Assembly: GCA_963971405.1 (NCBI GenBank)
Contig: OZ020492.1
Coordinates: 5,766,001-5,830,000, forward strand
Reading direction: 5' to 3'
DNA length: 64,000 nt
DNA from: Psococerastis gibbosa
Taxonomy: Eukaryota > Arthropoda > Insecta > Psocodea > Psocidae
In this document: positions 1 through 64,000 of the stretch, piece after piece
Position numbering within the stretch: the first letter of the stretch is position 1
How the letters are laid out: the number at the start of each line of letters is the position of its first letter
Notes under the pieces: model-generated
Told to the model about the DNA's origin: nothing
Database searches by the model: none
What the model saw: only the letters and a program-made list of their open reading frames with translations
Made by a program: the position numbers and the translations under genes

Positions 1-1873
1 AGAGTCTGCCTCCGGTGTCCTACGTGAAAGCCATAGACGTGTGGATGTCTTCTTGTTCCGTGTTCGTCTTTCTGTCCCTTATGGAGTTCGCCGTGGTCAA
101 CAACTACATGGGCCCGGTGGCAACGAAAGCTATGAAAGGGTTTTCCGATGAAGACTTACGATCAGCCATTGATGAGTACAGGGTAAGATAATGTGGGTTG
201 TGAACAGGGACGGATCCTGCCCTTTGGGGGGGGGGAATTTGTGGGTCAAATAGGAAAAACATATGTAGAATCGAATAAATCACAGGGGCAGCTAGGCAAG
301 GTTCAATGCAAAAAGTAGTCCCATAACGGTGAGGGCTGCAATCCTATAGTATAATAGTGAAATGTCGCAAATCTAAGAAGTTAAATTATATCTAGTGCAA
401 ATTCAAACAAATGGGGGGGGGGACTGCAACCCTCAGCCAAGGCCCAGGTTACGGGCTTGCAAGAAGGCCTGCGTCCATAATAAGCCCATCACTTTTACAT
501 CACTTTTTTCCTTGTCCAGTGACCCCGGTCAAGGTACAATATATTGAAAAAATTTGTTATCCATGTAATCATAACGCTAAAGCTTCCACTTATTGAGCGA
601 TATTAGAGCAGTGGCACTGCAAGATATAATTTCAATTTTTTTTATATTTTAAATAATCAATAATAATAATAATATGCCAATTGGAGCAGCACACAGTTCA
701 ATACCTATCCTCAAATGCAACGCTACTCCTCTTCAAGGACGGATTCAGGGGGGTAGCTGCCCCCCCCCCAAATTTAGTAAATGTATTGTAAGTTAATTTA
801 TTACGCTCTGATTTAATCGATCCCACATATGTTTTTCCTATTTTGGCATAGAACTACCCCCCCCCCCCCGCCCCCCAAATGAGCTGGATCCGTCCTGGCT
901 CCTTGTACTTTTTACATTCTGCAGATAATAGCTGAAATGAAGTAGAAAAAAGACCACCCGGTCGATGGAAGGTAAAATAGTGTAGAATCCTATGGCGGCG
1001 CCCGTCTGAACACCCTAAACTGGGTCACTACTACAAAATGTTTCTTCGAAATTCGAAATTGCCCACAATGGTTACTTTGCTACCTTACCCGAAACCCTCA
1101 CCGAATACCTGAGCAAGGGTCCCTAGATTTTGAAGCAAAAACCTCTCCCTGATTTAAGGCTCAAGAAAATAAGCCTGACCGCAAGCTCCCCGCCTCGCTT
1201 TCTCGGCGGATCCTTTTTTTCACCCATTAACAGAATTTCACGGTACCTTCTATAATTTGTTTTGCGTGTAATAAATCATTGTTTGCATGACAGTTTTATT
1301 TGCAGTTAGAGAAAATCATTGCCATTTGTTGTCTACATGCGATCTTCTCCGTTTTCTTCAGCTTCTTGTTTTTCTCCTTCTACCATTCTGCTTCTTTTTC
1401 TTGTTCTTTTTCTTGTTTTCCGTGTCCGTATGATACTGTAATTTTAATTATTTATTTTCTTGTAATGGGTGCATCGTAAAATAAACGTTTGCCCCCCCCC
1501 CCCTCCCCAGCTGATACTGAAATGAGGCCAGTGCTTAAAACCGAAGTAACAAACTTGTTGTTAAAGTATAAGTAAATGCAATATGTTTTCAACATAATTA
1601 CAAGGGCATGAGGATAAAAAGAGTACTTTCAAACGTTTCGTCAACATCTGCAGTCGACACCTTCAGTGGCGCTACTAAATAATGATATTAATTTTTTTTC
1701 AGGATTTGACTTTGAGAGGCAGGGGACCAGCTCGTGCATCAGTACATACCGTACCACAATACTCAACTTGCTATGGGAAAGAGACAGCGTTGTACATCGA
1801 CAAATTTTCTAGGTTCTTCTTTCCTTTTTCATTTTTCATCTTGAATGTTGTTTATTGGTCGACTTTTTTGTAA
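1..1873 (+). CDS. Cys-loop ligand-gated chloride channel (pHCl/GluCl/HisCl group), 3' part only
   Basis: Two coding exons, 1..182 and 1703..1873, join in phase 0 across a GT-AG intron (donor GTAAGA at 183, acceptor TTTTTTTTCAG ending at 1702). The first exon reads from base 3. It holds the M2-M3 linker ([17 protein letters not shown]), the M3 helix ([16 protein letters not shown]) and the start of the cytoplasmic loop. The second exon holds the end of the loop and M4 ([19 protein letters not shown]), then a TAA stop seven residues after the Tyr-Trp pair. The SYVKAIDVW motif and a C-terminal M4 are hallmarks of arthropod anion-selective pentameric channels of the plasma membrane. The M3-M4 loop is short, under about 70 residues. 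The wording is closest to what I remember of pH-sensitive chloride channels, but I cannot separate these from HisCl or GluCl without alignment. The N-terminal domain, M1 and M2 lie outside the window. Confidence 0.9.
734..898. mobile_element. G-rich foldback MITE (GGACGGATYC ends), complete copy
   Basis: The element begins GGACGGATTCAG and ends CTGGATCCGTCC, so its ends are inverted repeats. Both ends continue into long C or G homopolymers. Its core (GTGGGTC or CGATCCCAC next to CATATGTTTTTCCTA) recurs at about 205-290 (truncated), 5485-5640 (ends GGACGG and CCGTCC) and 7319-7440 (truncated). No clear target duplication was found. The superfamily is unknown. Confidence 0.55.
1635..1666 (-). 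ncRNA. Hammerhead-ribozyme-like hairpin relic
   Basis: Read on the minus strand: CTGA (1666-1663), stem GTCGAC (1658-1653), seven-base loop, stem GTTGAC (1645-1640), then GAAAC (1639-1635). The six pairs include one G-U pair. The same arrangement occurs at 11322-11353, with the stems and GAAAC conserved. It ends 36 nt upstream of the channel's last splice acceptor. The bases after CTGA are not the canonical TGA, so activity is doubtful. Confidence 0.35.
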
Positions 1874-1940
1874 ATTGGCAGTAATGGCAGTACTCATTTA
1901 CCTGTCGTAAAGTGAAAAAGTCTGGTAAAATAGAATTAGA

Positions 1941-1958
1941 AATAAAAAATGTAATAAA
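1941..1958 (+). terminator. Poly(A) signals of the channel gene
   Basis: Two AATAAA hexamers (1941-1946 and 1953-1958) lie 68-85 nt after the channel stop codon, in AT-rich sequence. They would give a 3' UTR of about 100 nt. This is position-based inference with no transcript evidence. Confidence 0.55.
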
Positions 1959-2194
1959 TACACTTCCATTGTAATTAATATTTATTTACTTTTGTTTCTA
2001 TTTTTATTTTCTCCCAGTTTTCCCACTCTACAACTGGTAAAACACCCCTATTAATTAAATAATGTGAAGTTATATGTATGAAACATCGGGTTTCCCACCT
2101 AAGCCAAGTATTTTTAATTTGATAGCAGCCCTTGTTCTAGTAGACTGAATAATATCATGGACGTTTTTTATAAACCTAGACCCACTTATAGGGG

Positions 2195-2395
2195 TCACTT
2201 GTCCAATGCCAACGACCCCATGGATTCCGAACATTATGTATATTGTTTCCGTAAGAATTTTGGGATATTGGCAAGCTGGTATACGTCCCCGATGTCAACC
2301 TAAACGGCTACAAGCGATAATGGACAAGCTGTGGCAAGCTTACCATTGGCGCAGTGTAACAGGTGGAAGCATGACTTAACCAAGTACAGATGCAA
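2195..2395 (+). repeat. Dispersed repeat R, copy 1
   Basis: Similar along about 200 bp to 8695-8915 (same orientation). Shared pieces include CTGGTATACGT, ATGTCAACCTA, TGGACAAGCTG, CAAGCTTACCATTG and CATGACTTAACCAAGTACAG. No terminal repeats, A/B box or tail identify the class. Confidence 0.5.
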
Positions 2396-3038
2396 GTCCT
2401 TGTTCTAGTAACATATCGCTTATATTATAGCTTTATTTACATGGGATGTCATGCCCGTTGTCTCTTATAGTTATCGTTATAACATAACAATTTTAACATA
2501 ACATATTTATATAATTCAGATTCATAAAAAAAATCGAAGTACAAAAGAGCCTATGCTGATTGAGTGATTGGTCGAAATTTGTCATGGCACTTGTCACCTG
2601 TCACCAATCAACTAAAAAAAAAAACACTGGCTTGACGGAAATGTGTCGTTAAGTAAGCAATCATAATTTTTAACTAATTTTCAATTTCCAAAGAATTTTC
2701 TTACTTTCTTTTTGTTATTGTTTTCCTATTTATATGTAGTATAAAGAAAGCTTAGTAATGGTCAACATTTTTGATTCGGACAAAGTCAAACCCGGCACTG
2801 ATTCTCTGTGAATTGCATTGGATAAAAAACAGAAAAAAAAAACATTTCCTGACGTAAGACACACCGCTACTGGATCTATCCTACCAGACGCCACTGTTTA
2901 GGTCTCGTTAAGATTCCAGGTGCGTAAACCTAAAAAGAGTGAGTTCAACTGCAGAAAGAATGGACTGGAGCCTGCATTTCAAAGTAAAAAACTAGTACCA
3001 AGTACCTACCGCTTCGATTGGTTTACGTCAGCCTAGCT

Positions 3039-3463
3039 TCAGTCTCGTATAGAATCTTTCTCCCATTTCACCAAAATTACGCTCTGTTCTATTTTGTTTT
3101 ATTAATAAAAAGTGTCAAACTTAAAGAAAACAGTTGTTATTCGAGTGTAAATTAGTGTTAAAGTGAAAAATTGTGTTAATTGTAGTGATTAATTCAACGT
3201 TCCGTTACTCGTAACCTTGGGTGAAAGTGCGCTATCCTCTAGATCTCATTGTCTGTGACTTTCATCACTAAATGTCCCAAGCACTTAAACAATAGCCTAT
3301 TCGCAGCAAATAGGCTGTTTAGTTAAAAATGTATAGTGAAATTTAGTGAAAAAGTGAAATAAAGTTATGACAAAAGTGATGGCGGTTAGTCGGTCGGCTC
3401 GAAATAGAAAATTAGGTTTTGGATATTTTGTCTTCGTCTTCTTCCTTATAACTTATACCCACG
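3039..3463 (+). CDS. Orphan first exon with a signal-peptide-like N-terminus
   Basis: An ATG at 3367 opens 32 codons that end at a strong splice donor (CACG|GTAAGTG, intron from 3464). The peptide has a basic start (MTKVMAVSRSARNRKLG) and a hydrophobic core (FGYFVFVFFLITY), as in a signal peptide or signal anchor. Upstream lies about 320 nt of AT-rich leader rich in AGTGAAA and GTGTTAA, and an arthropod-type initiator TCAGTC at 3039-3044; I take its A (3041) as the predicted start site. The intron phase is 1. I could not find the partner exon: no + strand open frame downstream with an acceptor obviously continues it, so it may lie beyond the window. The frame stays open past the donor to 3804, but that part looks like intron. 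The product is unknown. Confidence 0.45.
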
Positions 3464-4289
3464 GTAAGTGTTTTTTTATTTTCAATATAAAGTATGATAA
3501 GCCTACTAGTATTGGTCAGTTAATGCATAGTGACGTTGTTGTTTCCCGATATGCTTTCTTGCGCCCGTGTACCGGTACCTGTATTAATTGGCCCATAAAA
3601 GTCTGGCAGGTCCGACTTGTCCATTTTTTCAGGTTTTCAAGGTTTGTAATTCACGCGAGGTGGTTATTAGGGTCGGATCAAGATGTGGGTGCAGGGGGTA
3701 CTTTCTCTCCCGAGGTAAATAATGCATTCAAAATTACTAATGACCTAAACATAATTGAAGCTTCTAGAAGCCAAGGGGGGGCAAATGAATTTTTTCGATT
3801 TTGAAGTTAAGTGCATCTAGCTGCTCTTTATCCTAGAAACCAACCGGAACATTTGGATCTGTCATTTTGACAATACCAAAATTTATAGAAAAGGGGTATA
3901 CCAATTCGTTTTAATTTGAATTACAAAGTTTAGCCACAATTATCTCGAATATAAATTATTTTTGTTGCTTGCACCCTTTGGATTCTAGGCCCTTCAATTG
4001 TTTAATATTTAATATAATTCCTCATATTATTATGTACACTATTATGTAGTTAATTACTTTATTGAAGGGACATTTTTTGAAGTGCCACAGCTGGAAGGTC
4101 GCTCGATAAGAAAAGGCTTGAGCGTGATAATCTCATCACTGTATTAAAGAACCGGTATGAGTGAGCCCGTACATGCTTTCCTATTCCTCCGGATAGGTAC
4201 TGTTATAGTTCTTTGCCAAATAATTGTCCTAGGGGTAAATTTCGCTATAGGTTTACATTTCGAGTTTCCCTATCCCAAAGCACTGAATT

Positions 4290-5245
4290 ACATGATGGAA
4301 CGAGTCCATAGTCAAGCATGGGCAGACCAATATATAATACGATGCAACACAGTAATAGTGGCAGGGTATGCTACGCTAAGTATATTGGGGCAAAACCAAA
4401 CCTTTGCTTGGGAAAGAAACCTGTTCGTTTTGGTTACTCTATTTAACACCTAAAACATACCTGCATGTAGTAAGTAAGGCACTATATACCCGGGTATTGT
4501 CATCCGCCATTTTTTATCCTATATTTTCTGTATGGTAAGTATTGTAATTATTTTTAAGAAATGCAAAAGATTGAAAAAAACGAAAACCCGTTTTATTGTT
4601 TTTTTATTAAACACTACCCTAATTAGTAGGACGTTTTTTAAATAATAATAAATAAACAACGATAAATTTCTAATAATAAATGGGTAAACTCCCAATGCTT
4701 GGCTTATACACCAGACTTATAATGGATAAAAAATGGCGGATGACAATACCTGTCTAATATAGAGCCCTAGTAGTAAGGTAGCATCGATAGAAAGGTTCCG
4801 CAGAGCAAATTGTGTTTTAGTACTTTTTCATGAAAACTGAGTCTTTTAATTTTTTTCCCTCCAGAACCAAACTACCAAAGGGCAAGCGACCTATTGGGTT
4901 TAGTTTGCATTAATAGCGACTACAAAATATGTGAATTTAAAAGAAATCGATTGAGTCGTTTTTGAGAAATAATATTTTTAGCACTTTCTTGTGGTTTTTG
5001 GAAGGGTAAAGCTACCAAAATTGTGTTCCCACAAAATAAAAATAAAAGATCCCGAGGTATTACCTGAAATCCACTGGGTAAAGGTATCACAGACAGACCA
5101 GACCTGCAGACAGACCAGACACACATATAAATCGTAAAACCCTCTTTTTGGGGTTCCTGGGACCTCAAAACGTGTAAATCCACTGAAATCCCGAAACTGA
5201 AAATTTCGTATATCACAAGACTTTCCTTATACTACGTATAAATAG
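4290..5245 (+). repeat. Dispersed repeat T1, copy a (interrupted by a MITE)
   Basis: Aligns by eye with 9480-10140. Shared landmarks are AACACCTAAAACAT, ATCGATAGAAA, TTTAAAAGAAATCGAT, GTTTTTGAGAAATAAT, the GACAGAC-rich tract, TTCCTGGGACC, AAAACGTGTAA and the terminal TTTCCTTATACTACGTATAAAT. Further copies lie at 12596-12790 and 13029-13330 (reverse) and around the piggyBac-like element at 58.8-60.6 kb. Open frames inside (4157-4453, 4920-5216) are not conserved between copies. Class unknown. Confidence 0.6.
4475..4769. mobile_element. hAT-like MITE with 8-bp target duplication
   Basis: The 295-bp element is flanked by identical 8-bp direct repeats, GTAGTAAG at 4467-4474 and 4770-4777. Its ends are imperfect inverted repeats (left TAAGGCACTATA; right, reversed, TAGGGCTCTATA), followed by a perfect 27-bp inverted block (4493-4519 against 4726-4752) containing ATTGTCATCCGCC. 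An 8-bp duplication with YARGG-type ends is characteristic of the hAT superfamily. It splits repeat T1 at a point where the copy near 9.64 kb is continuous. No transposase frame is present. Confidence 0.8.
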
Positions 5246-5484
5246 GAAATATCCAATATATTGCCTCTTATCCGGGGTTACCGGGCATTGAAAAAAGAAA
5301 AAAGTGAGTGCCCTAATTATTTCATTATAAATCACGGAGAGCCCAATATCCCTCTGGTGTGGGGTCGTGTTAGCCCCTATTCCCCGCTGACAGAAAATTG
5401 GATCTGCCTAACTGCTGACCTGTTTTGGTTTCGCCACTCTACTAATGCAGAAGGACATCTTGTCTACCCTTTGGTCAAGAGCAG

Positions 5485-5640
5485 GGACGGTTCCAGCCAA
5501 TTTTGTTGTGGGTCAAAATAGGAATAACATATTTGAATCGATTAAATCCAAGCATAATACAATAATTAACAATAGACTTACCAAATTTGGGGGGGGGCGG
5601 CTACCCCCCTGCCCTGCCCTCTCCCTGTTTCCGCCGTCCA
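5485..5640. mobile_element. G-rich foldback MITE, second complete copy
   Basis: Starts GGGACGGTTCCAGCC and ends near CCGCCGTCC. The interior shares GTGGGTCAAAATAGGAATAACATA-like sequence with the copies near 205 and 734, and it carries a G9 tract followed by a C run. The short open frames starting at 5261 and 5445 cross or flank this repeat and are not coding. Confidence 0.5.
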
Positions 5641-5699
5641 TGGTGGTCAAGACTCAAGAGGTTATTAATGGGCTAATATATTAACTCACCGATCCATAG

Positions 5700-7318
5700 C
5701 GCAGTCACCTTTTCCATTCTTAATAGTAATTCACAGAGTTCCTGGGCTCGACTTTGTCTAGTAGCCTATTTACCTGCCGCCTACCCAGGCGCGGGTGCAA
5801 GAGGGGGCGCCGAGAAATTTCACCGTCCACTAGATGGGTTTTGAACACTGGGTTTTGAACAAAAATTGGCCATTTTGTTAAGAATAAATAAGCTCATTGA
5901 CTATTTAAGTTAATACGTTTCTTTTCACATAAATATTGAGCAATTTACAAATTTTTATTAAGAAAAACCTAAAACTAACGTGGGAATTACAGGATGAGAC
6001 ATTGCATTGAGACCGCATCGCGAATGACCGAGGACAGACTCACAAAGGCGGATCCAGTGGAAAATATGAAGGGTTTTTCTTAAGTTGAAAAGTTAATTTT
6101 TTGGAAAAGTTGAGTTTTTTTTATTTTACTATGTATCTTATGAATTTACTCATTTGGGGGGGGGGGGAGGGGGGTCATGACCACCTGACCCCCCTCGCCA
6201 TTTCAGGCTCAATGGTTTGGGTTCAGCCAAACCCTGCGTCAACATCTGCCTTTTTGCTTCCCTATTTAGGCGTAAAAGGAGACCTCTGTGAGGTCCAAAA
6301 TATCTATTTCAAGATTTCAACTAAATTTCTCGTTGCGAGGTCCCAGGATTTCCAAAAGGTTTTCCTCCTGAGACCCCCTGCCTCTAATTATATGAATCTT
6401 CGTCGGTAAAAACTAAACATTGCTGCTCTCAAAGTGCTTAAGAATACTAATATTTTTAAAAAATTTTAAAAGACTCCCGGACCCACCTTTTTGAAGTGAT
6501 AAGAAATCTAAACTCTACTGCTTGCAAAATGCGTAAAACCCCACTATTATTTATCAATCGTTTTCTCCAGGGGAGCCCCCGGGCCCCCATTTTTCAGCTT
6601 ATGATATGTGTATTGGTTACTTACACTTGGAAGTCGAGTACATAGGCTCTAATTTTACGAAAAAATTCTCAACAACAAAAAAATCTCCCACCCCCTCCGA
6701 AATAAATTTACAAATCCGCGCCTGCGTGTACCCGCCCTGCACGATTTTCCAGCTCTGTCAGGGAATCGGCAGGCTTGAAATAATATGATGAGTAAAGTCA
6801 ACTATTTACACCTCTGTCCTTTGCATGGAGAAATCTACACTTATCTGCGATGATTATATAGAACGGTGAAAGGCATCTAGGCCTGGCTTAGCTGTATGAC
6901 TAGACAATCGTAGTTAATTGCAGAGTATAGGCACTCCGAATAACACTATCGTATATGGAGCCTGGAGCCTAGCCTCTGCACCAGCTGACTGCGTTATGAT
7001 GCTGTTATAAGGGTTTGTTCTAATAAAGTCTGAAAAAGTGTCTTCAGGGATTGGCCCGGACAGTCTGGGACTTTAAGCTCTGTCCGGGGTCCGGTCCGAG
7101 ATTTATATTCTTCGGGGATTTTAAGAAAGTACCTCAGGTTCCTCAGCAGTTGAAAGGATTTTTCAATTATTTATTAGGTAGGACTAAGAAGTTCTTATAG
7201 GTAAAATGTAAACATCGTTTGTTGTAATACTTTACATGAAATTGCTGAATGAAGGCTATTTTCCATCTATATCATAACAAATTTTTTCCCGAGGGAAGCT
7301 CCAGCCCCCCCTCTCAGG
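5700..7318. other. Gene-free stretch with G-rich repeat debris
   Basis: Contains a GGCGGATCCAG start near 6048 followed by a G13-AGGGGGG tract (6156-6175), then CCCC-rich debris through about 6600. The frame starting at 6101 reads through the G tract. The rest shows no splice-flanked coding frame and no RNA gene that I can support. Confidence 0.4.
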
Positions 7319-8092
7319 GACGGATCCAGCCCATTTAGGGGGGGGGGGTAGTTGTGAAGTTGTGGGGTCTAACTAGAAGAAACGTGTGTAGTATCGATTA
7401 AATAAGAGCCTAATAAATTAACTTTCAATAGATTTACAAAAGCTAAAAATTGTTCCCTTAGTCGCACCATACTATCTAGTTTCAGTGGCGTATACAACGG
7501 GGGAGGGATATTCGGGTAGACGGCGGTTTGACTGGTGGAATTCAAATCGTCTCGAATTTCTGCCCGTGGCAAGAAATTGTTAGCTAGAGGTGATCTGGAC
7601 TGCTGCCCCCTCGAAATATTATATATCCGCCACTGGTTCCTCTATAAGTCTATACGGTACATCCGGGACTGGAAGAACTATTGAATCACGATTGTGGGTT
7701 AGTCACCAGAATATTAAAACCCGGTTGGGCAATAGTTCACGTAAGAGTGACTCCAACGCCATTTCCATGTGCAATGGTGTATAAACCCGGACGTATCCGG
7801 CTGGCCATAGAAAAAAAATCTATTGAGGATCTGAGGACAGTTAGAGGGCCCTGCTACTTCTATATTTGGGATGTTGTGGTTTACAACATGCTTGGAAGCC
7901 GCGTTTTCGTCTATGAATGAAGGTCAGGTACCCATTAAGGTGGGTAGGAAAAGTTTCCTTTCCGGCACCAGTTTATTCTCTATGATTGATAGTCAGGTTC
8001 CCATTAAGGTTGGGGGGACTCAGGTCCGGCGGAAATTTTTTCCTCTTTCGTGACCACTGCTCTGTGTTGGCTGTTTTAGTTAGCACCATACC

Positions 8093-8145
8093 TGCTGAAG
8101 AGGTCAATCGGATACATTCATTAAATTGTTTGTATGCGATTAACC
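8093..8145 (+). repeat. SINE family S, 3' fragment
   Basis: CTGAAGAGGTCAATCGGATAC followed by ATTCATTAAATTGTTTG matches the 3' body of the fuller copy at 12119-12265 (opposite strand) and fragments at 10575-10640 and 63764-63812. Confidence 0.6.
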
Positions 8146-8382
8146 TTTAAAAAAAACGAAAAAGAAAAAAAATGTGGGGCATCGTAAGTTCTTCTATAAA
8201 GAGGCAGACCCCTGCCAAAAAAAAACCTTTTTAAAATGTATTGTATATGTAATTTGAAGGGATCCTATGGCAGCCTGCCATCAGTCTATGGGGAGTGATG
8301 TGTGAGAGTGAATGAATGAGTGCCTGATTGGTTGTAATTTATTTTTCTCTCTATTTCTTTTTTTTTTAGGTACAATTTTTTT

Positions 8383-8530
8383 GAAGAAACAGTAGAATCC
8401 GGGTTGATGGGCTGTGGTCGAATTGAAAGTGAAAGTGGAAGTTCACTTTCAATTCGACCACGGCCCATCAGCCCGCATTCTACTGTTTCTTCATTTGACT
8501 CCGGCCGTGAAAGCCTTTGCAGTTACACAA
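8383..8530. mobile_element. Penelope-like palindromic relic
   Basis: Bases 8383-8430 and 8443-8491 are inverted copies (GAAGAAACAGTAGAATCC against its complement, then GGTCGAATTGAAAGTG). They are followed by CCGGCCGTGAAAGCCTTTGC. The same blocks, rearranged and with an inserted ribozyme-like hairpin, occur at 11228-11470. Head-to-head terminal segments of this kind suit Penelope-like retroelements. The assignment is inference because no reverse transcriptase frame is present. Confidence 0.4.
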
Positions 8531-8694
8531 TTTTTTTGTATCCATAATAAATGGTAAACTAAAATAGATAAACTCGTTGAGTATCCCTTTGGGGCTAATA
8601 CTCGCGTAATATAAAGAATTCAATTTTCATTTCATAAGGTTACTTATGCATACCCTTCTATAATTTTAATTTTTTATAATAATGACCCGAAGGC

Positions 8695-8915
8695 ATTTTT
8701 AAGGACTTGACATGACCCTTGTTAGATGCCCAGGACCCCATGTATTTCGGGCATTATTTGTATTGTTTACATATGCATTTTTGGACATTTTCAAACTGGT
8801 ATACGTTCTCTATGTCAACCTACACCGGCTACAAACGATAGTGGACAAGCTGAGACAAGCTTACCATTGACGCAATGCAACAAGCGAATGCATGACTTAA
8901 CCAAGTACAGATAAG
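8695..8915 (+). repeat. Dispersed repeat R, copy 2
   Basis: Same orientation and landmarks as the copy at 2195-2395. The 62-codon frame starting at 8726 lies inside it, is not open in the other copy, and is rejected as a gene. Confidence 0.5.
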
Positions 8916-9002
8916 AGTCAATACCATTCTAATAAATTAATCAAGGTGCCGCTTCTGACTGTAAATACAGCTATACAGATTTAGATAGTGCAACTATCAT
9001 AA

Positions 9003-9390
9003 GGCGCCCATTCCGCCGACCGGCTAGGGCTATTTACAAAGACAGTGACGTAGTAGCAGACATTCAAGACTTAGGCGGGGTTTCCACCGACCTCGCGTTG
9101 CAGAATTGACGGAAATGTATATTTTCCTCTATGCCATAGTTAAAATTGATCAATGATCATACAGTAAAATCACAAACAAACAAACAAACTAAAATTAAAA
9201 AATGGCGTCATGGGATATGTTAAGTGCAAACATTTAAATAGACTTCTATAAAAAGAAAAATTCAAATTTCCGACCGTGTCATTTGCATTCTGCAATGCGA
9301 GGTTGGTGGAAACGCCACCTAAGTCTTGAGTGTCTGCTACCACTTCACCGTTTTTGTAAATAGCCCTAGCCGGTCGGTGGAATGGGCGCC
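9003..9390. mobile_element. PIF/Harbinger-like MITE, copy 1
   Basis: A 388-bp element bounded by long inverted repeats (about 115 bp) beginning GGCGCCCATTCCGCCGACC and flanked by 3-bp target duplications TAA (9000-9002, 9391-9393). A second copy at 57279-57662 is flanked by TTA. A TWA duplication is the signature of PIF/Harbinger elements. The interior (AATTAAAAAATGGCGTCATGG) is shared with the second copy in inverse orientation. It is non-autonomous, with no open frame. Confidence 0.85.
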
Positions 9391-9479
9391 TAAGTAATAA
9401 GATCTATGTCAGCTCACCACTCTAAATATAAAAGAACCGGTCCGAGTTTGGTGAGGTGAGGTAGCCTCAATATATTTAA

Positions 9480-10140
9480 AACACATTACAATACAGTAAT
9501 AATGGCAGGGCAGGCAATGCATTTCAGCGTGAAGTTTCCATCATTTTTTCAAGAAATATTTTTTTTCGCAAAAGCAAATAGGTTTTTGGGAAAGCAAACT
9601 GTCCGGTTTCGTTACTCAACTTAACACCTAAAACATGCCTGAAGGTAGAAATCATCGATAGAAAAGTTTCGCAGAAATATTATTTTTTAGTCATTTTTCA
9701 TTAAAATTAAGTTATTTTTATTTTTTTACCCCCAGAAGCAAACTATCACGGGGTAAGCGACCCCCCGCATATTATCAACATTAAGAACGACTAGAATATA
9801 TGTGAATTTAAAAGAAATCGATGGAGCCGTTTTTGAGAAATAATTTTTTTAGACGTTTTTTTGGAGTTTTTTGAGAATGAAACCCCCCCAAATTGAGTTA
9901 GCCCAATATAAAAAAAAGTTCCGATGTATGATTTTTGTGAACCTACATGCCAAATTTCACTCAAATCCACCGAGTAGTTTGCTCGGAAATCGACGAACAG
10001 ACAGACCGACAGACAGAAATTTCGTAAAACTTTTTTGGGTTCCTGGGACCCCAAAACGTGTAATTCCGTTGAAATCTCGGAATCGAAAATTTTGACCGTC
10101 ACAAAGCTTTCCTTATACTACGTATAAATTGGAAAGCAAT
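9480..10140 (+). repeat. Dispersed repeat T1, copy b (uninterrupted)
   Basis: The most complete T1 copy. It contains a GAAGGTAGAAATCATCGATAG junction equivalent to the MITE insertion site of copy a, the GACAGACAGACCGACAGACAG tract, and the end AAGCTTTCCTTATACTACG followed by TATAAATTGGAAAGCAA. The open frames at 9791-10102 (-) and 9871-10095 (+) overlap one another and the simple-sequence tract, and are not coding. Confidence 0.6.
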
Positions 10141-10356
10141 AATAATAATAATATTGATGTGTAATATATATAATTTGAAAAGTATGTGTTAGATTTAAAG
10201 AACTGGTGGGTTACCATATGTGGATTTAACGCGTCCTAGCCGATAGAAGACCCGCATTTGCATACAAATCCGGTGCTGGTCTCCGACCGCAGAAGATTGG
10301 ATCTGGGAAAAGATGCTATAATCATGTGTGTGGATGTCTATTATACGTACAGTCCA

Positions 10357-10552
10357 GTCAAGGCGGATTTTGCCTCCAATTTAGGGGGGGGGGGGGGTCA
10401 GCGGTCAGGTTCAGTGGATTATTACATTAAAAAACATTATTATTTTTAATTCCCACCGTAAACCCATTGTTATCTAGTGTCAGTTAATTTATTTGGGGGG
10501 GGGGGTTCGGACCCATTGACCCCCCTTCCTAAAATCAGCCCTTGGTCGTAAC
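10357..10552. repeat. G-rich foldback repeat, second type
   Basis: Begins CAAGGCGGATTTTG and ends AAATCAGCCCTTGG, so the ends are approximate inverted repeats. Inside are a G14 tract near 10384 and a G11 tract near 10495, the latter followed by TTCGGACCCATTGACCCCCC. A related end (AAATCCGCCCTTGAG) with a C tract lies at 10968-11025. Confidence 0.45.
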
Positions 10553-10900
10553 TAATTACCTATTAGGTTACTAAGTGAGGCATTGAAGAGGTTTATCGGA
10601 TACATTCATTCATTAAATTATTTGTACGCAATTAACCTTTTAAAATATAAATAAATATAAAAAATAAAAATAAAAATTAGCCTATTATTATTCAGTTTAA
10701 TATTATTATTATTATTGCGCCAGTAAAATCTATGGTGCAGTATAATAATGAAAATAAATAAGTAAAAATAAATAAATGACCATTAACCTAGAAGTCCAAT
10801 AAAATGGAAATCTTAGGAAAAATTGAGTATATTTTAAATTCCTTCACGGTACAATTCTGTTTTACGATAAGTTAAGTAAAATATACAGAACACAATACAC

Positions 10901-10968
10901 AGTAACTATCAACAGAGGTAGTAACAGAGGTAGTAACTATCAACAGAGGTAGTAACTATCAACAGAGG
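10901..10968 (+). repeat. Minisatellite, about 19-bp unit
   Basis: Three copies of AGTAACTATCAACAGAGGT plus one shortened AGTAACAGAGGT, running directly into a foldback-repeat end (GGGTCCGGACCC and a poly-C tract). Confidence 0.7.
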
Positions 10969-11227
10969 GGGTCCGGACCCTCTGACCCCCCCCCCCCCCA
11001 AAAAAAATCCGCCCTTGAGTCAAGGTCTCAGTATAAATCAAGTCAGTAGAACACTGGACTATGATACGGCAGGTCGAGGCTCGAATCTCAATATAAAAGA
11101 ACAATTTTTCCATTGGTCCTGGAGTTAGCAAGCCTCTCACTGGTTGGGGGCGTGTTGCTGACAAGAACATCCCAAATAGAGAGGTATTCCTCTACTAGTT
11201 GTCAGGCCTAGACCTTCATTGGGTAAT

Positions 11228-11470
11228 ATAATTACAAAAGCTTTCACGGCCGGCGTTACATGAAGAATCAGTAGAATCCGTGATGATAGGCCGCGGTCGT
11301 CCAGAAAGTGTACTTCCGAACGTTTCGTCAACATCTGCGGTCGACATTTTCAGTGGAACTTCTAAGATTGTATCAGAAGATGTCGATGGAACGTTTGGAA
11401 GTACACTTTCAGGACGACCATGGCCTATCAACCCGGATTCTACTGATTCTTCATCTTCAATGGGTAGCCG
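11228..11470. mobile_element. Penelope-like inverted terminal structure with hammerhead-like hairpin
   Basis: Inverted arms 11262-11325 and 11391-11452 (GAAGAATCAGTAGAATCC against its complement, GGTCGTCC, AAGTGTACTTCC) flank a hammerhead-like segment on the minus strand at 11322-11353. That segment reads CTGA, a 6-bp stem GTCGAC/GTTGAC, then GAAAC. The right arm carries a degenerate version (CAGAAGATGTCGATGGAACG). The left flank GCTTTCACGGCCGG matches the flank of 8383-8530. Penelope-like elements are known to carry hammerhead motifs in their terminal repeats. The core here deviates from canonical CTGATGA. Overlapping frames at 11216-11596 (-) and 11280-11564 (+) are by-products of the palindrome. 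Confidence 0.5.
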
Positions 11471-11739
11471 TGACTCCGTGATACAGCCAAAGAATTTCAG
11501 CTTCAAAGATTTTCTCTTATTAGAAATTGACAACTTGGTCAGACTTGAACCTTCACACCAATGACAGGTAATTTTGATATAGCCAACCTTGTTCACCGTT
11601 TTACTTATTTATGCATCTACCTTAAAGAATTTATAGATCGATAAAAGAAAGTTTTTTCATTCCGTAATTTATTAGAACTTAATAAGGTTTTTTATTCCGT
11701 ATTCTGTTTATTTTCAATATACTATTACATTTCACTGAT

Positions 11740-11806
11740 TGGATTCAAACTAATAACCTTTCAGGTGAAAATCAGAGTCAAATACCACTAAACTGTGCTG
11801 AATCCG
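11740..11806 (-). repeat. tRNA-Glu-like pseudogene or SINE head
   Basis: On the minus strand an A-box-like CAGTTTAGTGG (11785-11795) is followed by an anticodon-arm-like GATTTTCACCTG and a B-box-like GTTTGAATCC. The order and spacing follow tRNA-Glu(TTC), but the T and acceptor stems are degraded. It is a decayed tRNA-derived sequence, not a working tRNA. Confidence 0.45.
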
Positions 11807-12118
11807 AGCTCTACGCAGGCCCATAAGTGAGTTCATTGCTACCGACTACCGTAGTCAACTGTTATCTGCCGGTTGTCGTTTTGGCCCGTAGTTCGCTTGA
11901 GAACCAATTGGCTTATCGATGCGCGTGGCTGAAGCAACAGGAAGGAGAAAACACTTCCTATAGAAAGGTATAGGGCTACTAAAGCGCTCTCTATGAAACG
12001 GAAACAGCGTACAACTGTTTAAAGAACGATGACACTCACCCGGGCCGAGGCGCGAGGCACACTTGCGCTTGGGGCAAGGGGATGAATTTTGTTTTTGTTT
12101 TTTTGTTTTGTTTAAAAA

Positions 12119-12265
12119 GATAAATCGCTTACAAACAATTTAATGAATGTATCCGATTGACCTTTTCAGTCGCCTCTGTAGGTTATATATACGACACGTC
12201 TCCGATTGCATGGCGTGTAAAGACTCGCAAAAGTGCAAGCACGTTACCACCTGGCCATCGAAGTC
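12119..12265 (-). mobile_element. SINE family S, near-complete tRNA-derived copy
   Basis: The minus strand reads CTTCGATGGCCAGGTGGTAAC (A-box-like TGGCCAGGTGG), TTTTGCGAGTCTTTACACG (B-box-like), a body CAGAGGCGACTGAAAAGGTC, then a TACATTCATTAAATTGTTTG end. The head recurs at 58165-58262 (CTTCGATGGCTTAGTGGTAGC). The tail recurs at 8093-8145, 10575-10640 and 63764-63812. Head, body and recurrence together support a tRNA-derived SINE. Confidence 0.65.
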
Positions 12266-12595
12266 GAATTTGCGTATATACTTCTTATTTTAATGCCTCT
12301 TCTATCGAAGTTTGACGAATATCTTGGCAATTTGGATCTAGGAGACTACTGGTCTCAATAGGAAAGCCGTGCTCTTACCAGACTCAGGTTTTTCAACCAG
12401 GATATTCTTCTTCTGTCAGGTGCCCTCAATCCTTCTGTCTTCCCTTGGATAATTACATGCAGAAGGCAATATCTTCGGTTCCTCATCTGTCATCACTTGG
12501 CTGAGGTATTTTAATTACCGTAGACTCTTACCCCTATATGGTTATAGCCACAACTCACAATAATTTCTGGAGTGTATATATAATGGTACAATTTA

Positions 12596-12842
12596 TTGCT
12601 TTCCAATTTATACGTAGTATAAGGAAAGCTTTGAGATGGTCGAAATTTTCGATTCAGAGATTTCAATTTTACATGTTTTGAGGTCCCACGAACCCAAAAA
12701 AGTGTTTTTTACGAAATGTCTGTCCCTCTGTCTGTTCATCAGTTTGCGGGCAAATTACTCGGTGGCTTTGGATGAAGTTAAGAATGTCGGTTTATATGAC
12801 TATGGCTATGACTATGACTAGGACTATGACTATTGCCTTATT
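12596..12842 (-). repeat. Dispersed repeat T1, copy c, with GACTAT minisatellite
   Basis: Starts with the reverse of the T1 end (TTGCTTTCCAATTTATACG), continues through the CTGTCCCTCTGTCTG tract and TACTCGGTGG, then runs into a (GACTAT)n-like tract at about 12797-12833. The short open frame over it is not coding. Confidence 0.55.
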
Positions 12843-13028
12843 ATACCTCTTTCAGTAGTGATATGATAACATTCGATAGTTAGGGAGAATATCATTGTAA
12901 ATTACAATACCTTTTTGGCATCGCTCCCATAACTATTTTGTAATACATGCCACCCAAATATATGGTGAAACAAGAGAATTGGACGGCACGTGTAAGTCTG
13001 ATGATGGTGTAATCACGGTTAGAACTGT

Positions 13029-13330
13029 ATATTGCTTTCCAATTTATCAGTAGTAAAAGAAAAGCTTTGTGATGGTCGAAATTTTTTTTGACTCAGAGAT
13101 TTCAACGGATTTTCACGTTTTGAGGTACAAGGAACCCAAAAAAGAGGTTTTTACGAAATGTCTGTCTGAATGTCACTCTGTCTGTCCCTCTGTTTGTTAA
13201 TCCTTTGCGGGCAAATTACTCGGTGGATTTTGATGAAATTTAGCATGTAGGTTTACAAAAATCATACCTCGGGATCATTTGGGGTGTTTTATTCACAAAA
13301 AAAAAAAACGAAAAAAAATACGACTCAAAC
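13029..13330 (-). repeat. Dispersed repeat T1, copy d, at the left edge of the array
   Basis: Starts TTGCTTTCCAATTTATCAG, then CTGTCTGAATGTCACTCTGTC, TACTCGGTGGATTTTGATGA and GGTTTACAAAAATCATACC. Its internal end (TTTGGGGTGTTTTATTC) continues into sequence that also forms the B-half tail of the array (15297 onward), so the array boundary lies inside or next to a T1 copy. Confidence 0.55.
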
Positions 13331-13816
13331 CATTGTTTCTCAACAACGGCTCCAACTGTGTGGTAATGTGTTGGTCTGACCTATCTAGAATTTATCTCAC
13401 TTCCAGTGACGTCAGGTGGACAACCCCCCCCCCCCCCCCCCCGATGAGCTTGCAAGATATTTAGGGGGCGCGGTCCACTTATTATGAAGTGGATAACTAC
13501 TGTTTGGCTAAATTTAAGTTATGACCATTTTTATGACTAGAGCAGGATAACAACAAAGAGGTACACAAACATTATATCACAAAAGCTTGTTAAGCTGTTA
13601 ATTATGTATATAGGTATGTATAATTAAGTATATTGAATATATCCGGGGACTTTAGTGGATGATAGTTATGAACCTATTATTTCTAATTATTTAGATTATA
13701 ATGTGAGAGAGAGTCAGTTCTACTTTCAATAGGGAGACAATTATGTTTATTATGAACATCGACGCCCAGAGCCACAGTATTTCTCCCAAATAAATTTGCG
13801 CACAAAAAAAACCTAC

Positions 13817-13901
13817 CTGGAGCCGGAGTGGCTGTTTGTTGGCTATATACGGCACCAACGAACACAGCGAGGGATGCCAAGCACAATTGACATTTGAACA
13901 T
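13817..13901 (-). pseudogene. Orphan signal-peptide exon (array copy 0)
   Basis: ATG at 13901; 28 codons (MFKCQLCLASLAVFVGAVYS, then QQTATPAP) end at donor CAG|GTAGGT. A perfect TATAAAAG lies upstream at 13951-13958 (minus strand). It is clearly homologous to the first exon of the other copies but diverged by several substitutions and one codon shorter. The second exon that should follow leftward is absent: sequence corresponding to about 15607-16690 of copy 1 is missing, and the junction lies near 13600. A remnant of second-exon sequence sits elsewhere, at 14976-15005. It is therefore a broken gene or the edge of the duplication. Confidence 0.7.
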
Positions 13902-14975
13902 ATTAATGCAACAAATTGTTCTAGTGTGCTGTTCACAGATTCTGAATGCGCTTTTATATCCAGCTTATTAAAAATTATCAGTGCAATAACACTGTGGCAT
14001 TTTCAAATTGGTTGTACAAACAGTATATATTGGTAATATTAATGTCGTAACAAGAAATAATGAGGTCTGTAATTAGGGTTTTTATGGGCCTATTATTATA
14101 GCAACTCATGTCACTTACGTACATTCTGCTTATTATTCTATTCTGGCATAAAGAGGGCCGGGATCTTTTGCAAATCACGTTAAACAGCTATTTCGGTGAT
14201 ATCTTCATCATCATTTAAGAGAAGAACTATCAGAAACATAATATGTAAAGAGCACAACGAGTCAACACATACGTGCCTTCCGATTCATCAAGATTAGTAT
14301 TAGTAGGGAGCGAGATAGCTAATAAGAGGTGATCAATGGCAAATAATTGTCCCATGGTTAAATTTTCGGCTACTATACAGTGTGCAGAGCAGTGAGGCAA
14401 CAATTTATTCAAATATCGGTACCAGGCCTACGTCATTATCAAAACGAAATTTATCCTTTGTCCCTGTGTCTTGGTACCAAAAGTAGGTAAATCCGTTGAA
14501 ATTTCTAAGATTTCTTAAATTATAAGGCTTTTTCATGCTAGGCTAACGTATAAATAAGAAAGCAATAAGCTAAGAGGGTGGGGGAGATGTAGATGTTGGA
14601 AATTGGAAGTATGAGTGAGTATCGTAACAGAGGGAAAGGGAGGGAAAAGAATCCCCCGGGTATGGTGCATGCAGTGCTCAGCGTCAAGGTGGGACTAAGA
14701 TGCGAATCCTGTTCCCGTATATTCTTTTCCTTACCATTCTTTCTATCATTCATCATTCGGGGGACAATTATGTTTATTATGAACATCGACGCCACATGAG
14801 AATGGCTGTCTCCATTTTATACCCTTGTACAAAAATGGTTGGAGGGGCACCAAATTATACACCCCCCCCCCCGGCTACGCCTCTGATTATATTGGCAATT
14901 TATTGCAATTAATCTTTTTTATTCGTATTTAATATAATAATAAATAATAATATATATAATATAATAAATAAATAA

Positions 14976-15005
14976 CGGTTGGGACCATGGGCAAAGTGGA
15001 TATGG
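14976..15005 (-). pseudogene. 30-bp remnant of the peptide-gene second exon
   Basis: CGGTTGGGACCATGGGCAAAG continues to GTGGATATGG. It matches the exon segment that encodes IHFAQGPNR (for example 16486-16515) with one change, and reads HIHFAHGPNR on the minus strand. It is embedded in AT-rich repeat sequence of the left-edge unit. Confidence 0.6.
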
Positions 15006-15846
15006 CGAAGAAAGCAAAATGCAAAGAGGGTGGGGTTGAAGTTGGAAATTGGAAGTATGAGGGAGAATCGTAAGTGAGGGTAAGTGAGGGAAAAGAATCC
15101 CTCGGGGGACAATTATGTTTATTATGAACATCGACGCCACATGAGAATGGCTGTCTCCATTTTATACCCTTGTACAAAAATAGTTGGAGGGGCACCAAAT
15201 TATACACCCCCCCCCCCCCCGGTCACGCCTCTGATTATATTGGAAATTTATTGCAGTTCATCTTTTTTATTCGTATTTAATATTACCCCCTCCTTGGTCA
15301 CCCAATTTGGGGTGATTTATTCTCCAAAATAACGTCTAAAAGCATTATTTCTCAATAACGGCACCAACTGTGGGGTAATCTGTTGGTCTGACCTATCTAG
15401 AATTTATCTCACCTCTAGTAACTTCAGGTGGACAACCCTTTCCCCCTCCCGATGAGCTTCAAGATATGTAGGGGGCGCGTTCCCCTTACCGTGAAGTGGA
15501 TAACTAGTGTTTGGCTTAATTTAAATTATGACCATTTTTAAGACTAGAGCAGTATAACAACAAAGAGAGTACACAAACATTATTTTGCAACAGCTTGTTA
15601 AGCAGAAAGCACTTTGCTTCGAAAATTTTCTCTCGTTTAAAATCCTTCGAAAGTATTCCCAAGTTAGCAACTACAAAAAATTAATTATCACTTAACTTGA
15701 ATTAATGTGCATTATGATTTTACAAAGTTTCTCCTAGAACTCTAAACTTTTAATCGTATACAGTATATACCTATCCCGAAGTGGGTCGTTATAGCATTAG
15801 CCTATAGCGAAACCGGTAAGACAAAAGGGGAATTGTGACCGTATTT

Positions 15847-15857
15847 TATTTATTGAT
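15847..15857 (-). terminator. Candidate poly(A) signal of copy 1
   Basis: On the minus strand AATAAATAAAAT lies about 200 nt after the stop codon, and the same sequence follows every copy. Between them is an (ATT)n-rich 3' UTR. Position-based inference only. Confidence 0.4.
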
Positions 15858-16052
15858 GTAAAACATTGAGATTGGACAATAATGAAGCTTGTACGAGTTA
15901 ACACGGGTAATGCTATAGCCCAAAAACCTACTTAACATCCATACATTTTTTTAAGTCAAATTTGCGATAGGCTTACATAAAAGGAAAAATTCAGAAAAGT
16001 TAAATTATTATTATATTATTATTGTTATTCATGAATTGTTTATGTACTGCCT

Positions 16053-16996
16053 CTAGTAGTAACCCCCAAAGTCGCCAATGATGTTGATGCCCTTCTGCTT
16101 CATGAAGAAATCACCAAAGTTGCCCATATCATTCTGCCTCTTGAAGAAATGCCCAAAGTTGCCAAAATCATTCTGCCTCTTGAAGTCATCTCCAAAGTCA
16201 CCATAATTGTTGGAAGCCTTCAGCTCGCAGACTAAATCCCCAAAGTGCCTATTTCGGTTGGGACCTTGGGCAAAGTGGATATGTCCATTTTCGTCGATAT
16301 ATGTTGTTTGCCTCTTGAAAAAATCACGAAAGATGCCGAAATCATTTTGCCTCTTGTAGAAATCTCCAAAGTTGCCAAAATCATTCTGCCTCTTGGAGTC
16401 ATCTCCAAAGTCACCATAGTTGTTGGAAGCCTTCAGCTCGCAGACTAAATCCCCAAAGTGCCTATTTCGGTTGGGACCTTGGGCAAAGTGGATATGACCA
16501 TTTTCGTCGATATATGTTGTTTGCCTCTTGAAAAAATCACGAAAGATGCCGAAATCATTTTGCCTCTTGTAGAAATCACCAATGTTGCCGAAATCATTCT
16601 GCCGCATGTAAAAGCCTGTAAATAGGAGATTGTTCAATGTTAGGTTCTATTTGTTGTCGGGAATTACGGATGTCTAGTAATTTAAGCAAAAGTAATTATG
16701 TATATAGGTATGTATAATTAAGTATATAGTATATATTAGGGGATTTCTGTGGATGATAGTTATGAACATATTATTCCTAACTATTTAGATTATAATGTGA
16801 GAGAGAGTCAGTTTTACTTTCAATAGGGAGACAATTAAGATTATTATGAACATCGACGCCCAGAGCCAGAGTTTTTCTCCAATTAAATTTGCGCACAAAA
16901 AAACTTACCTGGAGCCGGAGTAGTAACTGATTCTTGGCCGTATACAGCACCCACTAACACGGCGAGGCATGCCAAGCACAATAGACATTTGAACAT
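16053..16996 (-). CDS. Secreted multi-peptide precursor, array copy 1
   Basis: Exon 1 is 16909..16996 and exon 2 is 16053..16615; a 293-bp intron (donor GTAAGT, acceptor TCCTATTTACAG) interrupts a Gly codon. The 216-residue product has a signal peptide (MFKCLLCLACLAVLVGAVYG) and then a chain of short segments each ending in Lys-Arg and each followed by Gln: QNDFGNIGDFYKR, QNDFGIFRDFFKR, and a 45-residue spacer (QTTYIDENGHIHF...GDFGDDSKR) with one Cys. A 71-residue block (QNDFGNFGDFYKR, QNDFGIFRDFFKR, spacer) is duplicated in tandem. The C-terminal part has QNDFGNFGHFFKR and a QNDMGNFGDFFMK-containing tail. KR sites suit furin/PC-type cleavage in the secretory route. N-terminal Gln could cyclise to pyroglutamate. 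There is no Gly before KR, so no amidation is expected. TATAAAAG lies at 17046-17053. Compared with copy 3 it lacks one 39-bp module. I recognise no family; neuropeptide, defence peptide or secreted structural polymer are all possible. Confidence 0.75.
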
Positions 16997-17045
16997 CTTA
17001 ATGCAAAGGATTGTTCTAGTGTGCTGTTAACACATTTTGAATCCG

Positions 17046-17053
17046 CTTTTATA
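17046..17053 (-). promoter_or_regulatory. TATA box of copy 1
   Basis: TATAAAAG on the minus strand, 50 nt upstream of the ATG, predicting a start site near 17020-17025 (around TTAACAGCAC). The same octamer is kept at 13951-13958, 21349-21356, 25734-25741, 34467-34474, 38847-38854, 43221-43228 and 47598-47605. It is altered only in copy 4. Confidence 0.75.
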
Positions 17054-17511
17054 TCCAGCTTATTAAAAATTATCAGTGCAATAACACTGTGGCATTATCA
17101 AATTGGTTGTATAAACAGCATATATTGGTAATATTAATGTCGTATCATGAAATAATGAGGTCGATAATTAGGGTTTTTATGGGCCTATTATTATAGCAAC
17201 TCATGTAACTTACGTACATTCTGCTCATTAATAATAATTGCTGTTTAATTTTGGCATTGGCTGTAAAAGGGCAATTTGGCCATATTGACGTTGTAACCAG
17301 AAATTAAAATGCCTAATATTTTGCTTTGGCCTTGAATTTAATGAGGACCTATGACATATTAAATTTGTGTGCGTTCAACACTTTATGATTGCACTGATTA
17401 TATAGCGTTTCTTCATTCGAATTTAGGCTTAAGTGAGGCCTAATGAGGGCCGGGTTCTTTTGCAAATCACGTTTAACAGCTATTTCGGTGATATCTTCAT
17501 CATCATTTAAG

Positions 17512-17860
17512 AGAAGAACCATCCGAAACCTAATATGTAAAGAGCACAACGAGTCAACCCGTACGTGCCTTCCGATTCATAAAAATTAGTATTAGTAGGT
17601 AGCGAGATAGCTAACGAGAGGTGATCAACGGCAAATAATTTTCCTATGGTTAAATTTTCGGCTATTAGACAGTGTGCAAAGCAGAAGAACCATCAGAAAC
17701 ATAATATGTAAAGAGCACAACGAGTCAACCCGTACGTGCCTTTCGATTCATCAAAATTAGTATTAGTAGGTAGCGAGATAGCTAATGTGAGGAGTTCAAT
17801 GGCAAATAATTTTCCTATTGTTAAATTTTCGGCTACTATACAGTGTGCAAAGCAGTGAGG
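17512..17860. repeat. Internal 171-bp tandem duplication in each A half
   Basis: AGAAGAACCATC, ATATGTAAAGAGCACAACGAG, GTCAACCCGTACGTGCC and the following AAATTTTCGGCTA block occur twice, 171 bp apart (17512 and 17683). The duplication is present in all A halves I checked. It is single in the left-edge unit (about 14220-14400) and in the B halves, so it arose after the left-edge unit separated but before amplification. Confidence 0.75.
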
Positions 17861-18479
17861 CGATAATTTCTTCATATATCGGTACTAGGCCTACGTCAAT
17901 TTCAAAACAAAATTTATCTTTGGTTCTTGCTACCACAAAGCACGTAAATCCGCTAAAATTTCAAAGATTTCTTAAATTATAAGGCTTTTTCATAATAGGC
18001 TAACGTATAAATAAGAAAGCAATAAGCTAAGAGGGTGGGGGAGATGTAGATGTTGGAAATTGGAAGTATGAGTGAGTATCGTAACAGAGGGAAAGGGAGG
18101 GAAAAGAATCCCTCGGGGATGGTGCATGCAGTGGTCAGCGTCAAGGTGGGACTAAGATGCGAATCCTGTTCCCGTATATTCTTTTCCTTATCATTCTTTC
18201 TATCATTCCCTGACTGAATAGGGTTTCTTCAAGGTTAAATAGGTGGCACCACTATTACCAAGCACGGATCTACGGGGGGGGGGGGGGCTATGAGGCTATA
18301 CACTGACAAGTGCCTCCTCCCTTTATGAGGTCCGAGACCGCCTCTGATTATTTTGACAATTCTTTGCAATTCATCTTTTTTCATCGGATTTAATCATAGC
18401 CCCCTCCATGACAGTTTTAATTCTAGCAATTAACTGTTGTGCTTTTAATTAATGCATGAGTGAGAGTCAGTAAAGTTCT

Positions 18480-19680
18480 ACTCTTATAAGGAGTAATTAT
18501 GTAAATAGGTATGTATATATGTGTATATAGTACATAGTATAGTATATAGCATATATTATATATCTGGGGATTTCTGTGGATGATCTTTATGGACATATTA
18601 TTTCTAATTCTGTAAGTTATAATTTGAGAGAGAGTCAGTTCTACTTTCAATAGGGAGATAATTATGTTTATTACAGCTTATTAAAAATTATAAGTGCAAT
18701 AACACTGTCACATTTTCAAATTGGTCGTATATCCAGTATATATTGGTAAAATTAATGTCGTAACAAGAAATAATGAGGTGTATTATTAGGCAATTTGGCC
18801 ATATTGACGTTGTCACAAGAAATCAATATGCCTAATATTTGGTTTTGATTTGCTTTGGCCTTGAATTTAATGAGGACCTATGTAATATTAAATTTGTGTG
18901 CGTTCATCACATTATGATTGCACTGATTATATAGCTTTTTTTCATTCAAATTTAGGTTTAAGTGAGGCCTTAAGTGAGCCGGGATCATTTGCAAATTACA
19001 TTTAACAGCTATTTCGGTGATATATCCGCATCATTACTAAAGAGAAAAACCATCAGAAACATAATATGTAAGAAGCACAAAGAGTCAACCCGTACATGCC
19101 TTCCGATTCATCAAAATTAGTATTAGTATAGGTAGCGAGATAGCTTATGAGAGATGTTCAATGGCAAATAATTGACCTATGATTAAATTTTCGGCTACTA
19201 TACAGTTTGCAAAACAGTGAGGCATGAATTAGCAATAATTTCCTCAAATATCGGTACTAGGCCTACGTCTTTTTCCAAATCGAAATTTATCCTTGTTCTC
19301 TGTGTCTTGGTAACACAAAGCGTGTAAATCCGATGCAATTTCAACCATTTCTTAAGTTATAAAGCTTTTTTATAATAGGCTAACGTTTACATAAGAAAGC
19401 AAAATGCAAAGAGGGTGGGGTTGATGTTGGAAATTGGAAGTATGAGGGAGAATCGTAAGTGAGGGTAAGTGAGGGAAAAGAATCCCTCGGGGGACAATTA
19501 TGTTTATTATGAACATCGACGCCACATGAGAATGGCTGTCTCCATTTTATACCCTTGTACAAAAATGGTTGGAGGGGCACCAAATTATACACCCCCCCCC
19601 GGTTACGCCTCTGATTACATTGGCAATTTATTGCAATTCATCTCTTTTATTCGTATTTAATATTACCCCCTCCTTGGTCA
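18480..19680. repeat. B half of unit 1: gene-less paralogue of the A half
   Basis: The segment from GGAGTAATTATGTAAATAGG (18490) to the T1-like end near 19400 follows the A-half order (GAGAGAGAGTCAGTTCTACTT, GCAATAACACTG, TTTTGCAAATTACATTTAACAG, GTCAACCCGTACATGCC) with diverged sequence. The stretch from the first exon through the TATA box is absent. The tail (about 19490-19680) carries a C tract and GGTTACGCCTC. Short frames here (for example 18423-18650, 19380-19592) recur in every unit only because the DNA recurs. They lack signals of coding selection. Confidence 0.7.
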
Positions 19681-20395
19681 CTCAATTTGGGGTGTTTAAT
19701 TCTCCAAAATAACGTCTAAAAGCATTATTCCTCAATAACGGCACCAACTGTGGGGTAATCTGTTGGTCTGACCTATCTAGAATTTATCTCACCTCTAGTA
19801 ACGTCAGGTGGACATCCCTTTCCCCCTCCCGATGAGCTTCAAGATATGTAGGGGGCGCGGTCCCCTTACCGTGAAGTGGATAACTAGTGTTTGGCTTAAT
19901 TTAAGTTATGACCATTTTTAAGAGTAGAGCAGTATAACAACAAAGAGAGTAGCACTTTCCTTCGAAAATTTTCTCTCGTTTTAAATCCTTCGAAAGTATT
20001 CCCAAGTTAGCAACTACAAAAAATTAATTATCACTTAACTTGAATTAATGTGCATTATGATTTTACAAAGTTTCTCCTAGAACTCTAAACTTTTAATCGT
20101 ATACAGTATATACCTATCCCGAAGTGGGTCGTTATAGCATTAGCCTATAGCGAAACCGGTAAGACAAAAGGGGAATTGTGACCGTATTTTATTTATTGAT
20201 GAAAAACTTTGAGATTGGACAATAATGAAGCTTGTACGAGTTAACACGGGTAATGCTATAGCCCAAAAACCTACTTAACAACCATACATTTTTTTAAGTC
20301 AAATTTGCAATAGGCTTACATAAAAGGAAAAATTCAGAAAAGTTAAATTATTATTATATTATTATTGTTATTCATGAATTGTTTATGTACTGCCT

Positions 20396-21299
20396 CTAGT
20401 AGTAATCCCCAAAGTCGCCAATGATGTTGATGCCCTTCTGCTTCATGAAGAAATCACCAAAGTTGCCCATATCATTCTGCCTCTTGAAGTCATCTCCAAA
20501 GTCACCATAATTGTTGGAAGCCTTCAGCTCGCAGACTAAATCCCCAAAGTGCCTATTTCGGTTGGGACCTTGTGCAAAGTGGATATGTCCATTTTCGTCG
20601 ATATATGTTGTTTGCCTCTTGAAAAAATCACGAAAGATGCCGAAATCATTTTGCCTCTTGTAGAAATCTCCAAAGTTGCCAAAATCATTCTGCCTCTTGG
20701 AGTCATCTCCAAAGTCACCATAGTTGTTGGAAGCCTTCAGCTCGCAGACTAAATCCCCAAAGTGCCTATTTCGGTTGGGACCTTGGGCAAAGTGGATATG
20801 ACCATTTTCGTCGATATATGTTGTTTGCCTCTTGAAAAAATCACGAAAGATGCCGAAATCGTTCTGCCTCCTGAAGAAATCACCAATTTGCCGAAATCAT
20901 TCTGCCGCATGTAAAAGCCTGTAAATAGGAGATTGTTCAATGTTAGGTTCTATTTGTTGTCGGGAATTACGGATGTCTAGTAATTAAAGCAAAAGTAATT
21001 ATGTATATAGGTATGTATATTTAAGTATATAGTATATATCAGGGGATTTCTGTGGATGATAGTTATGAACATATTATTCCTAACTATTTAGATTATAATG
21101 TGAGAGAGAGTCAGTTCTACTTTCAATAGGGAGACAATTAAATTTATTATTAACATCGACGCCCAGAGCCAGAGTTTTTCTCCAATTAAATTTGCGCACA
21201 AAAAAACTTACCTGGAGCCGGAGTAGTAACTGATTCTTGGCCGTATACAGCACCCACTAACACGGCGGGGCATGCCAAGCACAATAGACATTTGAACAT
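20396..21299 (-). pseudogene. Multi-peptide precursor, array copy 2, frameshifted
   Basis: Exon 1 is 21212..21299 and exon 2 is 20396..20918. Near 20886 a one-base deletion (CACCAATTTGCC instead of CACCAATGTTGCC) shifts the frame right after the first QNDFG, and a stop at 20749 follows in the shifted frame. Exon 1 also carries a Leu-to-Pro change in the hydrophobic core of the signal peptide (C-P-A in place of C-L-A). Two 39-bp modules are missing compared with copy 3: one near the start and the QNDFGNFGHFFKR module near the end. TATA box (21349-21356) and splice sites are intact, so it may still be transcribed. An assembly error could explain the deletion but not the Pro substitution. Confidence 0.7.
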
Positions 21300-24200
21300 C
21301 TTAATGCAAAGGATTGTTCTAGTGTGCTGTTTACACATTTTGAATCCGCTTTTATATCCAGCTTATTAAAAATTATCAGTGCAATAACACTGTGGCATTA
21401 TCAAATTGGTTGTATAAACAGCATATATTGGTAATATTAATGTCGTATCATGAAATAATGAGGTCGATAATTAGGGTTTTTATGGGCCTATTATTATAGC
21501 AACTCATGTAACTTACGTACATTCTGCTCATTAATAATAATTGCTGTTTAATTTTGGCATTGGCTGTAAAAGGGCAATTTGGCCATATTGACGTTGTAAC
21601 CAGAAATTAAAATGCCTAATATTTTGCTTTGGTCTTGAATTTAATGAGGACCTATGACATATTAAATTTGTGTGCGTTCAACACTTTATGATTGCACTGA
21701 TTATATAGCGTTTCTTCATTCGAATTTAGGCTTAAGTGAGGCCTGATGAGGGCCGGGTTCTTTTGCAAATCACGTTTAACAGCTATTTCGGTGATATCTT
21801 CATCATCATTTAAGAGAAGAACCATCCGAAACCTAATATGTAAAGAGCACAACGAGTCAACCCGTACGTGCCTTCCGATTCATCAAAATTAGTATTAGTA
21901 GGTAGCGAGATAGCTAACGAGAGGTGATCAACGGCAAATAATTTTCCTATGGTTAAATTTTCGGCTATTAGACAGTGTGCAAAGCAGAAGAACCATCAGA
22001 AACATAATATGTAAAGAGCACAACGAGTCAACCCGTACGTGCCTTTCGATTCATCAAAATTAGTATTAGTAGGTAGCGAGATAGCTAATGTGAGGTGTTC
22101 AATGGCAAATAATTTTCCTATTGTTAAATTTTCGGCTACTATACAGTGTGCAAAGCAGTGAGGCGATAATTTCTTCAAATATCGGTACTAGGCCTACGTC
22201 AATTTCAAAACAAAATTTATCTTTGGTTCTTGCTACCACAAAGCACGTAAATCCGCTAAAATTTCAAAGATTTCTTAAATTATAAGGCTTTTTCATAATA
22301 GGCTAACGTATAAATAAGAAAGCAATAAGCTAAGAGGGTGGGGGAGATGTAGATGTTGGAAATTGGAAGTATGAGTGAGTATCGTAACAGAGGGAAAGGG
22401 AGGGAAAAGAATCCCTCGGGTATGGTGCATGCAGTGGTCAGCGTCAAGGTGGGACTAAGATGCGAATCCTGTTCCCGTATATTCTTTTCCTTATCATTCT
22501 TTCTATCATTCCCTGACTGAATAGGGTTTCTTCAAGGTTAAATAGGTGGCACCACTATTACCAAGCACGGATCTACGGGGGGGGGGGGGGGCTATGAGGC
22601 TATACACTGACAAGTGCCTCCTCCCTTTATGAGGTCCGAGACCGCCTCTGATTATTTTGACAATTCTTTGCAATTCATCTTTTTTCATCGGATTTAATCA
22701 TAGCCCCCTCCATGACAGTTTTAATTCTAGCAATTAACTGTTGTGCTTTTAATTAATGCATGAGTGAGAGTCAGTAAAGTTCTACTCTTAAAAGGAGTAA
22801 TTATGTATATAGGTATGTATATATGTGTATATAGTACATAGTATAGTATATAGCATATAGTATATGTCTGGGGATTTCTGTGGATGATCTTTATGGACAT
22901 ATTATTTCTAATTCTGTAAGTTATTATGTGAGAGAGAGTCAGTTCTACTTTCAATAGGGAGATAATTATGTTTATTACAGCTCATTAAAAATTATAAGTG
23001 CAATAACACTGTCACATTTTCAAATTGGTCGTATATCCAGTATATATTGGTAAAATTAATGTCGTAACAAGAAATAATGAGGTGTATTATTAGGCAATTT
23101 GGCCATATTGACGTTGTCACAAGAAATCAATATGCCTAATATTTGGTTTTGATTTGCTTTGGCCTTGAATTTAATGAGGACCTATGTAATATTAAATTTG
23201 TGTGCGTTCATCACTTTATGATTGCACTGATTATATAGCTTTTTTTCATTCAAATTTAGGTTTAAGTGAGGCCTTAAGTGAGCCGGGATCTTTTGCAAAT
23301 TACATTTAACAGCTATTTCGGTGATATATCCGCATCATTACTAAAGAGAAAAACCATCAGAAACATAATATGTAAGAAGCACAAAGAGTCAACCCGTACA
23401 TGCCTTCCGATTCATCAAAATTAGTATTAGTATAGGTAGCGAGATAGCTTATGAGAGATGTTCAATGGCAAATAATTGACTTATGATTAAATTTTCGGCT
23501 ACTATACAGTTTGCAAAGCAGTGAGGCATGAATTAGCAATAATTTCCTCAAATATCGGTACTGGGCCTACGTCTTTTTCCAAATCGAAATTTATCCTTGT
23601 TCTCTGTGTCTTGGTAACACAAAGCGTGTAAATCCGATGCAATTTCAATCATTTCTTAAGTTATAAAGCTTTTTTATAATAGGCTAACGTATACATAAGA
23701 AAGCAAAATGCAAAGAGGGTGGGGTTGATGTTGGAAATTGGAAGTATGAGGGAGAATCGTAAGTGAGGGTAAGTGAGGGAAAAGAATCCCTCGGGGGACA
23801 ATTATGTTTATTATGAACATCGACGCCACATGAGAATGGCTGTCTCCATTTTATACCCTTGTACAAAAATGGTTGGAGGGGCACCAAATTATACACCCCC
23901 CCCCCCGGTTACGCCTCTGATTACATTGGCAATTTATTGCAATTCACCTCTTTTATTCGTATTTAATATTACCCCCTCCTTGGTCACTCAATTTGGGTTG
24001 TTTAATTCTCCAAAATAACGTCTAAAAGCATTATTCCTCAATAACGGCACCAACTGTGGGGTAATCTGTTGGTCTGACCTATCTAGAATTTATCTCACCT
24101 CTAGTAACGTCAGGTGGACATCCCTTTCCCCCTCCCGATGAGCTTCAAGATATGTAGGGGGCGCGGTCCCCTTACCGTGAAGTGGATAACTAGTGTTTGG

Positions 24201-24701
24201 CTTAATTTAAGTTATGACCATTTTTAAGAGTAGAGCAGTATAACAACAAAGAGAGTAGCACTTTGCTTCGAAAATTTTCTCTCGTTTTAAATCCTTCGAA
24301 AGTATTCCCAAGTTAGCAACTACAAAAAATTAATTATCACTTAACTTGAATTAATGTGCATTATGATTTTACAAAGTTTCTCCTAGAACTCTAAACTTTT
24401 AATCGTATACAGTATATACCTATCCCGAAGTGGGTCGTTATAGCATTAGCCTATAGCGAAACCGGTAAGACAAAAGGGGAATTGTGACCGTATTTTATTT
24501 ATTGATGAAAAACTTTGAGATTGGACAATAATGAAGCTTGTATGAGTTAACACGGGTAATGCTATAGCCCAAAAACCTACTTAACATCCATACATTTTTT
24601 TAAGTCAAATTTGCAATAGGCTTACATAAAAGGAAAAATTCAGAAAAGTTAAATTATTATTATATTATTATTGTTATTCATGAATTGTTTATGTACTGCC
24701 T

Positions 24702-25684
24702 CTAGTAGTAATCCCCAAAGTCGCCAATGATGTTGATGCCCTTCTGCTTCATGAAGAAATCACCAAAGTTGCCCATATCATTCTGCCTCTTGAAGAAATG
24801 CCCAAAGTTGCCAAAATCATTCTGCCTCTTGAAGTCATCTCCAAAGTCACCATAATTGTTGGAAGCCTTCAGCTCGCAGACTAAATCCCCAAAGTGCCTA
24901 TTTCGGTTGGGACCTTGTGCAAAGTGGATATGTCCATTTTCGTCGATATATGTTGTTTGCCTCTTGAAAAAATCACGAAAGATGCCGAAATCATTTTGCC
25001 TCTTGTAGAAATCTCCAAAGTTGCCAAAATCATTCTGCCTCTTGGAGTCATCTCCAAAGTCACCATAGTTGTTGGAAGCCTTCAGCTCGCAGACTAAATC
25101 CCCAAAGTGCCTATTTCGGTTGGGACCTTGGGCAAAGTGGATATGACCATTTTCGTCGATATATGTTGTTTGCCTCTTGAAAAAATCACGAAAGATGCCG
25201 AAATCATTTTGCCTCTTGTAGAAATCACCAAAGTTGCCGAAATCGTTCTGCCTCCTGAAGAAATCACCAATGTTGCCGAAATCATTCTGCCGCATGTAAA
25301 AGCCTGTAAATAGGAGATTGTTCAATGTTAGGTTCTTTTTGTTGTCGGGAATTACGGATGTCTAGTAATTTAAGCAAAAGTAATTATGTATATAGGTATG
25401 TATAATTAAGTATATAGTATATATTAGGGGATTTCTGTGGATGATAGTTATGAACATATTATTCCTAACTATTTAGATTATAATGTGAGAGAGAGTCAGT
25501 TTTACTTTCAATAGGGAGACAATTAAGATTATTATGAACATCGACGCCCAGAGCCAGAGTTTTTCTCCAATTAAATTTGCGCACAAAAAAACTTACCTGG
25601 AGCCGGAGTAGTAACTGATTCTTGGCCGTATACAGCACCCACTAACACGGCGAGGCATGCCAAGCACAATAGACATTTGAACAT
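24702..25684 (-). CDS. Secreted multi-peptide precursor, array copy 3
   Basis: Exon 1 is 25597..25684 and exon 2 is 24702..25303, giving 229 residues, the majority form. After the signal peptide and a short QESVTTPAPGFYMR leader come QNDFGNIGDFFRR, QNDFGNFGDFYKR, QNDFGIFRDFFKR and the 45-residue spacer. Then come the second QNDFGNFGDFYKR, QNDFGIFRDFFKR and spacer (ending DDFKR), and finally QNDFGNFGHFFKR and the tail ending IIGDFGDYY. The first processing site is Arg-Arg rather than Lys-Arg. TATA box 25734-25741. Its upstream leader intron shares GGTTCTTTTTGTTGTCGG with copy 4 only. Confidence 0.75.
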
Positions 25685-28600
25685 CTTAATGCAAAGGATT
25701 GTTCTAGTGTGCTGTTAACACATTTTGAATCCGCTTTTATATCCAGCTTATTAAAAATTATCAGTGCAATAACACTGTGGCATTATCAAATTGGTTGTAT
25801 AAACAGCATATATTGGTAATATTAATGTCGTATCATGAAATAATGAGGTCGATAATTAGGGTTTTTATGGGCCTATTATTATAGCAACTCATGTAACTTA
25901 CGTACATTCTGCTCATTAATAATAATTGCTGTTTAATTTTGGCATTGGCTGTAAAAGGGCAATTTGGCCACATTGACGTTGTAACCAGAAATTAAAATGC
26001 CTAATATTTTGCTTTGGCCTTGAATTTAATGAGGACCTATGACATATTAAATTTGTGTGCGTTCAACACTTTATGATTGCACTGATTATATAGCGTTTCT
26101 TCATTCGAATTTAGGCTTAAGTGAGGCCTAATGAGGGCCGGGTTCTTTTGCAAATCACGTTTAACAGCTATTTCGGTGATATCTTCATCATCATTTAAGA
26201 GAAGAACCATCCGAAACCTAATATGTAAAGAGCACAACGAGTCAACCCGTACGTGCCTTCCGATTCATCAAAATTAGTATTAGTAGGTAGCGAGATAGCT
26301 AACGAGAGGTGATCAACGGCAAATAATTTTCCTATGGTTAAATTTTCGGCTATTAGACAGTGTGCAAAGCAGAAGAACCATCAGAAACATAATATGTAAA
26401 GAGCACAACGAGTCAACCCGTACGTGCCTTTCGATTCATCAAAATTAGTATTAGTAGGTAGCGAGATAGCTAATGTGAGGTGTTCAATGGCAAATAATTT
26501 TCCTATTGTTAAATTTTCGGCTACTATACAGTGTGCAAAGCAGTGAGGCGATAATTTCTTCAAATATCGGTACTAGGCCTACGTCAATTTCAAAACAAAA
26601 TTTATCTTTGGTTCTTGCTACCACAAAGCACGTAAATCCGCTAAAATTTCAAAGATTTCTTAAATTATAAGGCTTTTTCATAATAGGCTAACGTATAAAT
26701 AAGAAAGCAATAAGCTAAGAGGGTGGGGGAGATGTAGATGTTGGAAATTGGAAGTATGAGTGAGTATCGTAACAGAGGGAAAGGGAGGGAAAAGAATCCC
26801 TCGGGTATGGTGCATGCAGTGGTCAGCGTCAAGGTGGGACTAAGATGCGAATCCTGTTCCCGTATATTCTTTTCCTTATCATTCTTTCTATCATTCCCTG
26901 ACTGAATAGGGTTTCTTCAAGGTTAAATAGGTGGCACCACTATTACCAAGCACGGATCTACGGGGGGGGGGGGGGGGCTATGAGGCTATACACTGACAAG
27001 TGCCTCCTCCCTTTATGAGGTCCGAGACCGCCTCTGATTATTTTGACAATTCTTTGCAATTCATCTTTTTTCATCGGATTTAATCATAGCCCCCTCCATG
27101 ACAGTTTTAATTCTAGCAATTAACTGTTGTGTTTTTAATTAATGCATGAGTGAGAGTCAGTAAAGTTCTACTCTTAAAAGGAGTAATTATGTATATAGGT
27201 ATGTATATATGTGTATATAGTACATAGTATAGTATATAGCATATAGTATATATCTGGGGATTTCTGTGGATGATCTTTATGGACATATTATTTCTAATTC
27301 TGTAAGTTATAATGTGAGAGAGAGTCAGTTCTACTTTCAATAGGGAGATAATTATGTTTATTACAGCTTATTAAAAATTATAAGTGCAATAACACTGTCA
27401 TATTTTCAAATTGGTCGTATATCCAGTATATATTGGTAAAATTAATGTCGTAACAAGAAATAATGAGGTGTATTATTAGGCAATTTGGCCATATTGACGT
27501 TGTCACAAGAAATCAATATGCCTAATATTTGGTTTTGATTTGCTTTGGCCTTGAATTTAATGAGGACCTATGTAATATTAAATTTGTGTGCGTTCATCAC
27601 TTTATGATTGCACTGATTATATAGCTTTTTTTCATTCAAATTTAGGTTTAAGTGAGGCCTTAAGTGAGCCGGGATCTTTTGCAAATTACATTTAACAGCT
27701 ATTTCGGTGATATATCCGCATCATTACTAAAGAGAAAAACCATCAGAAACATAATATGTAAGAAGCACAAAGAGTCAACCCGTACATGCCTTCCGATTCA
27801 TCAAAATTAGTATTAGTATAGGTAGCGAGATAGCTTATGAGAGATGTTCAATGGCAAATAATTGACCTATGATTAAATTTTCGGCTACTATACAGTTTGC
27901 AAAGCAGTGAGGCATGAATTAGCAATAATTTCCTCAAATATCGGTACTAGGCCTACGTCTTTTTCCAAATCGAAATTTATCCTTGTTCTCTGTGTCTTGG
28001 TAACACAAAGCGTGTAAATCCGATGCAATTTCAATCATTTCTTAAGTTATAAAGCTTTTTTATAATAGGCTAACGTATACATAAGAAAGCAAAATGCAAA
28101 GAGGGTGGGGTTGATGTTGGAAATTGGAAGTATGAGGGAGAATCGTAAGTGAGGGTAAGTGAGGGAAAAGAATCCCTCGGGGGACAATTATGTTTATTAT
28201 GAACATCGACGCCACATGAGAATGGCTGTCTCCATTTTATACCCTTGTACAAAAATGGTTGGAGGGGCACCAAATTATACACCCCCCCCCCCCCGGTTAC
28301 GCCTCTGATTACATTGGCAATTTATTGCAATTCATCTCTTTTATTCGTATTTAATATTACCCCCTCCTTGGTCACTCAATTTGGGGTGTTTAATTCTCCA
28401 AAATAACGTCTAAAAGCATTATTCCTCAATAACGGCACCAACTGTGGGGTAATCTGTTGGTCTGACCTATCTAGAATTTATCTCACCTCTAGTAACGTCA
28501 GGTGGACATCCCTTTCCCCCTCCCGATGAGCTTCAAGATATGTAGGGGGCGCGGTCCCCTTACCGTGAAGTGGATAACTAGTGTTTGGCTTAATTTAAGT

Positions 28601-29089
28601 TATGACCATTTTTAAGAGTAGAGCAGTATGACAACAAAGAGAGTAGCACTTTGCTTCGAAAATTTTCTCTCGTTTTAAATCCTTCGAAAGTATTCCCAAG
28701 TTAGCAACTACAAAAAATTAATTATCACTTAACTTGAATTAATGTGCATTATGATTTTACAAAGTTTCTCCTAGAACTCTAAACTTTTAATCGTATACAG
28801 TATATACCTATCCCGAAGTGGGTCGTTATAGCATTAGCCTATAGCGAAACCGGTAAGACAAAAGGGGAATTGTGACCGTATTTTATTTATTGATGAAAAA
28901 CTTTGAGATTGGACAATAATGAAGCTTGTACGAGTTAACACGGGTAATGCTATAGCCCAAAAACCTACTTAACATCCATACATTTTTTTAAGTCAAATTT
29001 GCAATAGGCTTACATAAAAGGAAAAATTCAGAAAAGTTAAATTATTATTATATTATTATTGTTATTCATGAATTGTTTATGTACTGCCT

Positions 29090-30072
29090 CTAGTAGTAAT
29101 CCCCAAAGTCGCCAATGATGTTGATGCCCTTCTGCTTCATGAAGAAATCACCAAAGTTGCCCATATCATTCTGCCTCTTGAAGAAATGCCCAAAGTTGCC
29201 AAAATCATTCTGCCTCTTGAAGTCATCTCCAAAGTCACCATAATTGTTGGAAGCCTTCAGCTCGCAGACTAAATCCCCAAAGTGCCTATTTCGGTTGGGA
29301 CCTTGTGCAAAGTGGATATGTCCATTTTCGTCGATATATGTTGTTTGCCTCTTGAAAAAATCACGAAAGATGCCGAAATCATTTTGCCTCTTGTAGAAAT
29401 CTCCAAAGTTGCCAAAATCATTCTGCCTCTTGGAGTCATCTCCAAAGTCACCATAGTTTTTGGAAGCCTTCAGCTCGCAGACTAAATCCCCAAAGTGCCT
29501 ATTTCGGTTGGGACCTTGGGCAAAGTGGATATGACCATTTTCGTCGATATATGTTGTTTGCCTCTTGAAAAAATCACGAAAGATGCCGAAATCATTTTGC
29601 CTCTTGTAGAAATCACCAAAGTTGCCGAAATCGTTCTGCCTCCTGAAGAAATCACCAATGTTGCCGAAATCATTCTGCCGCATGTAAAAGCCTGTAAATA
29701 GGAGATTGTTCAATGTTAGGTTCTTTTTGTTGTCGGGAATTACGGATGTCTAGTAATTTAAGCAAAAGTAATTATGTATATAGGTATGTATAATTAAGTA
29801 TATAGTATATATTAGGGGATTTCTGTGGATGATAGTTATGAACATATTATTCCTAACTATTTAGATTATAATGTGAGAGAGAGTCAGTTTTACTTTCAAT
29901 AGGGAGACAATTAAGATTATTATGAACATCGACGCCCAGAGCCAGAGTTTTTCTCCAATTAAATTTGCGCACAAAAAAACTTACCTGGAGCCGGAGTAGT
30001 AACTGATTCTTGGCCGTATACAGCACCCACTAACACGGCGAGGCATGCCAAGCACAATAGACATTTGAACAT
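29090..30072 (-). CDS. Secreted multi-peptide precursor, array copy 4 (altered TATA box)
   Basis: Exon 1 is 29985..30072 and exon 2 is 29090..29691; 229 residues in the majority arrangement. One residue differs in the first spacer (KASKNYGDF instead of KASNNYGDF, from TAGTTTTTGG at about 29455). The reading frame and splice sites are intact, but the TATA box carries a substitution, reading TATTAAAG on the minus strand, so expression may differ from the other copies. Confidence 0.75.
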
Positions 30073-30121
30073 CTTAATGCAAAGGATTGTTCTAGTGTGC
30101 TGTTTACACATTTTGAATCCG

Positions 30122-30129
30122 CTTTAATA
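30122..30129 (-). promoter_or_regulatory. Mutated TATA box of copy 4
   Basis: The plus strand reads CCGCTTTAATATCC where all other copies have CCGCTTTTATATCC (T to A at 30126). The octamer becomes TATTAAAG. Spacing to the ATG is unchanged. Confidence 0.6.
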
Positions 30130-33100
30130 TCCAGCTTATTAAAAATTATCAGTGCAATAACACTGTGGCATTATCAAATTGGTTGTATAAACAGCATATA
30201 TTGGTAATATTAATGTCGTATCATAAAATAATGAGGTCGATAATTAGGGTTTTTATGGGCCTATTATTATAGCAACTCATGTAACTTACGTACATTCTGC
30301 TCATTAATAATAATTGCTGTTTAATTTTGGCATTGGCTGTAAAAGGGCAATTTGGCCATATTGACGTTGTAACCAGAAATTAAAATGCCTAATATTTTGC
30401 TTTGGCCTTGAATTTAATGAGGACCTATGACATATTAAATTTGTGTGCGTTCAACACTTTATGATTGCACTGATTATATAGCGTTTCTTCATTCGAATTT
30501 AGGCTTAAGTGAGGCCTAATGAGGGCCGGGTTCTTTTGCAAATCACGTTTAACAGCTATTTCGGTGATATCTTCATCATCATTTAAGAGAAGAACCATCC
30601 GAAACCTAATATGTAAAGAGCACAACGAGTCAACCCGTACGTGCCTTCCGATTCATCAAAATTAGTATTAGTAGGTAGCGAGATAGCTAACGAGAGGTGA
30701 TCAACGGCAAATAATTTTCCTATGGTTAAATTTTCGGCTATTAGACAGTGTGCAAAGCAGAAGAACCATCAGAAACATAATATGTAAAGAGCACAACGAG
30801 TCAACCCGTACGTGCCTTTCGATTCATCAAAATTAGTATTAGTAGGTAGCGAGATAGCTAATGTGAGGTGTTCAATGGCAAATAATTTTCCTATTGTAAA
30901 ATTTTCGGCTACTATACAGTGTGCAAAGCAGTGAGGCGATAATTTCTTCATATATCGGTACTAGGCCTACGTCAATTTCAAAACAAAATTTATCTTTGGT
31001 TCTTGCTACCACAAAGCACGTAAATCCGCTAAAATTTCAAAGATTTCTTAAATTATAAGGCTTTTTCATAATAGGCTAACGTATAAATAAGAAAGCAATA
31101 AGCTAAGAGGGTGGGGGAGATGTAGATGTTGGAAATTGGAAGTATGAGTGAGTATCGTAACAGAGGGAAAGGGAGGGAAAAGAATCCCTCGCGGATGGTG
31201 CATGCAGTGGTCAGCGTCAAGGTGGGACTAAGATGCGAATCCTGTTCCCGTATATTCTTTTCCTTATCATTCTTTCTATCATTCCCTGACTGAATAGGGT
31301 TTCTTCAAGGTTAAATAGGTGGCACCACTATTACCAAGCACGGATCTACGGGGGGGGGGGGGGCTATGAGGCTATACACTGACAAGTGCCTCCTCCCTTT
31401 ATGAGGTCCGAGACCGCCTCTGATTATTTTGACAATTCTTTGCAATTCATCTTTTTTCATCGGATTTAATCATAGCCCCCTCCATGACAGTTTTAATTCT
31501 AGCAATTAACTGTTGTGCTTTTAATTAATGCATGAGTGAGAGTCAGTAAAGTTCTACTCTTAAAAGGAGTAATTATGTATATAGGTATGTATATATGTGT
31601 ATATAGTACATAGTATAGTATATAGCATATAGTATATATCTGGGGATTTCTGTGGATGATCTTTATGGACATATTATTTCTAATTCTGTAAGTTATAATG
31701 TGAGAGAGAGTCAGTTCTACTTTCAATAGGGAGATAATTATGTTTATTACAGCTTATTAAAAATTATAAGTGCAATAACACTGTCACATTTTCAAATTGG
31801 TCGTATATCCAGTATATATTGGTAAAATTAATGTCGTAACAAGAAATAATGAGGTGTATTATTAGGCAATTTGGCCATATTGACGTTGTCACAAGAAATC
31901 AATATGCCTAATATTTGGTTTTGATTTGCTTTGGCCTTGAATTTAATGAGGACCTATGTAATATTAAATTTGTGTGCGTTCATCACTTTATGATTGCACT
32001 GATTATATAGCTTTTTTTCATTCAAATTTAGGTTTAAGTGAGGCCTTAAGTGAGCCGGGATCTTTTGCAAATTACATTTAACAGCTATTTCGGTGATATA
32101 TCCGCATCATTACTAAAGAGAAAAACCATCAGAAACATAATATGTAAGAAGCACAAAGAGTCAACCCGTACATGCCTTCCGATTCATCAAAATTAGTATT
32201 AGTATAGGTAGCGAGATAGCTTATGAGAGATGTTCAATGGCAAATAATTGACCTATGATTAAATTTTCGGCTACTATACAGTTTGCAAAGCAGTGAGGCA
32301 TGAATTAGCAATAATTTCCTCAAATATCGGTACTAGGCCTACGTCTTTTTCCAAATCGAAATTTATCCTTGTTCTCTGTGTCTTGGTAACACAAAGCGTG
32401 TAAATCCGATGCAATTTCAATCATTTCTTAAGTTATAAAGCTTTTTTATAATAGGCTAACGTATACATAAGAAAGCAAAATGCAAAGAGGGTGGGGTTGA
32501 TGTTGGAAATTGGAAGTATGAGGGAGAATCGTAAGTGAGGGTAAGTGAGGGAAAAGAATCCCTCGGGGGACAATTATGTTTATTATGAACATCGACGCCA
32601 CATGAGAATGGCTGTCTCCATTTTATACCCTTGTACAAAAATGGTTGGAGGGGCACCAAATTATACACCCCCCCCCCCGGTTACGCCTCTGATTACATTG
32701 GCAATTTATTGCAATTCATCTCTTTTATTCGTATTTAATATTACCCCCTCCTTGGTCACTCAATTTGGGGTGTTTAATTCTCCAAAATAACGTCTAAAAG
32801 CATTATTCCTCAATAACGGCACCAACTGTGGGGTAATCTGTTGGTCTGACCTATCTAGAATTTATCTCACCTCTAGTAACGTCAGGTGGACATCCCTTTC
32901 CCCCTCCCGATGAGCTTCAAGATATGTAGGGGGCGCGGTCCCCTTACCGTGAAGTGGATAACTAGTGTTTGGCTTAATTTAAGTTATGACCATTTTTAAG
33001 AGTAGAGCAGTATAACAACAAAGAGAGTAGCACTTTGCTTCGAAAATTTTCTCTCGTTTTAAATCCTTCGAAAGTATTCCCAAGTTAGCAACTACAAAAA

Positions 33101-33473
33101 ATTAATTATCACTTAACTTGAATTAATGTGCATTATGATTTTACAAAGTTTCTCCTAGAACTCTAAACTTTTAATCGTATACAGTATATACCTATCCCGA
33201 AGTGGGTCGTTATAGCATTAGCCTATAGCGAAACCGGTAAGACAAAAGGGGAATTGTGACCGTATTTTATTTATTGATGAAAAACTTTGAGATTGGACAA
33301 TAATGAAGCTTGTACGAGTTAACACGGGTAATGCTATAGCCCAAAAACCTACTTAACATCCATACATTTTTTTAAGTCAAATTTGCAATAGGCTTACATA
33401 AAAGGAAAAATTCAGAAAAGTTAAATTATTATTATATTACTATTGTTATTCATGAATTGTTTATGTACTGCCT

Positions 33474-34417
33474 CTAGTAGTAATCCCCAAAGTCGCCAAT
33501 GATGTTGATGCCCTTCTGCTTCATGAAGAAATCACCAAAGTTGCCCATATCATTCTGCCTCTTGAAGAAATGCCCAAAGTTGCCAAAATCATTCTGCCTC
33601 TTGAAGTCATCTCCAAAGTCACCATAATTGTTGGAAGCCTTCAGCTCGCAGACTAAATCCCCAAAGTGCCTATTTCGGTTGGGACCTTGTGCAAAGTGGA
33701 TATGTCCATTTTCGTCGATATATGTTGTTTGCCTCTTGAAAAAATCACGAAAGATGCCGAAATCATTTTGCCTCTTGTAGAAATCTCCAAAGTTGCCAAA
33801 ATCATTCTGCCTCTTGGAGTCATCTCCAAAGTCACCATAGTTGTTGGAAGCCTTCAGCTCGCAGACTAAATCCCCAAAGTGCCTATTTCGGTTGGGACCT
33901 TGGGCAAAGTGGATATGACCATTTTCGTCGATATATGTTGTTTGCCTCTTGAAAAAATCACGAAAGATGCCGAAATCGTTCTGCCTCCTGAAGAAATCAC
34001 CAATGTTGCCGAAATCATTCTGCCGCATGTAAAAGCCTGTAAATAGGAGATTGTTCAATGTTAGGTTCTATTTGTTGTCGGGAATTACGGATGTCTAGTA
34101 ATTAAAGCAAAAGTAATTATGTATATAGGTATGTATATTTAAGTATATAGTATATATCAGGGGATTTCTGTGGATGATAGTTATGAACATATTATTCCTA
34201 ACTATTTAGATTATAATGTGAGAGAGAGTCAGTTCTACTTTCAATAGGGAGACAATTAAATTTATTATGAACATCGACGCCCAGAGCCAGAGTTTTTCTC
34301 CAATTAAATTTGCGCACAAAAAAACTTACCTGGAGCCGGAGTAGTAACTGATTCTTGGCCGTATACAGCACCCACTAACACGGCGAGGCATGCCAAGCAC
34401 AATAGACATTTGAACAT
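33474..34417 (-). CDS. Secreted multi-peptide precursor, array copy 5
   Basis: Exon 1 is 34330..34417 and exon 2 is 33474..34036; 216 residues. It lacks the second 13-residue module, so QNDFGNIGDFFRR is followed directly by QNDFGIFRDFFKR. Copy 1 has the same length but a different junction (QNDFGNIGDFYKR), so the two losses are independent. Non-coding flanks pair it with copy 2 (GTATATTTAAG, ATATATCAGGGG, GACAATTAAATTT) rather than with its neighbours. TATA box 34467-34474. Confidence 0.75.
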
Positions 34418-37400
34418 CTTAATGCAAAGGATTGTTCTAGTGTGCTGTTTACACATTTTGAATCCGCTTTTATATCCAGCTTATTAAAAATTATCAGTGC
34501 AATAACACTGTGGCATTATCATATTGGTTGTATAAACAGCATATATTGGTAATATTAATGTCGTATCATGAAATAATGAGGTCGATAATTAGGGTTTTTA
34601 TTGGCCTATTATTATAGCAACTCATGTAACTTACGTACATTCTGCTCATTAATAATAATTGCTGTTTAATTTTGGCATTGGCTGTAAAAGGGCAATTTGG
34701 CCATATTGACGTTGTAACCAGAAATTAAAATGCCTAATATTTTGCTTTGGCCTTGAATTTAATGAGGACCTATGACATATTAAATTTGTGTGCGTTCAAC
34801 ACTTTATGATTGCACTGATTATATAGCGTTTCTTCATTCGAATTTAGGCTTAAGTGAGGCCTAATGAGGGCCGGGTTCTTTTGCAAATCACGTTTAACAG
34901 CTATTTCGGTGATATCTTCATCATCATTTAAGAGAAGAACCATCCGAAACCTAATATGTAAAGAGCACAACGAGTCAACCCGTACGTGCCTTCCGATTCA
35001 TCAAAATTAGTATTAGTAGGTAGCGAGATAGCTAACGAGAGGTGATCAACGGCAAATAATTTTCCTATGGTTAAATTTTCGGCTATTAGACAGTGTGCAA
35101 AGCAGAAGAACCATCAGAAACATAATATGTAAAGAGCACAACGAGTCAACCCGTACGTGCCTTTCGATTCATCAAAATTAGTATTAGTAGGTAGCGAGAT
35201 AGCTAATGTGAGGTGTTCAATGGCAAATAATTTTCCTATTGTTAAATTTTCGGCTACTATACAGTGTGCAAAGCAGTGAGGCGATAATTTCTTCATATAT
35301 CGGTACTAGGCCTACGTCAATTTCAAAACAAAATTTATCTTTGGTTCTTGCTACCACAAAGCACGTAAATCCGCTAAAATTTCAAAGATTTCTTAAATTA
35401 TAAGGCTTTTTCATAATAGGCTAACGTATAAATAAGAAAGCAATAAGCTAAGAGGGTGGGGGAGATGTAGATGTTGGAAATTGGAAGTATGAGTGAGTAT
35501 CGTAACAGAGGGAAAGGGAGGGAAAAGAATCCCTCGCGGATGGTGCATGCAGTGGTCAGCGTCAAGGTGGGACTAAGATGCGAATCCTGTTCCCGTATAT
35601 TCTTTTCCTTATCATTCTTTCTATCATTCCCTGACTGAATAGGGTTTCTTCAAGGTTAAATAGGTGGCACCACTATTACCAAGCACGGATCTACGGGGGG
35701 GGGGGGGGGGGGGGGCTATGAGGCTATACACTGACAAGTGCCTCCTCCCTTTATGAGGTCCGAGACCGCCTCTGATTATTTTGACAATTCTCTGCAATTC
35801 ATCTTTTTTCATCGGATTTAATCATAGCCCCCTCCATGACAGTTTTAATTCTAGCAATTAACTGTTGTGCTTTTAATTAATGCATGAGTGAGAGTCAGTA
35901 AAGTTCTACTCTTAAAAGGAGTAATTATGTATATATGTGTATATAGTACATAGTATAGTATATAGCATATAGTATATATCTGGGGATTTCTGTGGATGAT
36001 CTTTATGGACATATTATTTCTAATTCTGTAAGTTATAATGTGAGAGAGAGTCAGTTCTACTTTCAATAGGGAGATAATTATGTTTATTACAGCTTATTAA
36101 AAATTATAAGTGCAATAACACTGTCACATTTTCAAATTGGTCGTATATCCAGTATATATTGGTAAAATTAATGTCGTAACAAGAAATAATGAGGTGTATT
36201 ATTAGGCAATTTGGCCATATTGACGTTGTCACAAGAAATCAATATGCCTAATATTTGGTTTTGATTTGCTTTGGCCTTGAATTTAATGAGGACCTATGTA
36301 ATATTAAATTTGTGTGCGTTCATCACTTTATGATTGCACTGATTATATAGCTTTTTTTCATTCAAATTTAGGTTTAAGTGAGGCCTTAAGTGAGCCGGGA
36401 TCTTTTGCAAATTACATTTAACAGCTATTTCGGTGATGTATCCGCGTCATTACTAAAGAGAAAAACCATCAGAAACATAATATGTAAGAAGCACAAAGAG
36501 TCAACCCGTACATGCCTTCCGATTCATCAAAATTAGTATTAGTATAGGTAGCGAGATAGCTTATGAGAGATGTTCAATGGCAAATAATTGACCTATGATT
36601 AAATTTTCGGCTACTATACAGTTTGCAAAGCAGTGAGGCATGAATTAGCAATAATTTCCTCAAATATCGGTACTAGGCCTACGTCTTTTTCCAAATCGAA
36701 ATTTATCCTTGTTCTCTGTGTCTTGGTAACACAAAGCGTGTAAATCCGATGCAATTTCAATCATTTCTTAAGTTATAAAGCTTTTTTATAATAGGCTAAC
36801 GTATACATAAGAAAGCAAAATGCAAAGAGGGTGGGGTTGATGTTGGAAATTGGAAGTATGAGGGAGAATCGTAAGTGAGGGTAAGTGAGGGAAAAGAATC
36901 CCTCGGGGGACAATTATGTTTATTATGAACATCGACGCCACAAGAGAATGGCTGTCTCCATTTTATACCCTTGAGCAAAAATGGTTGGAGGGGCACCAAA
37001 TTATACACCCCCCCCCCCCGGTTACGCCTCTGATTACATTGGCAATTTATTGCAATTCATCTCTTTTATTCGTATTTAATATTACCCCCTCCTTGGTCAC
37101 TCAATTTGGGGTGTTTAATTCTCCAAAATAACGTCTAAAAGCATTATTCCTCAATAACGGCACCAACTGTGGGGTAATCTGTTGGTCTGACCTATCTAGA
37201 ATTTATCTCACCTCTAGTAACGTCAGGTGGACATCCCTTTCCCCCTCCCGATGAGCTTCAAGATATGTAGGGGGCGCGGTCCCCTTACCGTGAAGTGGAT
37301 AACTAGTGTTTGGCTTAATTTAAGTTATGACCATTTTTAAGAGTAGAGCAGTATAACAACAAAGAGAGTAGCACTTTGCTTCGAAAATTTTCTCTCGTTT

Positions 37401-37814
37401 TAAATCCTTCGAAAGTATTCCCAAGTTAGCAACTACAAAAAATTAATTATCACTTAACTTGAATTAATGTGCATTATGATTTTACAAAGTTTCTCCTAGA
37501 ACTCTAAACTTTTAATCGTATATAGTATATACCTATCCCGAAGTGGGTCGTTATAGCATTAGCCTATAGCGAAACCGGTAAGACAAAAGGGGAATTGTGA
37601 CCGTATTTTATTTATTGATGAAAAACTTTGAGATTGGACAATAATGAAGCTTGTACGAGTTAACACGGGTAATGCTATAGCCCAAAAACCTACTTAACAT
37701 CCATACATTTTTTTAAGTCAAATTTGCAATAGGCTTACATAAAAGGAAAAATTCAGAAAAGTTAAATTATTATTATATTATTATTGTTATTCATGAATTG
37801 TTTATGTACTGCCT

Positions 37815-38797
37815 CTAGTAGTAATCCCCAAAGTCGCCAATGATGTTGATGCCCTTCTGCTTCATGAAGAAATCACCAAAGTTGCCCATATCATTCTGCC
37901 TCTTGAAGAAATGCCCAAAGTTGCCAAAATCATTCTGCCTCTTGAAGTCATCTCCAAAGTCACCATAATTGTTGGAAGCCTTCAGCTCGCAGACTAAATC
38001 CCCAAAGTGCCTATTTCGGTTGGGACCTTGTGCAAAGTGGATATGTCCATTTTCGTCGATATATGTTGTTTGCCTCTTGAAAAAATCACGAAAGATGCCG
38101 AAATCATTTTGCCTCTTGTAGAAATCTCCAAAGTTGCCAAAATCATTCTGCCTCTTGGAGTCATCTCCAAAGTCACCATAGTTGTTGGAAGCCTTCAGCT
38201 CGCAGACTAAATCCCCAAAGTGCCTATTTCGGTTGGGACCTTGGGCAAAGTGGATATGACCATTTTCGTCGATATATGTTGTTTGCCTCTTGAAAAAATC
38301 ACGAAAGATGCCGAAATCATTTTGCCTCTTGTAGAAATCACCAAAGTTGCCGAAATCGTTCTGCCTCCTGAAGAAATCACCAATGTTGCCGAAATCATTC
38401 TGCCGCATGTAAAAGCCTGTAAATAGGAGATTGTTCAATGTTAGGTTCTATTTGTTGTCGAGAATTACGGATGTCTAGTAATTTAAGCAAAAGTAATTAT
38501 GTATATAGGTATGTATAATTAAGTATATAGTATATATTAGGGGATTTCTGTGGATGATAGTTATGAACATATAATTCCTAACTATTTAGATTATAATGTG
38601 AGAGAGAGTCAGTTTTACTTTCAATAGGGAGACAATTAAGATTATTATGAACATCGACGCCCAGAGCCAGAGTTTTTCTCCAATTAAATTTGCGCACAAA
38701 AAAACTTACCTGGAGCCGGAGTAGTAACTGATTCTTGGCCGTATACAGCACCCACTAACACGGCGAGGCATGCCAAGCACAATAGACATTTGAACAT
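37815..38797 (-). CDS. Secreted multi-peptide precursor, array copy 6
   Basis: Exon 1 is 38710..38797 and exon 2 is 37815..38416; 229 residues with an amino-acid sequence identical to copy 3 in exon 2 as translated. TATA box 38847-38854. Its intron shares GTCGAGAATTACGG with copies 7 and 8 (others GTCGGGAATTACGG), placing it in the right-hand subgroup of the array. Confidence 0.75.
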
Positions 38798-41700
38798 CTT
38801 AATGCAAAGGATTGTTCTAGTGTGCTGTTTACACATTTTGAATCCGCTTTTATATCCAGCTTATTAAAAATTATCAGTGCAATAACACTGTGGCATTATC
38901 AAATTGGTTGTATAAACAGCATATATTGGTAATATTAATGTCGTATCATGAAATAATGAGGTCGATAATTAGGGTTTTTATGGGCCTATTATTATAGCAA
39001 CTCATGTAACTTACGTACATTCTGCTCATTAATAATAATTGCTGTTTAATTTTGGCATTGGCTGTAAAAGGGCAATTTTGCCATATTGACGTTGTAACCA
39101 GAAATTAAAATGCCTAATATTTTGCTTTGGCCTTGAATTTAATGAGGACCTATGACATATTAAATTTGTGTGCGTTCAACACTTTATGATTGCACTGATT
39201 ATATAGCGTTTCTTCATTCGAATTTAGGCTTAAGTGAGGCCTAATGAGGGCCGGGTTCTTTTGCAAATCACGTTTAACAGCTATTTCGGTGATATCTTCA
39301 TCATCATTTAAGAGAAGAACCATCCGAAACCTAATATGTAAAGAGCACAACGAGTCAACCCGTACGTGCCTTCCGATTCATCAAAATTAGTATTAGTAGG
39401 TAGCGAGATAGCTAACGAGAGGTGATCAACGGCAAATAATTTTCCTATGGTTAAATTTTCGGCTATTAGACAGTGTGCAAAGCAGAAGAACCATCAGAAA
39501 CATAATATGTAAAGAGCTCAACGAGTCAACCCGTACGTGCCTTTCGATTCATCAAAATTAGTATTAGTAGGTAGCGAGATAGCTAATGTGAGGTGTTCAA
39601 TGGCAAATAATTTTCCTATTGTTAAATTTTCGGCTACTATACAGTGTGCAAAGCAGTGAGGCGATAATTTCTTCAAATATCGGTACTAGGCCTACATCAA
39701 TTTCAAAACAAAATTTATCTTTGGTTCTTGCTACCACAAAGCACGTAAATCCGCTAAAATTTCAAAGATTTCTTAAATTATAAGGCTTTTTCATAATAGG
39801 CTAACGTATAAATAAGAAAGCAATAAGCTAAGAGGGTGGGGGAGATGTAGATGTTGGAAATTGGAAGTATGAGTGAGTATCGTAACAGAGGGAAAGGGAG
39901 GGAAAAGAATCCCTCGGGTATGGTGCATGCAGTGGTCAGCGTCAAGGTGGGACCAAGATGCGAATCCTGTTCCCGTATATTCTTTTCCTTATCATTCTTT
40001 CTATCATTCCCAGACTGAAGAGGATTTCTTCAAGGTAAAATAGGTGGCACCACTATTACCAAGCACGGATCTACGGGGGGGGGGGGGCTATGAGGCTATA
40101 CACTGACAAGTGCCTCCTCCCTTTATGAGGTCCGAGACCGCCTCTGATTATTTTGACAATTCTTTGCAATTCATCTTTTTTCATCGGATTTAATCATAGC
40201 CCCCTCCATGACAGTTTTAATTCTAGCAATTAACTGTTGTGCTTTTAATTAATGCATGAGTGAGAGTCAGTAAAGTTCTACTCTTAAAAGGAGTAATTAT
40301 GTATATATGTGTATATAGTACATAGTATAGTATATAGCATATAGTATATATCTGGGGATTTCTGTGGATGATCTTTATGGACATATTATTTCTAATTCTG
40401 TAAGTTATAATGTGAGAGAGAGTCAGTTCTACTTTCAATAGGGAGATAATTATGTTTATTACAGCTTATTAAAAATTATAAGTGCAATAACACTGTCACA
40501 TTTTCAAATTGGTCGTATATCCAGTATATATTGGTAAAATTAATGTCGTAACAAGAAATAATGAGGTGTATTATTAGGCAATTTGGCCATATTGACGTTG
40601 TCACAAGAAATCAATATGCCTAATATTTGGTTTTGATTTGCTTTGGCCTTGAATTTAATGAGGACCTATGTAATATTAAATTTGTGTGCGTTCATCACTT
40701 TATGATTGCACTGATTATATAGCTTTTTTTCATTCAAATTTAGGTTTAAGTGAGGCCTTAAGTGAGCCGGGATCTTTTGCAAATTACATTTAACAGCTAT
40801 TTCGGTGATGTATCCGCATCATTACTAAAGAGAAAAACCATCAGAAACATAATATGTAAGAAGCACAAAGAGTCAACCCGTACATGCCTTCCGATTCATC
40901 AAAATTAGTATTAGTATAGGTAGCGAGATAGCTTATGAGAGATGTTCAATGGCAAATAATTGACCTATGATTAAATTTTCGGCTACTATACAGTTTGCAA
41001 AGCAGTGAGGCATGAATTAGCAATAATTTCCTCAAATATCGGTACTAGGCCTACGTCTTTTTCCAAATCGAATTTTATCCTTGTTCTCTGTGTCTTGGTA
41101 ACACAAAGCGTGTAAATCCGATGCAATTTCAATCATTTCTTAAGTTATAAAGCTTTTTTATAATAGGCTAACGTATACATAAGAAAGCAAAATGCAAAGA
41201 GGGTGGGGTTGATGTTGGAAATTGGAAGTATGAGGGAGAATCGTAAGTGAGGGTAAGTGAGGGAAAAGAATCCCTCGGGGGACAATTATGTTTATTATGA
41301 ACATCGACGCCACAAGAGAATGGCTGTCTCCATTTTATACCCTTGAGCAAAAATGGTTGGAGGGGCACCAAATTATACACCCCCCCCCCCCCCGGTTACG
41401 CCTCTGATTACATTGGCAATTTATTGCAATTCATCTCTTTTATTCGTATTTAATATTACCCCCTCCTTGGTCACTCAATTTGGGGTGTTTAATTCTCCAA
41501 AATAACGTCTAAAAGCATTATTCCTCAATAACGGCACCAACTGTGGGGTAATCTGTTGGTCTGACCTATCTAGAATTTATCTCACCTCTAGTAACGTCAG
41601 GTGGACATCCCTTTCCCCCTCCCGATGAGCTTCAAGATATGTAGGGGGCGCGGTCCCCTTACCGTGAAGTGGATAACTAGTGTTTGGCTTAATTTAAGTT

Positions 41701-42188
41701 ATGACCATTTTTAAGAGTAGAGCAGTATAACAACAAAGAGAGTAGCACTTTGCTTCGAAAATTTTCTCTCGTTTTAAATCCTTCGAAAGTATTCCCAAGT
41801 TAGCAACTACAAAAAATTAATTATCACTTAACTTGAATTAATGTGCATTATGATTTTACAAAGTTTCTCCTAGAACTCTAAACTTTTAATCGTATATAGT
41901 ATATACCTATCCCGAAGTGGGTCGTTATAGCATTAGCCTATAGCGAAACCGGTAAGACAAAAGGGGAATTGTGACCGTATTTTATTTATTGATGAAAAAC
42001 TTTGAGATTGGACAATAATGAAGCTTGTACGAGTTAACACGGGTAATGCTATAGCCCAAAAACCTACTTAACATCCATACATTTTTTTAAGTCAAATTTG
42101 CAATAGGCTTACATAAAAGGAAAAATTCAGAAAAGTTAAATTATTATTATATTATTATTGTTATTCATGAATTGTTTATGTACTGCCT

Positions 42189-43171
42189 CTAGTAGTAATC
42201 CCCAATGTCGCCAATGATGTTGATGCCCTTCTGCTTCATGAAGAAATCACCAAAGTTGCCCATATCATTCTGCCTCTTGAAGAAATGCCCAAAGTTGCCA
42301 AAATCATTCTGCCTCTTGAAGTCATCTCCAAAGTCACCATAATTGTTGGAAGCCTTCAGCTCGCAGACTAAATCCCCAAAGTGCCTATTTCGGTTGGGAC
42401 CTTGTGCAAAGTGGATATGTCCATTTTCGTCGATATATGTTGTTTGCCTCTTGAAAAAATCACGAAAGATGCCGAAATCATTTTGCCTCTTGTAGAAATC
42501 TCCAAAGTTGCCAAAATCATTCTGCCTCTTGGAGTCATCTCCAAAGTCACCATAGTTGTTGGAAGCCTTCAGCTCGCAGACTAAATCCCCAAAGTGCCTA
42601 TTTCGGTTGGGACCTTGGGCAAAGTGGATATGACCATTTTCGTCGATATATGTTGTTTGCCTCTTGAAAAAATCACGAAAGATGCCGAAATCATTTTGCC
42701 TCTTGTAGAAATCACCAAAGTTGCCGAAATCGTTCTGCCTCCTGAAGAAATCACCAATGTTGCCGAAATCATTCTGCCGCATGTAAAAGCCTGTAAATAG
42801 GAGATTGTTCAATGTTAGGTTCTATTTGTTGTCGAGAATTACGGATGTCTAGTAATTTAAGCAAAAGTAATTATGTATATAGGTATGTATAATTAAGTAT
42901 ATAGTATATATTAGGGGATTTCTGTGGATGATAGTTATGAACATATTATTCCTAACTATTTAGATTATAATGTGAGAGAGAGTCAGTTTTACTTTCAATA
43001 GGGAGACAATTAAGATTATTATGAACATCGACGCCCAGAGCCAGAGTTTTTCTCCAATTAAATTTGCGCACAAAAAAACTTACCTGGAGCCGGAGTAGTA
43101 ACTGATTCTTGGCCGTATACAGCACCCACTAACACGGCGAGGCATGCCAAGCACAATAGACATTTGAACAT
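42189..43171 (-). CDS. Secreted multi-peptide precursor, array copy 7
   Basis: Exon 1 is 43084..43171 and exon 2 is 42189..42790; 229 residues. The only visible amino-acid change against the majority form is in the C-terminal tail (IIGDIGDYY instead of IIGDFGDYY, from CCCCAATGTCGCC at about 42200). TATA box 43221-43228. Upstream non-coding DNA shares GGCAATTTTGCC with copy 6 (others GGCAATTTGGCC). Confidence 0.75.
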
Positions 43172-46100
43172 CTTAATGCAAAGGATTGTTCTAGTGTGCT
43201 GTTTACACATTTTGAATCCGCTTTTATATCCAGCTTATTAAAAATTATCAGTGCAATAACACTGTGGCATTATCAAATTGGTTGTATAAACAGCATATAT
43301 TGGTAATATTAATGTCGTATCATGAAATAATGAGGTCGATAATTAGGGTTTTTATGGGCCTATTATTATAGCAACTCATGTAACTTACGTACATTCTGCT
43401 CATTAATAATAATTGCTGTTTAATTTTGGCATTGGCTGTAAAAGGGCAATTTTGCCATATTGACGTTGTAACCAGAAATTAAAATGCCTAATATTTTGCT
43501 TTGGCCTTGAATTTAATGAGGACCTATGACATATTAAATTTGTGTGCGTTCAACACTTTATGATTGCACTGATTATATAGCGTTTCTTCATTCGAATTTA
43601 GGCTTAAGTGAGGCCTAATGAGGGCCGGGTTCTTTTGCAAATCACGTTTAACAGCTATTTCGGTGATATCTTCATCATCATTTAAGAGAAGAACCATCCG
43701 AAACCTAATATGTAAAGAGCACAACGAGTCAACCCGTACGTGCCTTCCGATTCATCAAAATTAGTATTAGTAGGTAGCGAGATAGCTAACGAGAGGTGAT
43801 CAACGGCAAATAATTTTCCTATGGTTAAATTTTCGGCTATTAGACAGTGTGCAAAGCAGAAGAACCATCAGAAACATAATATGTAAAGAGCTCAACGAGT
43901 CAACCCGTACGTGCCTTTCGATTCATCAAAATTAGTATTAGTAGGTAGCGAGATAGCTAATGTGAGGTGTTCAATGGCAAATAATTTTCCTATTGTTAAA
44001 TTTTCGGCTACTATACAGTGTGCAAAGCAGTGAGGCGATAATTTCTTCAAATATCGGTACTAGGCCTACATCAATTTCAAAACAAAATTTATCTTTGGTT
44101 CTTGCTACCACAAAGCACGTAAATCCGCTAAAATTTCAAAGATTTCTTAAATTATAAGGCTTTTTCATAATAGGCTAACGTATAAATAAGAAAGCAATAA
44201 GCTAAGAGGGTGGGGGAGATGTAGATGTTGGAAATTGGAAGTATGAGTGAGTATCGTAACAGAGGGAAAGGGAGGGAAAAGAATCCCTCGCGGATGGTGC
44301 ATGCAGTGGTCAGCGTCAAGGTGGGACTAAGATGCGAATCCTGTTCCCGTATATTCTTTTCCTTATCATTCTTTCTATCATTCCCTGACTGAATAGGGTT
44401 TCTTCAAGGTTAAATAGGTGGCACCACTATTACCAAGCACGGATCTACGGGGGGGGGGGGGGGGCTATGAGGCTATACACTGACAAGTGCCTCCTCCCTT
44501 TATGAGGTCCGAGACCGCCTCTGATTATTTTGACAATTCTTTGCAATTCATCTTTTTTCATCGGATTTAATCATAGCCCCCTCCATGACAGTTTTAATTC
44601 TAGCAATTAACTGTTGTGCTTTTAATTAATGCATGAGTGAGAGTCAGTAAAGTTCTACTCTTAAAAGGAGTAATTATGTATATATGTGTATATAGTACAT
44701 AGTATAGTATATAGCATATAGTATATATCTGGGGATTTCTGTGGATGATCTTTATGGACATATTATTTCTAATTCTGTAAGTTATAATGTGAGAGAGAGT
44801 CAGTTCTACTTTCAATAGGGAGATAATTATGTTTATTACAGCTTATTAAAAATTATAAGTGCAATAACACTGTCACATTTTCAAATTGGTCGTATATCCA
44901 GTATATATTGGTAAAATTAATGTCGTAACAAGAAATAATGAGGTGTATTATTAGGCAATTTGGCCATATTGACGTTGTCACAAGAAATCAATATGCCTAA
45001 TATTTGGTTTTGATTTGCTTTGGCCTTGAATTTAATGAGGACCTATGTAATATTAAATTTGTGTGCGTTCATCACTTTATGATTGCACTGATTATATAGC
45101 TTTTTTTCATTCAAATTTAGGTTTAAGTGAGGCCTTAAGTGAGCCGGGATCTTTTGCAAATTACATTTAACAGCTATTTCGGTGATGTATCCGCATCATT
45201 ACTAAAGAGAAAAACCATCAGAAACATAATATGTAAGAAGCACAAAGAGTCAACCCGTACATGCCTTCCGATTCATCAAAATTAGTATTAGTATAGGTAG
45301 CGAGATAGCTTATGAGAGATGTTCAATGGCAAATAATTGACCTATGATTAAATTTTCGGCTACTATACAGTTTGCAAAGCAGTGAGGCATGAATTAGCAA
45401 TAATTTCCTGAAATATCGGTACTAGGCCTACGTCTTTTTCCAAATCGAAATTTATCCTTGTTCTCTGTGTCTTGGTAACACAAAGCGTGTAAATCCGATG
45501 CAATTTCAATCATTTCTTAAGTTATAAAGCTTTTTTATAATAGGCTAACGTATACATAAGAAAGCAAAATGCAAAGAGGGTGGGGTTGATGTTGGAAATT
45601 GGAAGTCTGAGGGAGAATCGTAAGTGAGGGTAAGTGAGGGAAAAGAATCCCTCGGGGGACAATTATGTTTATTATGAACATCGACGCCACAAGAGAATGG
45701 CTGTCTCCATTTTATACCCTTGAGCAAAAATGGTTGGAGGGGCACCAAATTATACACCCCCCCCCCCCCCGGTTACGCCTCTGATTACATTGGCAATTTA
45801 TTGCAATTCATCTCTTTTATTCGTATTTAATATTACCCCCTCCTTGGTCACTCAATTTGGGGTGTTTAATTCTCCAAAATAACGTCTAAAAGCATTATTC
45901 CTCAATAACGGCACCAACTGTGGGGTAATCTGTTGGTCTGACCTATCTAGAATTTATCTCACCTCTAGTAACGTCAGGTGGACATCCCTTTCCCCCTCCC
46001 GATGAGCTTCAAGATATGTAGGGGGCGCGGTCCCCTTACCGTGAAGTGGATAACTAGTGTTTGGCTTAATTTAAGTTATGACCATTTTTAAGAGTAGAGC

Positions 46101-46565
46101 AGTATAACAACAAAGAGAGTAGCACTTTGCTTCGAAAATTTTCTCTCGTTTTAAATCCTTCGAAAGTATTCCCAAGTTAGCAACTACAAAAAATTAATTA
46201 TCACTTAACTTGAATTAATGTGCATTATGATTTTACAAAGTTTCTCCTAGAACTCTAAACTTTTAATCGTATATAGTATATACCTATCCCGAAGTGGGTC
46301 GTTATAGCATTAGCCTATAGCGAAACCGGTAAGACAAAAGGGGAATTGTGACCGTATTTTATTTATTGATGAAAAACTTTGAGATTGGACAATAATGAAG
46401 CTTGTACGAGTTAACACGGGTAATGCTATAGCCCAAAAACCTACTTAACATCCATACATTTTTTTAAGTCAAATTTGCAATAGGCTTACATAAAAGGAAA
46501 AATTCAGAAAAGTTAAATTATTATTATATTATTATTGTTATTCATGAATTGATTATGTACTGCCT

Positions 46566-47548
46566 CTAGTAGTAATCCCCAAAGTCGCCAATGATGTTGA
46601 TGCCCTTCTGCTTCATGAAGAAATCACCAAAGTTGCCCATATCATTCTGCCTCTTGAAGAAATGCCCAAAGTTGCCAAAATCATTCTGCCTCTTGAAGTC
46701 ATCTCCAAAGTCACCATAATTGTTGGAAGCCTTCAGCTCGCAGACTAAATCCCCAAAGTGCCTATTTCGGTTGGGACCTTGTGCAAAGTGGATATGTCCA
46801 TTTTCGTCGATATATGTTGTTTGCCTCTTGAAAAAATCACGAAAGATGCCGAAATCATTTTGCCTCTTGTAGAAATCTCCAAAGTTGCCAAAATCATTCT
46901 GCCTCTTGGAGTCATCTCCAAAGTCACCATAGTTGTTGGAAGCCTTCAGCTCGCAGACTAAATCCCCAAAGTGCCTATTTCGGTTGGGACCTTGGGCAAA
47001 GTGGATATGACCATTTTCGTCGATATATGTTGTTTGCCTCTTGAAAAAATCACGAAAGATGCCGAAATCATTTTGCCTCTTGTAGAAATCACCAAAGTTG
47101 CCGAAATCGTTCTGCCTCCTGAAGAAATCACCAATGTTGCCGAAATCATTCTGCCGCATGTAAAAGCCTGTAAATAGGAGATTGTTCAATGTTAGGTTCT
47201 ATTTGTTGTCGAGAATTACGGATGTCTAGTAATTTAAGCAAAAGTAATTATGTATATAGGTATGTATAATTAAGTATATAGTATATATTAGGGGATTTCT
47301 GTGGATGATAGTTAAGAACATATTATTCCTAACTATTTAGATTATAATGTGAGAGAGAGTCAGTTTTACTTTCAATAGGGAGACAATTAAGATTATTATG
47401 AACATCGACGCCCAGAGCCAGAGTTTTTCTCCAATTAAATTTGCGCACAAAAAAACTTACCTGGAGCCGGAGTAGTAACTGATTCTTGGCCGTATACAGC
47501 ACCCACTAACACGGCGAGGCATGCCAAGCACAATAGACATATGAACAT
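46566..47548 (-). CDS. Secreted multi-peptide precursor, array copy 8
   Basis: Exon 1 is 47461..47548 and exon 2 is 46566..47167; 229 residues. The signal peptide starts MFIC instead of MFKC (Lys3 to Ile, AAA to ATA), which removes its only basic residue and may weaken targeting. Exon 2 is of the majority type. TATA box 47598-47605. This is the last gene-bearing unit; the DNA to its right decays into rearranged fragments. Confidence 0.75.
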
Positions 47549-48828
47549 CTTAATGCAAAGGATTGTTCTAGTGTGCTGTTTACACATTTTGAATCCGCTT
47601 TTATATCCAGCTTATTAAAAATTATCAGTGCAATAACACTGTGGCATTATCAAATTGGTTGTATAAACAGCATATATTGGTAATATTAATGTCGTATCAT
47701 GAAATAATGAGGTCGATAATTAGGGTTTTTATGGGCCTATTATTATAGCAACTCATGTAACTTACGTACATTCTGCTCATTAATAATAATTGCTGTTTAA
47801 TTTTGGCATTGGCTGTAAAAGGGCAATTTGGCCATATTGACGTTGTAACCAGAAATTAAAATGCCTAATATTTTGCTTTGGCCTTGAATTTAATGAGGAC
47901 CTATGACATATTAAATTTGTGTGCGTTCAACACTTTATGATTGCACTGATTATATAGCGTTTCTTCATTCGAATTTAGGCTTAAGTGAGGCCTAATGAGG
48001 GCCGGGTTCTTTTGCAAATCACGTTTAACAGCTATTTCGGTGATATCTTCATCATCATTTAAGAGAAGAACCATCCGAAACCTAATATGTAAAGAGCACA
48101 ACGAGTCAACCCGTACGTGCCTTCCGATTCATCAAAATTAGTATTAGTAGGTAGCGAGATAGCTAACGAGAGGTGATCAACGGCAAATAATTTTCCTATG
48201 GTTAAATTTTCGGCTATTAGACAGTGTGCAAAGCAGAAGAACCATCAGAAACATAATATGTAAAGAGCACAACGAGTCAACCCGTACGTGCCTTTCGATT
48301 CATCAAAATTAGTATTAGTAGGTAGCGAGATAGCTAATGTGAGGTGTTCAATGGCAAATAATTTTCCTATTGTTAAATTTTCGGCTACTATACAGTGTGC
48401 AAAGCAGTGAGGCGATAATTTCTTCAAATATCGGTACTAGGCCTACGTCAATTTCAAAACAAAATTTATCTTTGGTTCTTGCTACCACAAAGCACGTAAA
48501 TCCGCTAAAATTTCAAAGATTTCTTAAATTATAAGGCTTTTTCATAATAGGCTAACGTATAAATAAGAAAGCAATAAGCTAAGAGGGTGGGGGAGATGTA
48601 GATGTTGGAAATTGGAAGTATGAGTGAGTATCGTAACAGAGGGAAAGGGAGGGAAAAGAATCCCTCGGGTATGGTGCATGCAGTGGTCAGCGTCAAGGTG
48701 GGACTAAGATGCGAATCCTGTTCCCGTATATTCTTTTCCTTATCATTCTTTCTATCATTCCCAGACTGAAGAGGATTTCTTCAAGGTAAAATAGGTGGCA
48801 CAACTATTACCAAGCACGGATCTTCGGG

Positions 48829-48842
48829 AAGGGGGGGGGGGG
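48829..48842 (+). repeat. Interrupted G tract of unit 8
   Basis: The G homopolymer found in every A half after GGATCTACG appears here as TCTTCGGGAA followed by G12. The corresponding uninterrupted tracts in units 1-7 are G14, G15, G16, G14, G21, G13 and G16 (near 18274, 22577, 26962, 31350, 35695, 40075 and 44449). Confidence 0.7.
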
Positions 48843-50659
48843 CTATGGGGCTATACACTGACAAGTGCCTCCTCCTTTTATGAGGTCTGAGACCGCCTCT
48901 GATTATTTTGAAAATTCTTTGAAATTCATCTTTTTTATTCGGATTTAATCATAGCCCCCTCCATGACAGTTTTAATTCTAGCAATTAACTGTTGTGCTTT
49001 TAATTAATGCATGAGTGAGAGTCAGTAAAGTTCTACTCTTAAAAGGAGTAATTATGTATATATGTGTATATAGTACATAGTATAGTATATAGCATATAGT
49101 AAATATCTGGGGATTTCTGTGGATGAACTTTATGGACATATTATTTCTAATTCTGTAAGTTATAATGTGAGAGAGAGTCAGTTCTACTTTCAATAGGGAG
49201 ATAATTATGTTTATTACAGCTTATTAAAAATTATTAGTGCAATAACACTGTGACATTTTCAAATTGGTCGTATAACCAGTATATATTGGTAAAATTAATG
49301 TCGTAACAAGAAATAATGAGGTGTATTATTAGGCAATTTGGCCATATTGTCGTTGTCACAAGAAATTAATATGCCTTATATTTGGTTTTTATTTGCTTCG
49401 GCCTTGAATTTAATGAGGACCTATGTAATATTAAATTTGTTTGCGTTCAACACTTTATGATTGCACTGATTATATAGCTTTTTTTCATTCATATTTAGGT
49501 TTAAGTGAGGCCTTAAGTGAGCCGGGATCTTTTGCAAATTACATTTAACAGCTATTTCGGTGATATATCCGCATCATTACTAAAGAGAAAAACCATCAGA
49601 AACATAATATGTAAGAAGCACAAAGAGTCAACCCGTACATGCCTTCCGATTCATCAAAATTAGTATTAGTATAGGTAGCGAGATAGCTTATGAGAGATGT
49701 TCAATGGCAAATAATTGACCTATGATTAAATTTTCGGCTACTATACAGTTTGCAAAGCAGTGAGGCATGAATTAGCAATAATTTCCTCAAATATCGGTAC
49801 TAGGCCTACGTCTTTTTCCAAATCGAAATTTATCCTTGTTCTCCGCGTCTTGGTAACACAAAGCGTGTAAATCCGATGCAATTTCAATCATTTCGTAAGT
49901 TATAAAGCTTTTTTATAATAGGCTAACGTATACATAAGAAAGCAAAATGCAAAGAGGGTGGGTTGAAGTTGGAAATTGGAAGTATGAGGGAGAATCGTAA
50001 GTGAGGGTAAGTGAGGGAAAAGAATCCCTCGGGGGACAATTATGTTTATTATGAACATCGACGCCACAAGAGAATGGCTGTCTCCATTTTATACCCTTGA
50101 GCAAAAATGGTTGGAGGGGCACCAAATTATACACCCCCCCCCCCCGGTTACGCCTCTGATTATATTGGCAAATTATTGCAATTCATCACTTTTATTCGTA
50201 CTTAATATTACCCCCTCCTTGGTCACTCAATTTGGGGTGTTTAATACTCCAAAATAACGTCTAAAAGCATTATTCCTCAATAACGGCACCAACTGAGGGG
50301 TAATCTGTTGGTCTGACCTATCTAGAATTTATCTCACCTCTAGTAACGTCAGGTGGACAACCCTTTCCCCCTCCCGATGAGCTTCAAGATATGTAGGGGG
50401 CGCGGTCCCCTTACCGTGAAGTGGATAACTAGTGTTTGGCTTAATTTAAGTTATGACCATTTTTAAGACTAGAGCAGTATAACAACAAAGAGAGTACACA
50501 AACATTATTTTGCAACAGCTTGTTAAGCAGAAAGCACTTTGCTTCGAAAATTTTCTCTCGTTTTAAATCCTTCGAAAGTATTCCGAAGTTAGCAACTACA
50601 AAAAATTAATTATCACTTAACTTGAATTAATGTGCATTATGATTTTACAAAGTTTCTCC

Positions 50660-53400
50660 GACCGTAATCAAATTAGTATTAGTAGGTAGCGAGATAGCTA
50701 ATGTGAGGTGTTCAATGGCAAATAATTTTCCTATTGTTAAATTTTCGGCTACTATACAGTGTGCAAAGCAGTGAGGCGATAATTTCTTCAAATATCGGTA
50801 CTAGGCCTACGTCAATTTCAAAACAAAATTTATCTTTGGTTCTTGCTACCACAAAGCACGTAAATCCGCTAAAATTTCAAAGATTTCTTAAATTATAAGG
50901 CTTTTTCATAATAGGCTAACGTATAAATAAGAAAGCAATAAGCTAAGAGGGTGGGGGAGATGTAGATGTTGGAAATTGGAAGTATGAGTGAGTATCGTAA
51001 CAGAGGGAAAGGGAGGGAAAAGAATCCCTCGGGTATGGTGCATGCAGTGGTCAGCGTCAAGGTGGGACTAAGATGCGAATCCTGTTCCCGTATATTCTTT
51101 TCCTTGTCATTCTTTCTATCATTCCCAGACTGAAGAGGATTTCTTCAATTCATCTTTTCTATTCGTATTTAATCTTACACCCTCCTTGGTCACTCAATTT
51201 GGGGTGTTTTATTCTCCAAAAAAACGTCTAAAAGCATTATTTCTCAATTACGGCACCAACTGTGGGGTAATCTGTTGCTCTGACCTATCTAGAATTTATG
51301 TCACCTCTAGTAACGTCAGGTGGACAACCCTTTCCCAACCCGTACGTGCCTTTTGATTCATCAAAATTAGTATTAGTAGGTAGCGAGATAGCTAATGTGA
51401 GGTGTTCAATGGCACTTAATTTTCCTATTGTTAAATTTTCGGCTACTATACAGTGTGCAAAGCAGTGAGGCAATAATTTCTTCACATATCGGTACTAGGC
51501 CTACGTCATTTTCAAAACAAAATTTATCATTGGTTCTTGCTACCACAAAGCACGTAAATCCGCTAAAATTTCAAAGATTTCTTAAATTATAAGGCTTTTT
51601 CATAATATTCTAAAATGGCTCGACGCCACATGAGAATGGCTTTCCCCATTTTATATACGAGTCAACCCGTACGTGCCTTCTGATTCATCAAAATTAGTAC
51701 TAGTAGGTGGCGAGATAGCTAACGAGAGGTGATCAATGGCAAATAATTTTCCTATGGATAAATTTTCGGCTATTATACAGTGTGCTAAGCAGTGAGGCAA
51801 TAATTTCATCAAATATCCGTACTAGGCCTACGTCATTTTCAAAACAAAATTAATCCTTGGTTCTTGAGGTTCTTGAGTGAGGGAAAGTGAGGGAAAAGAG
51901 TCCCTCGGGTATGGTGCAGTGGTCAGCGTCAAGGTGGGACTAAGATGCGAATCCTGTTCCCGTATATTCTTTTCCTTATCATTCTTTCTCTCATTCCCTG
52001 ACTGAATAGGCTTTCTTCAAGGTTAAATAGGTGTCACCACTATTACCAGGCGCGGGGGATGGGGGGGGGGGCTATGGGGCCATACACTGACAAGCGCCTC
52101 CTTCTTTTTATGAGGCCTGAGGCCGCCTCTGATTATTTTGACAATTCTTTGCAATTCATGTTTTTTATTCGGATTTAATCTTAGCCCCCTCCATGACAGT
52201 TTTAATTCTAGCAATTAACTGTTGTGCTTTTAATTAATACATGAGTGAGAGTCAGTAAAGTTCTACTCATAAAAGGTGTATTTATGTATATAGGTATGTA
52301 TATATGTGTATATAGTACATAGTATAGTATATAGCATATAGTATATATCTGGGGATTTCTGTGGATGATCTTTATGGACATACTATTTCTAATTCTGTAA
52401 GTTATAATGTGAGAGAGAGTCAGTTCTACTTTCAATAGGGAGATAATTATGTTTATTACAGGTTATTAAAAATTATTAGTGCAATAACACTGTGACATTT
52501 TCATATTGGTCGTATAAACAGTATATATTGGTAAAATTAATGTCGTAACAAGAAATAATGAGGTCTTTTATTAGGCTTTTATGGGCCTATTATTATAGCA
52601 ACTCATATAACTTATGTTCATTCTGCTTATTTTTAATAATTGCTGCATAATTTTGGCATTGGTTGTAAAAGGGCAATTTGGCCATATTGACGCTGTCACC
52701 AGACATAAAAATGCCTAATATTTGGTTTTATGTGCTTTGCAAATCACGGTTAACAGCTATTTCGGTGATATCTTCATCATCATATAAGAGAAACACCATC
52801 AGAAACATAATATGTAAGAATCACAACGAGTCAACCCTTACGTGCCTTCCGATTCATCAAAATTAGTGATAATAGGTAGCGAGATAGCTAATGAGAGGTG
52901 CTGAATGGCAAATAATTGTCCTATGGTTAAATATTCGGCTGCTATACAGTTCGCAAAGCAGTGAGGCATGAATTATCAATAATTTCGTCAAATATCGGTA
53001 CTAGGCCAATGTCTTTTTTGAAAATGAAATTTATCCTTGGTCCCTGGTACCTCAAAGCGCGTTAATCCGTTGAAATTTTTAAGATTTCTTAAATTATGAA
53101 GCTTTTTCATATTAGGCTAACGTATAAATAAGAAAGCAATAATCTATGAGGGTGGGGGAGATGTTGGAAATTGGAAGTATGAGGGAGTATCGTAAGTGAG
53201 GGAAAAGAATCCCTCGGGTTTGGTGCAGTGGTCAGCGTCAAGTTGGGACTAAGATGCGAATCCTGTTCCCGTATATTCTTTTCCTTATTATTCTTTCTCT
53301 CATTCCCTGACTGAAGAGGCTTTCTTCAAGGTTTAATAGTTGTCACCACTATTGCCAGGCACGGATCTACGGGGGGGGGGGGGCTATGATGGCTATACCC
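50660..53400. repeat. Scrambled right edge of the array
   Basis: Array fragments are joined in non-standard order. At 50660 the pre-gene sequence (ACAAAGTTTCTCC) jumps to A-half sequence (AAATTAGTATTAGTAGG), deleting what would be a ninth gene. At about 51148 an A-half end joins a B tail. At about 51337 a B tail joins AACCCGTACGTGCC. At about 51658 and 51870 further joins occur. Fragments of the A-half spacer block occur four times. The left-over frames (51285-51485, 52023-52214, 52208-52435) are chimaeras or repeat frames, not genes. No peptide exon is present. Confidence 0.75.
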
Positions 53401-54290
53401 CCCCCCCCCCCATCAGGTTCTGGTTTTACATTAATTTTAACTATACAGCTACAAAATGCAATGCCTCTATATTGCCACTCAACATATAAAAATCATAAAT
53501 CCAAGTATAACCCCTTTATTTCAGATAAATAATGAGATTACTCGTGACTTCGTGGTATTTCATTTTAATAAACAAAAAATAACAAAAACTTAGAGTTTTA
53601 GAAAAACTTGTTATAACAACCCGAATTAGTAAAACCCAAATAATCGTTAAGAAATTAACTTTGTCTAAGAAACCCACTTGTGTTAGTATAAAACCCTGAG
53701 CGCTTTCGGCAAGAACTGCCATCTACAGAGGGAAACCCACTAGCACAGTTACACCTTATCTGCGATTTGTTATTTTTTGTTTACCTTTATTTCAGCTCTA
53801 TTTTTCAAAGAATTTTCGCTGGGCTCCCCTTGCGCACAATTATATTAATTCCCTGTACCATAGAAACCTTGTTGTTGTTTTAAAAATGCGTAAAACCCCA
53901 ATATTTCAGCCCTATTTTAAGACATTTTCCCGGGGGAGATCCTCGGGCCCCTTTTCATATCTTCCGAACCCTCTGGCTCGTGCCCAAACGACACTTAGGT
54001 CATTAATTTAAAAGCTGCGTACGACTGTGAGAACGGCGTTCACCATTTTATACTCTTTTGCAAATATGGTTGGAGGGGCGCACCGGACAGGTTTCTTTTC
54101 CAAAAAGCTAATGGGTGTTGTGCAAAAAACGTTTTTTTGAAAATATTAAAAAAAATTCACGATCAAATGAATTGCATGCCCTGCCATTATTACTGTGTGG
54201 TAATGTGTTGGTCTGACCTATCTTTAATTTTTCCCACCATCAGTGACGTCAGGTGGACACCCCCCCCCCCCAGATATCCGAAATTCAACC
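53400..54290. other. Gene-free transition zone
   Basis: AT-rich sequence with poly-C (53397-53411) and C10-12 tracts and two array-related fragments: GGTTGGAGGGGCGCACCGG near 54070, and TGTGGTAATGTGTTGGTCTG near 54195. The latter also occurs at the left edge (13360) and in every B tail. It is thus a dispersed repeat present on both sides of the array. Confidence 0.5.
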
Positions 54291-54303
54291 ATAGGAAAAT
54301 TAT

Positions 54304-54722
54304 TTACCATGAAATTACTCATTTTCTCCATCTACAAATTGATAAATTGGAAAGCATGTTCGAGTATACTCGGACCGGTTCTTTGGAATCGGTGCCTGCT
54401 GGGATAGAGAAAATTGTGAAAGTAGCCAGTGGACAAGTTTCTATTAAATGCCCACTGAGAATCACAGAGATGGGAAATTCACTATTAAAATTAATCGCAT
54501 TAAAATTTCATGGTTCACTTGCTACGGGAAACTTCAACCATTCAAAGCACGCCTTGTACTCTTCCAAACAACAACAAACCCTGTAAGGCGTGTACTGATT
54601 GGTCCAAAAGACGTGCCAATTGGTCGAAGTTTTTAAGCTTTTCGTGGGATTGCTGTAAATTACAATCCGTACCTATATTTTGGAAAAGCAGCCAATTGGG
54701 ATGGTCTGGAGAGGAAACTTAG
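54304..54722 (+). other. Unidentified, possibly decayed coding stretch
   Basis: Overlapping open frames here (ending at 54586, 54636 and 54722) are less AT-biased than their surroundings. One reads SLESVPAGIEKIVKVASGQV and then, in a shifted frame from 54448, GKFTIKINRIKISWFTCYGK and NPVRRVLIGPKDVPIGRSF. These have the look of a globular domain broken by frameshifts. I could not match it to a family. It may be a pseudogene fragment, an exon, or chance. Confidence 0.25.
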
Positions 54723-54851
54723 TGTAGTGGTTGTCCACTAGATGTCTAGTTGTCGGGAGAAGTCGCCGATCTTAGTCAGATTAGATGTTGGTGTTGATTA
54801 TGTGTTAAAAAGTGATTGATATGTTATTAAAATGTTTCCACAAAAATAATT

Positions 54852-54857
54852 TTTATT
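54852..54857 (-). terminator. Candidate poly(A) signal of the repetitive secreted protein gene
   Basis: AATAAA on the minus strand about 300 nt after the stop codon. It is the clearest hexamer in that interval; usage is unproven. Confidence 0.35.
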
Positions 54858-55110
54858 TTTATCGTGTATACATACAACCATTGATTCAATGATACTACTC
54901 ACCCTTTTTTAAAAGTTACTTGTATTTAAGCATAGGTAAAAAAAAGTATTTGCCGGGTCAGAATACAGAACAATTATAATAGAAACATAGGTAATTATTA
55001 GTTTGATAGGCATATGCCGCGTCGATTAGCAGAATTAGAAATAGAGTTAGGCCTCCAATTCCTTCAGACGCCACGTATGGTCGTTTGGAGGCAACAACTT
55101 GGGTACTTAC

Positions 55111-56103
55111 TTGAATTATATTGTACTGCTTTTCAGTGCCGTTCATCGTAGAAACTTATCGTGAACCTGCTGCAGGCCCTTCGGTACCTTGAGTACCCGC
55201 TGCAGGCCTACCCACTGCCGGCCGTTGGGTCTCCAATGAAGGCCCTTGAGCGGGTTGAGCAACCGCCGCAGGCCCTTGGGTACCTTGAGTACTTGCTACA
55301 GGCCCTTGGTTTCCCACTGCAGTCCCTGTGGTACCCGATGCAGATCTACCCGCTGCCGGCCCTTGGGTCTCCGATGCAAGCCCTTGAGTGGGTTGAGCAA
55401 CCACCGCAGGCCCTTGGGTACCTTGAGTACTTGCTACAGGCTCTTGGTTTCCCACTGCAGTCCCTGTAGTACCAGATGCAGGCACTTCAGTGCCTTGAGA
55501 ACCCGCTACAGGCCGTTGGGGGCCATGAGTAACCGCTGCAGGCCCATGGTTCCCCACTGCAGGCCCTTGGCTCCCTTGTAGAACTTCGACGGGCCCTTGG
55601 ATACCTTGCGTACCTACTGCAGACCCTCGAGCCCCTTGTATACCCATTGCAGGCCATTGGTAAGCCAACGCAGGCCATTGGTCACCCAATGCTGTGTCTT
55701 TTGTACCCACTGCAGGCGCTTGGGCCCCTTGTGCGCCCATTGTAGGAACTTGGCCACCAGTACTTGGATTATTGTTCCCTGCAGCAACAATAGGATAGTT
55801 TTGGTTCCTTGTATTATCTACCGCAGGCCTGGTATTTCCGCCGGCCGGGTTCCCAGTTCCTGGTTGGTAACTTGCAGTATTTCCAGTAGTAGGTCCATTT
55901 GCGCCTGCATTTGTTCCAAGTCCTCTCCTAAGGGTGTGGCATGGTAGACGAATCAAATCCGACATGCCTTCCAAAAAACTTTGAAAAGGCCCAGTGAGGA
56001 GTTCGGTAAATGGGGTTGCGTCTACGGGATTTCCGAGAAGTGATATCAAGCTGATTGTCCATAAAATGATTCCCATTTTCGCTTTCATCGTTGTATTCCT
56101 AGG
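55111..56103 (-). CDS. Secreted repetitive Gly/Ala/Pro/Gln/Thr-rich protein
   Basis: The CDS is 55156..56088 (310 codons). The exon probably begins after acceptor TTTATTTATTTTATAG at 56104, giving a 15-nt leader, so a 5' non-coding exon lies upstream. A donor GTAAGT at 55110-55105 would make a 3' UTR intron 45 nt past the stop. The N-terminus is a signal peptide (MKAKMGIILWTISLISLLG, cleavage likely near NPVDA). It is followed by a short non-repetitive domain (TPFTELL...LIRLPCHTL, one Cys). From about residue 60 the protein is low-complexity repeats of the type QGPAVGTQG. A 46-residue block starting ASGTTGTAVGNQ is duplicated in tandem (138-bp period). This suits an extracellular mucin-like, cuticle or silk/adhesive-type protein; the exact role is unknown. 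Overlapping + strand frames are shadows of the repeat. Confidence 0.7.
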
Positions 56104-56205
56104 CTATAAAATAAATAAATGAAATGCTTCATTTTTCAATGAACATATTTTTTAAAAGTAAAACCAATGCAGATAATTAGGGAAAGAAAAACATGAAAAA
56201 CTGGA

Positions 56206-56280
56206 GTGGGATTAGAACCCGAGTCCTCACCTTACCCGAGAAGTGAGTGTATCGACCTTTACTCAATTACTCATGTAGTT
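56206..56280 (-). repeat. tRNA-like module 1
   Basis: B-box-perfect GGGTTCTAATCCC on the minus strand (56208-56220), preceded by GAGTAAAGG and TTCTCGGGTAAG, at tRNA-like spacing. No foldable acceptor stem is evident. Pseudogene or SINE head. Confidence 0.4.
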
Positions 56281-56504
56281 GACTATATTGGAATGGGAAT
56301 AATTTAATCTAGGTGCTGTGGCAGCCGTCGCTTGAAGTACCAAGTTAACATATTCCCAGGGTTACAAATGTAAACAGAACATTGTTTTTAAAAATAGCAC
56401 TTAGCGTTTTAACATTCTAAAAATTTGTTGTTCATACATTTTTTAACCATGGGAATTAGTTAACTTGTTACCTCATCCTACGGCAGCAGATGCATACAGT
56501 ATAA

Positions 56505-56890
56505 CTAAAGCCTACTGATATAAAGAAACAAATATTTTTTTCTCAAAACTAGGCAAAGAACGAAAATGGTGGGGCTTGACAATAAAAAATCGCAAAGTGC
56601 GATTCTTGTCTCACCCGGAAGATCGAGGTTCGGGACTCGAAATTTCAGGGAAATTTCCACCGGATAGGGAAAAGGCGGCTGCAGGGCATTTTGCTGACCA
56701 CAACTCCCGAATCGAGCAGTTGTCATGAAAGAGGAGAATTCTCGATCCGTCCTCGGGCCTAAACCGTGGATTGTCTTGCCACAGAACGTTTTGCTCAAGG
56801 GTACCATCTGCGAAGTCCAACATTCAAGTATATTCTTACTTATAAATAAATAAATAATGACTTTTTGTTCTATTACTAAGCGCAACACTC
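56505..56890 (-). repeat. Probable repeat with an AAATAA tail
   Basis: A 127-codon minus-strand frame spans this region, but it has no start context, signal or family similarity. The DNA contains a TTATAAATAAATAAATAATG tail-like tract near 56840, and the GC-rich body looks like a SINE or retro-copy. I reject the frame as a gene with moderate confidence. Confidence 0.35.
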
Positions 56891-56944
56891 AACTACGAAG
56901 GCCCGGGACCACCTGCTTTACATGCATGGACAGAAATGGTAGCA

Positions 56945-57010
56945 AGTGTAGGACTCGAACCAACAACCTATTGGGTGAAAGCTACAAATACGCTTACAGC
57001 GTTCACCTAG
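56945..57010 (-). repeat. tRNA-Glu-like module 2
   Basis: On the minus strand: GTGAACGCTGTAAGCG, then GCTTTCACCCAATAGG, then the B box GGTTCGAGTCC (56951-56961). The CTTTCACC arm is that of tRNA-Glu(TTC). The A box is imperfect (a GTAAG where AGTGG is expected). Confidence 0.5.
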
Positions 57011-57278
57011 TTTCGGTCGAGTGAACTAAAATCATTTTTACCTTGCCTAACAGATTTTTCTGAGACGTCTTGAATCGTTAATGTGAAGAACTTTACTGAA
57101 GAAAATGAACAAAATTGTTAGTGTTACGGCACATGACACAAGCTACATCTCACTCTGTGCTAATCTGTACATACGCTGAATTTCTGTAGAGATTGCAAAA
57201 ATTCAAAGACAGCACGAACTGCCAGACAAAGTAATTAGCGATCCCTCTCTTGCAGTCACGATGTTAGCTTTAGTCTTA

Positions 57279-57662
57279 GGCGCCCATTCCACCGACCGGC
57301 TAGGGCTATTTACAAAAACGATGACGTGGTAGCAGGCATTCAAGACTTAGGTGACGTTTCCACCGACCTCGCATTGCAGAATGCAAATGACATTGACGGA
57401 AATTAGAATTTTTCTTTTTATGTAAATCTATTAAAATGTTTCTACTTAACATATCCCATGACGCCATTTTTTAATTTTAGTTTGTTTGTTTGTGATTCTA
57501 CTGTATGATCATTGATCAATTTTAACTATGGCATAGAGGAAAATAAACATTTCCGTCAATTCTGCAATGCGAAGTCGATGGAAACCCCGCCTAAGTCTTG
57601 AATGTCTGCTACCACGTCACTGTTTTTGTAAATAGCCCTAGCCGGTCGGTGGAATGGGCGCC
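57279..57662. mobile_element. PIF/Harbinger-like MITE, copy 2
   Basis: 384 bp, flanked by TTA duplications (57276-57278, 57663-57665), with ends GGCGCCCATTCCACCGACC and its complement. The interior is inverted relative to the copy at 9003-9390 (AAAATGTTTCTACTTAACAT before GACGCCATTTTTTAATTT). The two copies differ by scattered substitutions and a few indels. Confidence 0.85.
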
Positions 57663-57794
57663 TTAAAATAATAAACAAAGCCTCTTTGGTTTACTTTACC
57701 TTGGTTGAGCTAGGGCTATAAAGCCCTCTCTTAAACTCAACAAGAAAGGAGCCTGCTTTACATGCCTCCGAAGCATAACCTGAACTGTAGCAAG

Positions 57795-57856
57795 TTAGGG
57801 ACTCGAACCAACAACATTTACAAAGATAATCACAGTCCTTACCACCAATCTACATG
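57795..57856 (-). repeat. tRNA-like module 3
   Basis: On the minus strand an A-box-like TAGATTGGTGG (57842-57852) and B box GGTTCGAGTCC (57799-57809) are followed by CTAACTTGCTACAG, resembling module 2 (CTACACTTGCTACC). They share a common downstream body, so modules 2 and 3 are members of one SINE family. Confidence 0.5.
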
Positions 57857-58164
57857 TTCTCAGATGCTTATTTACTCAGGAAAACAAAACGATTATCCAA
57901 GGCGAGTTTAAGCCTGAGAGCAGGAAGGGGTCGTAACTTTTTTGAATAAAGGCGCGCGAAATTGCGATTTTCTACAAAATCGCAAGGCTCCAAGCGGTCC
58001 TGTTACTAATGGACGGGGCGCCCCTAGACCACAGAGCTAAAAGGCTCAGCGTGTCTTCAAATATTCGTAAATAGTTTTTTCACTAATTTAAATTTGGCGA
58101 AAGACCTCACACAACGTTGAGAGGTGTTACAGCCTCCCCCCCCCCTCTACTATTAAAACGCCCA

Positions 58165-58262
58165 CCCAATGCCTTCGATGGCTTAGTGGTAGCTTGTTCG
58201 TACTTGTGCGAGTCTCTACACTTCATGCGATCGGTGACCTGTAGCATTGAATATATAACACT
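58165..58262 (+). mobile_element. SINE family S, 5' part
   Basis: TGCCTTCGATGGCTTAGTGGT carries an A box (TGGCTTAGTGG), followed by TTGTGCGAGTCTCTACAC and GACCTGTAGCATTGAATATA. The head matches the copy at 12119-12265. The ATTGAATATATAACACTATAG piece recurs inverted near 63704-63724. Confidence 0.55.
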
Positions 58263-59160
58263 ATAGAATGGTCACGACGGTCAAATATTGCAAGCAGGCT
58301 TTTCTGGTGAAATACCTACAAACTAGAAAAAAAGGTCGGACGTCCCGCTGGTGTCAGCCCATTGTGCAATTCGTCAGGGTCCAACTCGTCACATCTTTAC
58401 CAGGGACGGTCTAACTACCCTCACCATGCAATACTCTCACTTTCTTCCTGCCCCTTCAATTGGCTGCCTATTTTAATTATGGCCAGTGGTATATACTGTA
58501 TATATTTTATTTTATTTGACCTGTCATTGTACTTCTGCTCAGCATAGGCTTTCCAACAATAGCTTATTTTAGAATTGCAGATGATTTAATTAGGCTTAAT
58601 GATCTACGGTAAAATATTAAATCTACCTATTATTACTTTGAAGCCGTATATGACAGCTCCTTCAAATTCAAATTGGAATAATGCTAAGGCGGCTGTTCCA
58701 CTGGTCAAGTATACTTCGAATTTGATTTTGTCATGGACGGAAACTCTTCAATGATGCTTTATTAATTTTTACACCCCATTCCACTGGTTTTCAACAATTG
58801 ATCATTTTTGTTTTCAATTTTTTCCAAATTTGTAAGTTTGCCCGCCGTCTTTCTCAAAAAACTCCAAAAAAACGTTTAAAAAATTATTTCTCAAAAGCGG
58901 CTCCAACGATTTCTTTTAAATTCACATATATTGTAGCCGATATGAATGTTAATAAAATGCGGGAGGTCGCTTGCCCCAAGATAGTTTGCTTCTGGGGGTA
59001 AAAAATAAAAATAAAAAATTTAAGGAAAAATGACTATAACAAATAATTTTCGATGATTTATACTTTCAGACATGTTTGAGGTGTTACATTGAGTAACGAA
59101 CCCGGACAGGTTGCTTTCCCAAAAAAATATTTATTTTTGTGCAAAAAAGTATTTTTTTAA

Positions 59161-60330
59161 CCCCTTCAGACCCAAATTAAAGTTGACGTATAAAAAAATT
59201 ATTTCTCGTGTGGAATGTACTCTATGGTCAATTTAAACCTTATTTTACCATATCAGAAGTTCATTCATTCATTCATTCATTCATTTATGGAAATTCTACT
59301 GGCAGGATTTTGCCTTTATTTCTCTTATTTGGTATTCCTTTCTTCTTATTTCCCTTTACAGTAATTTTCTGCGTTTTACTCTTGCCATTCTTCTTATTTC
59401 TTATAAGACCCGTTTTTTTCTTGATAGTGTCTGTAATTTTCGGCACGTATATCTCAGCACCTTCCACAGCAGTCTCATCATTATCAGTCGGAAGATGTAC
59501 TACAGCATTGGATGTCCTTGAAAATCAGAAGTACGGTTTTTAGTTCTCCGAATATATATCCGAATTTCATGTAATAGCTTACATAAATCGTAAGCAGAAG
59601 CACCCAACTTGTTGTCAATTAGACACACCTTTCGCATTCGTATAGGTATTTTATGAAGCCACATTCAGGCAAGCTCATCATCGTTGTCTTCGTCAGTCAA
59701 AGGAAATTCTTCTGTACGCTGCAGACTACAGCAGCTGTAGTTCTACTTCAGTCTCGAAATCACGAACTGACTCATCATCGGATAGCCCAGATAAATCCGC
59801 GCAATCCCCTAATATCCCCATTACTCTTTCATGGTCCTCAGGCTTCACTTATCAGTTGCACTTCTTCAAAACACTACATGTAAACATAATAATAAAGTCA
59901 GATGATAATATTGGTGTATGGCAAAATTTGGGGTAGCTTGGGTCCTATTGTCCCTTTTAAGGGACACGAGTAAAAGGCTCAAAAATGGTCCACCTTCAAC
60001 AAAAAAAAGTTTCGTTATCTAGTTTACCTAGTTTATAAACCCTCAATAATCAACTAAAAAAATAATTATACCAATATAAGTGGGGCCTAGGCCAGATGTG
60101 GAGTGATAAAAATGCAACATACCCTTTCCCGCCATTTTCTCCGACATGTACACAAACGTTTAAGCTCCAAAATGCAGCAGACACGTTCTAGAATCGATTC
60201 AATTCAGTAACACAGAGTTAAAACCGCGTAAAAACTTATTATGTTTGTCATTAATTCCGGAATCTAAAATAGCGCGTATTTCAAACCATCAAAAGTTTGT
60301 CCCTTATGAGGGACGCAGGGACCGAAGGGG
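59161..60330 (-). mobile_element. piggyBac-like element, degenerate
   Basis: A 1170-bp element flanked by TTAA (59157-59160 and 60331-60334), with terminal inverted repeats CCCCTTC and GAAGGGG. This is the diagnostic piggyBac arrangement. Two blocks of GTCCCTTTTAAGGGACACG and GTCCCTTATGAGGGACGC form internal palindromes near the right end (59948 and 60299). On the minus strand, broken frames give acidic pieces such as LSDDESVRDFETEVE and EFPLTDEDNDDELA (around 59800-59660), then LPTDNDETAVEGAEIYVPKI and a Lys-rich part (59500-59285). These resemble the acidic N-terminus of piggyBac-type transposases. The catalytic DDD domain is missing, so it is non-autonomous. The + frame 59208-59543 is an antisense shadow. 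Confidence 0.75.
59258..59285 (+). repeat. (CATT)n microsatellite
   Basis: About six CATT units (TTCATTCATTCATTCATTCA and on) inside the piggyBac-like element. Confidence 0.75.
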
Positions 60331-60605
60331 TTAAAAGATGATAGAAAAAAACGATCCCGAGGTATGATTTTTGTGAACCTACATGCTAAATTTCTTTTAA
60401 ATTAACCGAGTAGTTTGCCCAGAAATCGATGAACAGACAGAGCGACAGACAAAACGGACAGAGCGATAGACAGACATTTCGTAAAAACCACTTTTTTGGG
60501 TTCCTGGTACCTCAAAACGTGTAAATCTGTTGAAATCTCGGAATCGAAAATTTCGATCATGACAAAGCTTTCCTTATAGGTACTACGTATAATTGGAAAG
60601 CAATA

Positions 60606-61232
60606 AATAAGGACTTTTTGTTGTTGTTTCTATGACCAAACCAACCTAGTGAAGTAGTCAAACTTGGCAATGGATCAGTGACAAAACGCAATCTTATGGA
60701 AACAAATTCAACTGGATATGTAACACTATATTTATAAAATTCACTATATTTTCCTCGACATTTTTGTATAAATAACTCAATTTTGCAATTTTTGAAATTT
60801 GTCACTTTTCTTGTGCATGAGCGATATATATTATACATATTTAACCTCAGCAGGCACCGAATAGCCGAAACCGAAACCTGGTGAAAAGAGTATACATGAA
60901 GGACCGGGCCTGAGGTTAAAAGCCATAAGTTGTTATATAGGCTTAGGTAGAGACCCACGAACTTATGATAAATCTAATACATTGGCGTAAATAGGGGGTC
61001 CTGGGAGGGGGGCTGAGCCCGCCAGGTCCGCCCCCCCCCCCCCCGGATTTATGGTGACAAAAACGTTATGGAGGCTAAAGGCATAGTATCCAAAATAACT
61101 AAATAAATAAATTAATTAATTAATTCTTTGTATGCTTATTTTTTCATGAAAGACATCATGAAAAAAATCAACATGTTGACCAAATACATTCACAATAAAT
61201 ATTATATTGGCTATATATATGTACAGTATATA
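60606..61232. other. Gene-free stretch
   Basis: A 133-codon minus-strand frame (60557-60958) overlaps the T1 end and has no recognisable motif, signal or splice context. A G/C-rich foldback remnant (GGGGTCC, C14 tract at 61031-61044) lies at about 60996-61046, and AATTAATTAATTAATT near 61111. Nothing else is supported. Confidence 0.4.
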
Positions 61233-61848
61233 CAGGGTGGTGACTAAATCGATATTTTGGGATTATCTTTTAAACAATGGGTCGGATGGAAAATCTGTTT
61301 TGGAGTTATAGGTGGACCACCTTTACTGTCAATCGAATTTTCCTATCTGCAAACCAAAACGACGAGATATCTCCAAAAGTGTATTTTTTTCTAATGGAAT
61401 GCCCTATCAAAAATTATGTCAATTGATAGATAGTTTATAACAGAACAAAAAAGTTACACAACAGAGGTGCTAAAACGCACCGTTTAGGCACAGTAAGCAG
61501 TTTCTTGAAACTGATGTTTCCATCACAGGACTACGCACCTCGTTCGTCACAGTGGTGCCTGTGTGAACTTGAACTTTTTTTTCATGTTGTAAGTTGTCGA
61601 TAACATAATAATTTTATTACTGTTCGATAGTTATAACACAGAGTGAGGTTACATTTACACGCGCAGGTGCCAGATTTCGATTATTTCATTTAAAACACTT
61701 CTGATGCCTTTTCAAGCTACAGCTAGGAAAGTTTGACTGACAGTAAATTGTTTCTTTCAAGGTGGTCCACCTAAAACTCCCAACAGATTTTCCATCCGAC
61801 CCCTTGTTTAAAATATAATCCCAAAATATCAATTTAGTCACCACCCTG
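61233..61848. mobile_element. Mariner-like palindromic MITE
   Basis: The 616-bp element starts CAGGGTGGTGACTAAATCG and ends with the complement (TTTAGTCACCACCCTG). The inverted repeats continue for roughly 110 bp (TTTTGGGATTAT, GGTCGGATGGAAAATCTGTT, AGGTGGACCACCTT, CTGTCA). The left flank is TA inside TATATA; the right flank is CATATATA, so a TA duplication is plausible but not perfect. CAGGGTG ends suit Tc1/mariner. There is no open transposase frame. Confidence 0.7.
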
Positions 61849-61981
61849 CATATATATAATAGTATGTGTATTGGCTACTTATGCTTGGAAGTTGAATAGG
61901 TTCCAATTTTAGGCAAAATTCTCCCCCCCCCCCCGAGAAAAATGTCAAAATCCACCATTTAGAACAGATTCAGCAATTTGG

Positions 61982-62130
61982 CTAGTGTTCGACCGGGACC
62001 GGGACCGGTACGGTACTGGGGTGGTACCGGTCTCGGTCCCGGTCCCGAACAACTTGGTACCGGTACCGGTCCCGAAAAATGCCTTGGTCCCGGTCCCGAA
62101 AGTACCGAAAGTCCCGAAAGTCCCGAAAAA
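61982..62130 (+). repeat. GGTACCGG/GGGACC-rich subterminal repeat block
   Basis: Starts CTAGTGTTCGACCGGGACC and consists of interlocking GGTACCGG, GGGACCGG and CCCGAAAG units, many of them palindromic. Such blocks are known at the ends of some hAT-type transposons; I cannot locate the other end. The frames starting at 61978 and 61985 are translations of the repeat. Confidence 0.5.
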
Positions 62131-62339
62131 TATTGTTTACAATTATCAATTTTTTTTCAATTACCGTTTTCTACTGTATACTGCAAGGAGATAATGGAAA
62201 ATGAGAAAACTACTTCGCGTGGAATAAAATACTGTAGGTACCTGTTCTTTTTCGTTATAATATCCTTTTCACACAGTAGGCCCTACCTAAAACCCGAAAA
62301 GCAAGGATCTAGTAGCTGAGGGAGAAAAAGAAGCTTCCA

Positions 62340-63540
62340 CATAATTGTCAATAATGCAAATTTTAGGGAGATTCATCTATGTTTTGAGATGGCGACCAAT
62401 GTTCGACTTTCCGAAAATTTCTTCACCACTTTTCAATTCATGACCCCCTGAGCCTAAAACCACCCCTGTTCAAAATGTTATATAAGTTATATATACAGTA
62501 TATATACATGTATGTAAGAGGTATGTAGAGTATGTATATATGTATATCGCTTTTAGGAAACACTCAAACTTCCGTGAATATTATCCGATTTTGATTAAAC
62601 GTGGAACAAAAATTGATCATACAAATGTCTTGATCGAGTTCCTTTACCGCAAGATCCACTAGATAGTTACAAGATGGCGGTCGATTGAAACTTCATATAA
62701 TTCATATCTCAGTTAATATTGGTCGCAGAGGAATGAATTAAAATCTGACTGAAAGTCCGTATTATTATCTACGATAATGGTAATCAACACTTTTTACGAA
62801 AAATCAACCATTTTAAGATGGCGTCCAGTCATAGTGAAAATAATTTGATGAACTTATCAAAGTTATTAAATTGTGTTCGAAATTTGGAACACAAGAGTAT
62901 TTTGTCGGGAAATTAATGGCGATTTTTTTCATTTTTTATTACATACATATAGTATGTAGCCTAAACTAAAAGCAGGGTCTGCAGAATCCCCTATACCTGA
63001 TCGGCCAGAGCCGAAAGGGAGTTTTAATCTTACGTAGTTACGTAGTTACTGAATACATCCAAAAACGTCAAGAAGCGCTGGGAAACAAAACAACAGCCAC
63101 AGTTCCTAAGAGCCACCGGCCTCTTCTTCAGCATTTAACCCCCCCCCCCTTCCCCCACTACTTACCTTACACTACAGAGCGGATAACCACTCTCCCACAA
63201 TAATAAAAGTATCCTCAATCGTAAGAGACAATTGGATATTGTCACTGAAAACAATCATTAAAATGGGTCCAAAATATGTTTTTTAGTCCTTTTACTTGGG
63301 GAGTAAAATAAAAATTGGACCAGCAAACCCCCTGGCAACATCGAGAATCATAATCTGTAAGCTTTTCTGAGTTGAAAACTATTTACAGAATGCGGTCCTC
63401 ATATTTCGCATACTCAACTAAATTTACCTAAAGCGCCTGCACTGACAATGTTGAAACATTGAAACATTTAAGTATAAATGAACGAGGCCCGTGAACTGCT
63501 CAGTGCTTTCTAAATGAGTAAATACTGTACCTGGCCCTGT
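62340..63540. other. Gene-free stretch with recurring GATGGCG motifs
   Basis: No coding frame. GATGGCGACC (62389), AAGATGGCGGTCG (62671) and AAGATGGCGTCC (62816) recur. A TA-rich microsatellite lies at about 62484-62545, and a C10 run at 63139-63148. This looks like old transposon sequence. Confidence 0.4.
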
Positions 63541-63689
63541 TCTGAAACAGGGATAAGGAAGTGTACAATGTGACTTGCAACCCCTAGCCGGACCCAGGTA
63601 TGAAGCTCCGCGGGTGGTGCTTGCGTTGAGCTACAGTTCGCTGCCAAGTATCATCTTAGTTCGCGTTTCTATAGAATGGAATCGTAAAT

Positions 63690-63815
63690 GCAGGGGCCTT
63701 TCTATAGTGTTATATATTCAATGCCTGTAGTACCTCAACACGGGTATTACCTACTGAGGCGACTGAAGAGGTTATTCGTATACATTCATTCATTGAATTG
63801 TTTGTGTCCGTGAAT
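63690..63815 (+). repeat. SINE family S, rearranged copy
   Basis: CTATAGTGTTATATATTCAAT (inverse of the 58.2-kb copy), then TACTGAGGCGACTGAAGAGG and TACATTCATTCATTGAATTG. The inner 5' piece is inverted relative to the 3' piece, so two fragments are joined. Confidence 0.45.
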
Positions 63816-64000
63816 GCCTCGCATTTCAAAAGCTAAGCATAGTTGCGGGTTGTTGTCGCAGAGGTACCTACCTACCCCTAAAATCTGCTAGGTACTCTAC
63901 CCCGCACCCTGCATTCAGTCTTAATATTGCAACGGCTCCGATAGGTTCTAATTATTTACCTATTGTTAATTATATTAATTTTATTAGTTGTGGTTGTAGT

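Follow-up and report, generated by a model that had tools for sequence, protein, structure and literature searches.

The 64,000-nucleotide stretch of Psococerastis gibbosa DNA analysed here (the window) carries a minus-strand tandem array of eight units of ~4.38 kb each, whose two-exon genes encode precursors with the anatomy of secreted multi-peptide proteins. The array is one part of what appears to be an undescribed superfamily of secreted peptides in this genome. The precursor anatomy is of a known kind; the family, its size and a switch from linear to cysteine-rich products under one promoter-signal cassette look new.

Organization of the array

In each unit, a TATA-like element precedes a signal-peptide exon, which a 293-bp intron separates from an exon encoding KR- or RR-separated peptides whose first residue is Gln. 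The ATG codons lie on the minus strand at positions 47548, 43171, 38797, 34417, 30072, 25684, 21299 and 16996. A GTAAGT donor and the 293-bp intron are present in all eight copies, and the reading frame is open in seven, with a product of 216 or 229 amino acids; the exception is the copy at 21299, which has an early exon-2 frameshift. These observations bear out the eight-copy, two-exon organization proposed in a preliminary description of this DNA, and the tandem array itself supports the gene amplification claimed there. The same description placed a TATA box in every unit, which holds for seven copies, where the element ATATAAAAG is located ~60 nt upstream of the ATG, and fails for the copy at 30072, which reads ATATTAAAG. 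In all eight copies AATAAA follows the stop codon by 199 nt, and ATTAAA follows it by 299 nt. The features are as follows (all on the minus strand).

46566..47548, minus: gene copy 1; exon 1 47461-47548, intron 293 bp, exon 2 46566-47167, 229 aa
42189..43171, minus: gene copy 2; exon 1 43084-43171, exon 2 42189-42790, 229 aa
37815..38797, minus: gene copy 3, the reference copy; exon 1 38710-38797, exon 2 37815-38416, 229 aa
33474..34417, minus: gene copy 4; exon 1 34330-34417, exon 2 33474-34036, 216 aa, lacking one 39-nt module
29090..30072, minus: gene copy 5; exon 1 29985-30072, exon 2 29090-29691, 229 aa, TATA altered to ATATTAAAG
24702..25684, minus: gene copy 6; exon 1 25597-25684, exon 2 24702-25303, 229 aa
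20396..21299, minus: gene copy 7; exon 1 21212-21299, early exon-2 frameshift, two 39-nt module losses
16053..16996, minus: gene copy 8, the edge copy; exon 1 16909-16996, exon 2 16053-16615, 216 aa
13817..13901, minus: diverged exon-1-only relic with a GTAGGT donor; homology skips from unit position 504 to 1632, exon 2 absent
38847..38854, minus: TATA element of copy 3, within the ~100-bp promoter block common to the superfamily
37611..37616, minus: AATAAA of copy 3, 199 nt past the stop
35920..36206, minus: promoter-plus-intron relic without exons in the copy 3 unit (unit positions 2792-3078)
47752..53398, minus: partial units without exons 1 and 2, upstream of copy 1

The seven full-length units, which do not include the edge copy at 16996, are 4303-4388 nt long and share 99.1-99.7% pairwise identity. 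The truncated edge copy retains 2.2 kb of homology, with 98.2-98.6% identity to the others over ungapped columns, compared with 99.1-99.9% among the other copies for the same stretch. Partial units flank the array on either side (13.3-14.9 kb; 47.8-53.4 kb). All seven full-length units contain a relic that comprises promoter and intron sequences but lacks exons. Palindromes of sequence TAGGCCTA are also present in the array. A neighbouring open reading frame encodes a hydrophobic N-terminus followed by low-complexity repeats. Rfam and tRNA scans gave no match in the window, and the flanks, translated with X in place of stops, had no Pfam match (plus strand, 1-13500 in two of three frames and 53001-61500 in three frames; minus strand, 1-9990 and 54100-64000, three frames each).

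Architecture of the precursor

The product begins with a signal peptide, assigned from its hydrophobic core, and a short pro-segment (QESVTTPAPG-type), followed by repeated modules of 11 or 14 residues that end in KR or RR. By sequence, this is the design of a secreted multi-peptide precursor, as had been proposed. Gln follows all eight dibasic sites of the 229-residue product, as the earlier reading of KR-separated peptides with an initial Gln had it; 20,000 shuffles yield at most three such sites, with the caveat that the sites are not independent of one another because the modules are duplicates. Across 24 gene models, Gln follows 154 of 165 dibasic sites, and in every model the final piece lacks a terminal dibasic site. 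Two further junctions in the window product, MR-Q and MK-Q, are not dibasic.

Gly precedes the dibasic site in none of the 165 pieces or 24 models, which agrees with its previously reported absence before KR and sets the family apart from amidated neuropeptides (FMRFamide-like, allatostatin A and the like). The predicted peptides are acidic, the mature part is richest in F, G, D and N, and His accounts for 7 of the 209 mature residues of the window product. The tail of the 45-residue Cys-containing spacer, SNNYGDFGDDS-KR, resembles that of the 14-residue module, SNNFGDFGDFF-KR. Because it ends like an ordinary module, we read the spacer as a probable 14-residue module with a 30-residue N-terminal extension. 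Modelled by AlphaFold with no alignment, exon 2 comes out unordered (mean pLDDT 39.5), as either linear peptides or a repeat protein left uncut would; two AlphaFold models were made, and both are too weak for interpretation.

Substitution patterns among modules and copies

Substitution patterns show selection on the protein. Two 71-residue intragenic repeats differ at seven nucleotides but at one residue (P 0.00055, by simulation). The 52 type-A modules give a dN/dS of 0.34 and the 36 type-B modules one of 0.19. When the seven full-length copies are compared, 4 of 611 coding sites are variable versus 66 of 3679 non-coding sites (P 0.038). The same contrast is not significant when the edge copy is compared with each other copy singly (P 0.10-0.34), and this between-copy test is weak because the copies have diverged so little. 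Except for the one-base deletion in copy 7, exon indels are losses of 39-nt modules.

All 52 type-A modules and 33 of the 36 type-B modules retain the junction Arg; the junction Lys persists in 49 and 31 of them, respectively. Conservation of KR-Q is no higher than that of several other module positions (for example, type-A G3 and F10, each 52/52) and is partly inherited through duplication. Some module positions differ between paralogues.

An apparent superfamily with a cysteine-rich branch

The 409-Mb genome holds ~50 places with a multi-peptide exon 2 on five contigs, the window array among them, and the archetypal peptide of this form is QQGSNNFGDFGDFF. A distinct, cysteine-rich exon 2 lies behind this ~100-bp promoter and signal exon as well; it gives 86 matches, mostly in one 110-kb array, of which 84 have no stop in the matched stretch. 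Four of these matches were read, and the branch encodes a six-cysteine chain. Cysteine-containing variants occur on C15, and both sequence and tree suggest that the two types of exon 2 are akin. These counts are separate from a DNA search with promoter and exon 1, which scored 40 of 121 candidates and found at least 40 places.

Among 15 members of the superfamily, mean pairwise identity is 77% in the promoter (-100 to -1), 71% in exon 1 and 54% further upstream. A 29-base promoter pattern has 103 matches genome-wide, and the reversed pattern has none. Positive selection in the cysteine-rich branch was considered and rejected: one C20 copy and one C19 copy give a dN/dS of 2.2, but the difference between 18 of 201 nonsynonymous and 2 of 48 synonymous sites is not significant (P 0.38), nor is the comparison of this pair with 16 of 282 intron sites (P 0.21).

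It is possible, and we propose it tentatively, that the more than 130 exon-2 places (~50 multi-peptide, 86 cysteine-rich) are built on one promoter-plus-signal-exon cassette, in which a linear, KR-cut repeat exon gave way to a six-cysteine single chain that was then amplified to ~86 copies.

Searches for relatives and comparison with known systems

A set of 5.8 billion proteins contained no homologue of the family, nor of residues 1-100 of the neighbouring open reading frame, and viral and prokaryote contigs, phages and plasmids held no relative outside the genome itself. This absence says little on related arthropods because the collections searched hold few animal genomes. The PDB returned one weak and unconvincing match per query. 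Pfam-A gave nothing above the curated cut-off for four queries, a cysteine-rich exon 2 and single exon 2 sequences from the window, C15 and C3; the sub-threshold matches, among them DUF4124 (E 0.002) and, at 26.5 bits versus a cut-off of 50, Fibrinogen_BP (E 2.6e-6), seem to reflect short similarities or composition. These searches support the earlier statement that the product falls in no recognised family. In the full-text papers searched, none of ten peptide strings was found, nor any paper on a secreted-peptide family with a conserved signal.

The genome gives 105 matches to the cuticle domain PF00379, which we take to mark arthropods, and six to the insect odorant-receptor family. It also has a separate insect-type orcokinin gene (C14:2689877-2689992) with three copies of the NFDEIDR core. 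That core is absent from all 24 models. A deuterostome source, suggested at first by the TAGGCCTA palindromes and the CpG ratio, which hinted at an echinoderm, was rejected on the cuticle-domain count and this orcokinin gene. Orcokinin and pedal-peptide precursors likewise yield several peptides that are non-amidated, similar in length and set between KR sites, and the module length of 14 plus KR is the same in this genome's orcokinin; the peptide sequences differ.

In conotoxin-type superfamilies, a conserved signal region precedes diverged mature regions, including cysteine-rich ones. The likeness is one of design; here the promoter is more conserved than exon 1, and linear multi-peptide forms coexist.

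According to the excerpted text of PMC8423362, Drosophila Baramicin A is a secreted precursor of tandem related peptides that are not overtly cationic and bear an N-terminal pyroglutamate, which in the present family is only predicted. The two differ in cleavage sites (RXRR versus KR/RR) and share no motif, and those excerpts describe no comparable gene array. Neither RXRR-bounded IM10-like peptides nor their VXRPXRTV motif (PMC8423362, in part) occurs in the 24 models. The sea urchin SpTransformer (Sp185/333) genes, as portrayed in portions of PMC8634487 and PMC5491942, combine a leader exon with a repeat-rich exon 2; they have a TATA promoter and a disordered product, and they lie in segmental duplications of 2.7-2.8 kb arranged in tandem. 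The two-exon layout, leader then repeats, and the gene clustering are alike; the Gly-rich, RGD and His-rich layout is absent here, and the present genome is that of an arthropod. RGD occurs in none of the 24 models and is also missing from most Trf proteins of another sea urchin. In yeast MFalpha1, repeat number varies and affects yield, and like apidaecin it holds multiple peptide copies per precursor (passages of PMC5850478; apidaecin as cited there and in PMC8423362). The likeness is again one of design, with no sequence relation known, and here the genes are amplified too.

Proposed function and alternatives

We favour, with moderate confidence, the interpretation that the precursors are secreted and processed at dibasic sites, that the resulting peptides are non-amidated and probably begin with pyroglutamate, and that amplification serves a high output of exocrine or humoral effectors and not of a classical neuropeptide. 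A compact TATA promoter would drive each gene, a furin/PC-type enzyme would most likely cut past the dibasic sites, and a carboxypeptidase would trim the peptides, whose N-terminal Gln would then cyclise. The expected product is an acidic, Phe/Gly/Asp/Asn-rich, non-amidated cocktail, including pGlu-NDFGNFGDFY, pGlu-NDFGIFRDFF and pGlu-QGSNNFGDFGDFF, plus a 43-residue one-cysteine peptide. Copies are multiplied both as modules within a gene and as genes within an array, which may raise its output, with unequal exchange presumably homogenising the arrays. The promoter and signal exon common to multi-peptide and cysteine-rich genes point to one co-expressed secretory programme, most likely for defence, a saliva- or venom-like fluid or reproductive secretion. 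A point against this reading is that most antimicrobial or lytic venom peptides are not acidic, unlike those predicted here.

It is somewhat unlikely that the product is instead an uncut structural or adhesive protein (silk-, glue- or matrix-like), whose Phe/Gly/Asp/Asn repeats and regular KR would form a disordered aromatic-cationic matrix. The variable number of low-complexity repeats, their composition, the tandem amplification, the lack of a predicted fold, the repeat-bearing neighbouring frame and the unexceptional KR conservation would all suit such a protein, whereas Gln after every dibasic site of the window product and the unterminated last piece are what cleavage predicts, and the one-cysteine insert, like the six-cysteine branch that shares the cassette, is ill-suited to a simple fibre. 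A narrower form of the favoured interpretation, an immune gene of the Baramicin/apidaecin kind acting on microbes in haemolymph, is unlikely: tandem pyroglutamate peptides between furin sites, not overtly cationic, have a precedent in Baramicin A (PMC8423362, excerpts), but its cleavage sites and IM10-like motif are missing from all 24 models and no sequence relation was found.

A lineage-amplified neuropeptide or peptide-hormone family, with non-amidated signals of the orcokinin/pedal-peptide type, would share the signal peptide, the KR-bounded repeats and the module length, yet we judge it rather improbable given the separate orcokinin gene, the variation of some module positions among paralogues and the extreme count of ~50 multi-peptide places and 86 cysteine-rich matches. 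To our knowledge, neuropeptide families are not so large. The frameshift in one of eight copies, and the difficulty of assembling long near-identical arrays, could hint at a non-functional repeat or an assembly artefact; this is very improbable, since the copies differ by substitutions and module indels, non-coding sequence diverges faster than coding, the intragenic repeats carry a synonymous excess and the family extends over five contigs.

If the favoured interpretation is correct, a large secreted-peptide system has so far gone undescribed, and its predicted peptides are testable. It would then show how a single expression cassette can exchange linear repeats for a cysteine-rich chain as its payload. 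If the tentative proposal on the cassette also holds, a tandem-repeat precursor would have given birth to a disulfide-rich peptide class, its payload replaced while promoter and signal stayed. Possible intermediates (multi-peptide genes, cysteine-containing C15 variants and cysteine-rich arrays) still reside in one genome, and so this route is directly testable. The family would also offer a case for how modules per gene and genes per array share in raising peptide output.

Tandem copies of a two-exon precursor gene

The eight-copy, two-exon array proposed in the preliminary description is borne out: eight gene copies, named here by their ATG positions, lie on the minus strand in units of ~4.38 kb.

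Gene copies and flanking remnants in the window
47548, minus, ATG of gene copy
43171, minus, ATG of gene copy
38797, minus, ATG of gene copy (reference)
34417, minus, ATG of gene copy
30072, minus, ATG of gene copy
25684, minus, ATG of gene copy
21299, minus, ATG of gene copy (frameshifted)
16996, minus, ATG of gene copy (edge)
13.3-14.9 kb and 47.8-53.4 kb, partial units flanking the array
13901, exon-1-only relic inside one flanking partial unit

All eight copies carry the predicted 293-bp intron, with a GTAAGT donor closing exon 1, and have AATAAA at 199 nt and ATTAAA at 299 nt 3' of the stop. The frame is intact in seven of eight, as had been stated, giving 216 or 229 residues; copy 21299 has a frameshift near the start of exon 2. 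The TATA box ascribed to every unit is found ~60 nt 5' of the ATG in seven of the eight copies.

Identity among the seven full-length copies is 99.1-99.7%. Edge copy 16996 is truncated and, across its 2.2 kb, is 98.2-98.6% identical to them, whereas the other copies are 99.1-99.9% identical to each other over this stretch. Unequal exchange in the array would fit edges that diverge more than the middle. Indels in the exons are exact 39-nt losses (one peptide module) and a one-base deletion in the frameshifted copy. Every full-length unit (7/7) also contains an extra promoter and intron lacking exons, which we interpret as the remains of an earlier duplication.

Layout of the precursor and selection on the protein

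The product comprises a signal peptide, MFKCLLCLACLAVLVGAVYG (called by eye and from its hydrophobic core), a short QESVTTPAPG segment, and peptides separated by KR or RR. These were said to start with Gln, which indeed follows all eight dibasic sites of the 229-residue form; MR-Q and MK-Q are two additional junctions in the window product. Among 24 gene models (7 from the window and 17 from other loci, out of ~50 places; one of only 63 aa), Gln follows 154 of 165 dibasic sites and Gly precedes none, in keeping with its reported absence before KR. Genes clustered on contig C15 have the archetype module QQGSNNFGDFGDFF-KR, in at most nine modules per gene. The Cys-containing spacer in the window genes finishes with SNNYGDFGDDS-KR and can therefore be read as an N-terminally extended form of this archetype.

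Substitution data provide evidence that the protein matters. Of the seven nucleotide differences between the two intragenic 71-residue repeats, six are synonymous (P = 0.00055). Across paralogues, dN/dS is 0.34 for type-A modules (52 modules, 11 genes) and 0.19 for type-B modules (36 modules, 11 genes), using 16 of the 24 models with near-identical array copies dropped. Variable columns among the seven full-length copies number 4/611 in coding versus 66/3679 in non-coding sequence (P = 0.038); with the edge copy paired with each other copy, this test was not significant (P = 0.10-0.34).

Distribution across the genome

The window occupies C20:5766001-5830000 of a 409-Mb assembly of 68 contigs. 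Merged matches of the window and C15 exons 2 (hand-compiled, places up to 600 bp apart joined) give 50 exon-2 places on C1, C2, C3, C15 and C20, and 42 of the 50 have an open frame of 100 aa or more. Another array of the same type lies at C20:5.63-5.65 Mb, ~130 kb from the window array. At C1:14316500-14345400 (L012, L013, L014), exon-1 copies form facing inverted repeats ~180 bp apart with their donors meeting, and each strand carries multi-peptide genes beside them. The C15 cluster contains retroelement-like ORFs at L023:6294-7424 and L026:5276-6463 (DUF4780; endonuclease-reverse transcriptase).

The window also holds a 310-aa ORF (55156-56088, minus) whose N-terminus is hydrophobic and which contains TQGPA-type repeats. 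A Pfam search gave no match, and a search for relatives with residues 1-100 found none. Since a splice-acceptor-like tattttatag precedes its ATG, this ORF may have an upstream exon.

A cysteine-rich exon behind the same promoter

The promoter consensus (29 bases, up to 3 mismatches) has 103 genome matches and its reversed pattern 0. Many matches without a multi-peptide exon fall at C20:15.610-15.721 Mb and C19:30.93-30.98 Mb. In the two stretches read here, the promoter and signal exon recur (MFQLRLVALAAFVVAVYGQDVTMQIPG, one residue changed on C19), and in silico splicing joins them to another exon 2.

Cysteine-rich arrays (loci L035, L036)
C20:15610000-15721500, units of ~1458 bp, orientation flip near 15.668 Mb
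C19:30929000-30976000

This exon has six invariant cysteines (four copies aligned) and 86 genome matches (74 on C20, 12 on C19), 84 of them stop-free across the matched stretch. Identity among 15 members falls from 77% in the promoter to 71% in exon 1 and 54% in the further-upstream 500 bp.

Aligned to the window modules, the cysteine-rich protein scores 60, equalled in 0/1000 shuffles. Of five other members, those from C2 (0/1000) and L026 (2/1000) are clear, and three show no clear excess (39, 55 and 119 of 1000), including both L031 members (119 and 39). C15 cluster members in L026 and L031 carry cysteines in their first peptides, for example SMRKNDFCNGNNF and KNNFCNN, and are possible intermediates towards the cysteine-rich form. 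A promoter and exon 1 tree places the cysteine-rich copies together with a multi-peptide gene on C1 (48.65 Mb; support 92/90). The tree is midpoint-rooted with weakly supported deeper forks, so any direction of change between exon-2 forms is inferred.

Comparison with known families and proposed function

The view that the precursor belongs to no recognised family held against orcokinin, amidated neuropeptides, SpTransformer, Baramicin and Pfam, whose cut-off was reached by none of four exon-2 proteins tested. Ten peptide strings of the family had no occurrence in the open full-text papers searched. Orcokinin identity was rejected because the genome has a separate canonical gene.

Canonical orcokinin gene (L037)
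C14:2689877-2689992, three NFDEIDRSGFNSF(I/V) copies between basic sites

A 14-residue orcokinin is an insect feature. The cuticle domain PF00379, which marks arthropods, has 105 genome matches; the insect odorant-receptor family has only six, and more would be expected in an ordinary winged insect. The cuticle domain and the orcokinin gene together identify the genome as that of an arthropod, probably a hexapod.

Amidated neuropeptide families were rejected on the dibasic sites, which lack a preceding Gly in the 24 models. Compared with SpTransformer layouts in PMC5491942 and PMC8634487, RGD is absent from the 24 models and the window product has no His-rich part. Baramicin A, as outlined in PMC8423362, carries tandem pyroglutamate peptides between furin sites and resembles the present precursor in design; Baramicin itself was rejected, as neither RXRR nor a Baramicin motif was found in the 24 models.

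Judged from its sequence, the design works like a multi-peptide precursor. Most likely, a compact promoter would drive a secreted precursor; cutting at the dibasic sites, trimming of the C termini and cyclisation of Gln would then yield acidic peptides that are rich in aromatic residues and not amidated. A structural repeat protein that is never cut is a possible alternative, because KR is conserved no more highly than other module positions. The copy number, the shared promoter and the related cysteine-rich arrays suggest an exocrine or humoral effector role rather than that of a neuropeptide. In yeast MFalpha1, according to PMC5850478, more internal repeats yield more pheromone, with diminishing returns. 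Amplification of both modules and genes would, most likely, raise peptide output.
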